Origin: Gemmatimonadales bacterium
GTDB taxonomy: Bacteria; Gemmatimonadota; Gemmatimonadetes; Gemmatimonadales; GWC2-71-9
Length of the DNA stretch: 64,000 bases
NCBI GenBank assembly: GCA_036279355.1
Contig: DASUJH010000004.1
Location: forward strand, 1 to 64,000
Direction of reading: 5' to 3'
Shown: piece by piece, positions 1 through 64,000 of the stretch
How the letters are laid out: each line of letters starts with the position of its first letter
Position numbering within the stretch: position 1 is the first letter of the stretch
Notes under the pieces: model-generated
Told to the model about the DNA's origin: nothing
Databases searched by the model: none
Seen by the model: only the letters and a program-made list of their open reading frames with translations
Translations under genes and position numbers: made by a program

Positions 1-479
1 GATGAGCGCCCCCGGCACCAGATACCCGGCCAGGTTGAACCCCTCGGCCGGCGGCGCCATGAGCACCTTCTCGCCGTACTTGGCGACGAAGGCATCGACG
101 ATCTGCTGCGCCGTCTTGCCGCTGTCGTAGAGTGCCACCACTTCCTTGTGCAGCTCGGGCGAGTAGCTGCACGAAAAGTCGGTGGTCCGGCAGGTGTAGA
201 TGTCGAGATTGCAGCCGCAGGTGCAGTGCAGGTGCTGCTCGATTTGCTTGATCGCTTCGTCGTTGTCGGCGGCGGTGGTGGCGCTGAGCGGTCGGCCAGC
301 GGCATCCGGATCGCGCAGGCTGCCGTTGGCTCCTTGGCCCGCGAGCGGCTCCTGCCCCGGCTGCTGGCCGAGGAGCCGCTCCAGCGGTGCCATGCCGGCT
401 GCCGCGCCAGCAGCCGCGGAAAGGCCGAGCGCACCGGCCCCGATCCGTGCCGCGCCCGCCTGAAGGAATCGCCGGCGGT

Positions 480-483
<4 letters not shown>
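1..483 (-). CDS. ccmH: cytochrome c maturation protein CcmH (3' end beyond window)
   Basis: CcmH reduces apocytochrome c thiols for haem attachment on the outer face of the cytoplasmic membrane. The visible 161 residues begin with an RRRFLQ motif and an Ala-rich hydrophobic segment, which looks like a twin-arginine-type signal. The body then shows a Cys cluster (Cys87, 89, 91, 98, 105) where typical CcmH has LRCxxC, and the family motif YGEKVLMAPPAEGFNL at about 136-151. The GTG start shares its bases with the ccmF stop (GTGA, 480-483), so translation is probably coupled. The C-terminal membrane helix lies beyond position 1. The family call is firm; function of the altered Cys motif is inferred. 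Confidence 0.85.
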
Positions 484-2515
<2,032 letters not shown>

Positions 2516-2519
<4 letters not shown>

Positions 2520-2938
2520 GCCTTCCTGGTGGCGAACTTGGCCTCGTAGCGCGAGCCGCACTTGGCGAGGACGTCGGTGGCGCGGATGACGCCGTCCCGT
2601 CCGAGCCGGCCCTCCACCACGACGTCGATGTCGTCGGCGTCGGTGAAGGTGTCGGGCACCAGGCCGTGATAGGTGACGGCGTAGGTCTTCACCCCATCCG
2701 ACACCTTGAAGTCGATGGTGCGGCTCGCCTCGTCGCGGCGGACCGAGCCGGGCACCACCTTGGCGCCGACTTTGAAGCCCACGTTTTCGACGAAGGTGGG
2801 GTCGGCCTGGGTCTTGGCCGCGAGCTCGGTGGGCGTGAGGAAGTAGGTGCCGGTTTCCTTTACCCCTTCCGTAATGAGAAACCCGACGCTGCCCACGATG
2901 AGCAGCGCGCCGAGGAGAAACTTGTGCCCAGCCTTCAT
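2516..2938 (-). CDS. ccmE: haem chaperone CcmE, CXXXY type
   Basis: CcmE carries haem covalently in the periplasm and hands it to CcmF. The 140-residue protein has an N-terminal anchor (about residues 6-22) and the OB-fold body. The haem-binding site is CGSRY (Cys127 to Tyr131) instead of the classical HxxxY. CXXXY CcmE proteins are known from Desulfovibrio and archaea. It is the first gene of the ccmEFH operon. The start is the only ATG that directly precedes the anchor. A TATATT -10-like hexamer lies about 30 bases upstream (2968-2973 on the minus strand). Confidence 0.93.
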
Positions 2939-2967
2939 GAAGCGCTCCGGTGCAAGCACGGTAACCC

Positions 2968-2973
2968 AATATA
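2968..2973 (-). promoter_or_regulatory. putative -10 element of the ccmEFH operon
   Basis: A TATATT hexamer on the minus strand sits in the AT-rich patch between ccmE and glpK, giving a predicted leader of about 22 bases. No convincing -35 hexamer is seen at 16-18 bases upstream. Confidence 0.4.
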
Positions 2974-3003
2974 TAGAGAGCGGAGCCCCGGGGGCCTCAC
3001 CCC

Positions 3004-4500
3004 TCAGCCGCGCGCCCATGCGAGCGCGGCCCCGACCGCGCGCTCCCAGGCGCTGAGGCGCGATGCCCGCTCGGCGTCTGTAATCCGGGGCTCGAAGCGG
3101 GTGAACCGCCGGCCTGCCTCGAACTGATCCACCGACTCCCAGATGCCGAGCGCGACGCCGGCGAGCCCGGCCGCGCCGAGCGCCGTTGTCTCGATGAGAT
3201 CGGGACGCTCGGCGGGCAGGCCCAGCACGTCCGCCTGAAACTGCATCAGCCAGTTGTTGGCGGAGGCGCCGCCGTCCACCCTGAGCGCCGGAACGTCGAG
3301 CGGCGCATCTCCGGACCCGTCGGCCGCCATTGCGCGGAGCAGGTCGGCGCTGCTGTATGCCATCGCCTCGAGCGCCGCGCGCGCGAGGTGGGCGCGGGTG
3401 GTGCCGCGGGTGAGGCCGGTGATGGTGCCGCGTGCCGCCGGCTCCCAGTGGGGCGTGCCGAGGCCGACGAACGCCGGCACGAAGGTGACGCCGCCGGTGT
3501 CCTCGACGCTCCGGGCAAGCGCTTCGGTGTCGGCCGCGTGGGCGATGAGGCCGAGGCCGTCGCGCAGCCACTGCACCGCGGCGCCCGCTATGAAGACGCT
3601 CCCCTCGAGCGCGTACGCCGGCTCGCCGCGCGGTCCGCACGCTGCCGTCGCGAGGATTCCGGCGCCCGGAATCGGCAGCTCGGCGCCGCGATAGACCAGC
3701 AGGAAGGCGCCGGTGCCGTAGGTGTTCTTCGCGAGCCCCTCGGTGCAGCAGCCCTGGCCGTAGAGCGCAGCCTGCTGGTCGCCGGCCAAGCCCGCGATCG
3801 GGAGCGCCGCGCCGAGATGCTCGGGCTCCGTCTCACCGACGACGCCGGCCGACCGCACGATGCTGGGCAACAGCTCGCGCGGCACGCCGAAGAGGCGGAG
3901 CAGCTCGGGGTCCCACTCGCGCGCGGCGAGCCCGTAGAGCAGGGTGCGCGAGGCGTTGGTGTGGTCGGTGACGTGGGCGCGCCCGCCCGTGAGCCGCGCC
4001 ACGAGCCAGCTCTCGACCGTGCCCCCCGCCAGCTCGCCCCGCTCGGCGCGGCGGCGGAGCGACGCGTCTCTCAAAAGCCACTCGAGCTTGGTGGCGGAGA
4101 AATAGGGATCGGCCACGAGCCCGGTGCGCTCGCGCAGCAGCGTCTCGGCGCCCGAATCCCGCAGCTCGCGGCAGCGCCCGGTGGTGCGGCGGTCCTGCCA
4201 GACGATCGCGGGTGCGACGGGTCGGAGGCTGCGGCGATCCCAGAGCACCACGGTTTCGCGCTGGTTGGTGATGCCGAGTCCGGCGGGCCGCTCGCCGCGG
4301 GCGCGGGCCTGGTCCATCGCCTCGCGCATCGCCTCGAGCGAGGAGCGGACGAGGTCATCGGGATCGTGCTCCACCCAGCCCGGCTCAGGGTAGTGCTGAG
4401 GGAATTCGCGGTAGCCGCGGCCGAGGACCGTCCCGTCCTGGTGCACGACGAGCGCGGTGGAACCGGTGGTGCCCTGGTCGAGGGCGAGGATGGAAGGCAT
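3004..4500 (-). CDS. glpK: glycerol kinase
   Basis: Phosphorylates glycerol to sn-glycerol 3-phosphate with ATP in the cytoplasm. The 498-residue protein starts with the FGGY-kinase phosphate motif LALDQGTTGSTALV and has the substrate-loop signature GWVEHDPDDL near residue 40, the INTD-like segment GLGITNQRET, and the C-terminal DGGASANNWLMQFQADVLG. Length matches bacterial GlpK. The ATG matches the canonical N-terminus; earlier in-frame codons add an unrelated Arg-rich leader. It lies 22 bases after mtnA on the same strand. No glpF or glpD is nearby, so glycerol uptake and oxidation genes must lie elsewhere. Confidence 0.95.
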   Translation of the reverse strand: MPSILALDQGTTGSTALVVHQDGTVLGRGYREFPQHYPEPGWVEHDPDDLVRSSLEAMREAMDQARARGERPAGLGITNQRETVVLWDRRSLRPVAPAIVWQDRRTTGRCRELRDSGAETLLRERTGLVADPYFSATKLEWLLRDASLRRRAERGELAGGTVESWLVARLTGGRAHVTDHTNASRTLLYGLAAREWDPELLRLFGVPRELLPSIVRSAGVVGETEPEHLGAALPIAGLAGDQQAALYGQGCCTEGLAKNTYGTGAFLLVYRGAELPIPGAGILATAACGPRGEPAYALEGSVFIAGAAVQWLRDGLGLIAHAADTEALARSVEDTGGVTFVPAFVGLGTPHWEPAARGTITGLTRGTTRAHLARAALEAMAYSSADLLRAMAADGSGDAPLDVPALRVDGGASANNWLMQFQADVLGLPAERPDLIETTALGAAGLAGVALGIWESVDQFEAGRRFTRFEPRITDAERASRLSAWERAVGAALAWARG

Positions 4501-4522
4501 CTCGCGACCGGCGTGCCGTCCG

Positions 4523-5563
4523 CTACGCCGGCGTCGTGTGCGCAACCTCGGCAATTGCGCCCGGCGCCAGCAGTCCCCGATCGGTAATGATTCCCGCCAC
4601 CAGCTCGGCCGGCGTCACGTCGAATGCCGGGTTCCACACCGACACGCCGCTCGGTGCCGTCGGCCGGGCACCCCAGCACGTCACCTCGTCGGCCGCGCGC
4701 TCCTCGATCGGAATGTTCGCGCCGTCGGGCGTGGCGAGGTCCACCGTCGAGCTCGGCGCCGCCACGTAGAGCGGCACCCCGTGCGCCCGCGCGGCGAGCG
4801 CCAGCGCGTAGGTGCCGATCTTGTTCGCCACGTCGCCGTTGGCCGCGATCCGGTCCGCGCCCACGATGGCGCAGGCGACGTCCCCGCGCCTCAGCCGGCT
4901 CGCCACCATGTTGTCGGTGACGACGGTGCACGGAACCCCGGCGCGCGACAGCTCCCACGCGGTGAGCCGGCTCCCCTGGAGCAGCGGCCGGGTTTCCGGA
5001 ACGATGACGCGCACCGAGCGCCCGGCCGCGTGTGCCGCGTAGATGGGCGCGAGCGCGGTGCCGATGCCGCCGGTCGCAAGCGCGCCGGCGTTGCAGACCG
5101 TGCACACGGTGGCGCCGTCGGGCACGAGCGGCAGACCGAGCTGCCCGATGCGGTCGCACATCGCGCGGTCCTCGTCCCAGATCGCCTGCGCCTCGTCGAT
5201 GAGCGAGGCCCGAATTGCCGCGCCGTCGCCCGGCGTAGCGTGCGCCCGGCGCTGCGTCCGGTCGAGCGCCCAACGCAGGTTCACCGCGGTGGGTCGCGTG
5301 GCGGCCAGCGTACGGCACGCCTCGTCCACGCGGGCGAGCGCGTCGCTTCGGGCGATCTTCCGCTCGTCGAGCGCCTGCACCACTCCCATCGCCGCCGCGA
5401 TGCCGATGAGCGGCGCCCCGCGGACGCGGAGCATGCGGATGGCCTCGGCCACATCCATCACTGAGGTGAGCTCGAGGTAGCGCTCCTCGGTCGGAAGGCG
5501 GGTCTGGTCGAGCAGGCGGATGCCGCGCGCGGCGGTCCACGCGATGGGGCGGATGGACGTCAT
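4523..5563 (-). CDS. mtnA: S-methyl-5-thioribose-1-phosphate isomerase
   Basis: Isomerises methylthioribose 1-phosphate to the ribulose form in the methionine salvage pathway. The 346-residue sequence carries VRGAPLIGIAAAMG, the catalytic-Cys segment TVCNAGALATGG, and GADRIAANGDVANKIGTY with the catalytic Asp, all hallmarks of MtnA rather than eIF2B proteins. A TTG codon four codons upstream is an alternative start; the ATG is preferred. A TATCTT hexamer (5574-5579, minus strand) lies 10 bases before the ATG and could drive a very short leader. No other methionine-salvage genes are visible; glpK follows directly. Confidence 0.93.
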   Translation of the reverse strand: MTSIRPIAWTAARGIRLLDQTRLPTEERYLELTSVMDVAEAIRMLRVRGAPLIGIAAAMGVVQALDERKIARSDALARVDEACRTLAATRPTAVNLRWALDRTQRRAHATPGDGAAIRASLIDEAQAIWDEDRAMCDRIGQLGLPLVPDGATVCTVCNAGALATGGIGTALAPIYAAHAAGRSVRVIVPETRPLLQGSRLTAWELSRAGVPCTVVTDNMVASRLRRGDVACAIVGADRIAANGDVANKIGTYALALAARAHGVPLYVAAPSSTVDLATPDGANIPIEERAADEVTCWGARPTAPSGVSVWNPAFDVTPAELVAGIITDRGLLAPGAIAEVAHTTPA

Positions 5564-5593
5564 GGCGAGAATCAAGATAGCGCGAATCCAGCG

Positions 5594-7117
5594 CTACGCG
5601 GCTAGTTCCGGCCGATCCGCGACGCAGCGGAGGAACGCGGCGAGCACGTCGGGCCGCCACCAGTGCGCCACCTCGCGCATGCGCGCGACCGCGTCGCGCG
5701 GGGCGAGCGCCGTGCGGCAGCTCCGCTCGCTGGTGAGTGCGTCGTACACGTCGGCGATGCAGACCATCTGCGCGTGCAGCGGAATCGCATCGCCGGCGAG
5801 ACCGTCGGGATAGCCGCTGCCGTCGTACTTCTCGCGGTGCGAGCGGACGATCGGCGCGATCGGCCAGGGACAGTCGAGCCCCGCGAGACATTCGAGCCCC
5901 ACATGGTGCAGGTGCGCGCCGATGCGGAGCGTCGCGCGGTCGGTGGCGTCGAGGCCGAGCGCGTCGGCCACGCGCAGCGCGTACGCCGCGACCCGCGCGC
6001 CATGGCCGGGGCCGCCGTCGCCGTCGGACGTGAGCGACGGATCGGCAAGCACGGCGGCAAGGTAGGCGTCCTCCAGCTCGCCCAGCGTGGCACGCAGGTC
6101 CGCCAGGTCACCGCGGGCGCCCACTCGCGAAAAGAGGCTGTGCGCCGAGGTGAGCAGCGCGAGCGCAGGGCGCGGCCGGCCGATCGAGCGGTACAGCACC
6201 GCAAGCTCGCGGGAGGCCTCGGCCTCGCTCAGGAGCGATCCGGTGCTGGCCGCCAGCTCGATGGCCGATTGCAGCCGCCACTCCGCCGCCGCGGCGCGCC
6301 CGGCGCTCGCCAGCACCATGCCGAGCACCTTGAACGCATCCGCCATGTCGAGCCGAGTGCCGAGCTCCTCGAAGATCCGGAGCGCACCCTCCGCTTGTCG
6401 CTGCGCCTCTTCCGGCTGGTCCAGCGCAAGGAGGGCCTCGGCGCCGTTCAACAGGCAGAGACCCTCGAGGTGACGGTCGGGCAGGGCGCGGGCGAGCGCC
6501 ATGCTCCGCTCGTAGTGTCCCGCCGCCTCGCGCCAGCGCCGCTGGTCGGCGCAGACCATGCCGAGATTGTGCTCGACGATGGCGCACCCGCGGTTGGCGC
6601 CGGCTGCGCGATGGGCGGCGAGCGCACGAGCGTAGTGGCTCCGCGCCCCGTCGAGGTCGCCGCGAATGTTGGCGACGATGCCGAGGTTCTGCTCGATGCG
6701 CGCGCAGAGCTCGGCGCGGGCGCCGGCGAGCCGCGATGCCTGGCGAAAGCTCTCGTGCGCCGCGTCGACATCGCCGGCCTCGAGCTGCATGCCGCCGAGT
6801 GCGTTGAGCGCCTCGGCGCTCAGGAGGTCGTCGCCGAGCTGCCGCGCAACCTCGTGGCTCGCGCGACAGAGGCGGAGCGCTTCGGCTCGCTCGTTCGCGT
6901 GGTGGTGCACCACGGCGCGGCAGCGCATGGCTTCCGAGACGATCGCCAGGTTGCCCTCGCGCCGTGCGAGCGCCGCTGCGGCATCGTATCCCGCCGCCGC
7001 CTCCGTCAGGGCGCCATAATGCTCCCGGTCGCGCGCCTGGCGGAGCACGTCGGCGGCAACGGAGCCGCCCGCCCGCGGTGCATTGCGGGCGGGCGGGGGA
7101 ACCGGTTGCGGGTTCAT
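5594..7117 (-). CDS. TPR protein with degenerate HD-GYP domain
   Basis: A 507-residue cytoplasmic protein. The first 300 residues or so are helical TPR-like repeats of about 40 residues rich in Ala and Leu. The C-terminal 130 residues align with HD-GYP cyclic-di-GMP phosphodiesterases: [18 protein letters not shown], then [17 protein letters not shown] (GYP at 435-437) and [12 protein letters not shown]. The metal-binding HDIGK motif is changed to HHVGL (404-408), the usual HHE is HRE (427-429), and the roughly 40 residues normally between these motifs are missing. Hydrolysis is therefore doubtful; a sensor or scaffold role is inferred. It lies 27 bases downstream of a lipoprotein gene and 30 bases before mtnA, probably in one transcript. 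Confidence 0.85.
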
Positions 7118-7144
7118 CGGACGGTCAACGGAAAGGCCGGAGGA

Positions 7145-7699
7145 TCACCACGCGACCGCGTAGCGCGAGAAGTGCTCCACATCGGCGCTAACGTGGTGGG
7201 TGAGGAGATCGTCCGCCGAGATCAGATACGAGAGGATCCGGAGCAGGTCGCTGGTGTACGCGATCCGCTTCGGCAGCAGCTGGCCGAGGAGCGGGCAGTT
7301 GGCGTAGCTCATCGTGAGGCGCGCCGGATGACCGCCGGCGAAGTGCAGCCCCTCGGGCCCGAACTTGACGGAGTTCACGGTGCTCACCGGCGCCTCCGCC
7401 GTGATCAGCACCGGGGCGGTCAGCGCGCCGGCCGGAATCGTGAGCGCGTGCGGACCGACGTCGATCGTGCCGCCCGCCGGACCGATCGTCTGCTCGGTGT
7501 AGGCATACGGCAGCGGCTTGCACGCGAGCAGGCCGGCGCCGATGCCGGTGCCCAGCAGGCCGCCGCCGGCGCTGCCGAGCAGGTTGGATGGAGCGGCAGG
7601 CTCGGTCGGGGCCGTCGGCCCGTTCCCGGAGGAGCAGCTCACGACGGTCGCGAGCAGCGAGGCCAGCAGGAGAGCGGAGAGTGCGCGCGCGGACTTCAT
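7145..7699 (-). CDS. putative lipoprotein with ZU5-like domain
   Basis: 184-residue secreted protein. The N-terminus is a lipoprotein signal ending in ATVVSC, with the lipid-bearing Cys at about residue 22. The middle contains TIGPAGGTIDVGPHALTIPAGAL, resembling the start of ZU5-type beta domains (GG.....G..L.IPAGAL) found in surface proteins. The C-terminal HHVSADVEHFSRYAVAW matches the end of such domains, where a hydrophobic HFS..A.. strand is common. No enzyme motif is visible. The ATG directly precedes the signal peptide, with GGAG nearby as ribosome site. It faces the enoyl-CoA hydratase across a 268-base divergent spacer. Confidence 0.75.
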   Translation of the reverse strand: MKSARALSALLLASLLATVVSCSSGNGPTAPTEPAAPSNLLGSAGGGLLGTGIGAGLLACKPLPYAYTEQTIGPAGGTIDVGPHALTIPAGALTAPVLITAEAPVSTVNSVKFGPEGLHFAGGHPARLTMSYANCPLLGQLLPKRIAYTSDLLRILSYLISADDLLTHHVSADVEHFSRYAVAW

Positions 7700-7933
7700 G
7701 AGAGGCTCCGGGTTCGGGTGAATGCCATGCGACGGTACCACGGCGCGGATCAATCCGGCCGTCGCCCGATCCCACACCTCGCGCGCCAGGGCGGCGAGGC
7801 AACTGTGCGTGGAATCGCGCGGTACGCGGAACGCCAGCACGAGCGGCCTCGCGTGGGGCAAGGCACATACCACGAGGCGCCTCGCTGGGCGCATGATGCG
7901 TCGGGTGCAACGGCTGGCAGCGCACGCGGGGCG

Positions 7934-7970
7934 TTTTGCGGGTTCTCGTCGCGCGTTAGCTTCCGGCATG
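7934..7970 (+). promoter_or_regulatory. putative leaderless promoter of the enoyl-CoA hydratase
   Basis: A TTTTGC (7934-7939; overlapping TTGCGG at 7936) is followed after 17 bases by the -10-like TAGCTT (7957-7962), only 5 bases before the ATG at 7968. Initiation 7 bases after the -10 would fall on the start codon. The same arrangement recurs at several other genes in the window. Confidence 0.45.
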
Positions 7971-8750
7971 ACATTCACGGCGTTGCTCTACGAGGTGGCC
8001 GGCGGGATCGCCCGAGTCACGATCAATCGCCCCGACAAGTTGAACGCGCTCAACGCAAGCGTCATCGCCGAGCTGGACGATGCGGTGAGTCACATCGAGA
8101 GCGACGCCGCGGTGGGTGGAGTGATCCTCACCGGCGCCGGCGGCAAGGCATTCGTGGCCGGTGCGGACATCGCGGAGCTGGCACAGCAGGGGCCAATGGA
8201 AGGCAAGGCGCGCGCGCAGGCGGGCCAACGCATGATGCGGCGCCTGGAGCGGTGCGGCAAACCGGTGATCGCGGCGGTGAACGGGTTCGCGCTGGGCGGT
8301 GGGTGCGAGCTTGCGATGGCGTGCCACCTGCGCGTGGCGAGCGAGACGGCAAAGTTCGGGCAGCCCGAAGTCAAGCTCGGGCTCGCGCCCGGCTACGGCG
8401 GGACGGTGCGGCTGCCGAGGCTCGTGGGACGGGGGCGCGCGCTCGAGCTCTTGCTCACGGGGGACATGATCGGCGCACAGGAGGCATGGCGCATCGGGCT
8501 GGTAAACCGCGTGGTGCCGGCGGACCGGCTGATGGCGGAGAGCGAAGCGCTGATGCGCACGATCCTCGCCCAGGGGCCACTGGCGCTGCGCGCCGTGCTC
8601 GAGGCGGTGGACGCGGGGCTCGACCTCCCGCTCGACGACGCGCTGCGCTTCGAAGCGAACCTGTTCGGCCTGCTCTCAGGGACCGCCGACATGCGCGAGG
8701 GCACGTCGGCGTTTCTGGAGAAGCGGGCGCCTCGGTTCGAGGGGAAGTAG
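7968..8750 (+). CDS. enoyl-CoA hydratase/isomerase (crotonase family)
   Basis: 260-residue crotonase-fold enzyme that hydrates trans-2-enoyl-CoA in beta-oxidation or a related acyl-CoA route. It shows VTINRPDKLNALN, the oxyanion-hole segments AGGKAFVAGADIAEL (about residue 60) and NGFALGGGCELAMACHLRVAS (about 100), and the catalytic Glu region FGQPEVKLGLAPGYGGTVRLPRLVG (about 130). Length is typical. The ATG was preferred over upstream in-frame codons, which would read through the divergent spacer. The precise substrate cannot be read from sequence. Confidence 0.93.
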   Translation: MTFTALLYEVAGGIARVTINRPDKLNALNASVIAELDDAVSHIESDAAVGGVILTGAGGKAFVAGADIAELAQQGPMEGKARAQAGQRMMRRLERCGKPVIAAVNGFALGGGCELAMACHLRVASETAKFGQPEVKLGLAPGYGGTVRLPRLVGRGRALELLLTGDMIGAQEAWRIGLVNRVVPADRLMAESEALMRTILAQGPLALRAVLEAVDAGLDLPLDDALRFEANLFGLLSGTADMREGTSAFLEKRAPRFEGK

Positions 8751-8755
8751 CGCGC

Positions 8756-8798
8756 GGGGCGGCGGGGCGGCGCTACCCCTGCTTCGCCCCGTCGCCCC
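8756..8798. terminator. strong hairpin between convergent genes
   Basis: A 14-base arm (8756-8769) pairs with 8785-8798 with a single G-U wobble and a 15-base loop. It sits at the convergent ends of the enoyl-CoA hydratase and flotillin genes and includes the flotillin stop codon. There is no U tract, so it would work only as a structure-dependent or bidirectional terminator. Confidence 0.55.
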
Positions 8799-10101
8799 GC
8801 GTCACCGGCCTCGGCGATACAGGTTGGGGCGCCACGGGATCGAGCATCCCGCTCTTGGCCACGAGCTGCGCCGCCAGCACCGTCTGGATCACCCCGCTGA
8901 TCTGCTGGGTCGTCGCCTCGGGCGCGCCACCGTCGCCCGCGATCGTGACGAGCTTCGCCTCCGCCAGCGCCTCCGCGATGACGGGCGCGATCTGCGGCAG
9001 CATCTCGATCTGCCGGTAACGGAAGTACGATTCCCCGCCCTCCCGGATCGCCTCGTTCACCTTTCGGATGCTTTCAGCCTGCGCCGTCGCCACCGTCGTG
9101 ATCCGGATCGCCTCCGCCTCCGCCGCAGCCTGCGCCTCGATCCGTACCCGCTCGGCGTCGGCCTTGGCCTGCGCGATCTGCGTCGCATCCAGCTCCGAGG
9201 CGCGCTGCACCGCCAGCGCGTCCTGCTTCTTCGCCTCGGCCGCCGCGACGAGCGCCGCGTTCGAGGCCTTGGTCTGCTCCAGCTCGCGCTGCTTGTCGGA
9301 GATGGCGCGCTCGGCGTCGAGTTGCGCCTCCTTCGAGCGCCGGGCCTGCTGCGCCGAAACGATCTCGGCGTTAGCCTGCGCCTCCGCGGCGCTCTGACGC
9401 CGCCGCGCCTCGGCCACCTCGCTCTGCACCGCCTTGATGTTGAGCGAGTTGAAGATGAGGCCGAGATCGGTGAGCTCGCGCGAGCACGCCTTGCGGATGA
9501 TCACGGCAAGCGGATCGTCATCGTCCTCAACGCTCCCGATGGGTGCGGGCGGCCCCGGCGGCGGCGCCGGCGCGAGCGCGGTACCCGGTGCCGCGCCCTC
9601 GCCCGATGGGAGCGCGCGCACCGGCGCCGTCTTGGCGGAGAAGAGCTGGTCGTGCGTGAGCAGGTTGATGGCGCGGCGGCCCGAGCTCGAGAGCAGGTCG
9701 GTGAGCGTGTTCACCTGATCGCCGTCCGGCTTGGAGAAGAAGCGGTTGGCCGCGGTCTTGATCAGCTCGTCGGTGTCGCCCACCGAGACGATCGCGCTCG
9801 CGAGCACGCGCACCTTGATCGGACGCGGGGTGCCGCTTGCATCCAGGTCCGCGGTCTGGTCGGTGATGTCGAGGTCGATGTTGATGACCTTGCTCGAGAT
9901 TGTCGTGCCGGTCGTGAGCAGCGGGATCTCCTTCGACTTCCCGGGCCCGCGGTAGATGACCGTGTGCCCGTGAAGCCAGCTCACGAGACGGATGGTGCCG
10001 GCTTCCACGTTGCGCAGGATGCTGCTCACAATGAGCGGAAGCACCACGACGACGCCGAGGACGACGATGGCGATGAGAAGCACTGGGCCGAGGAGTTCCA
10101 T
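8773..10101 (-). CDS. flotillin-like SPFH/Band-7 membrane protein
   Basis: 442-residue member of the flotillin/YqiK/FloT group, which scaffold ordered membrane domains. An N-terminal membrane segment (about residues 5-28) is followed by the SPFH domain with YRGPGKSKEIPLLTTGTTISS and IDLDITDQTADLDASG. A long Ala/Glu/Gln-rich coiled coil follows (about 230-360, with AEARRRQSAAEAQANAEI), then a hydrophobic tail region with QMLPQIAPVIAEALA-like residues. The upstream YqiJ-like gene is on the same strand 60 bases away, the usual pairing for this family. The 3' end lies inside a strong hairpin. Confidence 0.9.
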   Translation of the reverse strand: MELLGPVLLIAIVVLGVVVVLPLIVSSILRNVEAGTIRLVSWLHGHTVIYRGPGKSKEIPLLTTGTTISSKVINIDLDITDQTADLDASGTPRPIKVRVLASAIVSVGDTDELIKTAANRFFSKPDGDQVNTLTDLLSSSGRRAINLLTHDQLFSAKTAPVRALPSGEGAAPGTALAPAPPPGPPAPIGSVEDDDDPLAVIIRKACSRELTDLGLIFNSLNIKAVQSEVAEARRRQSAAEAQANAEIVSAQQARRSKEAQLDAERAISDKQRELEQTKASNAALVAAAEAKKQDALAVQRASELDATQIAQAKADAERVRIEAQAAAEAEAIRITTVATAQAESIRKVNEAIREGGESYFRYRQIEMLPQIAPVIAEALAEAKLVTIAGDGGAPEATTQQISGVIQTVLAAQLVAKSGMLDPVAPQPVSPRPVTRGDGAKQG

Positions 10102-10161
10102 GGGAAACGCTCCGAGAAGGAAAGACGCTGCGGGGCTTCGCGCGGCGCTACGCGCTATGCG

Positions 10162-10818
10162 TCATGCGGGGCCGAGGCGCGACACGGTGCAGCGCTGGCG
10201 GGAGGCGTCCACCGCCTCGACCGTGAGCCGGTCGCCGGCCCGCACCCGGACGCCCGCGGCGCGGTCCTCCGGGGCAAGGCTGCCGAGCAACTGCACCACC
10301 TGACCGTCGACCACGAGTCGCACCAGCCCGTCGCCGTCAGGACTGAAGCCGGTCACCGCCTGGGCCTCATCCATGATGCCGTGCTCCAAGGTGAGCGCAG
10401 GCTGTGAGGCAAAGCGGAGCAGCAGCCCCCAGAGCGGCCGGACAAGGAGCGCCTCGAACGCGATGCCGCCCGCGACCGCGGCGAGGAACAGCAGCGGTCC
10501 GCCGAGCAGACCGCGGAGTGCCAGCCCCACGGCACCGAATCCGATCAGCGCGCTGAAGGCGACGCGGGGCGAGAGCAGCATGAGCCACTGCGGGGCGTGG
10601 GCTTCCCCGCTGCCTTGGGTGGTGCCATGGCCGGCGGCCGCGTGCTCCGCGCCGCCATGGCCGGCGCCACCGTGCCCGGCGCCGTCACCGCCGGCCGCAT
10701 GGCCGTCCGCGCCGATGTGGCCGTGCGCGCCGGGCGCGTGCCCATGCGCGCCGAGCAGCGCCATGGCGCCGAGGCCCGCGCCACCCAGGGCGAGTGCAAA
10801 GAGGTAGGGATCGGGCAT
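10162..10818 (-). CDS. YqiJ/NfeD-like membrane protein with His/Gly-rich insert
   Basis: 218-residue protein encoded directly upstream of flotillin. It has an N-terminal hydrophobic segment, a low-complexity stretch of about 40 residues full of Gly, His and Ala (roughly 20-65, with repeated GHGG, GAHGH and AGHG), then two or three membrane helices, and a C-terminal OB-fold-like beta domain (LVRLVVDGQVVQLLGSL...VRAGDRLTVEAVD). YqiJ and NfeD proteins partner flotillins. The His-rich insert is unusual and could bind metal. A minus-strand TAGCTT (10836-10841) 17 bases upstream with GGAG before the ATG gives a short leader. Confidence 0.75.
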   Translation of the reverse strand: MPDPYLFALALGGAGLGAMALLGAHGHAPGAHGHIGADGHAAGGDGAGHGGAGHGGAEHAAAGHGTTQGSGEAHAPQWLMLLSPRVAFSALIGFGAVGLALRGLLGGPLLFLAAVAGGIAFEALLVRPLWGLLLRFASQPALTLEHGIMDEAQAVTGFSPDGDGLVRLVVDGQVVQLLGSLAPEDRAAGVRVRAGDRLTVEAVDASRQRCTVSRLGPA

Positions 10819-10902
10819 GAAAGGGCTCTCCGAACAAGCTAACGACCCTGCATTTCTTTCCCTATATCGGCTATTTTTCGGGGTTGCGAAACGAGGGCTC
10901 AC

Positions 10903-12039
10903 GTGAGGCTCCAAGGCCTGGTTGCACGGGGTTTTCGGAACCTCGCCGACCTCGACCGCGACCTTCCGGCGGCAGGGGTGGCGATCCTCGGCGCCAACGG
11001 GCAGGGCAAGACCAACCTCCTGGAAGCGCTCTACTACCCCGTGCTCTTCCGCTCATTCCGCGGCGCCACCGACGCCGACGTGGGTGGGTTTGGCGGTCCC
11101 GGATTTCATGTCGAGGTGCGCGCGGCGGACCGCGTCGTAACGGCCACCTACTCGGCGGGTCCGCGGCGAAAGCGCATCGCGATCGGCGGCGAAGAAATTC
11201 GCCGGGTGGCAAGGGCCATAGGCTCCTGCCTCGCTGTCGCCTTCCTGCCGGTGGACGTGGGGCTCGCGGGCGGACCGGCGGCGGAGCGGCGCCGCTATCT
11301 CGACCGGGTGCTCTCGCTGGCGGACCCGCGGTATCTCACCGCGCTCGGCCGCTATCGGGCGGCGCTCGCGCAGCGGAACGGCGCCCTCCGGCAGGGCCGC
11401 CCCAATCTGGCGCGGGCATTCGACCGGGTGCTGAGCGACGCGGGAGCGGTCGTGACGGAACGCAGGTTGGCGTGGACCGCGGGCGCCGCGGCCCGATTTC
11501 CGGCCGAGCTCGCGTGCCTCGGCGAGCGGGAGCAGGTGTCGATCGGCTACCGAGGCTGCGCGGATCTGGCTGACCCCGCCGCGTGGGCGCCGGCGCTCGC
11601 GGCCGCGGAGCCGCGGGATGGGGCGCGAGGCGCCACGACCGTGGGCCCGCAGCGCGATGACCTGGTGCTGGAGGTGGGCGGCCGGCCGTTGCGCGATGTC
11701 GGCTCGACCGGCCAGCAGCGCACCGCGGCCATTGCGCTCAAACTGCTCGAGGCCGACACCTTGGCTCGTGCGCACGGCACCGAGCCCGCGCTGCTGCTCG
11801 ACGATGTATTCGCCGAGCTGGACCGCGAGCGCCAGGAGCGCCTGGCACGGCGACTGGGTCTGGGCGGCGAGCGGCAGGTGTTCGTGACGGCGCCCCGGCG
11901 CGACGAGCTGCCGCCGGGCATGGAGCTCGAGCTCTGGAGCATTTCGGCGGGGACGGTTTCGGGCCGATCCGGTTCGAGCCGTGTAGCGGCGGACGGCGCG
12001 ACTTCGGCGGGAATGGCGGCGCGGAGCGTGGTCGAGTGA
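10903..12039 (+). CDS. recF: DNA replication and repair protein RecF
   Basis: RecF loads RecA at gapped DNA. The 378-residue ATPase has Walker A GANGQGKTN (residues 30-38), the LxxVxFxP-type segment CLAVAFLPVDVGLAGGPAAERRRYLD, GPQRDDL, the ABC signature STGQQRTAAIALKL and Walker B ALLLDDVFAELD. The GTG start is supported by the strict family start MRLxxLxxxxFRN. The last 25 residues are low-complexity and beyond the family core. Its stop overlaps the dciA start (GTGA). AT-rich TATATC and TATTTT patches just upstream are likely promoter sequence shared divergently with the YqiJ-like gene. Confidence 0.95.
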   Translation: MRLQGLVARGFRNLADLDRDLPAAGVAILGANGQGKTNLLEALYYPVLFRSFRGATDADVGGFGGPGFHVEVRAADRVVTATYSAGPRRKRIAIGGEEIRRVARAIGSCLAVAFLPVDVGLAGGPAAERRRYLDRVLSLADPRYLTALGRYRAALAQRNGALRQGRPNLARAFDRVLSDAGAVVTERRLAWTAGAAARFPAELACLGEREQVSIGYRGCADLADPAAWAPALAAAEPRDGARGATTVGPQRDDLVLEVGGRPLRDVGSTGQQRTAAIALKLLEADTLARAHGTEPALLLDDVFAELDRERQERLARRLGLGGERQVFVTAPRRDELPPGMELELWSISAGTVSGRSGSSRVAADGATSAGMAARSVVE

Positions 12040-12356
12040 AGGACGATCGCCAACCAACCGTGCTCGCGGAGGCGCTCGCCAGCTTCCTGCAGCGGGCCGG
12101 GCTCACCAAGCGGGTGCAGCAGGCCGCCATTCTCGAGGAGTGGGCCGCGCTGGTGGGCCCGCAGATCGCGGCCGTCACGGCGCCGCAGTACATCACGCCC
12201 GACGGCGTGCTCCGGGTTCACGTGGCGAGCGCGCCCTGGGCCACCGAATTGGGCCTCATGGCCCCGCGCATCCTGGCGCGGCTCAACCAGGGCCGCTCGG
12301 GACGGGTGAAAGAAATCCGCTGGGTGCCCGGTCCGCTGGACCGGCGCCAGCCTTAA
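12036..12356 (+). CDS. dciA: DciA-type (DUF721) replicative helicase loader
   Basis: 106-residue protein with the DciA/DUF721 signature: LFLxRAGL-like start, VQQAAILEEWAALVGPQIAAVTAP, then the hydrophobic DGVLRVHVASAPWATELGLMAPRIL. DciA assists loading of DnaB helicase. Position between recF and gyrB is the classical location of this family. The GTG start overlaps the recF stop by four bases, and gyrB begins 15 bases downstream. Confidence 0.88.
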   Translation: MKDDRQPTVLAEALASFLQRAGLTKRVQQAAILEEWAALVGPQIAAVTAPQYITPDGVLRVHVASAPWATELGLMAPRILARLNQGRSGRVKEIRWVPGPLDRRQP

Positions 12357-14327
<1,971 letters not shown>

Positions 14328-14330
14328 CGC

Positions 14331-14765
14331 ATGGACATCGAAGCACTGCGGCATGCGATCCCGGCGGCAATTGACGCGCTGGGCGGTGACTCCCGCGTAT
14401 CCGAGCTGGACCAGGACGCGTGGGCGATCTTTCGCGGCTCCGTCACCGGCTACATCGCGCTCATCGCGAGCGAGGACGAGGCCGACGCCGATCCCGTCGT
14501 CCACGTCACCTTTCCCATTCTGCGCGTGCCGGCGGAGGACGCGGAGCCGCTGCTCCGGCACCTGCTCGAGCTCAACCACCAGCTCGGCAATTTCGCGTCG
14601 TTCTCGCTCGATCCCCACGGCCGGGTGTGGCTCGGCGCCGGCCGGTTCGCGGCGGAGCTCGACGAGAGCGAGCTGCGCGTGCTCATCGCGCAGGTGGCCG
14701 AGCTGGCCGACCGATACGACGACGAGCTGCTCGACCAGTTCGGCCGGCAGCTCGCGATCGAGTAG
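14331..14765 (+). CDS. YbjN-like / type III secretion chaperone-fold protein
   Basis: 144-residue acidic protein beginning three bases after the gyrB stop, so it is probably co-transcribed. The pattern VVHVTFPILRVPAEDAEPLLRHLLELN, FASFSLDPHGRVWLGAG and a final helix LIAQVAELADRYDDELLDQF resembles the YbjN/chaperone fold (helix, antiparallel sheet, helix). Those proteins often act as small binding partners; the partner here is unknown. Confidence 0.6.
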   Translation: MDIEALRHAIPAAIDALGGDSRVSELDQDAWAIFRGSVTGYIALIASEDEADADPVVHVTFPILRVPAEDAEPLLRHLLELNHQLGNFASFSLDPHGRVWLGAGRFAAELDESELRVLIAQVAELADRYDDELLDQFGRQLAIE

Positions 14766-14804
14766 TCTCCCGCAACGGCGCCGGCGGGCACCGAGCCTTC
14801 CGCG

Positions 14805-16511
14805 TCAGCCCAGCTCGCCGCGCCGCGCCATCCTGGCCATATGCTCCGAGGCACGGAAGGCGAGCGCCTGAATCGTCAGCGTCGGCTGACCCCGCCCCGA
14901 CGTCACGAAGCTGCTCCCATCCACCAGAAACAGGTTCGGCACCTCGTGGGTGCGGTGATAGCGGTCCACCACCGACGTGGCGGGATCGTCGCCCATGCGG
15001 CAGGTGCCGAGCAGGTGCACGGCCGGATAGTAGGTGTCGAGCGGAAAATCCCACCGCCGCACCGCGCCGGCGGCGTCGAGCAGCTCGTGCGCGCGGTCGC
15101 GGAAGTACGAGTAAAGCCGCACGTCGTTGGGGTGCTCGCTGAACGTGACCCGGATGGCGGGCAGGCCCCACGCATCCTTGAGCGCGGGGTCGAGCGAGAT
15201 CGAGTTGGTGGGTGCCGGAAGCTGGGTGGTGTGCGCCAGCACGTAGATCGATCGGGTGTACATCCGGCGCAAGAGCTGCTTGTACTCGGCGCCCCAGGTC
15301 GGCGCGTCGTCCGGCATCCCGCCGAGGGCGAAGTCGATCGGGCCCATGTCGAAGCGGAAGTCGAAGCCGCCGCCGCCGGCCAGGCCCAGCGCAGGATCGA
15401 GCTCGTAGAGATCGTGGATCACGCGGGTGACGACCATGCCGCGGTATCCGTTGATTTCGTGCTCGAACAGGCCGCCGACGAACGCGCCGCCGTTGAACAT
15501 GAGATGGCGGCCCACCACTCCGCTTCCGTTCGCGAGCCCGTCCGGAAAACCCTTCGCGCGTGACATGAGCAGGAGCCGCGGCGTTTCGGCGCCGTTGGCC
15601 GAGACGACCACGGCGCGGGCGCGCTGGAAGACCTCGCGGCGAGCGGCATCGAAGTACTTGACGCCGATGGCGCGGCCGCGGCGATCGATTTCGATCTTCC
15701 GCACGTAGCTGTGGGGGCGGATCTCGCAGCGGCCGGTGCGCTCCGCGTCGGGGATCATCGCGGCGAGCGTACTCGACTTGGCCCGCACCTCGCAACCGTA
15801 GAACTCGCACTTGCCGCACTGAATGCAGGCGGGGCGCCCGCGATACGGCTCCGAGAGGATCGCGACCGGCGCGGGGTAGGCGTGCCAGCCGAGTTTCCGC
15901 GCGGCGCGTTCGGTGAGCACGCCCGACGGCTTGATCGGAAGCGGTGGGAGCGGATACGGGCGGCTCCGCGGCGGGTCGAACGGGCTCGCGCCGGCCTGGC
16001 CCGACACGCCGAGCTCCCATTCGGCGCGCGTGTAGTAGGGCTCCAGCTCGGCGTAGGTGATCGGCCAGTCGGCGAGGTCGCTGCCCGCGACGCGCCCGGT
16101 GCGGCTCCCCTCGAGAAAGTCGATTTCGTGGAAGCGCCAGAAGTTGGCCGTGAAATGCACCGAGCCGCCGCCGACCAGCCGCCCGTACCGCACGACGTAC
16201 TTCGGCTTGGCCTCTTCGGCTTCCGACGTGCGGTAGGTATTGGGTTGAAGCCTAGGATCGTTGGTGAGGGCGTTGAGCGACTGCACGGCAAGCTCGTCGT
16301 GGGTGAAGTCGGCCTCGTGCAGGTAGGGGCCCTGCTCCAGCACCACGACGCGGAACCCGGCGCGCGAAAGCTCCCGCGCCACGACGCCGCCCGCCGCGCC
16401 CGCGCCGACCACCACGAAGTCCACCGACTCGCGCGCCGAATAGCGCGGCCCCGCCGGCGCTCGCGCGCGGCGTGCGCCGCCGGGCCCGTTACCGTGCGCC
16501 GGATGCGTCAT
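14805..16511 (-). CDS. GMC-family FAD oxidoreductase
   Basis: 568-residue flavoenzyme predicted to oxidise an alcohol or sugar. The N-terminal dinucleotide fold is VVVGAGAAGGVVARELSRAG (about 34-53), with GRLVGGGSVHFTANFWRF and the C-terminal HLLGTCRMGDDPATSVVD...VDGSSFVTSGRGQPTLTIQALAFR of the GMC family. A CIQCGKCEFYGC cluster near residue 230 could bind an iron-sulfur cluster. No signal peptide is present; the upstream subunit carries a Tat signal, so the pair may be exported together. Its start lies 23 bases inside the upstream gene. Confidence 0.88.
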   Translation of the reverse strand: MTHPAHGNGPGGARRARAPAGPRYSARESVDFVVVGAGAAGGVVARELSRAGFRVVVLEQGPYLHEADFTHDELAVQSLNALTNDPRLQPNTYRTSEAEEAKPKYVVRYGRLVGGGSVHFTANFWRFHEIDFLEGSRTGRVAGSDLADWPITYAELEPYYTRAEWELGVSGQAGASPFDPPRSRPYPLPPLPIKPSGVLTERAARKLGWHAYPAPVAILSEPYRGRPACIQCGKCEFYGCEVRAKSSTLAAMIPDAERTGRCEIRPHSYVRKIEIDRRGRAIGVKYFDAARREVFQRARAVVVSANGAETPRLLLMSRAKGFPDGLANGSGVVGRHLMFNGGAFVGGLFEHEINGYRGMVVTRVIHDLYELDPALGLAGGGGFDFRFDMGPIDFALGGMPDDAPTWGAEYKQLLRRMYTRSIYVLAHTTQLPAPTNSISLDPALKDAWGLPAIRVTFSEHPNDVRLYSYFRDRAHELLDAAGAVRRWDFPLDTYYPAVHLLGTCRMGDDPATSVVDRYHRTHEVPNLFLVDGSSFVTSGRGQPTLTIQALAFRASEHMARMARRGELG

Positions 16512-17097
16512 GCGCGTTTGCGTCGTCGTCGTACCAGCCGAACGGCGGCTGCCAGGCGTACCGATCCTCGAAGCCGATGAGCCGCCAGCCGATCTTGTTC
16601 GCGTTGCCGCCGTAGGCCGGGTCCGCCAGCAATCCGGCGATCGTGGCAGCCCGCGCCGCCTCGAAAAACTCCGACTTTTCCGATTCGAGCTCCCGCATCA
16701 CTGCGATCTGCGCCGCGTCGTCGAGATCGGCAAAGCCCTGGGCGCCGGGCGAACGCGTCCGGGCGCGGGAGGCGAGGTCGGCCAGGCCCTGCGTGAACAT
16801 CGGGCGCTGGTCATCGGCGAACGAGCCGAGCGCACGGTCAATGAACTCGACGACGTTCGCCTCGCGGGCGCCCGGCAGACCGTCCGTGGGAATGATCTGG
16901 GCCGCGAACGCATCGAGGTCGCGCCGCTCGGCGGGGGTGAGGATCGTTCCGGCGGGGTGCCGGCCGAGCCCGTCGGTCGCCCCGTTGCTCTCTCCGAGCA
17001 TGAGCGCCGGCGCGAGCGCGGCGGCAAGCCACGGCGCCGCGATCGCGCCGGCCATCCCGCGCACGAAGGAGCGCCGGCTCCAGGTCTGGTCGGGCAT
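16489..17097 (-). CDS. gluconate 2-dehydrogenase subunit 3 family protein with Tat signal
   Basis: 202-residue small subunit that accompanies GMC dehydrogenases. The N-terminus has the twin-arginine motif SRRSFVRG followed by a hydrophobic Ala-rich stretch. The body has LTPAERRDLDAFAAQIIPTDGLPGAREANVVEFIDRAL, typical of the family, and ends AYGGNANKIGWRLIGFEDRYAWQPPFGWYD. Its gene overlaps the GMC gene, supporting a two-subunit exported complex in which the catalytic subunit hitch-hikes through the Tat pathway. The electron acceptor is not encoded nearby. Confidence 0.85.
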   Translation of the reverse strand: MPDQTWSRRSFVRGMAGAIAAPWLAAALAPALMLGESNGATDGLGRHPAGTILTPAERRDLDAFAAQIIPTDGLPGAREANVVEFIDRALGSFADDQRPMFTQGLADLASRARTRSPGAQGFADLDDAAQIAVMRELESEKSEFFEAARAATIAGLLADPAYGGNANKIGWRLIGFEDRYAWQPPFGWYDDDANAHDASGAR

Positions 17098-17194
17098 CGG
17101 AATCCGCGGAAGTGGAAGGAGTGAGAGTCGGCCGTCAAAGTGTGCGGCCTGACGTACTTTGTCCAGTACGCGCCACGCGTGTGGTGCCGCCGTG

Positions 17195-17233
17195 TTGCCA
17201 GGACCGCACCGGCGGGTAGCTTCTCATCCCATG
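17195..17233 (+). promoter_or_regulatory. putative leaderless promoter of the 2-hydroxy-acid oxidase
   Basis: TTGCCA (17195-17200), a 16-base spacer and TAGCTT (17217-17222) end 8 bases before the ATG at 17231, so initiation would fall at or next to the start codon. Confidence 0.55.
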
Positions 17234-18406
17234 CAGCCCACCCCAGCGGTCGACCGGTCAATCTCGTTCAGCGTCGCGCGCCAGCTCGAAGTGTACCAGC
17301 GCGGCTCGTGCGTGCCGGTGTCGTGCGAGGCGCTGGAGGCGCGGGCGCGCGAGGCGCTCACGCCGCAGGCCTTCGCGTATCTCTCGGGAGGCGCCGGCGC
17401 CGAGGATACGATGCGGGCGAATCTCGAGGCGTTCCGGCGCTGGCGGATCGAGCCGCGCGTCCTGCGCGATCTCTCCGGCCGCGACTGGCGCACGCCGCTT
17501 CTCGGCACGGTGCTTCCCGCGCCGGTGCTGCTGGCCCCGATCGGGATGCAGGGCATTTTCCACGCAGACGCCGAGCTGGCGACGGCGCGCGCCGCGGCTT
17601 CGGTCCGAGTCCCGATGATCCTGAGCAGCGCGGCATCCCGCCCGCTCGAGCAGGTGGCCGATGCGATGGCGGACGCGCCGCGCTGGTTCCAGTTCTACTG
17701 GAGCGCGGACGCCGAGGTCGCCGCAAGCTTTCTGGGCCGCGCCGAGCGGGCAGGATACTCCGCCATCGTGGTCACCGTCGATTGTCCCATCCTGAGCTGG
17801 CGCGAGCGCGACCTTGGCCTCGCGTACTCGCCCGTCGTGTTCGGCGAGGGGATGGCAAACTATCTGAGCGATCCGGTGTTTCGCTCACGCCTCGCGCGGC
17901 CGCCCGAGGAGGACATCGAGCCGGCCGTGCGGCGCTTCGTCGAGACGTTCGGCAACGCGGCACTCACCTGGAACGATCTTCCATTTCTCCGGCGCCACAC
18001 CCGGCTGCCGATCGTGCTCAAGGGCATCCTGCGCGCGGACGACGCGGCGCGCGCGCTCGACGCGGGGGTGGACGGGCTCATCGTGTCGAACCACGGCGGC
18101 CGGCAGGTGGACGGGGCCGTCGCGAGCCTCGACGCGCTGCCGCGCGTGGCCGAGCGCGTGGCGGGACGGGTGCCGGTGTTGCTCGACAGCGGCATCCGCC
18201 GTGGCGCCGACGCGTTCAAGGCGCTGGCGCTCGGCGCGAGCGCCGTGCTGCTCGGGCGGCCGTACGCGTGGGGTCTCGCGGCCGCGGGCGAGCAGGGCGT
18301 GCGCGAGGTGCTGCTCAATTTTCTGGCGGATCTCGATCTGACATTCGGGCTGAGTGGATGCGCATCGGTGGCGGAGGTGACGCGGGACTTTCTCAGGCGC
18401 GAATGA
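17231..18406 (+). CDS. FMN-dependent alpha-hydroxy-acid oxidase/dehydrogenase
   Basis: 391-residue TIM-barrel flavoprotein of the lactate or glycolate oxidase family, converting a 2-hydroxy acid to the 2-oxo acid. Motifs: FAYLSGGAGAEDTMRANLEAF, LAPIGMQGIFHADAELATARAA, FQFYWSADAEV, the catalytic-His segment SNHGGRQVDG and phosphate-binding VLLDSGIRRGADAFKALALGA. The length and motif order are complete. The ATG was chosen because earlier in-frame codons lie upstream of a clear promoter. The stop overlaps a possible ATGA start, and a Uma2 gene follows. The exact substrate is not determined. Confidence 0.9.
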   Translation: MQPTPAVDRSISFSVARQLEVYQRGSCVPVSCEALEARAREALTPQAFAYLSGGAGAEDTMRANLEAFRRWRIEPRVLRDLSGRDWRTPLLGTVLPAPVLLAPIGMQGIFHADAELATARAAASVRVPMILSSAASRPLEQVADAMADAPRWFQFYWSADAEVAASFLGRAERAGYSAIVVTVDCPILSWRERDLGLAYSPVVFGEGMANYLSDPVFRSRLARPPEEDIEPAVRRFVETFGNAALTWNDLPFLRRHTRLPIVLKGILRADDAARALDAGVDGLIVSNHGGRQVDGAVASLDALPRVAERVAGRVPVLLDSGIRRGADAFKALALGASAVLLGRPYAWGLAAAGEQGVREVLLNFLADLDLTFGLSGCASVAEVTRDFLRRE

Positions 18407-18519
18407 CGCGCGTGGCAGAATCCGATCCGAACTGCGGCGGTTCGGTACACGTCCCGATGCCGGCCGCTGACATGCTGGCGGATGCCGAGTTGCACCGTCC
18501 CCAGCCGAGGCCCCAGATT

Positions 18520-19071
18520 ATGGCCATGCCGTGGCCGCTCCCCACGTTCACCGTGGACATGGTCCGCGCCCTCCCCGACGACGGCAACCGCTACGAGTTG
18601 GTCGGGGGAGTGCTGCTCGTGACGCCGGCACCGGCGCCGCTGCATCAGATCGTACTGGCGCGCCTGCTGACGAGCATCGCCGTGTATCTCGAGCACGAAG
18701 GCGTGGCTCGCGCCGCGAGCCCCGGCGAGATCGAGATCCAACCGAGCTTGCACCTCGAGCCCGACCTGCTGGTCTTCCCGGCGTCATATCCCATTCGGAG
18801 CACGTGGACCGAAATAGCCGAGTGGTGGCTTGCGGTGGAGGTGCTGAGCCCGCAATCGCGCATCTACGATCGCGACTACAAGGTGGACGCCTACCTCGCC
18901 GCTGGCGTCGACGAGGTCTGGATCGTGGATCCGAAGGGGCTCGTCGTCGAAGTCTCCGCGCAGGACGGCGGCCGGTTCACGCCACATCGCGATGAGCTTA
19001 CATGGCACCCGCGCGGCATGGCGGTGCCGCTTTCGCTGGACCTCTCCCGCATCTTCGCCGAGATAAGCTGA
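18520..19071 (+). CDS. Uma2-family (PD-(D/E)XK-fold) protein
   Basis: 183-residue protein with the Uma2/DUF820 pattern: ALPDDGNRYELVGGVLLVTPAP, EPDLLVFPA, then the nuclease core WLAVEVLSPQSRIYDRDYKVDAYLAAGVDEVWIVDP. These are restriction-endonuclease-fold proteins of mostly unknown role, abundant in cyanobacteria and some soil phyla. The start at 18520 gives the canonical N-terminus and has CCGAGG upstream. A longer form starting at 18403 would overlap the previous stop (ATGA) and add 39 residues; that choice is unresolved. Confidence 0.8.
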   Translation: MAMPWPLPTFTVDMVRALPDDGNRYELVGGVLLVTPAPAPLHQIVLARLLTSIAVYLEHEGVARAASPGEIEIQPSLHLEPDLLVFPASYPIRSTWTEIAEWWLAVEVLSPQSRIYDRDYKVDAYLAAGVDEVWIVDPKGLVVEVSAQDGGRFTPHRDELTWHPRGMAVPLSLDLSRIFAEIS

Positions 19072-19077
19072 CCACCC

Positions 19078-19115
19078 GCGGGCGCAGACCGGGGCTGCCC
19101 CCGCACCGCGCCCGC
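19078..19115. terminator. nested hairpin between convergent genes
   Basis: GCGGGCGC (19078-19085) pairs with GCGCCCGC (19108-19115), and a smaller GGGGC/GCCCC stem lies inside the loop. It falls between the convergent Uma2 and membrane-protein genes. No U tract is present. Confidence 0.45.
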
Positions 19116-19123
19116 CGTCCGCG

Positions 19124-19843
19124 TCAGCCGATAAGCATGCGCGCGAACGCTTGCCACGCCTCGGTGCCGCTCACCGCGAGCCGCAGCGGTTGCGACACGA
19201 GGATCAGCAGCCCACCCCAGACGTACGCCGGGTGCACCTTGTGCCGGGTCGCCAGGTCGTACAGCACCGCGACCAGGATGAAGAGATCGGCCACGCCGAA
19301 GTAGAAGAGGGGTCCCGCCTTCATCAGATCCGTCGGGAGGCGCGCCGCCGCCGCCGCGAGCAGACTCACCGTGGCGAGCAGCATGAGCCGCTTGTGCGCC
19401 TGCGGGCTGCGCCGGAGATAAATTGCCGCCGCCACGAGCGGCGCGAACACCGCCATGTCGAACAGGGGAATCGCGAGGAAGGTGAGCGGCGGGATGCCCG
19501 GCGGTCCATGCCCCGCCCGCGCCGCGCCGATGGCGGTTACCGTCCCGAGGATCACCATGAGCAGAGCGATCACCGCACCCGCCACGCCGAGCCGCCGATG
19601 GATCGCAACGCGCCGGGTCGCGATGAGCGCGGTCTGGACCAGGAAGAGGAGGATCCAGGAGGAAAAAACCAGGCCGTGCACCAGCCGCAGCCCGGTCGGC
19701 ACTGGACGGTTGAAGTAGGGCGCGAGGTAGAAGCTGCGGGAGAAGCCCGCGAACACCAGCGCCGCAGCCGCGACGGCCATCGCCCCGTAGAAGAAGCGAT
19801 CGTTGGCATGGGGGCGCGCGGAAGAAAGGGTGGCGGTGGTCAC
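19124..19843 (-). CDS. multi-pass membrane protein of unknown function
   Basis: 239-residue protein with about seven hydrophobic helices and little else. Features include RLVHGLVFSSWILLFLVQTALIATRR, an HRRLGVAGAVIALLMVILGT helix, and conserved-looking HKRLMLLATVSL. The His-bearing helices recall cytochrome b561-like or DUF2306-like membrane proteins, but I cannot assign a family. The GTG start is supported by GGAGG five bases upstream. A separate small membrane protein is encoded upstream on the same strand. Confidence 0.6.
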   Translation of the reverse strand: MTTATLSSARPHANDRFFYGAMAVAAAALVFAGFSRSFYLAPYFNRPVPTGLRLVHGLVFSSWILLFLVQTALIATRRVAIHRRLGVAGAVIALLMVILGTVTAIGAARAGHGPPGIPPLTFLAIPLFDMAVFAPLVAAAIYLRRSPQAHKRLMLLATVSLLAAAAARLPTDLMKAGPLFYFGVADLFILVAVLYDLATRHKVHPAYVWGGLLILVSQPLRLAVSGTEAWQAFARMLIG

Positions 19844-19919
19844 GGTGCCTCCGGGGCGTGTTCTTGTCGACCGTCTCGTTCGTCTGAGTCAGAGTGCGGC
19901 GGCGCGGGGACGCGCGCGC

Positions 19920-20117
19920 TCAGGCCGCGTCGGGCGGCGGCGCGGCGGCGCGCACCTCCTGCTCCGCGCGCTCCAGCGCCTCGCGATCGATGCGGGGCTT
20001 GCCGCCCACCAGCCGGGGACCGGGATAGTGCCGCTCCCGGAGCAGCCATGCGAGCAACGCGCCGACCGCCGCGGCCGCCACGAGAATGGTGCCGAGCCCG
20101 CCGCTCACGAGCGGCAT
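19920..20117 (-). CDS. small single-pass membrane protein
   Basis: 65-residue predicted protein with one membrane helix (about residues 7-23, LGTILVAAAAVGALLAWLL) followed by a basic stretch RERHYPGPR and an acidic helical tail. No family recognised. It ends 76 bases before the next gene on the same strand. The ATG lies just downstream of two 14-base direct repeats. Codon composition resembles its neighbours, supporting a real gene. Confidence 0.5.
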   Translation of the reverse strand: MPLVSGGLGTILVAAAAVGALLAWLLRERHYPGPRLVGGKPRIDREALERAEQEVRAAAPPPDAA

Positions 20118-20120
20118 GGC

Positions 20121-20149
20121 GGCGTCCTTCGCTCCGGCGTCCTTCGCTC
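20121..20149. repeat. two 14-bp direct repeats
   Basis: GGCGTCCTTCGCTC occurs at 20121-20134 and again at 20136-20149, separated by one base. It lies in the divergent spacer between the small membrane gene and a TPR gene and could be a regulator-binding site or simple duplication. Confidence 0.6.
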
Positions 20150-20167
20150 GATAGACACTGTGGACCG

Positions 20168-21064
20168 ATGATACATGCAGCGATGACACATAGACCCGTA
20201 CCGACGTTGCTGATGGCCGCCGCCCTCGCCGGCCTCGCGCCTGCTGCCCCCGGTCAGACCGCGGCGGCGCAGATGCCGGGGCTGGCCGCGCCCGCGTCCG
20301 CCATCCCGGCTCAAACGCGGACCGCCAGGCCCGCGCCCCTCGGCGACTCCGCGTCCGACCCGATCGCACGGGGCATCGCCGCCTTCGGCGCGCGGGAGCC
20401 CGCCGCGGCGCTCGCCGCTTTCCAGGACGCCCTCGCGCGCGACTCGACGAGCTACGAGGCCAACTGGCGCGCCGCGCTCGCGTGCATCACCCTGGGCGCC
20501 GCGACGCCCGACCGGGTGGAGAGCCCCGCGCGCGACTCGCTCTACCATAGCGCCGAACTCTATGCCCGCCGCGCCGTGCGTGCCGACAGCATGGGCGCCG
20601 AGGGCCAGTTCGTGCTCGCGAACGCGCTCGGCCGCACCGCGCTGACCAGGAGCCGCGACGAACGCATCCGCCTCGCCGCCGAAATTCGTTCCGCGGCCCT
20701 CCGCGCCATTGCGCTCGACCCGCGGCACGACGGCGCCTATCACGTGCTCGGCCTCTGGAACGCGGAAATCATGCGGCTGAGCGGCTTCAGTCGCTTTCTC
20801 GCCCGGCACCTTATGGGAGGGGGGATTTTCGGCCAGGCCTCGTGGGACGGCGCCATCGACAACATGCGCCGCGCGGTCGAGCTGGATTCGACCCGCATCG
20901 TTCACCATCTGGATCTTGCCAAGATCTACGTCGATCGCAAGCGCTGGGGCGACGCCCGTGCGGAGCTGGATACCGTGACCACGCTCCCGGTGCGCGACTA
21001 TCTCGACCCCCAATACAAGGGAGAAGCCGCGGCGCTCCGCGGGCGGATCAGCGGGCGTCGCTGA
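20168..21064 (+). CDS. secreted TPR protein
   Basis: 298-residue protein with an N-terminal signal peptide (about residues 8-28, ending around GLAPAAPGQT) and TPR-like helices: ALAAFQDALARDSTSYEANWRAALAC, SAELYARRAVRADSMGAEGQFVLANALG and DNMRRAVELDSTRIVHHLDLAKIYVDRKRWGDARAELD. A periplasmic adaptor role is inferred. A second ATG five codons later (20183) is equally possible. It overlaps the convergent YtxH-like gene by 17 bases. Confidence 0.7.
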   Translation: MIHAAMTHRPVPTLLMAAALAGLAPAAPGQTAAAQMPGLAAPASAIPAQTRTARPAPLGDSASDPIARGIAAFGAREPAAALAAFQDALARDSTSYEANWRAALACITLGAATPDRVESPARDSLYHSAELYARRAVRADSMGAEGQFVLANALGRTALTRSRDERIRLAAEIRSAALRAIALDPRHDGAYHVLGLWNAEIMRLSGFSRFLARHLMGGGIFGQASWDGAIDNMRRAVELDSTRIVHHLDLAKIYVDRKRWGDARAELDTVTTLPVRDYLDPQYKGEAAALRGRISGRR

Positions 21065-21374
21065 GCGTATCGCGCGCCTCGCCCGCCAGCCGGTCGAGCT
21101 GGCTGCGGAGGCGCCGGCGCCGCCGGATGAGGTCGCGCCGGGCGCCGCGCGTCGCGTCGTCGAGACCCTCCTGGGCCCGCTCGCGCAGCTCGCGCACCCG
21201 CCGCCCGAGCTTGTGGCGGGTCCGCTCCCCCGAGCTCGGCGCGAACAGCATCCCGATGCCGACGCCGATGACCACGCCGAGCACGATGCCGGCGGCGAAC
21301 GTGCCGCCCCCGTCCGGCCGTTCGCGATCGTCGGCGCTCTCCGCCGGATCGTGGTGATCCTGGTTCCGTCCCAT
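21048..21374 (-). CDS. YtxH-like membrane stress protein
   Basis: 108-residue protein. A charged N-terminus of about 28 residues precedes the membrane/glycine segment GTFAAGIVLGVVIGVGIGMLFAPSSGERTR, the YtxH hallmark (GxxxGxxxGxLFAP.SG). A basic, coiled-coil-like C-terminus follows. YtxH proteins are small general-stress proteins of unclear mechanism. GGGAGG five bases before the ATG is a canonical ribosome site. Its 3' end overlaps the convergent TPR gene. Confidence 0.75.
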   Translation of the reverse strand: MGRNQDHHDPAESADDRERPDGGGTFAAGIVLGVVIGVGIGMLFAPSSGERTRHKLGRRVRELRERAQEGLDDATRGARRDLIRRRRRLRSQLDRLAGEARDTLSDAR

Positions 21375-21560
21375 GTGCGCCTCCCGACTGCAACGCGCGG
21401 CTCGGTGTTGCGGGCAACGAGGTTCCGTTGGCTCAGATGCTCCGGAACGTAAGGCGGCGGCGAGAACGGCGTCAACCTTCGCGACACCCGGAAACACCGC
21501 CCGTAACGCGCCCGGGCCCGCCAGCCCTTGCACACGTTCCCCCCGGCAGGGGTCATTCCT

Positions 21561-21566
21561 TATAAT
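21561..21566 (+). promoter_or_regulatory. consensus -10 hexamer upstream of the GAF gene
   Basis: An exact TATAAT in an otherwise very GC-rich context, 32 bases before the GAF start codon. A weak TTCCCC at 21537-21542 is the only -35-like sequence at a usable distance (18 bases). Confidence 0.5.
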
Positions 21567-21598
21567 TGGACCACCCCCATCATTCCCGGACCGGACCC

Positions 21599-22378
21599 AT
21601 GACGACGATTTCGTCGGCCCCCGAGGACATCGAACGCCTGCAGGCGCGGATCGACCTCCTGGAGCAGGAGCACCGACACCTCCTCGCGGTCGTCGAGATC
21701 CTGCAGGAGATCGCGGGGTCGCTCCACTTCGTGGACATCGTGCAGTCGGTGGCCCGGCGACTCGGCGAGGCGTTCGGCCTCGACCGCTGCTCGATCTTCC
21801 TGGCCGAGCGCGGCGGCGAGACGGTGCGCCTGGTGGCGAGCTACGAGGACCCGAGCATCCGCAACTACGTGGTGGACCTGGCGCGCTACCCCGAGCTCAA
21901 GCGCGCGTTCGACACGGGGCAGACGGTGTTCATTCCGGACGTCGCCACCGACCCATCGCTCCGCGGCGCGCGCGACGCGCTGAGCCTCCGGCGGGTGAAG
22001 AACATCGCCGTCGTGCCGATCACGTGGCGGAGCGCCCCGATCGGCGCCATTTTCTTGCGCACGTTCCGCGACGGGCCCGCGTTTACCGAGGCGGACGTGC
22101 GATTCTGCCAGGTCGTGGCAAGCCTGACCGCCAAGGCGCTGCGCAACGCGCACCGGTACGAGCGGCTCCAGCTCCGCCGCGGCGACGACCCGGCGGGCCG
22201 CGCCGCCGACCGCGAGCGCGCCGCCGTCCTCGGCTTCCTGCGCCGGCTGCTGGACGCGTTCGCGGCCAAGGAGGAGCCATGGGGCGAAGGCGCGCTGGCG
22301 CGGGCAAGCGCGGCCGAAGTGGACCGGCTGGTGGGCGTGGCGCTCACGGTGCTGTCGCAGGAGGCCGCAGCGCGGTGA
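21599..22378 (+). CDS. GAF-domain sensor protein
   Basis: 259-residue cytoplasmic protein. A short coiled coil (IERLQARIDLLEQEHRHLLAVVEILQ) leads into a GAF domain of about 150 residues (SVARRLGEAFGLDRCSIFLAERGG, IAVVPITWRSAPIGAIFLRTF, VRFCQVVASLTAKALRNAHRY). A helical C-terminus follows. GAF domains bind small ligands or haem. No output domain is fused. The ATG follows an exact -10 hexamer at the expected distance, and the stop overlaps the ligA start (GTGA), so the two are transcriptionally linked. Confidence 0.85.
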   Translation: MTTISSAPEDIERLQARIDLLEQEHRHLLAVVEILQEIAGSLHFVDIVQSVARRLGEAFGLDRCSIFLAERGGETVRLVASYEDPSIRNYVVDLARYPELKRAFDTGQTVFIPDVATDPSLRGARDALSLRRVKNIAVVPITWRSAPIGAIFLRTFRDGPAFTEADVRFCQVVASLTAKALRNAHRYERLQLRRGDDPAGRAADRERAAVLGFLRRLLDAFAAKEEPWGEGALARASAAEVDRLVGVALTVLSQEAAAR

Positions 22379-24390
22379 CTCCTGGCGCGGTGAGCCGCGC
22401 GGAAGAGCTCCGCCGCCAGATCGATCGGGCCAACCACGCGTACTACGTGCTCGACGCGCCGGAGATCTCCGACGCGGAGTACGATCGCCTTTTCCGCGAG
22501 CTGGAAGCGCTCGAGGCGGCGCACCCCGAGCTGGCCGCACCCGACAGCCCCACCCGCCGGGTCGGCGCCGCGCCGGCCAGCGCGCTCGTCAAGTATCGCC
22601 ACCGCTGCCCCATGCTCTCGCTGGCCAACGCCTTCTCATCGGCGGAGCTCACCGCGTGGGAGGATCGCAACGCGCGGCTCGCGCCCGAAGTCCGCACCGC
22701 CGGCTACACTACCGAGATCAAGATCGACGGCGCCGCCGTGAGCCTCACCTACGAGCGCGGCCGGCTCAGCGTGGGCTCCACGCGCGGCAACGGGATCATC
22801 GGCGAGGACGTGACCGCCAACCTCCGCACGTTGGCCGACGTGCCGCTCGCGCTCGCGGGCAGCGACCACCCCGCGCTGATGGAAATCCGCGGCGAAGTGT
22901 ACATGCCGTTCGCGTCGTTCCGGCGGGTGAACGCGGCGCGCGAGGCGGAGGATGAGCCGCTCTTCGCCAACCCGCGCAACGCGGCGGCGGGCGCCCTCCG
23001 GCAACTCGACTCGCGGGTGACGCGGGCGCGCCGGCTCCGCATGTTCGCCTTCCAGATCGAGATCATGGAGGGCCGGCTCGACCTGAGGACGCAGTGGCGG
23101 ATGCTGGACCGGCTCGCGGCGTGGGGCTTTCAGGTGGAGCCGCACCGGGAGCGCCACGCGGATCTCACCGATGTGATGCGGCGGGTCAGCGAGCTCGAGG
23201 CGGTGCTGGCCACGCTGCCCTTCCAGGCCGACGGCATCGTGGTGAAGGTCGACCCGCTCGCGCTGCACCGCGAGCTGGGCGACGTGGGCGGCCGCGAGCC
23301 GCGCTGGGCGATCGCGCGGAAGTTCGCGCCCGAGATCGCCGTCACCCGCGTGCGCGACATCAAGATCAACGTGGGCCGCACCGGCGCGCTCAACCCCTGG
23401 GCCGAGCTCGAGCCAGTGGAGCTGAGCGGGGTCCGGGTGAGCGCCGCGACGCTGCACAACGAGGACCTCATTGCCGAGAAGGACATCCGCATCGGCGACT
23501 GGGTCGAGGTGATCCGCGCCGGCGAGGTGATCCCGCAGGTCGTGCGCCCGCTGATCGAGAAAAGGACCGGCGCGGAACGGGTGTTCGTGATGCCCGACCG
23601 CTGCCCCGCCTGCGGCACCCCGGTCGAGCGCCCGCCCGACGAGGCGATGCGGTACTGCCCCAACGCCACCTGCCCCGGGCGTGTGCTCGAAGGCATCGTG
23701 CACTACGCCGCGCGCGAGGCGATGGACGTCCGCGGGCTGGGCTACGAGCGGGTGCGACAGCTCCTCAACGCCCGGCTCATCGCCGATGTGGGCGATCTCT
23801 ACCGGCTCACGGCCGCGCAGCTCGTCGAGCTGGACCGCTTCGCCGAGCAGAGCGCGGAGCAACTGGTCCAGGCCATCGAGGCATCCAAGGCCCGGCCCCT
23901 TGCGCTCCTTCTCTTCGGCCTCGGCATCCGGCACGTCGGGAAGAACGTTGCGCTGCTCCTCGCGCGGCGCTTCGGCACGATGGACGCGCTCATGGCGGCA
24001 TCGGCGGACGAGATCAACGCGGTGCCGGGGGTCGGGAGCGCCATCGCGGACGCGGTGACGCACTTCTTTGCCGATGCGCGGAATCGGGGGCTCGTCGAGC
24101 GCCTCCGCACCGCGGGCCTCAACTTCACCGAGCCGACCGCGGCCGCCGCCGACGGCGCGCTCACCGGCAAGACCTTCGTCATCACCGGCACGCTGCCAAC
24201 GCTTTCTCGACCCCAAGCGATGGCAGTGATCGAGCGCGCCGGCGGCCGGGTCGCAAGCTCGGTGAGCAAGAAGACGGACGCGCTGGTCGCCGGCGACGAC
24301 CCGGGCAGCAAGCTCGAGCGGGCCCGCGCGCTCGAGATCGAAGTGATCGACGAAGCCGAGCTGTTGCGCCGTGCCGGCTCGCGGCGCTAA
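22375..24390 (+). CDS. ligA: NAD-dependent DNA ligase
   Basis: Seals nicks in replication and repair, using NAD. The 671-residue protein has the adenylation motif EIKIDGAAVSL with Lys116, RGEVYMPFASF, ANPRNAAAGALRQLD, ADGIVVKVD, a zinc finger (CPACGTPV...YCPNATCPG), helix-hairpin-helix repeats, and a C-terminal BRCT domain (GKTFVITGTLPTLSRPQAMAVIERAGG). Complete and of normal length. The GTG start overlaps the GAF gene stop. A second GTG five codons on is possible. Coupling of ligA to a GAF protein is uncommon. Confidence 0.96.
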   Translation: MTPGAVSRAEELRRQIDRANHAYYVLDAPEISDAEYDRLFRELEALEAAHPELAAPDSPTRRVGAAPASALVKYRHRCPMLSLANAFSSAELTAWEDRNARLAPEVRTAGYTTEIKIDGAAVSLTYERGRLSVGSTRGNGIIGEDVTANLRTLADVPLALAGSDHPALMEIRGEVYMPFASFRRVNAAREAEDEPLFANPRNAAAGALRQLDSRVTRARRLRMFAFQIEIMEGRLDLRTQWRMLDRLAAWGFQVEPHRERHADLTDVMRRVSELEAVLATLPFQADGIVVKVDPLALHRELGDVGGREPRWAIARKFAPEIAVTRVRDIKINVGRTGALNPWAELEPVELSGVRVSAATLHNEDLIAEKDIRIGDWVEVIRAGEVIPQVVRPLIEKRTGAERVFVMPDRCPACGTPVERPPDEAMRYCPNATCPGRVLEGIVHYAAREAMDVRGLGYERVRQLLNARLIADVGDLYRLTAAQLVELDRFAEQSAEQLVQAIEASKARPLALLLFGLGIRHVGKNVALLLARRFGTMDALMAASADEINAVPGVGSAIADAVTHFFADARNRGLVERLRTAGLNFTEPTAAAADGALTGKTFVITGTLPTLSRPQAMAVIERAGGRVASSVSKKTDALVAGDDPGSKLERARALEIEVIDEAELLRRAGSRR

Positions 24391-24423
24391 CGTCAACCTT
24401 CCACTCTTCTCAACCGGGTGCCC

Positions 24424-25026
24424 ATGACCGCACCGACCTTCCCCACCGGCCGCTACGGCGTGACACTCGGCCGGCGCGTCCTGCAGCAGCTTCGGACCAC
24501 GCTCGAGCGGGATGCGGGCCTGCAGGCGGCCGCCTATCTGCAGGAGGCCGGCTTTGCCGGTGGCGAGGCGCTCTACGACGCCTACGCGGCTTGGCTCCGG
24601 GATGCGACCGGCATCGACCGACCCGCCGCGCTCGACGCCGCGCACCTGAGCGAGATGCTCTCGCGCTTTCTCGGCGAGCTGGGCTGGGGCAGCATCGCCG
24701 TGACGCCGCTCGGCGGCGCGGCGCTGGCACTCGACTCGGCCGACTGGGCGGAGGCGGTGGACGGCGCCGGCGCCGAGTATCCCTGCTGCCACCTCTCGTG
24801 CGGGCTGCTCGCCGATCTTCTGGGCCGAATCTCGGGCGAGCTCGTGGGCGTAATGGAAGTCGAGTGCCGCTCGCGCGGAGACGGGCGCTGCCGCTTCATC
24901 GCAGCCGCACCCGAGACGCTCGCGGCGATGTACGAGCGCATGGCGCAGGGAATGAGTTACTCGGATGCGCTCGGGTTGGACGGCGGAGCGGCCGGCGGCG
25001 CGAACGGGAGCGCCTCCCCGACCTGA
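24424..25026 (+). CDS. V4R-domain protein
   Basis: 200-residue protein with the 4-vinyl-reductase (V4R) small-molecule-binding fold: helical N-terminus ALYDAYAAWLRDATGI, strand SIAVTPLGGAALALD, then CCHLSCGLLADLLGRISGELVGVMEVECRSRGDGRCRF, the conserved Cys/His-rich core. V4R domains occur in bacteriochlorophyll reductases and as sensory modules; with no pigment genes here a sensing role is more likely. TTGCGC and TAACGT 18 bases apart at the end of ligA (24364-24393) could give it a separate promoter. Confidence 0.8.
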   Translation: MTAPTFPTGRYGVTLGRRVLQQLRTTLERDAGLQAAAYLQEAGFAGGEALYDAYAAWLRDATGIDRPAALDAAHLSEMLSRFLGELGWGSIAVTPLGGAALALDSADWAEAVDGAGAEYPCCHLSCGLLADLLGRISGELVGVMEVECRSRGDGRCRFIAAAPETLAAMYERMAQGMSYSDALGLDGGAAGGANGSASPT

Positions 25027-25051
25027 CGCCGCTGGTCGAGGGGTCTATACT
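25023..25051 (+). promoter_or_regulatory. putative promoter of the first Ser/Thr kinase gene
   Basis: CTGACG (25023-25028), a 17-base spacer and TATACT (25046-25051) precede the GTG start by about 35 bases, with GGAG seven bases before the start codon as ribosome site. Confidence 0.55.
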
Positions 25052-25086
25052 TCCGGAGACCCCCAACGTGATGGCGGAGCTGGCCC

Positions 25087-28008
25087 GTGCCGGAGCTGCA
25101 GGAGCGACTTGAAGCCGCGCTAGGTGCCGCCTATCGCCTCGAGCGAGAGTTGGGCGGCGGCGGCATGAGTCGCGTCTACCTCGCCGAGGAGACTGCACTC
25201 GGCCGCCGCGTGGTCGTCAAGGTGCTCCCGCCGGATCTCGCGGCGGGCCTCAACGCCGAAAGATTCCGCCGCGAAATTCAGCTCGCCGCCAAGCTCCAGC
25301 ACCCGCACATCGTGCCGGTGCTCGCCGCCGGGCGCGCCGGCGAGCTGCTCTACTACACCATGCCGTTCATCGAGGGCGAGTCGCTCCGCGCGCGCCTGGC
25401 GCGCGAGGGCGAGCTGCCCGTGACCGACGCGGTCCGGCTCCTCCGCGACGTGGCCGACGCCCTCGCGTACGCGCACGAGCACGGCGTGGTCCACCGCGAC
25501 ATCAAGCCGGGCAACGTGATGGTGAGCCGGCATCACGCGCTCGTCACCGACTTCGGCGTGGCCAAGGCGGTGAGCGAGGCGGCAAGCGGCGAGCCGGCGG
25601 GCGGCCCGTTCACCTCGGCCGGCGTCGCGATGGGCACGCCAGCCTACATGGCGCCAGAGCAGGCAGCGGCCGATCCGGCCATCGATCATCGCGCCGACAT
25701 CTATTCGGTCGGCGTCATGGCGTACGAGATGCTTGCCGGACACACGCCGTTCACCGGCCGCACGCCGCAACAGCTCCTCGCGGCGCAAGTGAACCGCACC
25801 CCCGAGCCGCTCGAGTCGGTGCGGCCGTCGGCGCCGCCCGAGCTGGCGGCGGTCGTCATGCGCTGCCTCGAGAAGCGTCCCGCCGACCGGTGGCAGAGCG
25901 CCGACGAGCTGCTCCGCGCGCTCGAGGCCGTGGCGACGCCCGGCACCGGTACCGTCGCCACCACCGCGCATCGTGCCGCGGCGGTCGCGCCCACGACGCC
26001 GGTGCCGGCAACGCGTGCGCCCCGCCGGCGCCGCGTCACCACCGCGCTCGCCGGCGCCGGGGCCCTCGGCGTCCTTGCCATCGGCCTCCACGCGACCGGC
26101 ATCTGGCCGGGCCGCTCGCTCATGGACCGGGGACTGCTGAGCGCGCGGGAGCGGATCATCGTCTCGGAGTTCCGTAGCCCGCCGGCCGATTCGGTGCTGG
26201 GCGGAGCCATCACCGAGGCGTTCCGGATCGACCTCGCGCAGTCTCCGACGGTCACCGTGCTCCAGCCGGATTACGTCCAGCAGACGCTGGCCCGGATGCG
26301 GCGCGATCCCAAGGCGCCGCTCGACCCGGAGGTCGCGCGCGAAATCGCGATCCGCGACGGGATCAAGGCGTATGTCGCCGGCGAGGTCGTGCACGCCGGC
26401 ACCGGCTACGTCATCTCCACGCGGCTCATCTCGAGCACGTCGGGCGACGCGCTGGTGTCGCTCCGGGAGACGGCCGACGATTCGACCCGGATCCTCTCCG
26501 CCATCGATCGGCTCAGCAAGGCCATGCGCCAGCGCATCGGCGAGTCGCTCCGGACCCTGGGCGCCAACGAGCCGCTCGAGCAGGTCTCCACCGGCTCGCT
26601 CGCGGCACTCAGGAAGTACTCGCTGGCGCTCACCGCCAACCGGGAGGGCGACACGGAGCGCGCCATCGCCCTTTTGCGTGAGGCGATCGGGCTGGACAGC
26701 GGATTCGCAATGGCTTATCGCAAACTGGGCGTGGTGCTGAGCAATAGCGGCGCCCGCCGGAGCGAGCAGGTCGACGCTTTTGCCCGCGCCTACCAACACC
26801 GCGACCGGCTCACCGACCGCGAGCGCTATCTCACCGAGGCGGCCTACGCGGCCTACGTCACCGGCGAGACGGAAAAGGAGATCACGGCCTACCGGTCGCT
26901 GCTCGATCTCTATCCCAACGACACGTATGCGCTCAACAACCTGAGCATCGTGTACACCGACTCGCGGAACTACGCGGAGGCGGAGAACCTCGCGCGCCGG
27001 GCCGTGGATGCGCAGCCAAATGACCCGACGTTCTACCTCAACTTGATGAGCGCGCAGGCATCGCAGGGCAAGCTGGCCGCGGCGCGGGCCACGCTCGACA
27101 CCCTGCGGAGCCGGGTGCCGGGCACGCCGTACGCTGCTTTGTCGGAGGCCGGCTTCGCCGTGATGGGTGGCGACTACGACAGCGCGGAGGCGGTCCTGCA
27201 GCAGTTGCAGACGGCGCGGCGCGAGAGTGCGGGCTGGCGCACCATGACGGCCGAGCAGCTCGGTTTCGTTGCTGCGGCCCGCGGACGCCTGACCGAGTCC
27301 GCAGCGGAGTTCAGCGAGGGCGCGGACGCGGCGGCGTCGCTGGGGCAGCCACAGCAGGTGCTCATGTTCGACGTCGCGCGGGCGGGGATCGATCTCTGGT
27401 TCCGCGGTGCGCGGGACCGCGCCGTCCGGGTCGTGGATGCCGCGCTCGAGCGCCATCCGCTGGCGAGCTTCGCCCCCGCGGACCGGCCCTACATTCCGCT
27501 CGCCACCTTCTACGCCGAGGCCGGCCGGCCCGACCGGGCCCGCGCGCTGCTGGCGGACTTCGACCGGACAGCATCCGCCGGCGACCGCCGCCTCGCGGAA
27601 ACGGAACGCCACGTGGCGATGAGCTCCATTGCGCTCGCGGAGCGCCGGCCGCGCGACGCCATCGCCGAGCTCCGGGAAGCCGGTGACGACAAGTGCGCGG
27701 CCTGCCGGCTGCCCGCGCTCGGCCGCGCGTACGAGGCGGCCGGCGAGCCGGACTCGGCCATAGCGGCCTACCAGCGCTACGTCACCACGCCCTTCATGGA
27801 GCGGCTCGGCCCCGACGCGGTATGGCTGCCCTGGACCTACCTGCACCTGGGCGGCCTCTACGAGGAACGCGGCGACCGGGCACGCGCGGCCGATAACTAC
27901 GGGAAGTTCGTGCGGCTCTGGAAAGGGGCCGACCCCGAGCTCATGCCCAAGGTCGCGGACGCGCGGCGGAGGCTCGCGGCGCTGACGGGGGAGCGCGCAA
28001 CGACGTAA
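25087..28008 (+). CDS. membrane Ser/Thr protein kinase with TPR sensor domain
   Basis: 973 residues. The cytoplasmic PASTA-less Hanks kinase occupies about 16-280: glycine loop GGGGMSRVYLAEE, Lys45, catalytic VHRDIKPGN (Asp138), DFG (155-157) and GTPAYMAPEQ. A proline-rich linker leads to one membrane helix (about 318-337). The outer half starts with a TolB/FlgO-like domain (IIVSEFRSPPADSVLGGAITEAF...AYVAGEVVHAGTGYVISTRLI) and continues with many TPR repeats. Such kinases are numerous in Gemmatimonadota. Ligand and targets are unknown. The following kinase gene begins 16 bases downstream. Confidence 0.92.
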   Translation: MPELQERLEAALGAAYRLERELGGGGMSRVYLAEETALGRRVVVKVLPPDLAAGLNAERFRREIQLAAKLQHPHIVPVLAAGRAGELLYYTMPFIEGESLRARLAREGELPVTDAVRLLRDVADALAYAHEHGVVHRDIKPGNVMVSRHHALVTDFGVAKAVSEAASGEPAGGPFTSAGVAMGTPAYMAPEQAAADPAIDHRADIYSVGVMAYEMLAGHTPFTGRTPQQLLAAQVNRTPEPLESVRPSAPPELAAVVMRCLEKRPADRWQSADELLRALEAVATPGTGTVATTAHRAAAVAPTTPVPATRAPRRRRVTTALAGAGALGVLAIGLHATGIWPGRSLMDRGLLSARERIIVSEFRSPPADSVLGGAITEAFRIDLAQSPTVTVLQPDYVQQTLARMRRDPKAPLDPEVAREIAIRDGIKAYVAGEVVHAGTGYVISTRLISSTSGDALVSLRETADDSTRILSAIDRLSKAMRQRIGESLRTLGANEPLEQVSTGSLAALRKYSLALTANREGDTERAIALLREAIGLDSGFAMAYRKLGVVLSNSGARRSEQVDAFARAYQHRDRLTDRERYLTEAAYAAYVTGETEKEITAYRSLLDLYPNDTYALNNLSIVYTDSRNYAEAENLARRAVDAQPNDPTFYLNLMSAQASQGKLAAARATLDTLRSRVPGTPYAALSEAGFAVMGGDYDSAEAVLQQLQTARRESAGWRTMTAEQLGFVAAARGRLTESAAEFSEGADAAASLGQPQQVLMFDVARAGIDLWFRGARDRAVRVVDAALERHPLASFAPADRPYIPLATFYAEAGRPDRARALLADFDRTASAGDRRLAETERHVAMSSIALAERRPRDAIAELREAGDDKCAACRLPALGRAYEAAGEPDSAIAAYQRYVTTPFMERLGPDAVWLPWTYLHLGGLYEERGDRARAADNYGKFVRLWKGADPELMPKVADARRRLAALTGERATT

Positions 28009-28024
28009 ACCGGAGAGGGCGCTC

Positions 28025-30835
<2,811 letters not shown>

Positions 30836-30889
30836 TACGCTGGGCCAGCAGTGAGACTCACGCCGTCACACCAGGGATGGGAGGCTCGC

Positions 30890-31312
30890 ATGTCCGGGGA
30901 TGCAACGAAGGTGCAGGAGGCGCTGGGCAACCTGGCGCTCCTGGGCGACCATCCGATCAAGCAGTCGTCGCCCAAAATCGACCCGCCGACGCTCGAGGGG
31001 CTCGACGATGTCACGGCGTTTCTCGTGACCTACGTGCTCGACCTGCAGCGGCGGATGGAATACCTCTTCCTCGCGACCGCCGAGTTCGGGGCATACGGCT
31101 CGCCCGAGCTGGCGGCCGATCTCAAGCGGGATTACGACCGGTTGAATGAAGGCACCCTCGAGGCCGTGTCGTGGCAGGAGCGGGCGGCGCGTGCCCAGGA
31201 GGCTTTGCTCGCCGCGCACCGGCGGGCGGGGCCGGCGCACGAGCGGCTGCTCGGGGATCTGGCCGGCCGGGCCAAAGGCGGGGTGCCGCCGGCCACGGGC
31301 CCGGCGCGCTAG
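30890..31312 (+). CDS. hypothetical helical protein
   Basis: 140 residues, no signal peptide or membrane helix, rich in Ala/Glu/Leu and probably helical (TAFLVTYVLDLQRRMEYLFLATAEFGAYGSPELAADLKRDYDRLNEGTLEAVSWQERAARAQEALL). I do not recognise a family. GGGAGG six bases before the ATG marks the start. It follows the two kinase genes on the same strand and is convergent with, and overlaps by four bases, the DUF4097 gene. Confidence 0.55.
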   Translation: MSGDATKVQEALGNLALLGDHPIKQSSPKIDPPTLEGLDDVTAFLVTYVLDLQRRMEYLFLATAEFGAYGSPELAADLKRDYDRLNEGTLEAVSWQERAARAQEALLAAHRRAGPAHERLLGDLAGRAKGGVPPATGPAR

Positions 31313-32313
31313 GAGGCCTTGCGCAGACGCACGTCGCCCGAGCCGGTCGAGACGGCGATCCGGCCGTGGCCGTCGCCGATGGTGCCGCGCACGTGGTCGC
31401 GGCCGGTCCGAACGATCGTCAGCGGAAAGTCGAGATCCACATCGCCGCTACCGGTCTCGAGGTCGACGACGGCGCCGAGCGACGGCGGCGCCGTGATGGC
31501 CACGTTGCCCGAGCCGGTTTGGATCCGGAGCGACTCCACCCCGCCGGTGAGGTCGGCCGTGACGTTGCCGCTGCCGGTTTCGACCTTGATGGTGGGCGTC
31601 TGCAAGTCGCTCAGGCGGACGTCGCCCGCGCCGGTCTCGATCTTGAGCGTCCGCGCCTTGACCCCACCGGCGCTCACTTCGCCCGCGCCGGTTTCGGCCG
31701 CAACGGTTTCGCCCTGAAAATTGGAGATGTCGATCTTGCCGGCGCCGGTCTCGAAGGAGAGTTCGCCCCGGCTGCCGGTGGCGGTGATCGGCGCGGCGCT
31801 GGCCTCGACCGCAATGCGCCCGTCCACGTTCGTGAGCGTCACCGCGCCTACCGCGAGGTGCATGGTCAGTTGATGCCCGGCCGGCACGGCGACCCGGAGA
31901 TCGGCCCAGGCCTCGTCGCCTGAGTCACCGATCCTGAGCCGGCGGCCGCGGTCCTCGTCGTCGTCGTTCCGGTCGAAGGTCCCATCATTTCGCACCCGAA
32001 GCGTGGTCGAGCCGCTTCCCATGGCGGGGTAGCGCAGCCGGTCGCCGGGGTAGACGATCCGGAGCGCGTCGCGGCCCCTCACCTGGCCCTGTGCCACGCG
32101 CAACTTCGCGGCATCGGCGCCGGCCAGTGTCACGGCCACCCCTACACCGTCGCCGCTCCCCGGCTCGACCCGGATGGTGCCGGCCAGATCGTAGATCACC
32201 GGATCGGTTCCACGGAGCACGTAGTTGCCTGAGCCCTGAGCCGAAACGGATGCGGGCAGAAAGGCGACGGCCGAGACAAGCGCGGCGGCGGTGATGGCAG
32301 CGGCGAGACGCAT
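31309..32313 (-). CDS. secreted DUF4097-type beta-helix protein
   Basis: 334-residue exported protein. An N-terminal signal peptide (about residues 2-24, ending SVSAQG) is followed by a right-handed beta-helix-like domain of repeated short rungs: ETGAGKIDIS, ETGAGEVSAG, ETGAGDVRLS, ETGSGNVTAD, QTGSGNVAIT, ETGSGDVDLD, STGSGDVRLR. This rung pattern is the DUF4097 hallmark. An Arg/Asp-rich patch (RNDDDEDRGRRLR) interrupts the middle. Lies between kinases 2 and 3; its minus-strand promoter may be TATAGT near 32404-32409, giving a long leader. Confidence 0.8.
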   Translation of the reverse strand: MRLAAAITAAALVSAVAFLPASVSAQGSGNYVLRGTDPVIYDLAGTIRVEPGSGDGVGVAVTLAGADAAKLRVAQGQVRGRDALRIVYPGDRLRYPAMGSGSTTLRVRNDGTFDRNDDDEDRGRRLRIGDSGDEAWADLRVAVPAGHQLTMHLAVGAVTLTNVDGRIAVEASAAPITATGSRGELSFETGAGKIDISNFQGETVAAETGAGEVSAGGVKARTLKIETGAGDVRLSDLQTPTIKVETGSGNVTADLTGGVESLRIQTGSGNVAITAPPSLGAVVDLETGSGDVDLDFPLTIVRTGRDHVRGTIGDGHGRIAVSTGSGDVRLRKAS

Positions 32314-32457
32314 GTGGATCTCCGGTGGGGAATCACCGCTGAGACGGTGGCGACGCCCGAAAGGTTGCAGCCGCCCGCTTGCGTCGGGACGGCGCACCCC
32401 CGACTATAGCGAAGTCCCCTCTTCGAGGCTCGACCGATCCGGCGCGATCTGCTTCCG

Positions 32458-33267
32458 ATGCTGCAGGAGGCCCTGGGCGACCGCTACGCCGTCCGCCGCG
32501 AGATCGGACGGGGTGCCGCCGCGCGCGTCTTCCTGGCCGAGGACAGTGCCGGCCGCCGGGTGGCGCTCAAGATTCTCCATCCCGAACTGCAGGTGAGCGT
32601 CACCGCCGATCGGTTCCTCCGCGAGATCAACCTCGCCTCGCGCATTGACCACCCGCTGGTGGCGCGCGTGCTCGATTCGGGTGAAGCCGGCTGGCTGGTA
32701 TACTACGTGATGCCGTTCATCGAGGGCCCGACGCTCCGCTGCCACCTCGACCGGGTGCGCCGGATGACCGTCGCCGACGTGAGGCGCACGGGCCGCGATC
32801 TGCTCGGCGCGCTTGCCGCCGCACACGCAACCGGCATCGTCCACCGGGACGTGAAGCCGGACAACATCCTCCTCTCACCCGACGGCGCGGTGCTGGTCGA
32901 CTTCGGGATCGCGCGCGCGATCGAGGCGGCGGGCTCCGGCAGCCTCACCCGCTCGGGCATGACGGTCGGCACCTCGAGCTACATGAGCCCGGAGCAGATC
33001 CAGGCCGCGGGCGACCTCGACCATCGCACCGATCTCTACTCGCTCGGCTGCGTGTTGTTCGAGAGCCTGGCGGGCCGGCCGCCGTTCCGGCACGGAAATG
33101 AGATGGTGGTTTTGCAGATGCACCTGAACGATGCGCCGCCCGACGTGCGATCGTTCAGGGAAGAGACGCCTGAGGCGCTGGCCCGCGCGATCGGACAGGC
33201 GCTGGAGAAGGAGCGGGACAGGCGCTGGGATTCCGCCGGCGCGATGGCGGCGGCGCTGACCGCCTGA
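32458..33267 (+). CDS. soluble Ser/Thr protein kinase
   Basis: 269 residues made of a bare Hanks kinase domain with no membrane helix or sensor. Motifs: GRGAAARVFLAED, Lys38, IVHRDVKPDN (Asp131), DFG (148-150), GTSSYMSPEQI, DLYSLGCVLFESLAGRPPF. Residues are complete, so it is probably active, and it would be an intracellular kinase, unlike its membrane-bound neighbours. The stop lies inside four tandem 8-base repeats. A TATAGC-type -10 lies about 45 bases upstream of the ATG, back-to-back with a minus-strand TATAGT. Confidence 0.88.
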   Translation: MLQEALGDRYAVRREIGRGAAARVFLAEDSAGRRVALKILHPELQVSVTADRFLREINLASRIDHPLVARVLDSGEAGWLVYYVMPFIEGPTLRCHLDRVRRMTVADVRRTGRDLLGALAAAHATGIVHRDVKPDNILLSPDGAVLVDFGIARAIEAAGSGSLTRSGMTVGTSSYMSPEQIQAAGDLDHRTDLYSLGCVLFESLAGRPPFRHGNEMVVLQMHLNDAPPDVRSFREETPEALARAIGQALEKERDRRWDSAGAMAAALTA

Positions 33268-33287
33268 CCGCCTGACCGCCTGACCGC
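33256..33287. repeat. four tandem copies of an 8-bp repeat
   Basis: CTGACCGC is repeated four times in perfect tandem (33256-33287) and includes the stop codon of the soluble kinase. Such octamer runs are prone to replication slippage. Confidence 0.8.
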
Positions 33288-33295
33288 CCGACGCC

Positions 33296-33805
33296 TTACA
33301 TGCCGAGCCGCGTCGCGTAATCGGGACGGGTGATCAGCTCGCCGTTCTGAATGATCTCCCGGTCCCACGGCAGGATAATGAAGTTCTCGGTCTCGAATGC
33401 CCAGAAATCGGGCGCGTACTCGCCGGTCTTGAACGAGACGGCGCTCCGCACCTCAGCCGGGCGGAGCGAGCGCACCTCGCTCAGCGCGAGCTTCATCGTG
33501 TTGCCCGACTCGCAGGTCTCGTCCACCACCAGCACCCGGCGCCCGCGAACGCTTGCCGGCGGCCCCGCGACGACGACCGGATCGGTATCGGCGCCCTGGC
33601 GCGTCACCACCATCGACGCAAAGTCGCACTGCATGATCGAGGCGACGACGACGCCCGGAATGACACCCGCCTTGGCGATGCCGAGCACGACCTCGGGCTG
33701 GAACTCGCGGGCGACCCTGAGTGCCAGCGCGCGGCACAGCTCGCCGAAGAACGGCCAATCGACCTCGAGCGTGCCTCGGGGCGAGGCGGGAGGGGGGCGG
33801 CGCAT
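33296..33805 (-). CDS. phosphoribosyltransferase
   Basis: 169-residue type I PRTase. It has the core VVLGIAKAGVIPGVVVASIM, the PRPP loop VLVVDETCESGNTMKLAL and the C-terminal hood region ending PWDREIIQNGELITRPDYATR, resembling purine (xanthine/guanine/hypoxanthine-type) phosphoribosyltransferases that return bases to nucleotides. The base specificity cannot be read. A strong leaderless-type promoter ends six bases before its ATG. Divergent from the TPR gene at 33934, with the two -35 elements only 5 bases apart. Confidence 0.82.
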   Translation of the reverse strand: MRRPPPASPRGTLEVDWPFFGELCRALALRVAREFQPEVVLGIAKAGVIPGVVVASIMQCDFASMVVTRQGADTDPVVVAGPPASVRGRRVLVVDETCESGNTMKLALSEVRSLRPAEVRSAVSFKTGEYAPDFWAFETENFIILPWDREIIQNGELITRPDYATRLGM

Positions 33806-33839
33806 GGGAGCAAGCTAACGGCCGGCGCGCGCGGAGCAA
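33803..33839 (-). promoter_or_regulatory. putative leaderless promoter of the phosphoribosyltransferase
   Basis: On the minus strand TTGCTC (33839-33834), a 16-base spacer and TAGCTT (33817-33812) end six bases before the ATG (33805-33803). Initiation 6-8 bases after the hexamer would fall on the start codon. Confidence 0.6.
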
Positions 33840-33844
33840 CCGCG

Positions 33845-33873
33845 TTGCGGGGCACTTGGGCCCGGGCTATTAT
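33845..33873 (+). promoter_or_regulatory. putative promoter of the TPR gene
   Basis: TTGCGG (33845-33850), a 17-base spacer and TATTAT (33868-33873), about 60 bases before the ATG. Divergent from the promoter at 33803-33839. Confidence 0.6.
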
Positions 33874-33933
33874 TGCGCCAAGCGCGTAATCTCCACCGCG
33901 CAAAGGACTTCCCCGAGCCGCGCCCGCGATTTG

Positions 33934-34377
33934 ATGAGCATCTGGCAACGGTTGTTCGGCAGCGCGCCGAAAGAGGCGCTGCGCCCCCAGCGCCTCGACT
34001 ATCTGAACGAAGGCCTCGCGCTCGAACGTCAGGGCGAGTACGAGGCCGCGCTCACGTCGTATCGGCTCGCCTTTCGCGATAACCCGAGCGACTCCCGGAT
34101 TCTGCTCAACATGGCGATCGCATTCACCAAGACGGGCCAGCCCGACGAAGCGATCCGCCACTACCGCCGCGCGCTCGACCTCGACCCATCGCTCGGCGGC
34201 GCGCACTACGGCGTGGCGTTCCTGCTGCTCAAGCGCGGCGAGACTCAGCAGGCGGCCGAGCACCTCCGCGCCTTTCTCGCGCGGCCGCCCAAGGGTCCGG
34301 ATGCAGAGCGCTGGATCCGGCATGCGGAAGCGGCGCTCCGAGAGATCGCCAGCTCGCCCGCGCCGGAGACGCTGTGA
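33934..34377 (+). CDS. TPR repeat protein
   Basis: 147-residue cytoplasmic protein with about two and a half TPR units: YLNEGLALERQGEYEAALTSYRLAF, RILLNMAIAFTKTGQPDEAIRHYRRALDLDPSLGGAHYGVAFLLLKRG and AEHLRAFLARPPK. Likely a protein-binding adaptor. The ATG has weak ribosome-site sequence (TTTG). Its stop overlaps the next gene's GTG start (GTGA at 34374), so a lipoprotein is translated in coupling. Confidence 0.75.
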   Translation: MSIWQRLFGSAPKEALRPQRLDYLNEGLALERQGEYEAALTSYRLAFRDNPSDSRILLNMAIAFTKTGQPDEAIRHYRRALDLDPSLGGAHYGVAFLLLKRGETQQAAEHLRAFLARPPKGPDAERWIRHAEAALREIASSPAPETL

Positions 34378-35093
34378 GGTGGCGCGCGCTCCTCGGTTTG
34401 ATGGCGGCGTGGGGCGGCGGAAACGGCGGGCTCGCCGGGTGCAGTAACCTGCCGGTGCAGAACGGCATCGCGGGGCTCGAGGTCCAGGTTCCTGACCCGC
34501 CGGCCGTCGAGGTGGGGCAGACGATCGTGCTTCACGCGCACGCGCTGGACCAGAACGGCGATAGTGTGGCGGCGCCGATTACCTGGGCTTCGCCCGACGC
34601 CGGCGTGTCGCTCACGAGTGACGGCCACCTCACCGGAGTTACGGGCGGCGTGCAGGCCCGGGTGCAGGCGCGGACCGATTCGATCTTCTCCGATTTCATC
34701 ACCTTCACCGTGAACTTCCGTCCCGATACCCTCGCGCTCACGGGCGACTCGATGCTTACGGTGGCCGCGGGCATCACGACGTCGGCGCCGCTCGCGGCCG
34801 CTATTTTTGCCAGGGCCCCCGCGCTGCAGCCGCTCACCGCGGAGACGATCCACTACCAGGTGACCTCCCCGGCCTTTGCCGACCCCGCCCAGCGCACCGT
34901 CGAGCTCAGCGGCGGCGTGCTCTCGCTCGATGCCCACACCGGGAGCGATGGCGCACCCACACCCGCCGTGACACTCAATCGGGTGTCCGGGCGGACGGCG
35001 CCCGCGAGCGCGGTGGTGATGGTGAGCGCCACCACCGCGACGGGGAGCACGGTGCCGGGGTCCGGCCAACGGTTCGTGGTGACGTTCCAGTAG
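34374..35093 (+). CDS. Ig-like (BIG2-type) lipoprotein
   Basis: 239-residue exported protein. The signal peptide ends LAGC with the lipidated Cys at about residue 23. Residues 30-115 look like a BIG2/Ig-like fold: VEVGQTIVLHAHALDQNGDSV and ITWASPDAGVSLTSDGHLTGV. The rest is beta-rich with Thr/Ser repeats (VMVSATTATGSTVPGSGQRFVVTFQ). The role is structural or adhesive by inference. The GTG start overlaps the upstream TPR gene, and the acyl-CoA synthetase begins 5 bases after its stop. Confidence 0.7.
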   Translation: MRWRALLGLMAAWGGGNGGLAGCSNLPVQNGIAGLEVQVPDPPAVEVGQTIVLHAHALDQNGDSVAAPITWASPDAGVSLTSDGHLTGVTGGVQARVQARTDSIFSDFITFTVNFRPDTLALTGDSMLTVAAGITTSAPLAAAIFARAPALQPLTAETIHYQVTSPAFADPAQRTVELSGGVLSLDAHTGSDGAPTPAVTLNRVSGRTAPASAVVMVSATTATGSTVPGSGQRFVVTFQ

Positions 35094-35098
35094 CGATC

Positions 35099-36907
35099 AT
35101 GGCCGAGCCGCGCACCCTCACCGAGCTGTTTTTCGGCGCCATCGACGCCAACCGCGGCCGGCCGGCGGCGCTCCGCCACAAGGTGAACGGCCGCTGGGTC
35201 GACGTCAGTCACGCCGAGCTGCTGGAGCGGGTGCAGGACGTGAGCATCGGGCTCTGGGAGCAGGGCATTGCGCGCGGCGACCGGGTGGCGATCCTGTCGG
35301 AGAACCGGCCCGAGTGGGCCATTGCCGACTACGCGTGCCTTGCGCTGGGCGCGGCCGACGTACCGATCTACCCGACACTCCCCCCGAAACAGATCGAGCA
35401 CCTGCTGCACGACTCAGGGGCGGTGGCCGTGTTCGTCTCGACGGCGGGGCAGCTCGCCAAGGTGGGCGAGATCCGCGCGCGGCTGCCCGCGCTCCGCGCG
35501 GTGATCGCCTTCGACGGGAACGCGGCCGGCGACGGTGCGGCCGGTGGCGAGGCAGTCCGCTTCGCCGCGCTCGCCGCGCAGGGCCGCGCGGCGCGCGAGC
35601 GGCACGCGGCCTGGCGGGACGATGCCCTCGCGATTCGCCCGGACGATCTCGCCACGCTCATCTACACCTCGGGCACGACCGGCGATCCCAAGGGCGTGAT
35701 GCTCACCCACGGCAACATCGCCACGAACGTGCTGGCGGCGCTCGCGGCGCACCGGTCGATCTCGGCGGAGGACGAGTGCCTGTCGGTGCTGCCGCTCTCG
35801 CACATCTTCGAGCGGACGGTGGGTCACTACAGCATGCTGCACGCGGGCGTCGTGATCAACTACGCCACCAGTGCCGAGTCGGTCGGGGCCGAGCTCATCG
35901 AGGTGCGTCCGACGCTGCTGGCGGCGGTGCCGCGTCTCTACGAGAAGATCTTTCAGCGCGTGCTCGACGGCGCGGCCTCCGGCTCGGCGCTCACCCGTTT
36001 CGTGTTCCGCTGGGCCCGGCTCACGGGCGAGATGGTGGTGGACCACACGCTCGCGGGACGTCCGTTGCCCCCCGCTCTCGCCATACAGCAGCGGCTCGCC
36101 GACCGCCTCGTCTTCGCCAAGCTGCGCGAGCGGACCGGGGGCCGGCTGCGCATCCTCATTTCGGGTGGCGCGCCGCTCGAGCCCGGCATCATCAAGTTCT
36201 TTCACGCGGCGGGGCTGCCGATCCTCGAGGGCTACGGCCTCACCGAGACGTCCCCGGTCATCGCCGTCAACTCGCTGGACCAGATCCGGATCGGCACCGT
36301 GGGCCCGGCGTTGCGCGGTGTCGAGGTGCGGATCGCCGACGACGGCGAGATCCTCACGCGCGGCCCGCATGTCATGCGCGGCTACTACAACGATCCCGGC
36401 GCGACCGGCGCCGCGATCGACGGTGACGGCTGGTTCCATACCGGCGACATCGGGGTGCTCGACGGCGGGTTCCTCCGGATCACCGACCGCAAGAAGGACC
36501 TGATCGTGACGGCCGGGGGCAAGAACATCGCACCGCAGCCGATCGAGGCGATGGCGAAGACCAGTCCGCTCGTGGCCAACGCCGTGCTGCTCGGGGACCG
36601 CCGCAAGTTTCCGGTGATGCTGGTGGTCCCGCATATGGCGCAGCTCAAGGTGTGGGCGGCGCGTGAGGGACTCACCGCGCCGGACGATGCAACCCTGCTG
36701 GCGCTCCCGGCGGTGGTGGAGCGGATGAATCGCGAGGTGCGCGCCACCTTTCGCGACCTGGCGCCCTTCGAGACGCCGAAAAAGCTGCTCCTCCTCCCGG
36801 CCGACTTCACGATCGAGAGCGGCGAGCTCACGCCGACCCTCAAAGTGAAACGGCGGGTGGTCGAACGAAACCACGCCGCCGCGATCGAGGCGCTCTATCG
36901 CGCGTGA
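35099..36907 (+). CDS. long-chain acyl-CoA synthetase (AMP-forming)
   Basis: 602-residue ANL-superfamily ligase, FadD15-like: activates a fatty acid through an acyl-adenylate and loads CoA. Motifs: LIYTSGTTGDPKGVMLTHGN (P-loop, about residue 190), LPLSHIFERTVGHY, GYGLTETSPVI, GWFHTGDIGVLDGGFLRITDRKKDLIVTAGGKNIAPQPIE, and the C-terminal GELTPTLKVKRR with the catalytic Lys. Length is typical of bacterial long-chain ligases. The gene follows the lipoprotein by 5 bases and may be part of its transcript. Chain-length preference is not visible. Confidence 0.93.
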   Translation: MAEPRTLTELFFGAIDANRGRPAALRHKVNGRWVDVSHAELLERVQDVSIGLWEQGIARGDRVAILSENRPEWAIADYACLALGAADVPIYPTLPPKQIEHLLHDSGAVAVFVSTAGQLAKVGEIRARLPALRAVIAFDGNAAGDGAAGGEAVRFAALAAQGRAARERHAAWRDDALAIRPDDLATLIYTSGTTGDPKGVMLTHGNIATNVLAALAAHRSISAEDECLSVLPLSHIFERTVGHYSMLHAGVVINYATSAESVGAELIEVRPTLLAAVPRLYEKIFQRVLDGAASGSALTRFVFRWARLTGEMVVDHTLAGRPLPPALAIQQRLADRLVFAKLRERTGGRLRILISGGAPLEPGIIKFFHAAGLPILEGYGLTETSPVIAVNSLDQIRIGTVGPALRGVEVRIADDGEILTRGPHVMRGYYNDPGATGAAIDGDGWFHTGDIGVLDGGFLRITDRKKDLIVTAGGKNIAPQPIEAMAKTSPLVANAVLLGDRRKFPVMLVVPHMAQLKVWAAREGLTAPDDATLLALPAVVERMNREVRATFRDLAPFETPKKLLLLPADFTIESGELTPTLKVKRRVVERNHAAAIEALYRA

Positions 36908-36911
36908 GCAC

Positions 36912-36933
36912 CGCTGACGCGCGAGCGTCAGTG
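36912..36933. terminator. hairpin between convergent genes
   Basis: CGCTGACGC (36912-36920) and GCGTCAGTG (36925-36933) form a 9-bp stem with one G-U pair and a 4-base loop GCGA. It lies at the end of the acyl-CoA synthetase gene and includes the stop of the small lipoprotein gene. Confidence 0.5.
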
Positions 36934-37149
36934 CTGGACGGTATCCTTCCCGACCACCCCCGAGCCCGTCTTGTTCGTGTCGACGTTCACGGTGGTCTGC
37001 CTCTGCCGCGTGACCACCGCCGTGTCCTGCGTCCGCTGCTGAGTAACGATCGTGTCTTTCGCAGTCGCGGTCTGCGTGCGTTCACGGCCGCCCGAACAGG
37101 CCACCACCGCGAACGTTGCTGCCGCCATCCCTGCAATCATGAATCGCAT
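36928..37149 (-). CDS. small lipoprotein
   Basis: 73-residue exported protein. A hydrophobic signal ends VVACSGG with a lipid Cys at about residue 17. The remainder is Thr/Gln-rich and polar (RTQTATAKDTIVTQQRTQDTAVVTRQRQTTVNVDTNKTGSG). No family recognised. The preferred ATG sits directly at the signal peptide; a longer in-frame form upstream would lack a signal. The 3' end lies in the hairpin shared with the acyl-CoA synthetase gene. Confidence 0.6.
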   Translation of the reverse strand: MRFMIAGMAAATFAVVACSGGRERTQTATAKDTIVTQQRTQDTAVVTRQRQTTVNVDTNKTGSGVVGKDTVQH

Positions 37150-37380
37150 CGAACCCTCCGAGCTCGCCGGCGTTGAGAATGCGCATCGGTCGCGTACCAC
37201 CCCTCCGTCGGGCGGCGAGGCCGTGCGATCATCGCGCTGAGTATCTCTCGCGCGGGCTCGTCCGGCGGTGAGGCCCGTCACCCCGGCCGCGGATCACGCG
37301 GTCGTGTGCGTGGGGTCACCGCGTATCGGCTTGGATCGTGATCGTTTACGGAGCACGTCGAGGCACCAGGGGATGGCCGC

Positions 37381-37473
37381 ATGGGGTTCGAGATCATCGC
37401 AGGCGTGGTATTCGGGGTCGTGATCGCGGCCTTTGTCCTGATGCGCATCGCGAGCCGGCCCAGGCGCCGGTAG
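37381..37473 (+). CDS. 30-residue membrane microprotein
   Basis: Possible microprotein MGFEIIAGVVFGVVIAAFVL followed by MRIASRPRRR: one membrane helix then a positively charged tail, the layout of small regulatory membrane peptides. An AGGGGATGG-type sequence just upstream could be a ribosome site. Coding is plausible but not proven; length gives little statistical support. Confidence 0.35.
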   Translation: MGFEIIAGVVFGVVIAAFVLMRIASRPRRR

Positions 37474-37532
37474 CGCGGAGGCGAGGGCAGCGCCTCGGCG
37501 GCGCAAGCCTGATTACCGTAAAGCACACGCCG

Positions 37533-38153
37533 TCAGCGGCGCGCCGCCACCCAGGTGTCACCCGCGCTCGCAAGCAGCTCGAGCGCCGGGGCGCCCGCAC
37601 CGGCGGAGAGCGCGGGTGCGGCTCCCCGGCCCACTATTCGAAGGCCGGGCAGCGTGACCCGTGCCGCCTCGCGTTGCCACTTTGCATCACCCGCGTGCTC
37701 GGAGCCCAGCACGACCCCCCTCAGCGAGCGCGACTTGATCGGAATGATCGGCGCGCGCACCACGCTCAGCACCGGCGCCGCGTCCGCCACCTCGGCCGGT
37801 GGATTTACCGCTACGATCGCCACGCCGCGCACGAGCTCGGACAGCTCGCGCCACATCGCCGCCGCACTTCCCACGAGCGCCACGTAGCCGCCCGGACCGC
37901 CGAGGCCGAGGAAAACGTGCGCGGCGGACGCGGTGAGGGGATCGTGCGTCGTGGCCTGCGCGCGGGTGGAATCCGGTGGCGGGGCGCCCAACTCGGCCAC
38001 GCCGTCGCGGACGAGAAAGGTGCGCCCGCAAACCGGGCATCCGAGCTGACCCGAGACGACCGAGCGCCGCTCCACCCGGTCCGGCAGCAGCACGAGATAC
38101 CGCTCCTCGTGCTCGGCGGGGCAGCGCAGATGGTCGGTCAGCTCGATGAACAT
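37533..38153 (-). CDS. Trm112-like zinc-binding protein, C-terminal part unknown
   Basis: 206 residues. The N-terminal 55 or so residues carry CPAEHEERYLVLLPDRVERRSVVSGQLGCPVCGRTFLVRDGVAEL (Cys pairs near 11 and 43), resembling the Trm112/UPF0434 zinc motif that activates methyltransferases. The C-terminal 150 residues have a Rossmann-like feel (HVFLGLGGPGGYVALVGSAAAMW) but no enzyme signature. It ends the pterin operon. Trm112-like proteins usually act with a partner methyltransferase, which is not present here. Function uncertain. Confidence 0.6.
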   Translation of the reverse strand: MFIELTDHLRCPAEHEERYLVLLPDRVERRSVVSGQLGCPVCGRTFLVRDGVAELGAPPPDSTRAQATTHDPLTASAAHVFLGLGGPGGYVALVGSAAAMWRELSELVRGVAIVAVNPPAEVADAAPVLSVVRAPIIPIKSRSLRGVVLGSEHAGDAKWQREAARVTLPGLRIVGRGAAPALSAGAGAPALELLASAGDTWVAARR

Positions 38154-38178
38154 GGACGGGCGCGACGGCGCCGCGGCT

Positions 38179-38952
38179 CTAGACCGCCGGCTCGATCCTG
38201 AGCCAGTCGATGCGCACGTGCGCGGGGCGGGTCGCGGCCCAGACGATTGCCTGGGCCACGTCGTCCGGGCGCAGCATGGCGCGGCGCGGCAGGAAGCCGG
38301 GGCGATGGTCGGGATCGATCGGATCCCAGATGGCGGTGTCGGTCGGTCCGGGCGAGATGAGCGTGCACCGCACACCGGTGCCCCGGTACTCGGCAGCGAG
38401 CGTCTCGTGCAGCCCGCGCAGCCCGAACTTGGCGGCGGAGTAGATCGTGTTCTCGGGGTAGGCGACGTGGTCGGCGACGCTGCCGATGGTGATGAGCATG
38501 CCGCTCCCGCGTGCCCGCATCGGCGGCAGGAATCCGCGCGCGACGGCGAACGGCGCCACCAGGTTCATCATGAGCTGCCGCTCGAGCTCGGCCGGGTCGG
38601 ACTGCTCGAAGGGAATCCGGTCGAACACGCCGGCGTTGTTCACCACGACGTCGGGCGCGCCGCGCTCGGCGAGCACCTGGCTGATCACCGCCGCGGTACG
38701 CGCGCGGTCGGTGAGGTCGCAGGCGAAGTCCTCGAAGCCGTCGTGGACGCCTTCGCCGGCGGCGCCACTCGCCGCGCCGCCCGCGGGCCGGCCGAGGCTC
38801 CTCGCGATGCGCACCACGCCGGCACCGGCGTCGCGCAGCGCCACCGCCGCGGCGAGCCCGATCCCGCGCGACGCGCCGGTCACCACGGCGAGCCGGCCGG
38901 CGAGCGGCCGCGGGCCGGCGGGATCCACCGTGACCGAGCCCGGCGCCGTCAC
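38179..38952 (-). CDS. short-chain dehydrogenase/reductase (possible sepiapterin-type reductase)
   Basis: 257-residue SDR. It has the NADP-binding TGASRGIG (25-32), NNAG (105-108), Ser158 and the catalytic Tyr171-x-x-x-Lys175 (YSAAK). Family role: carbonyl/hydroxyl oxidoreduction. Directly preceded by folE and a PTPS-type gene; the same trio in tetrahydrobiopterin pathways includes an SDR, sepiapterin reductase. That specific role is inferred from the neighbours only. The GTG start overlaps the folE stop (GTGA). Confidence 0.85.
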
Positions 38953-39611
38953 TCCCCCGCGTGGTTGTGCGCGAGCCGCAGGAATTCGTCGCGGGTCTTG
39001 GAATCGTCGCGGAAAATGCCGCGGAGCGCGCTGGTCACGGTGCGCGAGTTCTGTTTCTGCACGCCGCGCATCATCATGCAGAAGTGCGCCGCCTCGATCA
39101 CGACGCCCACGCCGTGCGGCTCGATGACCTCCATCACCGCGTCCGCGATCTGGTCGGTGAGGCGCTCCTGCACCTGCAAGCGCCGGGCAAAGACGTCCAC
39201 GATGCGCGCGACCTTGGAGAGGCCGAGAATCTTGCCTTTCGGGATGTAGGCGACGTGGGCGCGGCCGAAGAATGGCAGCATATGGTGCTCGCAGAGCGAG
39301 TACAGCTCGATGTCGCGCACCATGATCATGCTCTGGTGCTCTTCCTCGAACACGGCGTCGCCCACCGCGTCGGCGACCGACTGGTTGTACCCCTGGGTGA
39401 GCCAGCGGAGCGATGCCTCGACCCGCTCCGGCGTCTTGAGCAGGCCCTCGCGGCCGGGGTCCTCGCCCAGGTCGGCGAGGATTTCGCGCACGTACTCGGC
39501 GAACGGCGCCGGATGCGGCGCCGGCTCCTCGGGATGGGTGATGGCAGTGCGCTCGGGGCGCGCCGCCGGGTCCGCGACCTGCTCGGCGGCCGTGGGCTCA
39601 GTGGCCTTCAT
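38949..39611 (-). CDS. folE: GTP cyclohydrolase I
   Basis: Opens GTP to 7,8-dihydroneopterin triphosphate, the first step of folate and biopterin routes. The 220-residue protein has about 35 extra N-terminal residues, then [32 protein letters not shown] with zinc ligands Cys107, His110 and Cys178 ([19 protein letters not shown]). Length of the core is normal. The start lies 14 bases inside the PTPS-like gene; the stop overlaps the SDR gene. The operon is PTPS-like, folE, SDR, Trm112-like. Confidence 0.95.
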
Positions 39612-40011
39612 AATCCACGTAGTTGCGCGGCGTCTCCCACAAGCGGAGCCGCAGGGTGAGACCGGCCGGCAGCGCGGGACAGAGCTGACGCCAGCAGACG
39701 ACGGCGATGTTTTCCGCGGTGGGGATGAGCTCGGTGAACCATGGCACGTCGACGTTGAGGTTCTTGTGGTCGAGATGCCGGAGGACGCGTTCCTCGGCCA
39801 GCCGGTGCAGGTGGGTCAGGTCGAAGACGTAACCGGTGTCAGGGTCGATGTCGCCTTCGACCGTGATGTCCATCTCGTAGTTGTGGCCGTGGAAATTCGG
39901 ATTGGCGCACTTCCCGTAGGTCGTACGATTCCACTCGTCAGAGTGCTCGGGGTTGTAGAGACGGTGCGCGGCGTTGAAGTGCACGCGCCGCGTCACGCTG
40001 CATCGCGGCAT
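39598..40011 (-). CDS. 6-pyruvoyl-tetrahydropterin-synthase-like enzyme
   Basis: 137-residue T-fold enzyme. It has HFNAAHRL (zinc His16), a zinc-site HGH at 41-43 and the catalytic Cys35, spaced CxxxxxHGH ([11 protein letters not shown]). That spacing matches true PTPS rather than QueD (CxxxHGH). It ends with [11 protein letters not shown] and a final [13 protein letters not shown] resembling the catalytic Glu region. First gene of the operon, ahead of folE. Substrate would be dihydroneopterin triphosphate if it is PTPS; queuosine-type activity is not excluded. Confidence 0.85.
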
Positions 40012-40323
40012 TGACCGGCCCGGCGGAGGTCACTCGGAAGATGGCCGGGTCGGGGGCTGGGTCAAGACGGTGGCAGGAGGAGAATGGGAACGACAACGGC
40101 GAGGATTATTGAAGCCCAATGAGAAAGCTTGGCACCCTCACCGTGACGTCTGTCTTCCCCCGTGGGGCATGACATCGGCCACAGCATGCGGGCCCATCAC
40201 CGGACCTGTTGGCTCAATAACGTGGCTCGCCGCTGCCGTTCGCCGGGCATTAAGATAGAGGTCGGGTCAGGCACCGTCAACCATATTCTGCAACCATTCA
40301 CCCGCACGCTCGAGGTGCGCACG
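40012..40323. other. 312-base intergenic region
   Basis: This spacer separates the PTPS-like operon (leftward) from the 46-residue membrane gene (rightward). It is slightly richer in A/T near 40100-40130. It contains a minus-strand CATCTT and a plus-strand TAAGAT (40251-40256) as possible -10 elements. A 23-codon ORF at 40042 lacks any supporting signal. No RNA gene or repeat was recognised. Confidence 0.5.
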
Positions 40324-40464
40324 ATGGCGACGCTCGTGGCCGCGCTGGCCTGCTTCGCGCTCTGGATCGGATTCCTCGCCGGCGGCTCGCCCAATGGATG
40401 GATCCATGTCCCTCTCGCGCTCGGAGTGATCCTGCTGGTGCGGTGGATCGCGGTCAGGAGGTGA
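40324..40464 (+). CDS. 46-residue small membrane protein (lmo0937/DUF5670-like)
   Basis: Two hydrophobic helices joined by a Gly-rich turn: MATLVAALACFALWIGFLAG, then a GWIH segment, then LALGVILLVRWIAVRR. The central GxxHxxLxxxxxxLVRWI pattern matches the lmo0937-type family of tiny membrane proteins of unknown function. GAGGTG six bases or so before the ATG is a ribosome site. It is convergent with the permease gene. Confidence 0.6.
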   Translation: MATLVAALACFALWIGFLAGGSPNGWIHVPLALGVILLVRWIAVRR

Positions 40465-40489
40465 ACGCGGGTGCGGCATCGTCGCCGCC

Positions 40490-41713
40490 TTATCCGAGCA
40501 GCACCAGCGCCGCAATGCCCCACGCGAGCGTGACGAGCGTCACGGGAACGCCGGCGCGGGCATACTCCCAGTAGCCGATCCGCACGCCGCGCGCCTCCGC
40601 CCGCTCGGCCACGATCAGGTTCGCCACCGAGCCGATCAGGAGCAGATTGCCCGCGAAGGTCGCGCTCAGCGCCATCACCTGCCATACGAGCCGCGGGTGC
40701 GGCAGCGCCGGCACCACCGTGCGCCAGAGCAGCACGGCGGGCACGTTGCTGATCAGGTTCGAGAGCACTACCATCACGCCGCTTACGGCGAGTGCGGTCG
40801 TCCAGCGACCGCCGAGCGCGATCTCCTGCGCCCCGCGGTCGCTGATGAACGCGAGCGCGCCCGAGCGCTCGAGCCCCCGCATCACCACGAAGAGTGCCGC
40901 GAAGAAGAGCAGCAGCGACCACTCCACCCGCGCGAGCGCCGGCGTCGGGTCGCGCCGCGCGAGTGCCAGCATCAGCGCGCCCGCCGCAATCGCGACGAGG
41001 GGCAGGCTGGCCCCGGCGAGCCACGCCGCGACCGCGACCGCAAAGATCGCGAGCGCAGTGATGACGAGCGGGCGGTCGAGCGGCGGCGGCGCGGGGCGCG
41101 GGATGTCGCCGAACGGCTTGCCCAACTCGGCCCGGTAAATCCAGAGCAGCATGCCGCAGGTGATCGCGAGGCCGCCCGCCACCGCCGGCAGCATCCGCAG
41201 CGCGAACGCGCCGAAGCCGATGCCGCTCCAGATCCCGATCAGCATGTTCTGCGGGTTGCCCACGATGGTGAGCGCCGAGCCGACGTTGGCGCCCATGGCG
41301 AGGGCGACGAGATACGGCGTCGGCCGCACGCCCAGTGGCAGGAGCGCGGCGAGCAGCACCGGGGTGAACACGAGGCATACGGTGTCGTTCACGAAGAGCG
41401 CCGAGAGGAGCCCCGCGCCGACTATCACGAGCACGAGGAGCGCGCGCGGCGTGCGCGCCCGCCGCAGCAGCCAGTCCGCCGCCGCGCTGAAGAACCCACC
41501 CGCGTCGAGGTGGCCCACCAGGATCATGAGCCCGAGCAGGAACACCATGACGTCGAGGTCGACGGCGCGGTACGCCTCGTCGAGCGGCAGCCCGCCGAGC
41601 GTGACCATGGCGACCGCGCCGATGAGCGCCGCCGCTGGCCGGTTGAGGTGCAGCCAGCTCACCCGCTGCACCGCAATGAGGAAGTAGGTGACCGCGAAGA
41701 TCGCGAGCGCCAC
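40490..41713 (-). CDS. ArsB/NhaD-superfamily (SLC13-type) permease
   Basis: 407 residues, about 10-12 membrane helices, in an ion transporter superfamily fold. Signatures: FVNDTVCLVFTPVLLAALLPLG, MGANVGSALTIVGNPQNMLIG and the mirrored SNLISNVPAVLLW. Substrate (arsenite, Na+/H+ or dicarboxylate) cannot be decided. The GTG start, five bases after the GNAT stop, is the only close codon giving a normal first helix; a weak ribosome site makes the start uncertain. Confidence 0.8.
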   Translation of the reverse strand: MALAIFAVTYFLIAVQRVSWLHLNRPAAALIGAVAMVTLGGLPLDEAYRAVDLDVMVFLLGLMILVGHLDAGGFFSAAADWLLRRARTPRALLVLVIVGAGLLSALFVNDTVCLVFTPVLLAALLPLGVRPTPYLVALAMGANVGSALTIVGNPQNMLIGIWSGIGFGAFALRMLPAVAGGLAITCGMLLWIYRAELGKPFGDIPRPAPPPLDRPLVITALAIFAVAVAAWLAGASLPLVAIAAGALMLALARRDPTPALARVEWSLLLFFAALFVVMRGLERSGALAFISDRGAQEIALGGRWTTALAVSGVMVVLSNLISNVPAVLLWRTVVPALPHPRLVWQVMALSATFAGNLLLIGSVANLIVAERAEARGVRIGYWEYARAGVPVTLVTLAWGIAALVLLG

Positions 41714-41718
41714 GCCCG

Positions 41719-42678
41719 TCAGATTTCCCAGTTCGACAGGACGATGCCAGCCCGCGGCCCCGCCTGCGCATGCCCGCGAAGGATCATGCGGAGGTCGGTC
41801 CAGTGGACCCGGAAGCCTTGCTCCGTGAGATGGTGATAGACCTCGGCGTAGGCGGTCTGGCAGCGGATGGCGAGCCGCCGCGCGCGCTCGAGTTGGGCGG
41901 CGCGGTGGACGGCCTCGAGCGCGCGGTCCACGTCGTCGAGCGTTTCGGCCACGAGCTTCAAGACCCGCACTTCGTCCTTGGGCCGCCCCACCGCGAGCGG
42001 CGCCGAGTGCCAGAGCGCGAACCCGGTGATCCGCCCATCGCGCCGCACGATGCAGGTATCGCCCACGCGCAGCTCGTGGGTGAGCTGCAGCTCGCGGGTG
42101 AAGTCGATGCCCGGCGCCACCCGCTCGGTGAGCGCGCGGCACTCGGCCAGGCGGGCGGGAAGCGCGGTACCGGCCTCGGAGAGCCGCTCGCCGACGTCGC
42201 CCGGGCGGCGCGCGACGTCGCGGATCAGCGTGATCGTGAGATGGCCGGGGATGAAGCCAAGCCGGCTGTAGAACCCGATGTTCTCGACGGTGCGCGGCAT
42301 GGTCTCGAGACCGATGGTGCGGGCGCCCTGTGACTTGAGCCAGTCGACGCCGGCCTGCACCATCGTGGAGCCGAGCCCCTCGCCCTGCCGGTCGGGGCGC
42401 ACGGCAAGCGGCCCCATCCATCCCTCGCTGCCCGACCGGTGGACCACGTTGAAGCCGACGAGCTGGCCCTCGGCGTCGCGCCAGACCATGGCGCCGTCGC
42501 CGGCGTCCTCCAGTGCGTACCGCCAGATCGCGGGATTCAACTGCGGCACCCGCACGCCGACGAGGCCGTCGCGGCTGTAGCGGTCGGTGAACGCCTCCGC
42601 GAAGACGCGGTTGAGCGGGTCCACGTCGCGCAGCGTCGCGCGGTCGGGGCCGCGGACGCTCCGGTCAGGCCGCCACAT
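41719..42678 (-). CDS. tandem GNAT acetyltransferase
   Basis: 319 residues with two GNAT-like halves. The first (about 20-155) has GFNVVHRSGSEGWMGPLAVRPDRQGEGLGSTMVQAGVDWLKSQG, the acetyl-CoA RxxGxG loop being RQGEGLG. The second half (about 190-315) keeps the strand pattern but lacks an obvious RxxGxG, so it may be a degenerate or binding domain. Transfers acetyl groups to an amine of unknown identity. Begins 14 bases inside sbcC and ends 5 bases before the permease start, so all four genes form one transcript. Confidence 0.8.
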   Translation of the reverse strand: MWRPDRSVRGPDRATLRDVDPLNRVFAEAFTDRYSRDGLVGVRVPQLNPAIWRYALEDAGDGAMVWRDAEGQLVGFNVVHRSGSEGWMGPLAVRPDRQGEGLGSTMVQAGVDWLKSQGARTIGLETMPRTVENIGFYSRLGFIPGHLTITLIRDVARRPGDVGERLSEAGTALPARLAECRALTERVAPGIDFTRELQLTHELRVGDTCIVRRDGRITGFALWHSAPLAVGRPKDEVRVLKLVAETLDDVDRALEAVHRAAQLERARRLAIRCQTAYAEVYHHLTEQGFRVHWTDLRMILRGHAQAGPRAGIVLSNWEI

Positions 42679-45085
42679 CGATATCGCCCCCCGCGTCCTC
42701 CTGCACCACGGCCACCCCCTTGGCCATGTCGTACCCCACCCGGATCACCCGATCGAAGCCTTCGCGCACCGATTCGACGTGGGTGATGAGAATAACCTGC
42801 GGGAATCGGTCGGCCAGACTCCGCAGCAGCTCGACCACCGCCGCCCGGCGGTCCTCGTCCAGCGAGCCGAAGATTTCGTCGAGGACGAGGAGCGACAGCG
42901 GCTGCCCCGCCCGCTCGGCGATCATCTGGCTGATTGCGAGCCGCAGCGCCAGGTTGGCCACGTCCTCCTCACCGCCCGAGATGACGGTCCGGGGCTCGCC
43001 GCCGTCGAGCAGCCTGCCGCCGTAGTCCTCGTCCAGCTCCAGCTCGGTGTACCGCCCGCGGGTGAGATCGTTGACGAAGCCGGAGGCAAGCTCGGAGAGG
43101 TCGGGCCGAAGCGTGGCGTTGAGGTCGGTCCGCAGCTCGTTGAGCGCGCGGTCCAGCTCCTGGTGCAGCGCGTAGTCGGCTGCCGCGATCTTCGCTTCGG
43201 CTTCGCGCGCGGCCCGCTCGGCGCGGCGGCATGCCACGCCCTCCGCCGCCTCCGCCGCCGCCGCCTGCTCGGCGCGCGCGCGGACGAGTGCCAGCTCGGT
43301 ATCGCGCCGCTCGCGCTCGGCGGTTTGCTCGGCATCGCGTGCGGCGCGGTATGCGGACTCGTCGTAGCTCAACTCGGCGATCCGCGCACGCAGTGTCGCG
43401 ACCTTTTCCGCCGCGTGGCCGGCTGCCACGCGCGCCTCCGCCAGCTCGGCCGCAAGCGCCGTGGCGCGCTCTGCGGTACCGCGGACCCGCTCCGCCTGCA
43501 GCGCGAGCGGCTCCAGCGCCTCCATCCGGCGCTGAATCTCGTCGTGCCGCGCGCGATCGTAGCCGCCGGGGAGCCGCGCGAGCGCGGCCTCGAGCTCGCG
43601 CACGCGCGCCGCCAGCGAATCGCGCTCCGCCACGAGCGCGGCCGCGTCCCGCCGCTCGGCGGCGAGCCGCCCCGAGTCGGCCGCCGCCGCGCCCAGCTCC
43701 TGCTCGAGCGCGAGGCGCCGCCCGTCGGCCTCGACCAGCGCGGGCGGCTCCTGCGCGAGCTGCTCGATGCGATGCTTGTAGAAGTTGCCGTGATACACCA
43801 CCTCGTCGAGCTGGCGGTCGAGCACGCCGAGCACCGTCTCGAACTCGTCGCCGAGCGGGCGGGCGCAGGTGGGGCAGTCGCCCTCGCGCCCGGCGGCCAC
43901 GATCCGCTCGCGCTGCTGCTTGAGCTCGTGAAACTGATCCAGCAAACCCTTCCGCTTGGTCTGCGCGTCCTGCGCGTCGCGCACCCATACGGTGCGCTGC
44001 TCCTCCGCCTCGAGCGTGCTCGCGGCGAGTGCAGCGCGGATCTCGGCCACGCGCGCCGCTGCGCCCGCCACCGCGTCGGGCGCGGGGAGGCGGGCGTGCC
44101 GCTCGTCGAGCGCCGCGGACCGGGCGTTGAGCTCCACGAGCTGCGCCTCGATCTGCCGGCGCATGGCAAAGGCGTCCGCGCCGGCGCGCAACTGCGCCGC
44201 TTCGTCCCGGAGCGCGGCCAGCGGCTCCAGGTCGTGCCACAGCTCCTCCAGACGGGCGCGCGCCGCGGTCGCCTCCGCCACCTGATGATCCAGCCGTTCG
44301 ACGCGCTCGGCGGCGGCTTCCGCTGCGTGCTCGCCGATCCGCCGCTCGGTCTCGAGCGCGAGCGCGCGGTCGCGGAGCTGCTGCAGGCGCTCCGAGTGAG
44401 GCCGGGCTTCGGCCAGACGCGCCGCGGCAGATTCGGCGGCCGACACCGCCGACGCACTGGCCGACGTGGCCGCCGCGAGCCGCGCCGTCGCTCGCTCGGC
44501 TTCCGCCTCGAGCGCCGCCGGGTCCGCAAGGCTCGACCGGAGGGCCTCGTGCCGCGCGCGCAGCGCCGAACGCTTCTCCCGGAGCCGCTCCTGCGCCTTG
44601 CTGATCCGCTCGTACCCGAGCACGCGGGAAAGGAACTGGGCCCGCTCGGCGGATTTCATCGCCGCCATCACCGCGAGCTCCTTCTGCCCGGTGAAGTAGG
44701 TGTTGAAGAACTCGTCGCGGGTCATGCCCAGGAGCCGGGTGATGCGCTCGGTCACGGCGTTGACGCTGTTGGCGATCGGCGCGGGCTCGCCGTCCTGGTA
44801 CAGCTCGGCGTTGAAGAGGCTGCGAACGACGCGATAGCGGTGCCGCCCGAGCGAAAACTCCAGCTCCACTTCGACCCGGGAGCGGGGCGGCGCGCCGCGC
44901 CGCTTGATCGAGTCGCGGCCGCCGCGCGCCGCGGTCGCACCATACATCGCCCAGGCAATCGCCTCGAGCAGCGTCGTCTTCCCCGCCCCATTCGGGCCCA
45001 CGATGCCGGTGAGCCCGGCACCGAAATCCAGCTCGGTCAGCTCGTGCTGGCGGAAGTTGACGAGGCGCAGGCGGTGGATCTGCAT
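42665..45085 (-). CDS. sbcC: exonuclease subunit SbcC
   Basis: 806-residue SMC-like ATPase of the MR-complex family that cleaves hairpin and protein-blocked DNA ends with SbcD. It has Walker A GPNGAGKTT (30-38), a long coiled coil interrupted by the zinc hook CPTC (GDCPTCARPLGDEF) near the middle, and C-terminal Walker B and signature: VISGGEEDVANLALRLAISQ, LLVLDEIFGSLDEDRR. Shorter than E. coli SbcC (about 1050) because of shorter coiled coils. The ATG overlaps the sbcD stop (ATGA). Confidence 0.93.
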   Translation of the reverse strand: MQIHRLRLVNFRQHELTELDFGAGLTGIVGPNGAGKTTLLEAIAWAMYGATAARGGRDSIKRRGAPPRSRVEVELEFSLGRHRYRVVRSLFNAELYQDGEPAPIANSVNAVTERITRLLGMTRDEFFNTYFTGQKELAVMAAMKSAERAQFLSRVLGYERISKAQERLREKRSALRARHEALRSSLADPAALEAEAERATARLAAATSASASAVSAAESAAARLAEARPHSERLQQLRDRALALETERRIGEHAAEAAAERVERLDHQVAEATAARARLEELWHDLEPLAALRDEAAQLRAGADAFAMRRQIEAQLVELNARSAALDERHARLPAPDAVAGAAARVAEIRAALAASTLEAEEQRTVWVRDAQDAQTKRKGLLDQFHELKQQRERIVAAGREGDCPTCARPLGDEFETVLGVLDRQLDEVVYHGNFYKHRIEQLAQEPPALVEADGRRLALEQELGAAAADSGRLAAERRDAAALVAERDSLAARVRELEAALARLPGGYDRARHDEIQRRMEALEPLALQAERVRGTAERATALAAELAEARVAAGHAAEKVATLRARIAELSYDESAYRAARDAEQTAERERRDTELALVRARAEQAAAAEAAEGVACRRAERAAREAEAKIAAADYALHQELDRALNELRTDLNATLRPDLSELASGFVNDLTRGRYTELELDEDYGGRLLDGGEPRTVISGGEEDVANLALRLAISQMIAERAGQPLSLLVLDEIFGSLDEDRRAAVVELLRSLADRFPQVILITHVESVREGFDRVIRVGYDMAKGVAVVQEDAGGDIDVAA

Positions 45086-46263
45086 CAGGTGGCCGCCGCG
45101 TCGCGCTCGACCGCGTCGATCAGCTCGACGCCGGTGCGCACGAATGTCTCGCGGTCGATCTCGGCCGGGAGCACCCGGCGGCCGAGATAGGCGCGCACCA
45201 GCTCCGGCAGCGTCTGGCGCCGGCCTGGCGCGCCCACGCCGACGGTTTCGCGCACTTCGGGGCGCCGGACGTCGAGGTTGAGATGGAGCGCCTCGGCCTT
45301 CCGGGCGCGGATCGCGGTGTGGTCGAGCGCGCGGGCCACGTGGCGCGGCACGTCGAGCACCCGAAGCCGCACGACCGCGTCGGTGATGCCGCCGGGAGCG
45401 CAGGCCAGCGCGTCGGCGATGGCGACGTCGAGCGCGGCGGCGCTCATACCTTCGCCCCTGATCGGCGGGAGATCGAGCACGCGGCGTACCGGCGGCACCA
45501 GCCGGGGCTCCACGGTGCCGCTCTCGAGCTCCACCAGCAGCCATCCCTTGCCGGCCGTGCCAAGGCGCCGCTCATCCTCCAGCTCACCCCAGAGATTCGG
45601 GCTCACGTAGTCGAGCGCTCCGGCGTACCACGCGCGCGGCGCCACCTCGTGCCGAACGTGATAGTGGCCGAGCGCGACATAGCTCCAGGCACCCGCCATA
45701 ATCTCGCTCGGGGCGACGGCGGCGCCGCCGTACTCGAGGGCGGCCCGGTCCGCGGGGAGCACGCCCTCGACCTCTCCATGCAGCAGCAGCACCTGATGCC
45801 GCTCACCACCTTCGGGGGCGAGCGCCGGCCGCTCGCCGGCGGCAAGCGCCTGATGGGGAATGGCGAGCACGCTCAGGTCGAGCGCAGGGTAGACGAGCCG
45901 CCGTGCTTCGTCGGCAGCGACGTCGATTCCGAGCTCGGCGAAAAGGCGGAGGATCGAGCCGGTCTCGGCCGAGCGCGGCGTGTCGTGGTTACCGGCGATG
46001 AGCACGATGGGCGCGCCGGGGAGGGCTTCGCGCAACCGCTGGAACTGGCGGAAGGCGAAGACGATGGCCGCGTTGGTCGGCCGCACCGAGTGGAAGAGGT
46101 CTCCGGCCATGAGCACGGCGTCGGGGCGCGCCTCGATGACGCCGTCCACCGCCGCCCGGAATGCGTTGGCGACGTCGGCCTCACGCTGGTTGATGCCGGA
46201 CGGGGTCTGCCGGTGATATTGCCGGACCCCGAGGTGGGGATCGGCGATGTGGGCGAGCTTCAC
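45085..46263 (-). CDS. sbcD: exonuclease subunit SbcD
   Basis: 392-residue calcineurin-like nuclease partner of SbcC. Metal motifs: LAHIADPHLG (Asp8, His10), AGDLFHSVRP, GNHDTPR, LLHGEVEG and ALGHYHVRHE. The GTG start is supported by the family N-terminus MKLxHxADxHLG; a longer form would add an unrelated basic leader. A leaderless-type promoter ends six bases before this GTG, divergent from the MarR gene promoter. Confidence 0.93.
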   Translation of the reverse strand: MKLAHIADPHLGVRQYHRQTPSGINQREADVANAFRAAVDGVIEARPDAVLMAGDLFHSVRPTNAAIVFAFRQFQRLREALPGAPIVLIAGNHDTPRSAETGSILRLFAELGIDVAADEARRLVYPALDLSVLAIPHQALAAGERPALAPEGGERHQVLLLHGEVEGVLPADRAALEYGGAAVAPSEIMAGAWSYVALGHYHVRHEVAPRAWYAGALDYVSPNLWGELEDERRLGTAGKGWLLVELESGTVEPRLVPPVRRVLDLPPIRGEGMSAAALDVAIADALACAPGGITDAVVRLRVLDVPRHVARALDHTAIRARKAEALHLNLDVRRPEVRETVGVGAPGRRQTLPELVRAYLGRRVLPAEIDRETFVRTGVELIDAVERDAAAT

Positions 46264-46298
46264 GGGTGGAGAATGGCGGGATCGGGCGTCGCTCGCAA
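46261..46298 (-). promoter_or_regulatory. putative leaderless promoter of sbcD
   Basis: On the minus strand TTGCGA (46298-46293), a 17-base spacer, CATTCT (46275-46270), then six bases to the GTG start (46263). The -10 is weaker than in the other cases, but the geometry is identical. Confidence 0.4.
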
Positions 46299-46317
46299 GG
46301 CGTTCGCGCGGCATAAC

Positions 46318-46355
46318 TTGCGCTTACGGGTCCGGGTAAGTAGCGTACGCCCATG
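46318..46355 (+). promoter_or_regulatory. putative leaderless promoter of the MarR gene
   Basis: TTGCGC (46318-46323), 17 bases, TAGCGT (46341-46346), then six bases to the ATG at 46353. Divergent from the sbcD promoter with about 20 bases between the two -35 elements. Confidence 0.6.
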
Positions 46356-46877
46356 GGCTCCCAAACTTCGCTCGATCGACACGGCACGACGGCGGTACTC
46401 GACGGGCTGCGCCGGATCGTGCAGACGCTCCGGCTCTCGAGCGTCAAGGCGCAGCGCGCCACCGGCCTGAGCGGCGCGCAGCTCTTCGTCCTGCAGCAGC
46501 TTGCCGAGGCGCCGGCCCAGTCGCTCAACGATCTGGCCGAGCGCACCCGCACCCATCAGAGCTCGGTGTCAGTGATCGTCACCCGGCTGGTGGGGCGTGG
46601 GCTCGTCTCGCGCCGGCGCTCACCGGAGGACGCCCGGCGCCTGCTCCTCGAGCTGTCTCCGGGCGGCCACGCATTGCTCGCCGACGCACCCGAAACGGCG
46701 CAGGGTCGCCTCCTCGAGGCGCTCGAGGGATTGCCGGCGCGCTCGCTCCGGCCGCTCGGCGCCAGTCTCCACCTGATCGCCGATGCGCTCGGCGGTGGCT
46801 CCCCGGGCGGCCCACCCGAGCTCTTCTTCGAACCGCCGCACGGCGGTCGGCGGTCACACCGCCAGAAAGGCCGCTGA
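46353..46877 (+). CDS. MarR-family transcriptional regulator
   Basis: 174-residue winged-helix regulator. The DNA-binding region is SGAQLFVLQQLAEAPAQSLNDLAERTRTHQSSVSVIVTRLVGRGLVSRRRSPEDARRLLLELSPGG, with the recognition helix SSVSVIVTRL and the wing RRSPEDARR typical of MarR. The C-terminal tail is Pro/Gly-rich. It ends one base before the ClC channel gene, whose control it may provide. Leaderless-type promoter directly upstream. Confidence 0.88.
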   Translation: MGSQTSLDRHGTTAVLDGLRRIVQTLRLSSVKAQRATGLSGAQLFVLQQLAEAPAQSLNDLAERTRTHQSSVSVIVTRLVGRGLVSRRRSPEDARRLLLELSPGGHALLADAPETAQGRLLEALEGLPARSLRPLGASLHLIADALGGGSPGGPPELFFEPPHGGRRSHRQKGR

Positions 46878-46878
46878 C

Positions 46879-48807
46879 GTGCCGGACCACGAAGCGAGCC
46901 GCGCCTCGACCACGGGCGGCTTGCCAGTCGCGCCCGCGCTCGGGCCCGCCCTCGACCAACTCCGCTTTCCGCACGAGGAGACAGGCGCCAACCGGCGCCT
47001 GCTCGAGGTATCGGCGCTCTCGATCGTGATCGGCCTGGGGGGCGCGCTGTCGGCCGAAATCCTCGTCCGGCTCATCGCGCTGATCACCAACATTTCGTTC
47101 TACGGGCGCTGGTCGGTCACCAGAGTTTCTCCCTCTGACCATCTGCTCGGGCTCTGGGTCGTGCTGGTGCCGATCGTGGGCGGCCTCATCGTGGGTGTCA
47201 TGGCCCGCTACGGCTCGCCCGCCGTTCGCGGGCACGGCATTCCCGAGGCGATGGAGCGGGTGCTCTTCGCCGAGAGCCGCATCGCGCCGCGCATCATGCT
47301 GCTGAAGCCGCTCTCGGCGGCCGTATCGATCGGCACCGGCGGCCCGTTCGGCGCCGAGGGACCGATCATCGCGACCGGCGGCGCGCTGGGCTCGGTCATC
47401 GGCCAGTTCCTCAAGATCACGGCGGACGAACGCAAGACGCTCCTCGCGGCGGGTGCCGCGGCCGGCATGGCGGCCATCTTCTCGGCGCCGGTATCGGCGG
47501 TGCTGCTCGCGGTCGAGCTGCTGCTCTTCGAGTATCGCCCGCGGTCAATCATTCCGGTGGCGCTCGCGAGCGCCACCGCGACCGCGGCGTGGATGGTATT
47601 CCACGGGCCGCAACCGGTGTTCGCGATGTCAAACCTGGCGCAGCCAAGCTGGCAGGCGCTGGTGTCGTACCTGGTGCTCGGCGCGATCGTGGGCGTGGCC
47701 TCGGTGTTCGTCACCCGGAGCGTGTACGCGGTGGAGGATGCCTTCGAGCGGCTGCCGATCCACTGGATGTGGTGGCCGGCCATCGGCGCGGTCGCGGTCG
47801 GCGTGCTGGGCTACATCCAGCCCGACATTCTGGGCGTAGGGTACGACAACATCCGCGAGGTGCTGAACGGCGCGATCGTCGGGAAGGCGCTCGTGCTGCT
47901 CGTCGTCCTCAAGTTCATCTCATGGACGGTGGCACTCGGCAGCGGCACGTCCGGCGGTACGCTGGCGCCGTTGTTCACCATCGGCGGCGGACTCGGCCTC
48001 GTGCTCGGGCGCCTCGTGTCGGGCTGGGCGCCGGGGCTCGGCATCGATTCCAGGATCGCGGCGCTCGTTGGCATGGCGGCGATGTTCGCGGGGGCGTCGC
48101 GCGCGCTGCTCACCTCGATCGTGTTCGCCTTCGAGACTACCCGGCAGCCGCTCGGCCTGATGCCCCTGCTCCTCGGGTGCAGCGCGGCCTATATCATTTC
48201 GCTCGCTGGCATGCGCAACTCGATCATGACCGAGCGGCTGGCGCGGCGCGGCGCCCCGATCCGCACCGACTACGCGGTGGACTACCTCACCCGGCTGCTG
48301 GTGCGCGAAGTCGTGGCGCCCGGTCTCGTCACGGTCGCGGCCAATGACACCATCGAGAAGGTGCGCGAGTGGATCGCGGAAGGCACGCCCGAGTCGCAGC
48401 ACCACGGGTATCCGGTGGTGGACGGCGCCGGCACGCTGATCGGAGTAGTGACGCTGCGCGACATCGCCAATCCGAAGGTCGACCCGAACGCGCCGGTTGC
48501 GTCGGTCATCCGGCGGCCGCCGGCCGTGATCTACGAGGACAACACCCTGCGCGAGGCGGCCGACCACATGGTGGAGGAGGGAGTGGGCCGGCTGGTGGTG
48601 GTGAAGCGCGAGGCGCCGTGGCAGATGCTGGGGCTCATCTCGCGGAGCGACCTGCTCGAGGCGCACCGCTCACGGCTTGCGGCGCGCCGGGCCGGGCGGA
48701 CGCTTGACATCCGGACGACGGCGGCGCGATTCGGGCTCGAGTGGGGGCACGTGCCGGCGGAACCGGCGGCGCGGGCGCAGGAGAATGGGGGGGAGCGGAA
48801 GGGGTAG
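46879..48807 (+). CDS. ClC-family chloride channel/transporter with CBS domains
   Basis: 642 residues: about 10-14 membrane helices forming the ClC core, with GHGIPEAMERVL, GTGGPFGAEGPIIATGG containing the gating Glu, and GSGTSGGTLAPLFTIGGGLG. A C-terminal CBS pair follows (about 490-615): VREVVAPGLVTVAANDTIEKV, HHGYPVVDGAGTLIGVVTLRDI, GVGRLVVVKREAPWQMLGLISRSDLL. It moves chloride, by channel or Cl-/H+ exchange. The GTG start follows the MarR stop by one base, so the two are co-expressed. Confidence 0.92.
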   Translation: MPDHEASRASTTGGLPVAPALGPALDQLRFPHEETGANRRLLEVSALSIVIGLGGALSAEILVRLIALITNISFYGRWSVTRVSPSDHLLGLWVVLVPIVGGLIVGVMARYGSPAVRGHGIPEAMERVLFAESRIAPRIMLLKPLSAAVSIGTGGPFGAEGPIIATGGALGSVIGQFLKITADERKTLLAAGAAAGMAAIFSAPVSAVLLAVELLLFEYRPRSIIPVALASATATAAWMVFHGPQPVFAMSNLAQPSWQALVSYLVLGAIVGVASVFVTRSVYAVEDAFERLPIHWMWWPAIGAVAVGVLGYIQPDILGVGYDNIREVLNGAIVGKALVLLVVLKFISWTVALGSGTSGGTLAPLFTIGGGLGLVLGRLVSGWAPGLGIDSRIAALVGMAAMFAGASRALLTSIVFAFETTRQPLGLMPLLLGCSAAYIISLAGMRNSIMTERLARRGAPIRTDYAVDYLTRLLVREVVAPGLVTVAANDTIEKVREWIAEGTPESQHHGYPVVDGAGTLIGVVTLRDIANPKVDPNAPVASVIRRPPAVIYEDNTLREAADHMVEEGVGRLVVVKREAPWQMLGLISRSDLLEAHRSRLAARRAGRTLDIRTTAARFGLEWGHVPAEPAARAQENGGERKG

Positions 48808-48817
48808 CAGCGCTCCC
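48791..48817. terminator. hairpin between convergent genes
   Basis: GGGAGCG (48791-48797) and CGCTCCC (48811-48817) pair with a 13-base loop containing the ClC stop codon, just before the convergent HerA-like stop. Confidence 0.4.
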
Positions 48818-48824
48818 GCACCCC

Positions 48825-50705
48825 TCACCCCCCATACGGATCCTCCCCCGCCCACACCGGCGGCACGCCGCGCCGCGTGCCCGCGGTCTCGGCGCTCACT
48901 CGCCGGCCCAGACATCTCCGGAAGTACGCCTCCACATCATCCGGCCGCTCGCGCCGAGCGGCGGAGAGCGCGCGGCGCACCTCGTCTTCGCGGCGGCCGT
49001 CGATCAGCGCGCGGATCGCGTCGCCCGAAACGCGCCGATCCATCGCCTCGAGCTGCCGTACCACCGCGTCCGCAAACGGCAGGTCGGCCGCGGGCGGAAA
49101 GCGCTCCACGCCGTCGCGGCCGGAGAGCACCGCGGGCCGCGGAAAGCGCACGAAGATCGGCTGGGTGAAATGCGGATGCCTCACCATGAGCTCGCCCTTG
49201 GGGAGCGTCGCGAGCTTGAGCCGAGTGGCGGGTGAGAGCGTGGCGTAGCCGGGCGTCGCCAGCTCGTCGACGTCCATCCGGCCGAACAGCGCCGTGCCCG
49301 CGTTGCCCACCACCCGCCGCTGCACCTGCGAGCGAAACTGCTGCGCCGAGAAGAGCACGAGGCCCAGGTAGCGGCCGCGCTCGGAGAGGTCGAGCAGCAT
49401 CTTTCGCACGTAAGTGTCGGGTCCGTCGCCCGGCGCGTACTTGTTGAGCTCGTCCACGAACACGACGACGTGGTCCACACCAAGGTCTCGCCGCTCCAGG
49501 TGCTCGCGCAGCTTGGAGACGACGCGCGCGAAGACGAGATCCTGCGCCAGCGGATCGAGCCCTGCCACGTCGATCGCGTACAGGCTCCGATCCTCGAACG
49601 CGCCCCACGGAAGATCGTTCGCCGCGCCGTCGTCGGTGACGAGGCCCTTGGATCGCGTCGCGATGTTGCCCAGCCGGTTGCGGATCTTGCGAATCGTGGC
49701 GAGATGATGGGTGCGCCACACCTCCCCGCCCTTCCCCAGCACCTCCATGAACTGAAAGATGCAGCGGAAGAACTCCTCCAGGTCGGCGAAGGTCTGCACC
49801 CGAAATGGCTTCGGGCGCAGCATGTCGTCCTGATACTCCCGGTCCACCACCCGCTCGGCCAGGAAGTCGATGAACGCGTCGGCCTTGGCGTCCACATCGT
49901 CGCGGTTGAGCACCACCTCGGCATAATCGAGCACTTCGCGGAGACCCCAGACGAGCGGCTGGGTGTTGGCCGCAAGATCCTCGTGCCTCCGGAGCGTGTT
50001 GAGGTTGACCCCGTCGGGCTTGAACGGCGCGAAGTAGTGCACGCGCGAAAACGGCTCGGGCCGGAGACCGAGACGCGCGTAGAGCCGGCGGTCGTCTTCG
50101 GAGATCTCGCCCGGCCGGTCGAGAAAGCAGAGGTCGGGACCCTTCACGTTGAGGCAGACGGCGGCGATGCTGCCCTTCCGCGCGGGAAACGTCTGGAAAA
50201 TGCTCGAGAGTAGAAATTCCACCGCGCTCGTCTTGGTGGCGAGGCCGGACACGCCGCTGATGTTGAGGTGCGCCGCCTCGGGGCCGAGCAGGAAGTCGCA
50301 GTCGAGATGGACGGGGGCGTCGAGCCCGCCCGCGGCGTAGACGCCGATGGGCACGCCGGTGGCCCGCTCGGCGGCGGTGTACGACTCCATGCGAAGCGCG
50401 AGTCGCACGTCGTCATCGGTGGCGAGGTGCACGGCGCCAAGCGGCACGGGCTCGAGCGGCTCCTCGGGGAGCTGACGGAGCACGGCGGCCAGGAAGAGGC
50501 GGACCTCGTCGGCCGATGCCGCTGGATCCGGGTAGGCCGCGGCGTCGGTGACGACGGCGTACACCGTGCGGGCCGCGCCGGCAGCGTCGACGCGTACGAC
50601 GGCCCCGATGCCCACGGCCGCGCCTCGCGCGGCGCGGAACCAGAACTGGTGCGGCGTGGCGGGCTTCAATTCCGTGGCCACCACGCGGCCGATGGAGTCG
50701 GGCAT
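48825..50705 (-). CDS. HerA-like (DUF87) ATPase
   Basis: 626-residue DNA-translocase-type ATPase. It has a P-loop variant NISGVSGLATKTS (lacking the usual GKT; the ATKTS form is familiar in this branch), Walker B VVVFVDELNKYAP, and QQFRSQVQRRVVGNAGTALFGRMDVDEL, the arginine/sensor region. The N-terminal domain is a barrel with ELKPATPHQFWFRA. HerA proteins pump DNA, often with NurA nuclease; no NurA is beside it. A leaderless-type promoter lies immediately upstream of the ATG. Confidence 0.82.
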   Translation of the reverse strand: MPDSIGRVVATELKPATPHQFWFRAARGAAVGIGAVVRVDAAGAARTVYAVVTDAAAYPDPAASADEVRLFLAAVLRQLPEEPLEPVPLGAVHLATDDDVRLALRMESYTAAERATGVPIGVYAAGGLDAPVHLDCDFLLGPEAAHLNISGVSGLATKTSAVEFLLSSIFQTFPARKGSIAAVCLNVKGPDLCFLDRPGEISEDDRRLYARLGLRPEPFSRVHYFAPFKPDGVNLNTLRRHEDLAANTQPLVWGLREVLDYAEVVLNRDDVDAKADAFIDFLAERVVDREYQDDMLRPKPFRVQTFADLEEFFRCIFQFMEVLGKGGEVWRTHHLATIRKIRNRLGNIATRSKGLVTDDGAANDLPWGAFEDRSLYAIDVAGLDPLAQDLVFARVVSKLREHLERRDLGVDHVVVFVDELNKYAPGDGPDTYVRKMLLDLSERGRYLGLVLFSAQQFRSQVQRRVVGNAGTALFGRMDVDELATPGYATLSPATRLKLATLPKGELMVRHPHFTQPIFVRFPRPAVLSGRDGVERFPPAADLPFADAVVRQLEAMDRRVSGDAIRALIDGRREDEVRRALSAARRERPDDVEAYFRRCLGRRVSAETAGTRRGVPPVWAGEDPYGG

Positions 50706-50740
50706 GGCGGGAGTATGCACCACAAACGCGCGGCCGTAAA
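50703..50740 (-). promoter_or_regulatory. putative leaderless promoter of the HerA-like gene
   Basis: Minus-strand TTTACG (50740-50735), 17 bases, CATACT (50717-50712), then six bases to the ATG (50705). Confidence 0.45.
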
Positions 50741-50799
50741 CGGCGCGCGTGTGATTCGGATCATGGCGAGCGGGGCATGCCGGGCCGCGGATTGGCAGC

Positions 50800-52500
50800 A
50801 TGAGCATCGTGGGTCCCCGGGTACGCGCGCTGGGCGGCGTCCTCCTTCTCGCCGCCACCGCCTGCTCCGGCCTGAGCTTCCTCAAGGCCCCGGCGGTTCC
50901 CCGCCCGCTCGGCCCGCACGGTACCGAGGAGGGGCCGGCGCCGCTCGCGGCACCGCTCCCCGCCACACCGGATCCGCGCACCGACTGGGGCGCCTACAAC
51001 AACAGCTACGACGGCCTTCGCTACTCACCGCTCACCCGGATCACGCCCGCCACCGCGGCATCGCTGCAGCCGGTCTGCCGCTTCGAGCTGCACGAGCGGG
51101 CCGCGATGGAGACCGGCCTCGTCGAAGTCGGCGGCACGATCTTCGTCGCCACGCCCAAGAACACCTACGCCTTCGACGCGGCCACCTGCGCGCTCCGCTG
51201 GAAGCACCACTACGACTACTCGCCCGAGCCGCCGTTCGACCTCAAGGTGAACCGCGGCGTGGCCTATCTGGACGGGCGGGTGTTCCGCGGCGCCAACGAC
51301 GGCCGGGTGTACGCGCTCGATGCGCGCACCGGCAAGATGCTCTGGAACGTGGTCGCGGGTGACCCCCACGTGGGCGAAACCTTTCCCGCAGCACCGGTGG
51401 CCTGGCACGGGCTCGTGTTCATCGGCAACGCGGGCGGCGACAACTTCAACGTCACCGGCCGGATGATGGCGTTCGACGCGCGCACCGGCCAGCGGATCTG
51501 GACCGCGTCGCTGTTACCGCGGTCGGGCCCCGCCAACTTCACCTGGCCGCCGGCCACCGAAGTGTTCCCCAAGGGCGGCGGCGCCACCTGGACCTCGTAC
51601 GCCATCGACACGGCCGCGGGCCTCGTGTACGTCCCAACCGGCAACGCGGCGCCCGACTTCCTCTCCAACGTGCGCCCCGGCCGCAACGAGCACGCGTATT
51701 CCGTGGTGGCGCTCGACGCGCACACCGGCCTCATCCGGCGGACCTACCAACTCCTGAAGCACGACTTTCACGACTGGGACGTGGCCGCGCCGCCCGCGCT
51801 CGTCACCACGCGCGGTGGGCGCCGGCTCATCGTCGAGGGCGGAAAGGACGGTCATCTTTATGGCATCGATCCCGCAAGCGGTGAGTTTGCATTCAAGACT
51901 CCGGTCGCCACGATCGAAAACGCAGACGCGCCGCTCACGCCCGAGGGGACGCGGTACTGCCCCGGCGTGGACGGCGGGGTCGAGTGGAACGGTGCCGCGA
52001 TTTCACGCGAGACCAACCTGGCCTACGTGCCGTCGATCGATTGGTGCAGCACCGTCAAGATCGAACCCGCCCAGAAGCTGCTCGGCAAGACAGGGATTCC
52101 CTGGACCGGCTCGGCCGAGCTCAAGCACCCCTTCGGCACGTTCGACAAGACGCGGCGCGGGTGGCTCACGGCGGTCGATCTGGACGACGGCCGCGTCGCG
52201 TGGCGCTACGCCTCGCCGACGCCGCTCGTGGCGGGGGTAACCACGACGGCGGGCGGCGTGGTGATGACGGGCGACCTGAACGGCGAGTTCCTCGTGTTCG
52301 ACGCGCACGATGGTCACGAGGTCTACCGCTATTCGACCGGCCAGCCGATCGGTGGCGGCGTGATTTCCTACGCGGTCGACGGGCGCCAGTACGCGGCCGT
52401 CGCAGCCGGCCTCGACGCGCCGCGCACCTGGCAGATCGAGAGCAGCCCGGCCACGGTGGTCGTGTTCGGGCTTGGGGCCGGCGGCGCGCCGGCTCCGTGA
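50800..52500 (+). CDS. PQQ-type beta-propeller dehydrogenase-like lipoprotein
   Basis: 566 residues. The signal peptide ends AATACSG with a lipid Cys at about residue 22. The mature part is an eight-bladed quinoprotein propeller with repeats such as FRGANDGRVYALDARTGKMLW, MMAFDARTGQRIW, HDWDVAAPPALV (possible catalytic Asp), LYGIDPASGEF, AVDLDDGRVAWRY. The family oxidises alcohols or sugars with PQQ. The paired Cys near the active site of methanol dehydrogenase is absent, so substrate and activity are uncertain. Start: ATG heading the signal peptide. Confidence 0.8.
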   Translation: MSIVGPRVRALGGVLLLAATACSGLSFLKAPAVPRPLGPHGTEEGPAPLAAPLPATPDPRTDWGAYNNSYDGLRYSPLTRITPATAASLQPVCRFELHERAAMETGLVEVGGTIFVATPKNTYAFDAATCALRWKHHYDYSPEPPFDLKVNRGVAYLDGRVFRGANDGRVYALDARTGKMLWNVVAGDPHVGETFPAAPVAWHGLVFIGNAGGDNFNVTGRMMAFDARTGQRIWTASLLPRSGPANFTWPPATEVFPKGGGATWTSYAIDTAAGLVYVPTGNAAPDFLSNVRPGRNEHAYSVVALDAHTGLIRRTYQLLKHDFHDWDVAAPPALVTTRGGRRLIVEGGKDGHLYGIDPASGEFAFKTPVATIENADAPLTPEGTRYCPGVDGGVEWNGAAISRETNLAYVPSIDWCSTVKIEPAQKLLGKTGIPWTGSAELKHPFGTFDKTRRGWLTAVDLDDGRVAWRYASPTPLVAGVTTTAGGVVMTGDLNGEFLVFDAHDGHEVYRYSTGQPIGGGVISYAVDGRQYAAVAAGLDAPRTWQIESSPATVVVFGLGAGGAPAP

Positions 52501-52568
52501 CGGGCCGCACCGCAGGTTGAGCTCTCGCGTCGTATCCTTTCCGGTCCCAACAACCGAGGCGTATCACG

Positions 52569-53219
52569 ATGTCGCAACGTCTTGCAATGGCCGGGCGTCG
52601 GCTGCTGACCGGCGCGGCGCTGGGGGTGCTCGCCGCCTGCGCCGGCAATAGCCTGCGGCTCCCGAACGACCAGGACACCGGCTACCGGCAGCGCGCGGCG
52701 ACCGACCGCCAGATGAACGCGTGCCGCGACGAAGTGCTCCACCGCTACGGCGAGCTCAGGTCGGGCGACGTGACGGTCGAGGGCGGCCAGGAGGAGTCGA
52801 ACGGCGAAGGCGCCCGGGTGGGCTGGACCACGCGCGGCGGCGGCTCAGGCAATTGCCTGGTGAGCGCCGATGGCGCCATCCTCGCATTCAACGAGGAGCA
52901 GAGCCCGTACGCGACGGGCGGCGGGTATGGCAACGACAACGGGTACGAGAACAACGGGACCTACGGCGACACGGTGAGCAACGGCGGCTTCATCAACCCG
53001 AGCGAGACGGGGCCGAACAGCCTGCTCACGCGACAGGGCGAAACCTGCCGTGACGAGGTCGCCCGTCGCCTCGACGTCCCCGGCGAAGATGTGACGATCC
53101 GACCCGGCCAGCGCCAGGAGAACGACGCGACGGTGATCAATTGGCAGATGGGCAACGCATTAGGCTCCTGCCTGGTGGACGGCCAGGGCGAACTGGTGCA
53201 GTTCAGAAGGAACACGTAG
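52569..53219 (+). CDS. lipoprotein with an internally duplicated domain
   Basis: 216 residues. The signal ends LAACAG with the lipid Cys at about residue 24. Two copies of one ~60-residue module are separated by a Gly/Asn/Tyr-rich linker: copy 1 begins ACRDEVLHRYGELRSGDVTV and ends NCLVSADGAILAF; copy 2 begins TCRDEVARRLDVPGEDVTI and ends SCLVDGQGELVQF. Each has a Cys at the start and one near the end, which could form a disulfide. I do not recognise the family. GAGG before the ATG is a plausible ribosome site. Confidence 0.7.
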   Translation: MSQRLAMAGRRLLTGAALGVLAACAGNSLRLPNDQDTGYRQRAATDRQMNACRDEVLHRYGELRSGDVTVEGGQEESNGEGARVGWTTRGGGSGNCLVSADGAILAFNEEQSPYATGGGYGNDNGYENNGTYGDTVSNGGFINPSETGPNSLLTRQGETCRDEVARRLDVPGEDVTIRPGQRQENDATVINWQMGNALGSCLVDGQGELVQFRRNT

Positions 53220-53307
53220 CCCCGCGGTTTGGGTGTTGGGCGGGTTTGAGGGTCGGTTGACGGAGCAGGCGTATGCTTGGCGCCAACCATACCCTCGGAG
53301 CCCGCCC

Positions 53308-53763
53308 ATGTCGGTCCTCGGTCTTTCGCGCGGACGCGCACTCGCGTTTCTCGTCCTTGGTGGGGCGCTTGCCGCCGGCGGCCTCACGGCATGCGGCGGC
53401 GACGCCGCCGGCCCGACGCCCGAAGTGGCAGGAACCTATCACGCCACCCGATTTACCGTCTCGAGCGGCGGCACCGAGACCGACCTGCTCGCCAAAGGCG
53501 GCAGCCTCGTGCTCGAGCTTACCCAGGATGGGAGCGCGGTGGCCGGCACCGTGCGCGGGACGCTCGTTCTCCCGGCCGAGGCGGGTGGCCCCGCCACCAT
53601 CGACATGGCCGGCCGGTTCAGCATTGCGGCCACGACCGTCCGCTTCTTTCAGGATGCCGACACCTTCGTGCGGTCGGTCGACTGGACCCTTGCCGGCAGT
53701 GATTTGAAGACGTCGCTCACCGCCGGCGAAGAGACACTTTTGGTCGTGCTCACGCGAGATTGA
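53308..53763 (+). CDS. small lipoprotein of unknown function
   Basis: 151 residues with a signal ending LTACGG (lipid Cys about residue 30) and a beta-rich Thr/Gly/Val domain: GTYHATRFTVSSGGTETDLLAKGGSLVLELTQDGSAVAGTVRGTL. This lipocalin/calycin-like strand pattern is common in Gemmatimonadota lipoproteins but not assigned. The ATG was chosen as the codon immediately preceding the signal. GGAG lies upstream. A TATGCT hexamer (53272-53277) is a possible -10 with no convincing -35. Confidence 0.6.
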   Translation: MSVLGLSRGRALAFLVLGGALAAGGLTACGGDAAGPTPEVAGTYHATRFTVSSGGTETDLLAKGGSLVLELTQDGSAVAGTVRGTLVLPAEAGGPATIDMAGRFSIAATTVRFFQDADTFVRSVDWTLAGSDLKTSLTAGEETLLVVLTRD

Positions 53764-53863
53764 GCGAGGAACCGCGTCCTGCCGTAACACGCCGCGCCGC
53801 AAGGAGATGAATCCCAGCGGCGCGGTCCCGCCGCCCACCTCCCGTGACCCGCCTCACAGACAC

Positions 53864-53899
53864 GTAAGTAGCCTCGCGGCCATGCTGCGACCTACTTAC
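53864..53899. repeat. 8-bp inverted repeat in the leader region of the glycan cluster
   Basis: GTAAGTAG (53864-53871) is mirrored exactly by CTACTTAC (53892-53899) with a 20-base loop that contains the start codon of the 22-residue ORF. It could be an operator or an RNA stem that occludes translation. Confidence 0.6.
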
Positions 53900-53950
53900 C
53901 TGCCGTGCGCGCCGCGCCGGCAGCCGTTCCTGATTCACGCATTACAGTGA
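53882..53950 (+). CDS. possible 22-residue leader peptide
   Basis: A candidate leaderless micro-ORF, ATG to TGA: MLRPTYLPCAPRRQPFLIHALQ. TAGCCT (53869-53874) ends seven bases before its ATG, the same spacing as at the other predicted leaderless genes. It precedes the first epimerase gene by 40 bases and the start lies in the loop of an inverted repeat. Short length means coding is unproven; a regulatory leader peptide is one explanation. Confidence 0.3.
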   Translation: MLRPTYLPCAPRRQPFLIHALQ

Positions 53951-53990
53951 GCCCGTTCCGACGTTCCGTATATCCCCCAGCCACACACGC

Positions 53991-55109
53991 ATGAGCAGCC
54001 AGGTTCTCATCACCGGCGGTGCCGGGTTCATCGGGTCTCATCTGGCCGACGCGCTTCTCGCGGCGGGCCATCGCGTGCGGGTGCTCGACAGCCTGATCCC
54101 GCAGGTGCACGGCCCCGATCGGCGGCGGCCGGCCTATCTCGATCGCGAGGTCGAGCTGCACGTGGGCGACGTGCGTGACGCCGCCGCGGTCCGCCGGGCC
54201 CTCGCCGGAGTCGAGGCCGTCTTTCACTTTGCCGCGATGGTGGGCGTCGGCCAGAGCATGTACGAGATCGCGCGCTACACCGAGGTGAACGGCGTCGGCA
54301 CCGCCACGCTGCTCGAGGCGCTGGCGGAGCACCCGGTCGAGCGGCTGGTCGTCGCCTCCAGCATGAGCCTGTACGGCGAGGGCCTCTACCGCCGCACCGA
54401 CGGCGCGCTCGTGCCCGGCGGCGAGCGGTCGCTGGCGCAGTTGCGCGCCGGCGACTGGGAGCTGCGCGACGAGCACGGCTGCCCCCTCGCGCCGGTGCCG
54501 ACGCCGGAATCGAAGCAGCCTGCGCTCGCCTCGGTGTACGCGCTGTCCAAGTTCGACCAGGAGCGACTCTGCCTCATGCTGGGCCGGGTGTACGGCGTGC
54601 CCACCGTCGCCCTCCGCTTCTTCAATGTGTACGGCTCCCGCCAGGCGCTCTCCAACCCCTACACCGGTGTGCTCGCGATCTTCGCCTCGCGGCTGCTCAA
54701 TGGCAATCGTCCGTCGATCTTCGAGGACGGGCTTCAGCGCCGCGATTTCGTGAGCGTGCGCGACGTCACCCAGGCGTGCTTGCTGGCGCTTCGGCGCGCG
54801 GAGGCGGTGGATCAGGTGTTCAACGTCGGGAGCGGACATTCCTACACCGTGCGCGAGGTGGCCGCGCGCATCGCCCGCGCGCTGGGCCAGCCCGCCGTCG
54901 AGCCCGAGATCACCGGCACTGCCCGCGCCGGCGACATCCGGCACTGCTTTGCCGACATTTCGGCGGCGCGCGCGCGGCTCGGCTACGAGCCCGAGGTGAG
55001 GCTCGATGCCGGGCTGGTGGAATTGTCCGCCTGGCTCGAGGGTCAGGTGGCCGAGGACCGCGTGGCCGAGATGCGCGCCGAGCTCACGGCGCGCGGGCTC
55101 ACGGTATGA
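53991..55109 (+). CDS. NAD-dependent nucleotide-sugar epimerase/dehydratase
   Basis: 372-residue extended SDR of the sugar-nucleotide epimerase group. Motifs: VLITGGAGFIGSHLADALL, HFAAMVGVGQSMY, catalytic YALSKFDQE (YxxxK), LRFFNVYGSRQALSNPYTGV and an insert around 145-175. It converts a nucleotide sugar at a carbon not readable from sequence. First large gene of the operon; its stop overlaps the next gene's ATG (ATGA). Start chosen as the ATG beside the Rossmann motif. Confidence 0.88.
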   Translation: MSSQVLITGGAGFIGSHLADALLAAGHRVRVLDSLIPQVHGPDRRRPAYLDREVELHVGDVRDAAAVRRALAGVEAVFHFAAMVGVGQSMYEIARYTEVNGVGTATLLEALAEHPVERLVVASSMSLYGEGLYRRTDGALVPGGERSLAQLRAGDWELRDEHGCPLAPVPTPESKQPALASVYALSKFDQERLCLMLGRVYGVPTVALRFFNVYGSRQALSNPYTGVLAIFASRLLNGNRPSIFEDGLQRRDFVSVRDVTQACLLALRRAEAVDQVFNVGSGHSYTVREVAARIARALGQPAVEPEITGTARAGDIRHCFADISAARARLGYEPEVRLDAGLVELSAWLEGQVAEDRVAEMRAELTARGLTV

Positions 55110-56299
55110 GCCGGGCCGCGCCCGGCCCCGTTCTCATCACCGGCGGCGCCGGCTTCATCGGCACCAATCTGTCGCACCGGCTGCTCGCCATGGGGCAGCC
55201 GGTCATCGTGTACGACAACCTTTCGCGCGCGGGCGTCGAGCGGAATCTCTGCTGGCTGCAGGTGACGCACCCCGGCCTGGTGGACGCGTGGGTGGCCGAT
55301 GTGCGCGACGCCGAGAGCCTCGGCGCCGCCGTGGCGAAGGCCTCGGCCGTATTCCACTTCGCGGCGCAGGTGGCCGTGACGACGAGCCTCGATGGTCCCA
55401 TCCACGACTTCGAGGTGAACGCGCGCGGCACGCTCAATCTGCTCGAGGCGATTCGGCGCGAGTCCACGCGGCCAGGGCGCACGCCGCCTCCGCTCGTCTT
55501 CACCTCGACCAACAAGGTGTACGGCGCGCTCGACGACGTGGCGCTCGAGCCCGGCGTCCGCCGCTACCGCCCCGCCGATCCCGAGCTCGGCACGCACGGC
55601 GTGAGCGAGGCGCGTCCGCTCGACTTCCACAGCCCGTACGGCTGCTCCAAGGGAGCGGCCGACCAGTACGTCCTCGACTACGCCCACACCTTCGGCCTGC
55701 CCGCGCTCGTGTTCCGCATGAGCTGCATCTACGGACCGCATCAGTTCGGCACCGAGGACCAGGGGTGGCTGGCGCACTTCCTCATCCGCGCGCTCGCCCG
55801 CGAGCCGATCACGCTGTACGGCGACGGCCGCCAGGTGCGCGACGTGCTGTTCGTCGAAGACCTGGTGGATGCGTTCCTCGCGGCCCGCGCGCGCGTGGAT
55901 CGATTGGCGGGCACCGCGTTCAACATCGGCGGCGGGCCGGAGAACACGGTGAGTCTGCTCGAGCTGATCGAGATGATCGGCGAGCTTACGGGCCGCACGC
56001 CGGAGGCGCACTTCGAGCCGTGGCGACCGGCGGACCAGCGCTACTACGTGTCGGATACGCGCCGCTTCGGCGAGGCGGCGGATTGGGCGCCGCGGGTCGA
56101 CGTGTCCGAAGGACTGGAGCGGCTGCACGCGTGGCTCAAGGACGAGCGGATTGCCGGCCGCGGTGCGCTGGCCGGAGGCGAGGGGAACGGCGCTCGGGCG
56201 GCGGCCGACCAGCCGGCGGGAGCGCGCGCGAACGGGTCACGGCCGCGCCCGGCCGGCGCTGGTCGGCAGCAGGAGGCCGCGGAGTGGAGACAGCCGTGA
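55106..56299 (+). CDS. CDP-paratose 2-epimerase-like sugar epimerase
   Basis: 397 residues. The Rossmann motif is LITGGAGFIGTNL, with VYDNLSRAGVERNLCWLQ, FEVNARGTLNLLEAIRRE and FTSTNKVYGAL, the last a hallmark of tyvelose/paratose-type 2-epimerases. Catalytic YGCSKGAADQY. A 50-residue Ala/Gly-rich tail beyond the fold is unusual. Overlaps both neighbours by four bases (ATGA and GTGA), so translation is tightly coupled. Real substrate unknown. Confidence 0.85.
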   Translation: MSRAAPGPVLITGGAGFIGTNLSHRLLAMGQPVIVYDNLSRAGVERNLCWLQVTHPGLVDAWVADVRDAESLGAAVAKASAVFHFAAQVAVTTSLDGPIHDFEVNARGTLNLLEAIRRESTRPGRTPPPLVFTSTNKVYGALDDVALEPGVRRYRPADPELGTHGVSEARPLDFHSPYGCSKGAADQYVLDYAHTFGLPALVFRMSCIYGPHQFGTEDQGWLAHFLIRALAREPITLYGDGRQVRDVLFVEDLVDAFLAARARVDRLAGTAFNIGGGPENTVSLLELIEMIGELTGRTPEAHFEPWRPADQRYYVSDTRRFGEAADWAPRVDVSEGLERLHAWLKDERIAGRGALAGGEGNGARAAADQPAGARANGSRPRPAGAGRQQEAAEWRQP

Positions 56300-57228
56300 G
56301 TGCGGCGGTGCTCGAGGCGCCGGGCCGCGCGCGCACCGTCGAAGTGGCGCGGCCCGAGCCGGGCGCGGGTCAGGTGCGCGTACGTCTCGAGGGTTGCGGC
56401 ATCTGCGGCTCGAATCTGCCGCTCTGGGAGGGGCGTCCGTGGTTCGAGTATCCGCGTGAGCCGGGCGCGCCGGGGCACGAGGGGTGGGGCGTGATCGACG
56501 CCGTGGGCGAGGAAGTCGATCGCTGGGCCACGGGCGACCGGGTGGCGTTCCTCTCGGACCACGCCTTTGCCGAGTACGACCTCGCCGCGGCCGACGCGCT
56601 GGCACGCATCCCCGAGCCGCTCGCCGGTCGCGCCTTTCCCGGCGAGGCGCTGGCCTGCGCGATGAACGTGTTCGCGCGCACGGGGATCGAGGCGGGGCAG
56701 CGCGTCGCAATCGTCGGCATCGGATTTCTCGGCGCGGTGCTGGTGCAGCTCGCGACCCGGGCCGGCGCGCGCGTGACCGCCGTCTCGCGGCGGCCATTCG
56801 CGCGCGACGTGGCGCGAGAGATGGGCGCGGCCGAGGCGGTGTCGCTCGAGCGCGCGGCGGACGCGTTCTCCGCCGGGCTGGCCGATTGCGCGATCGAGGT
56901 GACCGGCCAGCAGGCCCCGCTGGATCTCGCGGCCGAGCTGACCCGGGTCCGCGGCCGGCTCATCATTGCCGGCTATCACCAGGATGGCCCGCGCACCGTG
57001 AACATGCAGCTCTGGAACTGGCGCGGCCTCGACGTGGTGAACGCGCACGAGCGCGACCCGCGGGTGTATGTCGCCGGCATTCGCTCCGCGGCGGATGCGA
57101 TTGCGTCGGGCGCGCTCGACCCCGAGCCGCTCTATACCCATCGCGTCCCGCTCGACGCGCTCGGCCGCGGGCTCGAGCTGCTGCGCGAGCGGCCCGACGG
57201 ATTCCTGAAGGCGCTGGTGCTGACGTGA
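56296..57228 (+). CDS. zinc-type MDR dehydrogenase
   Basis: 310-residue medium-chain dehydrogenase. It has GCGICGSNLPLWEGRPWFE in the usual catalytic-zinc position, GHEGWGVIDAVGEEV, and the nucleotide-binding VAIVGIGFLGAVLVQLATRAGARV. The structural-zinc loop of four Cys is missing, as in some shorter MDR enzymes. Likely oxidises or reduces a sugar hydroxyl. The GTG start (56296) overlaps the previous stop and has GGAG six bases upstream; an in-frame GTG at 56284 is possible. Confidence 0.82.
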   Translation: MSAAVLEAPGRARTVEVARPEPGAGQVRVRLEGCGICGSNLPLWEGRPWFEYPREPGAPGHEGWGVIDAVGEEVDRWATGDRVAFLSDHAFAEYDLAAADALARIPEPLAGRAFPGEALACAMNVFARTGIEAGQRVAIVGIGFLGAVLVQLATRAGARVTAVSRRPFARDVAREMGAAEAVSLERAADAFSAGLADCAIEVTGQQAPLDLAAELTRVRGRLIIAGYHQDGPRTVNMQLWNWRGLDVVNAHERDPRVYVAGIRSAADAIASGALDPEPLYTHRVPLDALGRGLELLRERPDGFLKALVLT

Positions 57229-58298
57229 CCGCGCGGCCAATCCCGATGAACGAAATGCGCGGCGCCGCCGAGCCGGACCGCGCTCCGCGTGGCGCCCCCG
57301 TCCCGCGCCTCGGCTTCCTCGGCGTCGGCTGGATCGGCCGGCAGCGCATGGCGACGCTCGCCGCGAGCGGCGCCGGCCGGGTGTCCGCGATCGTCGATCC
57401 CTCTCCCGACCATCTCGCGGCCGCGCTCCGCGAGGCGCCCGGCGCGCGTGCGCTTGACTCGCTGGACGCGCTGCTCTCGACCGACCTGGACGGCATCGTC
57501 ATCGCAACACCGAGCGCGCTGCACGCCGGCCAGGCGGAAATGGCGCTGGCGCGAGGCAAGGCCGTGTTCTGCCAGAAGCCGCTCGCGCGCACCGCAGCGG
57601 AAACCCGCCGGGTGATCGACGCCGCGCGCGCGGCCGACCGGCTGCTCGCGGTGGACCTCTCGTACCGGCACACGGCCGCGATGCGCCACGTGAGCGCCGG
57701 TGTGCGCGCCGGTGAGATCGGACGAGTCTTCGCTGCCGAGCTGGTCTTTCACAATGCGTACGGCCCCGATCAGACCTGGTGCCACGACCCCGCGCTCGCC
57801 GGCGGCGGCTGTCTGATGGATCTCGGCGTGCACCTCGTCGACATGCTCTTCTCCACGCTCGAGGGCGCGCGCGTCGCGCACGTCGCGGCGCGACTCATCG
57901 CGGGCGGCGAGCCGCTCACCGATCGCGACCGCCAGGTGGAGGACTACGCCGAGGCACAGCTCACGCTCGAAGGCGGCGCGGTGGCGCGCCTCGCCTGCTC
58001 CTGGCGGCTCCCGCTGGGCCGCGGAGCCGAGATCGGCGCCACGTTCTACGGCACGCGCGGCGCGCTCGCCTTCCGCAACGTGGGCGGCTCGTTCTACGAC
58101 TTTGCCGCCGAGCGATATGACACCGCCGCGCGCCGGCTCCTGGTCGAGCCGCCCGACGAATGGGGCGGGCGCGCGCTGGTCGAGTGGTCTCGCCGGCTCG
58201 CCGCCGGCGAGCGGTTCGATCCGGCGGTGGACGAGCTGGTCGACGTCGCCGCCGCGCTCGACGCCGTCTACTCGGCGGGCATCCGGCCATGCCGGTGA
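57225..58298 (+). CDS. Gfo/Idh/MocA-family sugar dehydrogenase
   Basis: 357 residues. The N-terminal Rossmann fold has LGFLGVGWIGRQRMATLAASG and IATPSALHAGQAEMALARGKAVFCQKPLARTAAE with the conserved EKP-like segment (here QKP). The C-terminal part has GGGCLMDLGVHLVDML, carrying the catalytic Asp/His region. NAD(P)-dependent dehydrogenation of a sugar or sugar nucleotide. The GTG start overlaps the previous gene by four bases, and its 3' end overlaps the next by ten. Confidence 0.88.
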   Translation: MTARPIPMNEMRGAAEPDRAPRGAPVPRLGFLGVGWIGRQRMATLAASGAGRVSAIVDPSPDHLAAALREAPGARALDSLDALLSTDLDGIVIATPSALHAGQAEMALARGKAVFCQKPLARTAAETRRVIDAARAADRLLAVDLSYRHTAAMRHVSAGVRAGEIGRVFAAELVFHNAYGPDQTWCHDPALAGGGCLMDLGVHLVDMLFSTLEGARVAHVAARLIAGGEPLTDRDRQVEDYAEAQLTLEGGAVARLACSWRLPLGRGAEIGATFYGTRGALAFRNVGGSFYDFAAERYDTAARRLLVEPPDEWGGRALVEWSRRLAAGERFDPAVDELVDVAAALDAVYSAGIRPCR

Positions 58299-59524
58299 TG
58301 CTGCCCGTGGCCCGGCGCGTTCTCCTCACCGCCGATCCGATCGGCGGGGTCTGGACCTACGCCGTCGAGCTGGCGCGCGCGCTGAGCGGCGGCCTTGGCG
58401 GCGGAGCGCCGATGGAGGTGTGCGTCGCCGTGATGGGTGCGGCGCTCCGTCCCGATCAGCGGCGCGATCTGGCGGGCCTCCCGGGCGTGGAGGTGCGCGA
58501 GTGCCGCTACCGCCTCGAGTGGATGCCGGATGCCTGGGCGGACGTCGATGCCGCCGGCGACTGGCTCCTTTCTCTCGAGCGCGAGATCGCGCCCGACGTG
58601 ATCCACCTGAACCAGTTCGCGCCCGGGGTCCTGCCCTGGCGCGCGCCCCGGCTCGTGGTCGCCCACTCGTGCGTGTGCTCCTGGTGGCGGGCCGTGCATG
58701 GCGTCGCGGCGCCGCCGGAGTGGGACGAATATCGGCTCCGCCTGGGCGCGGGGCTCGCAGGCGCGGACCTCGTCATCGCGCCGACCCGCGCGATGCTCGC
58801 TGCGCTCGAGCGCGAGCACGGCCCGCTCGCCGCGGCCGCGGCGATTCCCAACGCGCGCGCGGCGCGCACGCCGCCGCTCGCGCGCGGCGCGCGCGCGCAG
58901 AAGGAGGAGCTGATCCTCGCGGTGGGCCGGCTCTGGGATGAAGCGAAGAACGTCGGCATGCTGGCGCAGCTCGCGCCCGAGCTCGAATGGCCGGTCTATC
59001 TCGCGGGCGATACGCAGCATCCGAGCGGGCGCGCGGCCGGATCGGATGGCGCGGAGCGTGACGGCGCCGCGCCCGATCGCACCGGGGCCGGCCACGCCGG
59101 CAGCGCCGCCCGCTTTTTGGGCCGACTCGACGCGCCGGTGCTCGCGCGCTGGCTCCGCCGCGCCGCCATCTACGCACTCCCCGCGCGTTACGAGCCGTTC
59201 GGCCTGTCCGTGCTCGAGGCGGCGCTCGCCGGCTGCGCGCTCGTGCTGGGCGACATCCCGAGCCAACGCGAGCTGTGGGATGGCGCCGCGCTCTTCGTGA
59301 AGCCGGATGACGCCGACACGCTCCGCGGCGTGCTGCGGACGCTCATGGTTCGCGGCGAGATGCGGCGCGCGCTGGCCGATGCGGCGCGCCGGCGGGCGCG
59401 CAGCTTTACGGTGGAGCGCTTCGCGATGGCGTATCGGGCGGCCTACGCGCGCGCCGCGGCACGGGCGTATCAGAGGCGCGGCGTTCCCGCGCCGCGCCCG
59501 GCGGAGGTCGCATGCGCGTCGTGA
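58289..59524 (+). CDS. glycosyltransferase family 4-like
   Basis: 411-residue GT-B transferase. N-terminal LLTADPIGGVWTYAVELARALSG and NQFAPGVLPWRAPRLVVAHSCVCSWW; C-terminal domain with EELILAVGRLWDEAKNV and the donor-binding ALPARYEPFGLSVLEAALAGCALVLGDIPSQREL (E.FGLxxLE). Adds a sugar to a growing glycan; donor and acceptor unknown. Begins ten bases before the Gfo/Idh/MocA stop and ends thirteen bases after the next gene's start. Confidence 0.88.
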   Translation: MPVMLPVARRVLLTADPIGGVWTYAVELARALSGGLGGGAPMEVCVAVMGAALRPDQRRDLAGLPGVEVRECRYRLEWMPDAWADVDAAGDWLLSLEREIAPDVIHLNQFAPGVLPWRAPRLVVAHSCVCSWWRAVHGVAAPPEWDEYRLRLGAGLAGADLVIAPTRAMLAALEREHGPLAAAAAIPNARAARTPPLARGARAQKEELILAVGRLWDEAKNVGMLAQLAPELEWPVYLAGDTQHPSGRAAGSDGAERDGAAPDRTGAGHAGSAARFLGRLDAPVLARWLRRAAIYALPARYEPFGLSVLEAALAGCALVLGDIPSQRELWDGAALFVKPDDADTLRGVLRTLMVRGEMRRALADAARRRARSFTVERFAMAYRAAYARAAARAYQRRGVPAPRPAEVACAS

Positions 59525-60624
59525 TCTTCTGCCACTCGCTCGTGTCCGACTGGAACCATGGCAACGCTCACTTCCTCCGCGGCGTCGTGCGCGAGCTGCT
59601 GGCGCGCGGCGTCGAGGTGCAGGTGTACGAGCCCCGGCACCCGTGGAGCGCGGAGAATCTGGTGAGCGATCACGGCCGCCGCGCGCTCACCGCGTTTCAT
59701 CGGGCATATCCCGGTCTCCGGAGCATTCGCTACGATCTGTCCGCGCTCGACCTCGATCGCGCACTCGACGGCGCCGACCTCGTGCTGGCGCACGAGTGGA
59801 ACGAGCACGAGCTGATCCGGCGCCTGGGCGAGCACCGCGCCGCGCACGGCGGCTATCGGCTGCTTTTTCACGACACCCACCATCGCTCCGTCACCGACGC
59901 CGATCAGATGGCCGCCTACCGCCTCGAGGCGTTCGACGGCATACTCGCCTTCGGGCGCGTGATCCGCGACCTCTATCTGGCCAATGGCTGGACCCGCCGC
60001 GCCTGGGTCTGGCACGAAGCAGCCGACACGCGGCGGTTCCGGCCGATGCCGCGCGTCGCGCCCGGCGGCGACGTCGTCTGGATCGGCAACTGGGGGGACG
60101 GGGAGCGCACGGACGAGCTGCGCGAATTTCTCATCGAGCCGTCGCGCGCGCTTGGGCTCCGCACGACGGTGTACGGCGTCCGCTACCCCCGTCCGGCGCG
60201 CGACGCGCTGGCCCGCGCGGGGATCGAGTATGCCGGGTGGCTGCCGAATTACGACGTGGCCCGCACGTTTGCCCGGTTCCGGGTGACGGTGCACGTGCCC
60301 CGGCGCCCCTACGCCAAGGCGCTGCCGGGGATTCCTACCATCCGCATGTTCGAGGCGCTCGCCTGCGGCATTCCGCTGGTTTCCGCGCCCTGGGATGATG
60401 CGGAAGACCTCTTCACGCCGGGCGAGGACTACCTCGTGGCGCGCGCCGGCAACGAGATGCGGGAGCAGCTCGGGCGGCTCCTGCTCGACCGGGAGCTCGC
60501 CGCGCGGATCGCCGGCAACGGCCTCCGCACCGTGCGCGCGCGGCATACCTGCGCCCACCGCGTGGACGAGCTGCTCCGGATCCACCGTGAGCTCGATGAC
60601 GGCGCGCAGGAGGCCGCCGCGTGA
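59512..60624 (+). CDS. CgeB-like glycosyltransferase (first of three)
   Basis: 370-residue GT-B fold. Start MRVVIFCHSLVSDWNHGNAHFLRGVVRELLARG, middle GYRLLFHDTHHRSVTDADQMAAY, and C-terminal PGIPTIRMFEALACGIPLVSAPWDDAEDLFTPGEDYLVA, the CgeB/DUF3880 pattern (RxFEAxAxGxxLxSxxxxxxxxLFxPGxE). Overlaps both neighbours. Related by sequence to the next two genes. The acceptor is unknown. Confidence 0.82.
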   Translation: MRVVIFCHSLVSDWNHGNAHFLRGVVRELLARGVEVQVYEPRHPWSAENLVSDHGRRALTAFHRAYPGLRSIRYDLSALDLDRALDGADLVLAHEWNEHELIRRLGEHRAAHGGYRLLFHDTHHRSVTDADQMAAYRLEAFDGILAFGRVIRDLYLANGWTRRAWVWHEAADTRRFRPMPRVAPGGDVVWIGNWGDGERTDELREFLIEPSRALGLRTTVYGVRYPRPARDALARAGIEYAGWLPNYDVARTFARFRVTVHVPRRPYAKALPGIPTIRMFEALACGIPLVSAPWDDAEDLFTPGEDYLVARAGNEMREQLGRLLLDRELAARIAGNGLRTVRARHTCAHRVDELLRIHRELDDGAQEAAA

Positions 60625-61706
60625 GCCCCGGCATGGACGTCGCCTTCTTCGGCTCGAGCCTCGTCTCGGCGTACTGGAACGGCGCCGCGACCTACTACCG
60701 CGGCGTCGTGCGCGCGCTCGCGGCGCGCGGACATCGCGTCACCTTCTACGAGCCCGACGCATACGGCCGCCAGCAGCACCGCGACATCCCCGACCCCGAC
60801 TGGGCGCGCGTCGTGGTGTACGACGGCGCGTCGGAGGACGCCGCACTTGCGGCGCTCGAGAGCGCCCGCGGCGCGGACCTCCTCGTGAAAGCCAGCGGGG
60901 TCGGCGTCTTCGACGAGCTGCTGGAGCGCGAGGTGCTCGCGCTGGCGGGGGCCGACACGCTGGTCGCCTTCTGGGACGTGGATGCGCCAGCGACGCTCGA
61001 GCGTCTCGAGCGCAATGCCGCCGATCCGTTCCACGCGCTCGTGCCCCGCTACGACCTCGTGCTCACCTACGGCGGCGGCGATCCGGTGGTGGCGGCCTAT
61101 CGTGCGCTCGGCGCGCGCGAGTGCGTGCCGGTGTACAACGCGCTCGATCCCGAAACCCATCATCCCGTTCCGCCTGAGCCCCGCTTTGCCGCCGACCTCG
61201 CCTTTCTCGGCAACCGCCTGCCGGACCGCGAGGCGCGGGTCGACGAATTTTTCCTCGCGGCGGCCCGACGGCTCCCGGCGCGCCGATTCCTGCTCGGCGG
61301 GAACGGCTGGCAGGACAAGCCGCTGCCCGAGAACGTGCGCAACGCCGGCCACGTGTACACCCACGAGCACAACGCCTTCAATTGCTCGCCGCGCGCGGTG
61401 CTCAACGTGAACCGCGCGAGCATGGCGCGCTACGGCTTCTCGCCGCCCACGCGGGTGTTCGAGGCGGCGGGCGCCGCCGCGTGCCTCCTGACCGACGCGT
61501 GGGAAGGTATCGAGTTGTTCCTCGAGCCCGGCGCCGAGGTGCTCGTGGTGCACGACGGCGCCGAGGTGGCCGAACGGCTCGAGGCGCTATCGCCAGCCGA
61601 GGCGCGCGCGCTGGGCAGCGCGGCGCGCGCCCGCGTCCTCGCCGAGCACACCTACGCCCACCGCGCCGCACAGGTCGAGGCGCTGCTCGGGAGCACGGTC
61701 CGATGA
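60621..61706 (+). CDS. CgeB-like glycosyltransferase (second of three)
   Basis: 361 residues with the same architecture: DVAFFGSSLVSAYWNGAATYYRGVVRALAARG, middle YDLVLTYGGGDPVVAAYRAL, C-terminal MARYGFSPPTRVFEAAGAAACLLTDAWEGIELFLEPGAE. The latter matches spore-coat-type CgeB glycosyltransferases closely. The GTG start overlaps the previous stop (GTGA) and the stop overlaps the next ATG (ATGA). Confidence 0.85.
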   Translation: MSPGMDVAFFGSSLVSAYWNGAATYYRGVVRALAARGHRVTFYEPDAYGRQQHRDIPDPDWARVVVYDGASEDAALAALESARGADLLVKASGVGVFDELLEREVLALAGADTLVAFWDVDAPATLERLERNAADPFHALVPRYDLVLTYGGGDPVVAAYRALGARECVPVYNALDPETHHPVPPEPRFAADLAFLGNRLPDREARVDEFFLAAARRLPARRFLLGGNGWQDKPLPENVRNAGHVYTHEHNAFNCSPRAVLNVNRASMARYGFSPPTRVFEAAGAAACLLTDAWEGIELFLEPGAEVLVVHDGAEVAERLEALSPAEARALGSAARARVLAEHTYAHRAAQVEALLGSTVR

Positions 61707-62818
61707 GCCCGGCGCGGCTCCGGATCGTCATCCTCGGGCTCTCGATCACGTCGAGCTGGGGCAACGGGCACGCCACCACGTACCGCGGCCTCGTGCGCGG
61801 GCTTTCGGCGCGGGGCCACGACGTCCTGTTTCTCGAGCGCGACCTCGAGTGGTACGCCGACAACCGCGACCTCCCCGACCCCCCCTACGGCCGCACCGAG
61901 CTGTACGCCAATTTCGGCGAGCTTCGGGCCCACTACGCCGACCAGGTGCGCGCGGCCGATCTCGTCGTGGTCGGCTCCTTCGTGCCGCAGGGGGCGACCA
62001 TCGGCCGGTGGGTGACTCGAATCGCACGCGGCGTCACGGCATTCTACGACATCGACACGCCGGTGACGCTCGCACGGCTCGCCGAGCGGCGCGCCGGCTA
62101 CATCACGGCCGAGCTGATCCGCGCGTACGACCTCTACCTCTCGTTTACCGGCGGGCCCACGCTCGAGCGCCTGCAGGTGGAGTACGGCGCGCGCGCGGCG
62201 CTGCCGCTCTACTGCTCGGTGGATGCAACCCAGTACTACCCCGACCCCATGCCCCATCGCTGGGACCTGGGCTATATGGGCACGTACAGCGGGGACCGTC
62301 AGCCGGCGCTGGACCGCCTGCTGCTCGAGCCCGCGCGCCGGTGGAACGCGGGCCGGTTCGTCGTCGCGGGGCCGCAGTATCCCGACGGAATCGCGTGGCC
62401 GCGCAACGTGCGCCGGGTGCAGCATCTGCCGCCGTCGCGGCATCGCCGGTTCTACAACGCACAGCGCTTCACGCTCAACGTCACCCGGGCCCATATGGTG
62501 CGCGCCGGGTGGTCGCCCAGCGTGCGGCTGTTCGAGGCGGCGGCGTGCGGCACGCCGATCGTGAGTGACGCGTGGCCCGGTCTCGATACCCTCTTCAAGC
62601 CGGACGCCGAGATCTATCTCGCCCGCGACGCCGGCGACGCGCTGGACATCGTCCGCGAGACGTCCGAGCCGGCGCGGCGCCGGGTCGGCGCGGCGGCGCG
62701 CGCCCGCGTGCTGGCGCAACACACCGCCGGCCACCGTGCGGCCGAGCTCGAATCGTACGCGCTCGAGCGACTGGGCCGCCCCGCCCGTGCGATTGCGACC
62801 GCGGGGCCGGCGTCATGA
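61703..62818 (+). CDS. CgeB-like glycosyltransferase (third of three)
   Basis: 371 residues: IVILGLSITSSWGNGHATTYRGLVRGLSARGHDVLFLERD, middle YDLYLSFTGGPTLERLQVEYG, C-terminal WSPSVRLFEAAACGTPIVSDAWPGLDTLFKPDAE. It shares its order of motifs with the preceding two genes, consistent with tandem duplication. Overlaps both neighbours by four bases (ATGA each side). Confidence 0.85.
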   Translation: MSPARLRIVILGLSITSSWGNGHATTYRGLVRGLSARGHDVLFLERDLEWYADNRDLPDPPYGRTELYANFGELRAHYADQVRAADLVVVGSFVPQGATIGRWVTRIARGVTAFYDIDTPVTLARLAERRAGYITAELIRAYDLYLSFTGGPTLERLQVEYGARAALPLYCSVDATQYYPDPMPHRWDLGYMGTYSGDRQPALDRLLLEPARRWNAGRFVVAGPQYPDGIAWPRNVRRVQHLPPSRHRRFYNAQRFTLNVTRAHMVRAGWSPSVRLFEAAACGTPIVSDAWPGLDTLFKPDAEIYLARDAGDALDIVRETSEPARRRVGAAARARVLAQHTAGHRAAELESYALERLGRPARAIATAGPAS

Positions 62819-63588
62819 GCACCCGCCTCGAGACCATCCGCTCGCTCGGGCCCTGGTTCCACAACCTCCATCTCCCCGACGGAGTCGAGACCGCGCCCGA
62901 TCATTTCCTGGGCGACTTTCCCAGCTACAAATGGGATGTCGTCGCCTCGCTCGTGCCGGGAGACCTGCACGGCTGGCGCGCGCTCGACATCGGCTGCAAC
63001 GCGGGCTTCTACTCGTTCGAGCTGGCCCGCCGGGGCGCCTCCGTCACCGGCATCGACGTGGACCCGCACTACCTGCGGCAGGCGGAGTGGGCGGCGCGCG
63101 AGTACGGCCTCGAGCGCGCGATCGAGTTCCGCCGGATGCAGGTGTACGACCTGGCCCGCGAGCGCGAGCACTACGACCTCGTGCTCTTCATGGGCGTCCT
63201 GTATCACCTCCGCTATCCGCTGCTCGGCCTCGACCTCGTGGCCCGGCGGGTGCGCCGGCTGCTCGTGTTCCAGACGCTCACGATTCCGGAGACCGAGCGC
63301 GCGCCGGCGAGCGCGGATCCCGGGCTCGACGATCGCGAGGCGCTCCGCGCGCCGGGCTGGCCCGCGATGGCGTTCGTCGAGCAGCGCCTGGTGGGCGACC
63401 CGACCAACTGGTGGGTGCCGAACGAGGCCGGTGTGGAGGCGATGCTCCGCTCGAGCGGGCTGCGCATCGTCCGGCGCCCCGGCCACGAGATCTGGCTCTG
63501 CGAGCCGGCGGCGCCGAATGCGCCCGACGGGCCACCATACGACATCACCCCCGAGCTCCTCGCCGCCACGGGACAGCGCTGGGGCTGA
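62815..63588 (+). CDS. SAM-dependent methyltransferase (CmoB-like fold)
   Basis: 257 residues. Motif I ALDIGCNAGFYSFELARRGASVTGIDVD, then YDLVLFMGVLYHLRYPLLGLD; N-terminal WFHNLHLPDGVETAPDHFLGDFPSYKWD resembles CmoB-type enzymes. Probably methylates the glycan or a nucleotide sugar in this operon. The ATG overlaps the preceding stop. It ends 21 bases before the last partial gene. Confidence 0.88.
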   Translation: MSTRLETIRSLGPWFHNLHLPDGVETAPDHFLGDFPSYKWDVVASLVPGDLHGWRALDIGCNAGFYSFELARRGASVTGIDVDPHYLRQAEWAAREYGLERAIEFRRMQVYDLAREREHYDLVLFMGVLYHLRYPLLGLDLVARRVRRLLVFQTLTIPETERAPASADPGLDDREALRAPGWPAMAFVEQRLVGDPTNWWVPNEAGVEAMLRSSGLRIVRRPGHEIWLCEPAAPNAPDGPPYDITPELLAATGQRWG

Positions 63589-63609
63589 CGGCGAGCCGGG
63601 CTCGACATC

Positions 63610-64000
63610 ATGATCGTCTACCGGAACGAGACGCGGTGCACGGCGTCGCACGCGGCGCTGGCCGAGCTGCGGGAGTCGCTCGGCTCCGCGCGCAGTCTTG
63701 GAGCCGGTCCGGCGCGCTATGACCGGTTGATCGCGCTGCTCATCGATGGGGGCGCGCTCGAGTCCGCCGTGGCCGACGCACTCTGCCCCGAAATCGACCG
63801 GGTGCTGCCGCCGATGGCCGCACTCCATCGTGTGACCCGCGCGCTGGCGGGCGCGGCATGGTGCGCGTGGCGCGGCATCGAACACGACGTGCGCGGGCAC
63901 CTCGACCACGCCGCCGACGCGCTCTCCGGGCTCGAGCGTGCCGAGCTGCCGAGCGAAGTTGCGCTCGCGGTGCCGGAGGGGTTCGCGCACTATGCGGTGT
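63610..64000 (+). CDS. unknown protein, 3' end beyond window
   Basis: An open reading frame from the ATG at 63610 to the window edge, about 130 residues, with no stop. It reads MIVYRNETRCTASHAALAEL at the start, then Ala/Leu-rich helices such as PARYDRLIALLIDGGALESAVADALCPEIDRVLPPMAALHRVTRALAGAAWCAWRG, ending with LPSEVALAVPEGFAHYAV. I do not recognise a family. Codon use matches the neighbours. It follows the methyltransferase by 21 bases, so it belongs to the same operon. Confidence 0.6.
   Translation, partial: MIVYRNETRCTASHAALAELRESLGSARSLGAGPARYDRLIALLIDGGALESAVADALCPEIDRVLPPMAALHRVTRALAGAAWCAWRGIEHDVRGHLDHAADALSGLERAELPSEVALAVPEGFAHYAV

Follow-up and report, generated by a model that had tools for sequence, protein, structure and literature searches.

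Leaderless initiation, in which a 5'-terminal AUG or GUG is recognised by initiator-tRNA-loaded ribosomes, is a known alternative to Shine-Dalgarno (SD)-led translation. Mycobacterium tuberculosis has a high-GC genome. The transcription starts in its leaderless transcriptome were reportedly mapped by RNA-seq (PMC3898074). On a broader scale, Zheng et al. 2011 (PMC3160421) separated TA-led genes, marked by a TANNNT motif some 12 bp ahead of the start codon, from SD-led genes; the motif's three central bases hold little information in high-GC groups, and the averages in Table 2 of that paper amount to 19.2% of genes in Actinobacteria and 39.4% in Deinococcus-Thermus. In the latter phylum, the −10 element typically lies 6–7 bp upstream of the ORF and gives rise to leaderless mRNA, a −35 element strengthens the promoter, reporter tests were conducted, and about 30% of ORFs have an adjacent −10 motif (PMC12340547).

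The window (the whole stretch of 64,000 nucleotides analysed here) contains six genes for which a comparable promoter geometry had been predicted, and rechecking of the coordinates bore this out at 7968 (+), 17231 (+), 33805 (−), 46353 (+), 46263 (−) and 50705 (−). All six hexamers lie 5–8 nt upstream of the start codon, with a −35-like box 15–17 nt further upstream; the seventh candidate proposed alongside them is discussed below. At the enoyl-CoA hydratase gene (PF00378; 7968..8750, + strand), predicted to be leaderless, the −10 hexamer TAGCTT (7957..7962) is 5 nt from ATG 7968 and is preceded by TTGCGG (7936..7941) at a spacer of 15 nt or, alternatively, by TTTGCG at 16 nt. TAGCTT recurs at 17217..17222 (+), 8 nt from ATG 17231 of a predicted leaderless gene for an FMN-dependent dehydrogenase (PF01070; 17231..18406), with TTGCCA at 17195..17200 (spacer 16), and at 33812..33817 (−), 6 nt from ATG 33805 of a predicted leaderless gene for a phosphoribosyltransferase-domain protein (PF00156; 33296..33805), with TTGCTC at 33834..33839 (spacer 16); the listing cited for these three TAGCTT sites comprises 100 of 124 matches. 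A predicted leaderless MarR-family regulator gene (PF12802/PF01047; 46353..46877, +) has TAGCGT at 46341..46346, 6 nt from its ATG, and TTGCGC at 46318..46323 (spacer 17). On the opposite strand, CATTCT (46270..46275) lies 6 nt from GTG 46263, with TTGCGA at 46293..46298 (spacer 17), upstream of a predicted leaderless gene for an SbcD/Mre11-like nuclease (45085..46263), followed by an SbcC/Rad50-like gene; the match of the nuclease to TIGR00619 scored 70.0 bits, under the family cut-off of 77.65. The sixth predicted leaderless gene (48825..50705, −), the product of which matched neither Pfam nor NCBIfam at E 0.001, has a −10-like CATACT at 50712..50717, 6 nt from ATG 50705, and TTTACG at 50735..50740 (spacer 17). 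The geometry at 17231 and 50705 was seen in the window's own sequence only.

Strict TANNNT was thus present at four of the six sites, the other two being CA...T, and accounted for 4 of the 26 first genes in the window. The gene caller, which used coding potential and start-codon type and no upstream signals, independently picked five of the six starts; for the sixth its choice fell on 50807, a start that would make the gene overlap its divergent neighbour at 50800. The additional candidate, TAGCCT at 53869..53874 (+), 7 nt from a mini-ORF at 53882 with a product of only 22 aa, is doubtful, as it lacks a TTG box at spacers of 15–19 nt and lies within an inverted repeat.

The enrichment of the motif over shuffled upstream sequence, set beforehand as the test by which the original prediction might fail, was determined in 968,525 bases (30% of the genome) comprising 827 genes with usable upstream DNA, and the motif withstood it. 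Gene classes reflect transcription units inferred from gene spacing, with 68 same-strand genes at gaps of 26–50 left unclassed. TANNNT with its first T at −14 to −10 was found at 22 of the 170 divergent-first genes (3.25 in dinucleotide shuffles), 12 of the 203 same-strand genes with gaps >50 (3.25) and 2 of the 12 divergent genes with gaps ≤30 (0.2), with a small excess at operon-internal genes (8/374 versus 2.7) and 82 occurrences before 17,281 in-frame internal ATG or GTG codons. The strict motif was located mostly at operon-first genes (34 of 373, versus 8 of 374 inner genes); in the set of 382 first genes used for the SD and −35 counts it was likewise present at 34, with about 10 expected from the upstream background. 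Among 33,152 fixed-position words scored ahead of operon-first genes, a positional scan with no preset motif placed TA...T with its first T at −12 at the top (P=1.1 × 10−7); the signal was confined to this word and two overlapping words, and the same scan of operon-internal genes gave no word below 10−5. The proposed CA...T variants were weak genome-wide, with 17 at −14 to −10 against 18.8 expected, although 10 of them lay exactly at −12. A position-free EM motif search yielded weak GA-rich SD-like motifs and did not recover the −10 element, indicating that the putative leaderless class is a minority. ATG was the start codon of 26 of the 34 motif genes, a preference that was not significant (P=0.14).

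The SD and −35 signals of these genes were consistent with this picture. SD cores, counted here by the stricter GGAG/GAGG pattern (a lax pattern was used in the hydratase comparison below), preceded 1 of the 34 motif genes, compared with 96 of the 348 remaining first genes and 130 of the 357 operon-internal ones. The latter two counts uphold in part the expectation that genes with longer leaders carry SD sequences; it did not hold for the first genes at large, 252 of 382 having neither signal. A TTG at a spacer of 16–18 nt accompanied 11 of the 34 motif sites (mononucleotide-shuffle mean 0.96; reached by none of 500 shuffles) and was absent from the remaining 23.

Orthologs of four window genes were compared at the nucleotide level. 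For the enoyl-CoA hydratase (45 loci used of at least 80), proximal TANNNT was found in 12 of 30 Gemmatimonadota orthologs, and 13 of 15 orthologs of other phyla had lax SD cores, both among the matches listed; homology begins at residue 1 in the SD-led orthologs of the other phyla. Five of the 30 Gemmatimonadota rows matched the lax SD pattern, four of them through AGGA inside TAGGAT and the fifth (L091) through a GGAG upstream of the hexamer. Among the sbcD-like loci (28 of 30 fetched loci used, from 60 genomes with a match; L218 and L229 begin inside the gene), the arrangement TTGnnn-N17-CATTCT-N5-7-GTG was found in 6 of 27 orthologs in addition to our own, all seven CATTCT cases having TTG at a spacer of 17, and the other 21 orthologs lacked CATTCT. 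TANNNT at −15 to −10 was present in 10 of 29 phosphoribosyltransferase orthologs (30 loci fetched, from 56 genomes with a match), with 19 lacking it at the called start, and in 4 of 11 homologs of the MarR-family gene (12 closest of 30 loci).

The four best matches to the 7968 protein among those listed were Gemmatimonadales metagenome-assembled genomes (74–78% identity), so that the description of the DNA as Gemmatimonadota-like was correct as judged from the nearest relatives of this one protein; a search for 16S rRNA found none in the genome bin, and likewise none in 5 of 14 control genomes. The order of the window is very probably Gemmatimonadales. Gap counts covered 121 genomes. In all 73 sampled genomes of this order, TANNTT-N6-ATG exceeded the frame-matched TANNTT-N12-ATG (5,883 versus 1,873), the excess being significant at P<10−3 in 62 of them. 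Other orders of the class showed a weak excess (2,235 versus 1,450), and six genomes of the other class showed none (941 versus 903). Gap 12 replaced gap 13 as the main control because the hexamer is in frame with ATG at gap 6 and not at gap 13, the latter giving similar results (ratios of 2.36, 2.99 and 0.92 for families f1, f2 and f9, respectively). The shuffled word TTNNATN6ATG was also set aside as a control, since coding DNA contains it often through codon pairs such as TTC GAT. Taken at face value, its frequency equalled or surpassed that of TANNTT in many genomes (46 against 64 in our own), and this speaks against reasoning from composition alone. Among 24 named genomes hand-picked from the 80 hydratase loci, all nine Gemmatimonadota showed the gap-6 excess (ratios 1.8–26, seven at P<10−3), as did 4 of 15 genomes of other phyla at P<0.01, and hence the signature is not exclusive; at least two genomes with identical counts reveal that the nine overlap the 121-genome set. 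Once the caller had been retrained on GC by codon position, a Roseisolibacter sample (75% GC) yielded 228 genes with 84% coding, and 17 of 114 first genes and none of 72 inner genes bore the motif; the initial calls (136 genes, mostly GTG starts, no motif hits) were poor and were discarded.

The motif, its position, the class of genes that carry it, the depletion of SD, the −35 box and the conservation at some genes are direct observations. Improbably, in our view, the starts could be misplaced, with the −10 element serving a normal short leader and translation beginning at a later, SD-preceded codon: some orthologs (L186, L188 and L189) do have a −10 at −23 to −43 and an SD before the ATG, our gene caller is simple and the start at 50705 is ambiguous. 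Against this, the motif peaks at a single distance from starts called without upstream signals, SD-led hydratase orthologs of other phyla align from the exact same residue, and across seven genomes the distance between the hexamer and the sbcD-like GTG stays at 5–7 nt. Rather less credible still is that the A/T patch acts in translation, as an unstructured region or S1-type site, with no promoter. In favour of such an element, Nakagawa 2017 (PMC5397173) described for some phyla a bias towards A and T between about −20 and −10 that is not simply ascribable to Pribnow boxes; yet the word here is specific, is found mostly at operon-first genes and has a −35 box at the right spacer.

That the six sites are chance picks within one window seems the most remote of the three. 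The −10 and loose −35 boxes are indeed weak patterns, one of the seven proposed sites does not stand up, and across −14 to −10 as a whole CA...T shows no enrichment, but the genome sample, the Roseisolibacter sample, the 121-genome counts and the orthologs all concur, and the positional word scan largely contradicts chance for the motif genes as a class. We consider it highly likely that sigma70-type promoters located at start codons produce leaderless mRNAs alongside SD-led genes. Ordinary promoters, with a TTG-like −35, a spacer of 16–18 nt and a TANNNT −10, would here be placed such that transcription starts on, or a few nucleotides from, the start codon; the resulting mRNA would have neither leader nor SD. 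We infer both the start at the start codon and leaderless translation from the sequence. In its strict TANNNT form, this mode would serve roughly 6% of the operon-first genes here and 12% of those in Roseisolibacter. The signature is general in the window's order and weak in the other orders of the class; the six genomes from the other class did not show it.

A wider reading, to which we assign an even chance, is that Gemmatimonadales share leaderless gene expression across the whole order, a trait that expanded within Gemmatimonadota independently of Actinobacteria and Deinococcus-Thermus, with single orthologs switching between leaderless and SD-led modes as the −10 element moves relative to a fixed start codon. 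Such movement would leave graded intermediate states in the lineage: a proximal −10 without SD, a −10 at −23 with SD, and a −10 at −30 to −50. Gene families with coexisting leaderless-type and SD-led orthologs, and the contrast of this order with other members of its phylum, would allow the moves between start modes to be studied, and start-codon calling and promoter prediction for the little-studied Gemmatimonadota should include a leaderless model.

No description of leaderless genes in Gemmatimonadota was found in the main-text literature searched. 'Gemmatimon' is absent from the main text of Zheng et al. 2011 (PMC3160421), where the pooled 'Other Bacteria' row (8/20 genomes) may hold one such genome; no statement on the phylum was found in passages of PMC9581028 that cite GeneMarkS-2 on leaderless bacterial genomes; and the domain-wide MEME scan of PMC12340547 (Fig. 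S7, Table S7) may include it. Our best reading is therefore of a known mode of initiation in a lineage for which the main-text literature searched gave no description.

As in Mycobacterium tuberculosis, leaderless and leadered genes appear to share one genome, with starts mapped by RNA-seq there and predicted from sequence here. Likewise, the −10 element adjoins the ORF as in Deinococcus-Thermus, where it was reporter-tested (PMC12340547). In common with the TA-led genes (PMC3160421), the motif begins some 12 bp ahead of the start codon, and its share of about 6–12% of first genes here compares with 19.2% and 39.4% of genes in Actinobacteria and Deinococcus-Thermus, respectively.

In the genome from which the window derives, a promoter-like −10/−35 signal stands at a fixed distance from the start codon, mostly at operon-first genes, together with loss of the Shine-Dalgarno (SD) sequence and with conservation at some of the genes. 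The original prediction named six genes of the window whose mRNAs would be leaderless, each having a −10-like hexamer 5–8 nt ahead of its start codon and, a further 16–17 nt up, a −35-like box. Rechecking of the coordinates confirmed this geometry at all six sites, which precede genes for an enoyl-CoA hydratase (start codon at 7968, +), an FMN-dependent dehydrogenase (17231, +), a phosphoribosyltransferase-domain protein (33805, −), a MarR-family regulator (46353, +), an SbcD/Mre11-like nuclease (46263, −) and a protein without assignment (50705, −); an SbcC/Rad50-like gene follows that of the nuclease. Two −35-like boxes departed from the proposed form: the TTG box at 7968 lies at spacer 15, with an alternative TTTGCG at 16, and the box at 50705 is TTTACG rather than TTGC.

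The suggested seventh case at 53882 (+) was left out of the site count because its ORF comprises only 22 amino acids, a TTG box is absent at spacers 15–19 and the site lies inside an inverted repeat (arms 53861–53871 and 53892–53902). The sequence GTAAGTAG occurs three times in a 968-kb sample of the genome, all inside the window: one copy (46336–46343, +) overlaps the −10 of the MarR gene, and the other two (53864–53871, +; 53892–53899, −) form the repeat arms, about 7.5 kb from that −10 and upstream of the epimerase-like genes 53991 and 55106. The copies could represent a MarR operator pair, a possibility that we treat only as a lead because base composition alone predicts about 5.9 occurrences in the sample, as against 0.08 from dinucleotide shuffles of the window.

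The host genome (3.25 Mb in 60 contigs, 97.5% complete; 70% GC in the sample) agrees with its earlier description as Gemmatimonadota-like, the four top relatives of the hydratase among the matches listed being MAGs labelled Gemmatimonadales (74–78% identity); a 16S gene was not found in the bin by a search that also missed it in 5 of 14 control genomes. In the sample of 968,525 bases, 843 genes were called from coding potential and start-codon type only; the caller was simple and ignored upstream signals, and starts could therefore not be biased by them. Upstream DNA was usable and examined for 827 genes, classified by spacing, with 68 same-strand genes at gaps of 26–50 placed in no class. The enrichment of TANNNT (first T at −14 to −10) over dinucleotide-shuffled upstream DNA, as anticipated by the original prediction, was evident at divergent-first genes (22 of 170; 3.25 expected) and same-strand genes with gaps >50 (12 of 203; 3.25 expected); the corresponding values were 8 of 374 (2.7 expected) for operon-internal genes, 2 of 12 (0.2 expected) for divergent genes with gaps ≤30 and 82 of 17,281 for internal in-frame ATG/GTG codons. 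A second gene-calling run (838 genes) returned 22/170, 12/212 and 8/357 for the divergent-first, same-strand and operon-internal classes.

Upstream of the 373 first genes, TA...T at −12 ranked top of 33,152 fixed-position spaced words (17 versus 3.4; P=1.1 × 10−7), and the only two further words with P<10−5 both overlap it; no word reached this level in the same scan of operon-internal genes. A search of the whole genome for TAGNTT-N{2,30}-ATG, made independently of gene calls, gave 124 matches, and the 100 listed peaked at gap 6 (14 matches), followed by gaps 7 (8) and 8 (7), with 0–6 at every other gap. Upstream of first genes, CA...T was unenriched over −14 to −10 as a whole (17 versus 18.8), with 10 exactly at −12; GA...T was somewhat high at first genes (25 versus 17.4) and equally so at inner genes (22 versus 13.4), without a peak, and the remaining one-base variants tested were at or near background.

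An SD-like GGAG/GAGG at −17 to −5 was found in 1 of 34 word-bearing first genes, compared with 96 of the 348 first genes that lack the word and, at operon-internal positions, 130 of 357 (background at internal ATG/GTG, 7.7%). TTG at spacer 16–18 accompanied 11 of the 34, five of them at 17, while mononucleotide shuffles averaged 0.96 with a maximum of 5 (0 of 500 reached 11). These two independent properties mark the hexamer as promoter-like and its genes as free of an SD. Preference for ATG among these genes (26 of 34) was not significant (P=0.14).

Conservation was followed at four of the window's genes. For the hydratase, 45 of at least 80 orthologous loci were used, 30 from Gemmatimonadota and 15 from other or unstated phyla. 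Proximal TANNNT was present in 12 of the 30; 11 more carried it only farther up (−33 to −50), with a lax SD core at −18 to −4 in 0 of the 11. Among the 15, 13 had a lax SD core and one, a bacterium without identification, had proximal TANNNT; homology of the SD-led orthologs begins at residue 1. At the SbcD-like gene, TTGnnn-17 nt-CATTCT-5 to 7 nt-GTG occurs in the window's genome and 6 of 27 orthologs, representing seven different genera of the family, and CATTCT is absent from the other 21; the spacer is always 17 nt and differs in sequence by eye, which supports this odd box. TANNNT at −15 to −10 was seen in 10 of 29 phosphoribosyltransferase orthologs (SD in 8 of 29) and 4 of 11 MarR homologs, two of the four from one genus.

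Other arrangements were also observed. Seven hydratase orthologs (L104, L105, L108, L110, L112, L126 and L127) carry TAGATT between −33 and −49, their leaders showing no lax SD core, possibly a third start mode, and three phosphoribosyltransferase orthologs (L186, L188 and L189) combine an SD with TANNNT at −23 to −43. Proximal −10 elements occur on both genes of two divergent pairs with starts about 60 bp apart, one in the window's genome (G000, contig C12, 27719–29008, − / 29068–31452, +) and one in Roseisolibacter (L178, low ends 5054, − / 5467, +), which would place two leaderless-type promoters back to back. Palindromes discerned by eye overlap or abut the proximal −10 in Roseisolibacter loci L167 (gene low end 4234, −; ACCGACCGGTCGGT) and L183 (5064, +; TTAGGACCGATCGGTCCTAA), where repressor operators would be expected to sit.

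Across the phylum, TANNTT-N6-ATG was counted against frame-matched TANNTT-N12-ATG in 121 evenly drawn genomes, including the window's own (64 versus 18). Gap 6 was higher in 73 of 73 genomes of the window's order, spanning three families (5,883 versus 1,873; P<10−3 in 62), and in 41 of 42 from other orders of the class (2,235 versus 1,450; P<10−3 in 9); in six genomes of the other class it was higher in three, none significantly (941 versus 903). One member of the window's family, G021, has a much higher background of TANNTT (168, 116 and 184 at gaps 6, 12 and 13) and no consistent excess; it is possibly a lower-GC member or has lost the trait. Among 24 named genomes hand-picked from hydratase-homolog loci, gap 6 prevailed in all nine Gemmatimonadota, from Roseisolibacter (104 versus 4) to the weakest (46 versus 26; P=0.012); at least two of the nine seem, from identical counts, to be also among the 121. 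The gap 6/gap 12 ratio was 0.94–1.16 in 11 of the 15 genomes from elsewhere; four exceeded at P<0.01, namely Hymenobacter (253 versus 156), a Thermoanaerobaculales genome (27 versus 11), an Ignavibacteriales MAG (139 versus 99) and a Calditrichota MAG (681 versus 589), and the signature is thus not exclusive to Gemmatimonadota. The Hymenobacter and Thermoanaerobaculales excesses may reflect leaderless genes or another promoter type.

At the usual distance of about 10 bp from −10 signal to transcription start (PMC3160421), initiation at these genes would fall at or adjoining the start codon, and the ribosome would use the 5′-terminal codon. Subtracting upstream background (about 10 of 34/382 first genes) leaves roughly 6% of first genes in the window's genome; in 286,299 bases of Roseisolibacter, 17/114 first genes (about 3 from background) and 0/72 inner genes leave roughly 12%, both being strict-motif figures that hinge on the simple gene caller. 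In the literature searched, which did not extend to supplementary tables that may list such genomes, no description of leaderless genes in Gemmatimonadota or Gemmatimonas was found, and an anti-SD is listed for the class Gemmatimonadetes (PMC10783764). The leaderless start mode as such is already known, and genes of this kind are well described (PMC3160421, PMC12340547, PMC9581028, PMC5397173, PMC3898074).

Follow-up and report, generated by a model that had tools for sequence, protein, structure and literature searches.

The described systems closest to the locus reported here are the CDP-tyvelose/paratose 2-epimerases (TyvE), the glycosidase PslG of the Psl exopolysaccharide pathway, and the gene neighbourhoods of the protein families TIGR04290 and TIGR04295 in Azospirillum, Bradyrhizobium, Sinorhizobium and Ramlibacter. 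Structures of TyvE from Salmonella (1orr) and Thermodesulfatator (TaTyvE, 9rl0) have been solved, and roles have been assigned to its catalytic triad, its TNK segment and a glutamine that contacts the sugar, with Tyr203 of TaTyvE closing over the cytosine (PMC13098431). PslG, a GH39 enzyme, has likewise been solved (4zn2, 5bx9). TIGR04295 is a B12-radical-SAM family, which we take to be the one labelled 'rhizo-twelve'. A search of 5.4 million open papers found none naming the system, and searching with the locus tags of the Sinorhizobium meliloti pSymB region that holds a copy returned nothing on these genes. Here we analyse a copy in a 64,000-nucleotide stretch of DNA from a Gemmatimonadales bacterium (the window).

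Results

Nine tightly coupled plus-strand genes, A to I, occupy positions 53991-63588 (Table 1). All the genes named in the preliminary description are present on that strand in the order it gave; the interval it proposed opens at 53882, about 110 bases ahead of the first gene. Its series of overlaps (4, 4, 4, 10, 13, 4, 4 and 4 bases) is reproduced when D starts at 57225 and E at 58289, and depends on those choices: D could begin at GTG 57225 (357 aa) or at ATG 57246 (350 aa), the latter leaving 17 bases between C and D in place of the third overlap, and with E starting later, at 58295 or 58298, the fourth falls to 4 or 1. The unknown protein that it had joined by overlap, J, is in fact separate, its ATG lying 21 bases after the stop of I. 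The cluster does continue past 64000, one of the two possibilities raised before, with the remainder of J (ending at 65922) and then K to O up to 71352; O, just outside the window, is a candidate for the ABC gene sought downstream. Neither membrane segments nor signal peptides were convincingly predicted in A to N, where C and J each gave a single marginal match.

Table 1. Genes of the locus on contig C4; for K to O, which lie beyond the window, its numbering is continued past 64000.
Gene	Product	Position	Strand	Evidence
A	Extended-SDR NDP-sugar epimerase, GalE/WbpP-like, 372 aa	53991-55109	+	GGAGFIG and YALSK motifs; C4-epimerase-type nearest solved structures
B	CDP-tyvelose/paratose 2-epimerase-like SDR, 397 aa	55106-56299	+	1orr 1.5e-82, 9rl0 2.7e-82; TNK, YGCSK, EDQGW
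C	Medium-chain zinc-type dehydrogenase (MDR), 310 aa	56296-57228	+	PF08240, PF00107
D	Gfo/Idh/MocA oxidoreductase	57225-58298	+	PF01408, PF22725
E	GT4-type glycosyltransferase	58298-59524	+	PF13439, PF13692, PF00534
F	CgeB-like glycosyltransferase 1	59512-60624	+	PF13524 4e-39
G	CgeB-like glycosyltransferase 2	60621-61706	+	PF13524 1e-41; tree
H	CgeB-like glycosyltransferase 3	61703-62818	+	PF13524 2e-41
I	TIGR04290-family SAM methyltransferase, 257 aa	62815-63588	+	340.3 bits, cut-off 300
J	770-aa protein, running past 64000	63610-65922	+	
K	Circularly permuted PslG/GH39-like barrel	65910-66797	-	
L	Sugar nucleotidyltransferase-like	66808-67629	-	
M	Fourth CgeB-like glycosyltransferase	67630-68709	-	
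N	Histidine phosphatase	68831-69430	+	
O	MsbA-like ABC exporter candidate	69670-71352	+	

When gene orders in relatives were counted by tblastn, A to I stood in one order and on one strand in 51 of the 108 neighbourhoods examined, many of the other loci ending at a contig edge or at the edge of the examined neighbourhood. Among 80 named loci, 43 have this order and 21 more are collinear up to such an edge; E, F, G and H follow one another in 79 of the 108. G is one of the best-conserved proteins here, with relatives in about 12 phyla. The search for the same order in other genomes shows it recurring across many phyla, far beyond chance. The earlier proposal of a coordinated glycan operon is supported. 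The locus is a local copy of a conserved glycan system whose order is kept in about a dozen phyla, and it contains the conserved series of two epimerases, C and D (or a radical-SAM gene), a GT4 gene and three CgeB-like genes, with the methyltransferase. In nine of nine Gemmatimonadota genomes whose methyltransferase locus comprises only the fourth CgeB-like gene, the NTP-transferase, the methyltransferase and the glycosidase, B and G lie on another contig or far off, so that parts of the system co-occur without being neighbours. Plasmid-borne copies are found in S. meliloti (pSymB), Azospirillum and others. Stress-type genes (DUF1003, manganese catalase, Ku/LigD and treZ) are frequent neighbours of the rhizobial copies. 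Control of these copies by the general stress response was nevertheless considered and rejected, since their surroundings show no enrichment of the EcfG/RpoE2-type motif GGAAC-N15-18-CGTT.

One epimerase had been described as CDP-paratose-type, and B is indeed of the CDP-paratose/tyvelose 2-epimerase type: the next best structure after the two TyvE entries scores 3e-35, and alignment and motifs show that B keeps the catalytic triad, the TNK segment and the glutamine that contacts the sugar. A glutamate occupies the position of Tyr203, as in 44 of 44 operon-linked B proteins in which the loop was found, and VAM is changed to VAV in 41 of 41. Judged from its sequence, B belongs to a TyvE-like C2-epimerase subfamily with an altered nucleobase lid. 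The deoxy sugar that had been suggested along with this enzyme finds no support. The family of B inverts C2, no CDP-3,6-dideoxyhexose gene, including CDP-glucose 4,6-dehydratase, is present in 53991-71352, and models of that pathway show sub-cut-off similarity only (46 and 69 bits against 278); the best scores with CDP- and dTDP-4,6-dehydratase models fall far below cut-off.

The methyltransferase I had been labelled CmoB-like. It passes the curated TIGR04290 cut-off and falls well below those of CmoB (62 bits against 275 for TIGR00452; 61 against 209 for NF011650); the likeness to CmoB is a distant Rossmann methyltransferase similarity. TIGR04290 matched none of 14 control genomes.

For D, the best curated model is iolG (98 bits, below cut-off), and among solved structures it lies closest to 1,5-anhydrofructose reductase and other dehydrogenases of sugars, not to inositol dehydrogenases. 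In Azospirillum, Bradyrhizobium (two plasmids), Tistrella and Geminicoccaceae, a TIGR04295 gene separates B (or A) from E, and no C or D is nearby; the dehydrogenase pair has been swapped for a B12-radical-SAM enzyme in the same operon slot. The resemblance of D to sugar-tailoring dehydrogenases, and the known link of CgeB-type transferases with the Bacillus spore surface, would suit protein glycosylation or the decoration of a larger secondary metabolite. We consider this rather unlikely, because genes for a substrate protein, a PKS/NRPS or an aminotransferase were not noticed as recurrent in the 108 neighbourhoods, and linkage to NTP-transferase and inositol-3-phosphate synthase (INO1) genes points to de novo synthesis of a small molecule.

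K is about 295 aa long, lacks a signal peptide and has PslG as its closest solved relative. Sequence profiles detect the two barrel halves and the two Glu motifs of catalytic type (WNEPN and TE.G), E10 and E112 are invariant across 19 alignment rows, and the predicted model is an eight-stranded barrel (pLDDT 85, pTM 0.86). The halves stand in permuted order relative to PslG and to 29 of 29 fusion proteins, and the canonical GH39/PslG strand order is lacking. On profile evidence, K is a circularly permuted version of a PslG/GH39-like barrel, which in other loci occurs in normal order as a fusion with B. Foldseek with the K model returned generic barrels only, as expected of an order-dependent aligner given a permuted fold, and the permutation was settled by the profiles. 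The fusion of a GH domain to B in 29 other loci suggests that the glycosidase acts alongside an NDP-sugar epimerase, in the cytosol. K occurs in 4 of 102 genomes of the host's family, and the same four carry TIGR04290.

No flippase or polymerase had been seen in the cluster, and a search of the genome's contigs agrees: matches to PF01943 and PF04932 are absent from C4, the three Wzx-type and three Wzy-type matches lying on C13, C20 and C28. Those genes on other contigs could serve a locus that builds the repeat unit of a capsule, exopolysaccharide or LPS, a reading also favoured by the several glycosyltransferases and NDP-sugar epimerases, by the kinship of K with an enzyme of the Psl pathway and by pyruvyl transferase genes that join in 8 loci. 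It nevertheless seems to us quite improbable, since no Wzx/Wzy-family gene was noticed as recurrent around the relatives, no phosphoglycosyltransferase initiator was found, the K-B fusion places the glycosidase in the cytosol, and order and content are fixed over about 12 phyla, unlike those of variable capsule loci. The downstream region holds no characterised capsule or LPS pathway. With no local flippase or polymerase, a small glycoside, which the preliminary description had offered, is the better reading.

In J, choline-kinase-fold and HAD-IIIA domains are joined to an N-terminal half that is unclassified and carries a PRTase-like motif (VVDEGPGLSGSS); Pfam scans of the first 590 residues gave no match in any of 10 relatives. 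At least 17 loci from four classes have INO1 next to the operon (15 of the 108-locus survey, Bradyrhizobium p195_1 and Azospirillum lipoferum), which is only about one locus in seven; it lies on another contig (C24) in the host and is common anyway, being present in 6 of 14 control genomes. O scores 426 bits against the MsbA model, under its cut-off, accompanies the system in 9 of 108 loci, and is the gene immediately after I in Opitutus and in one Planctomycete. Lipids are the usual cargo of MsbA-like exporters; should O be part of the system, the product may be attached to a lipid. This exporter and the INO1 linkage are what one would expect if the operon made the head group of a glycolipid, such as an inositol lipid carrying sugars, and O flipped it across the membrane. 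We judge that unlikely: O is absent from most loci, A to N look soluble, and the recurrent genes include no acyltransferase, lipid-phosphate transferase or membrane-bound glycosyltransferase.

Discussion

On balance we lean towards a small, defined, methylated oligoglycoside, made in the cytosol on a soluble, probably inositol-type acceptor. The conserved order, the co-occurring parts, the K-B fusion, the soluble look of A to N, the INO1 linkage, the TIGR04295 swap and the lack of Wzx/Wzy genes on C4 all count for this oligoglycoside; the sparseness of the INO1 linkage and the commonness of INO1, the structural neighbours of D and the MsbA-like character of O count against it.

We envision a scenario in which L activates a sugar phosphate and the C4-type and C2-type epimerases A and B set the configuration of the NDP-sugar. 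C and D would jointly oxidise and re-reduce one centre of a sugar or cyclitol, with epimerisation as the net result; a single B12-radical-SAM enzyme would do this in some proteobacteria and probably in the only cyanobacterial locus of the survey. E could then attach the first sugar to a soluble acceptor, for which an inositol derivative is the likeliest candidate; further sugars would be added in fixed order by F, G, H and M, and I would methylate. K, as a cytosolic retaining-type glycosidase, may trim or transglycosylate, N and the HAD part of J could remove phosphates, and O may export the product. More tentatively, it is possible that the system makes an undescribed but widely conserved class of bacterial small molecules, methylated cyclitol oligoglycosides, using a cytosolic permuted clan GH-A glycosidase and an epimerisation that evolved twice, as a dehydrogenase pair or as a B12-radical-SAM enzyme.

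That nine enzymes keep their gene order in about 12 phyla, with soil, plant-associated and desert bacteria among the carriers, implies a specific useful product, and the plasmid-borne copies in S. meliloti, Azospirillum and others offer tractable hosts for finding it. The exchange of C and D for a radical-SAM enzyme narrows what that step has to do. The permuted K and the relatives of canonical order found in operons of this kind are a clean natural experiment in enzyme topology.

Compared with known systems, B is homologous to TyvE over its whole length and keeps the equivalents of Tyr164/Lys168 and Gln205 as well as the TNK segment, whereas the lid tyrosine is replaced by glutamate and the CDP-3,6-dideoxyhexose genes of the TyvE context do not accompany it. 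K shares its catalytic-type Glu motifs and barrel halves with PslG but has the halves reversed, in a protein of about 295 aa without signal peptide. The TIGR04290/TIGR04295 neighbourhoods share with this locus an above-cut-off methyltransferase family and the series of epimerase, GT4 and three CgeB-like genes. Unlike in those neighbourhoods, here C and D fill the TIGR04295 slot, INO1 and UXS are unlinked, J is fused to a HAD domain, and K, L and M form a separate minus-strand block.

Organization and conservation of the gene system

The nine genes A to I form a real, conserved biosynthetic system that is apparently unpublished, as far as our literature search goes. The data establish its architecture and conservation, together with the permutation of K and the replacement of C and D described below; its chemistry is inferred. 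The gene overlaps listed in the preliminary description were reproduced, with the third and fourth varying with the start codon chosen for D and E; its CmoB-like label for the methyltransferase I was rejected, as the protein scores 340 bits against TIGR04290 (cut-off 300) and 62 against the CmoB model. TIGR04290 is present in 25 of the phylum's 395 genomes and absent from all 14 well-known control genomes. Scanning 84,980 species genomes yielded 585 relatives, the best 80 of which were retained. Among the 80 named loci the set is complete in 43, and in 21 more it is collinear up to the end of the available sequence. With all sources pooled, A to I are complete and collinear in 51 of 108 neighbourhoods and the transferase block E-F-G-H is collinear in 79. 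In a tree of the transferase G, which covers 12 phylum labels, the window's protein clusters with Gemmatimonadota, Bacteroidota form one group and Pseudomonadota are split, a pattern that would fit an old system with some transfer, the latter not being proved by the tree.

The suggestion that the cluster might run past 64000 was borne out when the sequence was extended on contig C4 (117 kb in length, the window covering its first 64 kb), where genes J to O were found. The genes past O, including those for thymidine kinase, dephospho-CoA kinase and glycine-cleavage proteins, seem from translations inspected by eye to be unrelated to glycans. Wzx- and Wzy-family genes, looked for across the contigs of the genome, gave matches on C13, C20 and C28 only and none on C4.

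Genes of the system on contig C4 (positions past 64000 continue the window numbering)
Gene	Position	Strand	Description
A to I	53991-63588	+	nine genes
A, B		+	two extended-SDR epimerases
C		+	MDR dehydrogenase
D		+	Gfo/Idh/MocA dehydrogenase
E		+	GT4 transferase
F, G, H		+	three PF13524 (CgeB-like) transferases
I		+	methyltransferase, TIGR04290
J	63610-65922, starting 21 bases after I		the preliminary description's unknown protein
K, L, M	65910-68709	-	convergent to J; permuted PslG/GH39-like barrel, sugar nucleotidyltransferase-like protein, fourth CgeB-like transferase (CgeB4)
N	after the K-L-M block		histidine phosphatase
O	with N, after the K-L-M block		MsbA-like ABC protein

J combines several parts in one protein. 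A Pfam scan of residues 1-590 gave nothing in each of 10 relatives, leaving the N-terminal half unclassified; a PRTase-like motif in the middle, VVDEGPGLSGSS, was spotted by eye only and is unsupported by any search; the second half adopts a choline-kinase fold in a structure model (pLDDT 88); and the last 170 residues are a HAD-IIIA domain, which most relatives either encode as a gene of its own or show no sign of in the neighbourhood.

K, L and M are part of the system, as two distributions argue. Nine genomes from a different family within the class have a methyltransferase locus made up of M-L-I-K-type genes only, or of fragments of that set at contig ends, and relatives of G and B lie elsewhere in all nine. 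Within the window's own family, four of 102 genomes have K, and these are the four with TIGR04290. The loci L048-L051 and L066 are reduced to CgeB4, nucleotidyltransferase, methyltransferase and permuted glycosidase, the A-H part being located elsewhere in the same genomes.

Gene replacement and the putative acceptor

Directly upstream of E, in the slot usually held by C and D, a B12-radical-SAM protein of family TIGR04295 is found in the two Azospirillum species examined, on two Bradyrhizobium plasmids, in Tistrella, in one Geminicoccaceae bacterium and in one cyanobacterium (L148, L153, L156, L157, L158, L159, L067). Neither C nor D occurs in these stretches, of which the cyanobacterial one ends short upstream; C and D are present, and TIGR04295 absent, in related loci of rhizobia, Paracoccus and Roseomonas, and no locus viewed holds both. 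This shared slot and mutually exclusive occurrence suggest, from few independent cases, that C plus D and TIGR04295 do the same chemical task, most simply the epimerisation of one centre.

Inositol-3-phosphate synthase (INO1) is encoded beside the operon in 15 loci from Alpha-, Beta- and Gammaproteobacteria and Desulfuromonadales and in two further loci, and histidine phosphatase N occurs in 23 of 108. On these grounds an acceptor of inositol type is our best, if tentative, guess. In this genome INO1 lies on a contig other than C4.

Other neighbours recur. Near the system in L073-L077, L091, L150 and L155, a polysaccharide pyruvyl transferase invariably has a coenzyme-F420-hydrogenase-beta-like protein as its direct neighbour. 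Plasmid copies (L150, L153, L155, L156, L157, L159) sit amid stress-type genes (DUF1003, manganese catalase, Ku/LigD, treZ, BON domain); a test of three copies (L148, L149, L151) showed no enrichment of an EcfG-type promoter motif. Both Bradyrhizobium copies (L153, L156) have a phosphopentomutase-annotated gene inserted between K and A.

Relation of B and K to known enzymes

B matches CDP-tyvelose 2-epimerases at 1e-82, with the next family far behind at 3e-35. The catalytic residues of the Thermodesulfatator enzyme TaTyvE and the residue that closes over its cytosine have been described (PMC13098431). B keeps the former, but at the cytosine-closing position all 44 scored relatives have Glu, and 41 of 41 have VAV in place of VAM. 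Judged from these residues, B is likely a C2 epimerase, and its nucleotide may be other than CDP.

In 29 loci B has a normal-order glycosidase domain fused ahead of it, a link that ties the glycosidase to a cytosolic NDP-sugar enzyme. Residues 3 to ~190 of K align from ~107-136 onward of this domain in all 29 (in one from 41, the gene call being truncated), and K ~193-293 aligns with its first ~100 residues, one truncated gene call giving a short second match only. The permutation can be seen at 65910-66797 of C4, just past the window, and the fusion at L094:1357-3411. Of the two forms, the permuted one occurs in 35 loci and the normal one in 37, and no single fetched stretch holds both. Residues E10 and E112 of K are invariant, and its structure model has eight barrel strands (pLDDT 85, pTM 0.86). 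The literature searched, which is incomplete in its coverage, yielded no earlier description of a permutation of this kind within the enzyme clan. A profile of K against the PDB finds PslG (GH39; E 1.7e-7) with the halves swapped likewise, K 193-293 matching 17-128 and 2-166 matching 131-303. K is thus a circular permutation of a PslG/GH39-like barrel, and its form is presumably the derived state, since PslG has the normal order.
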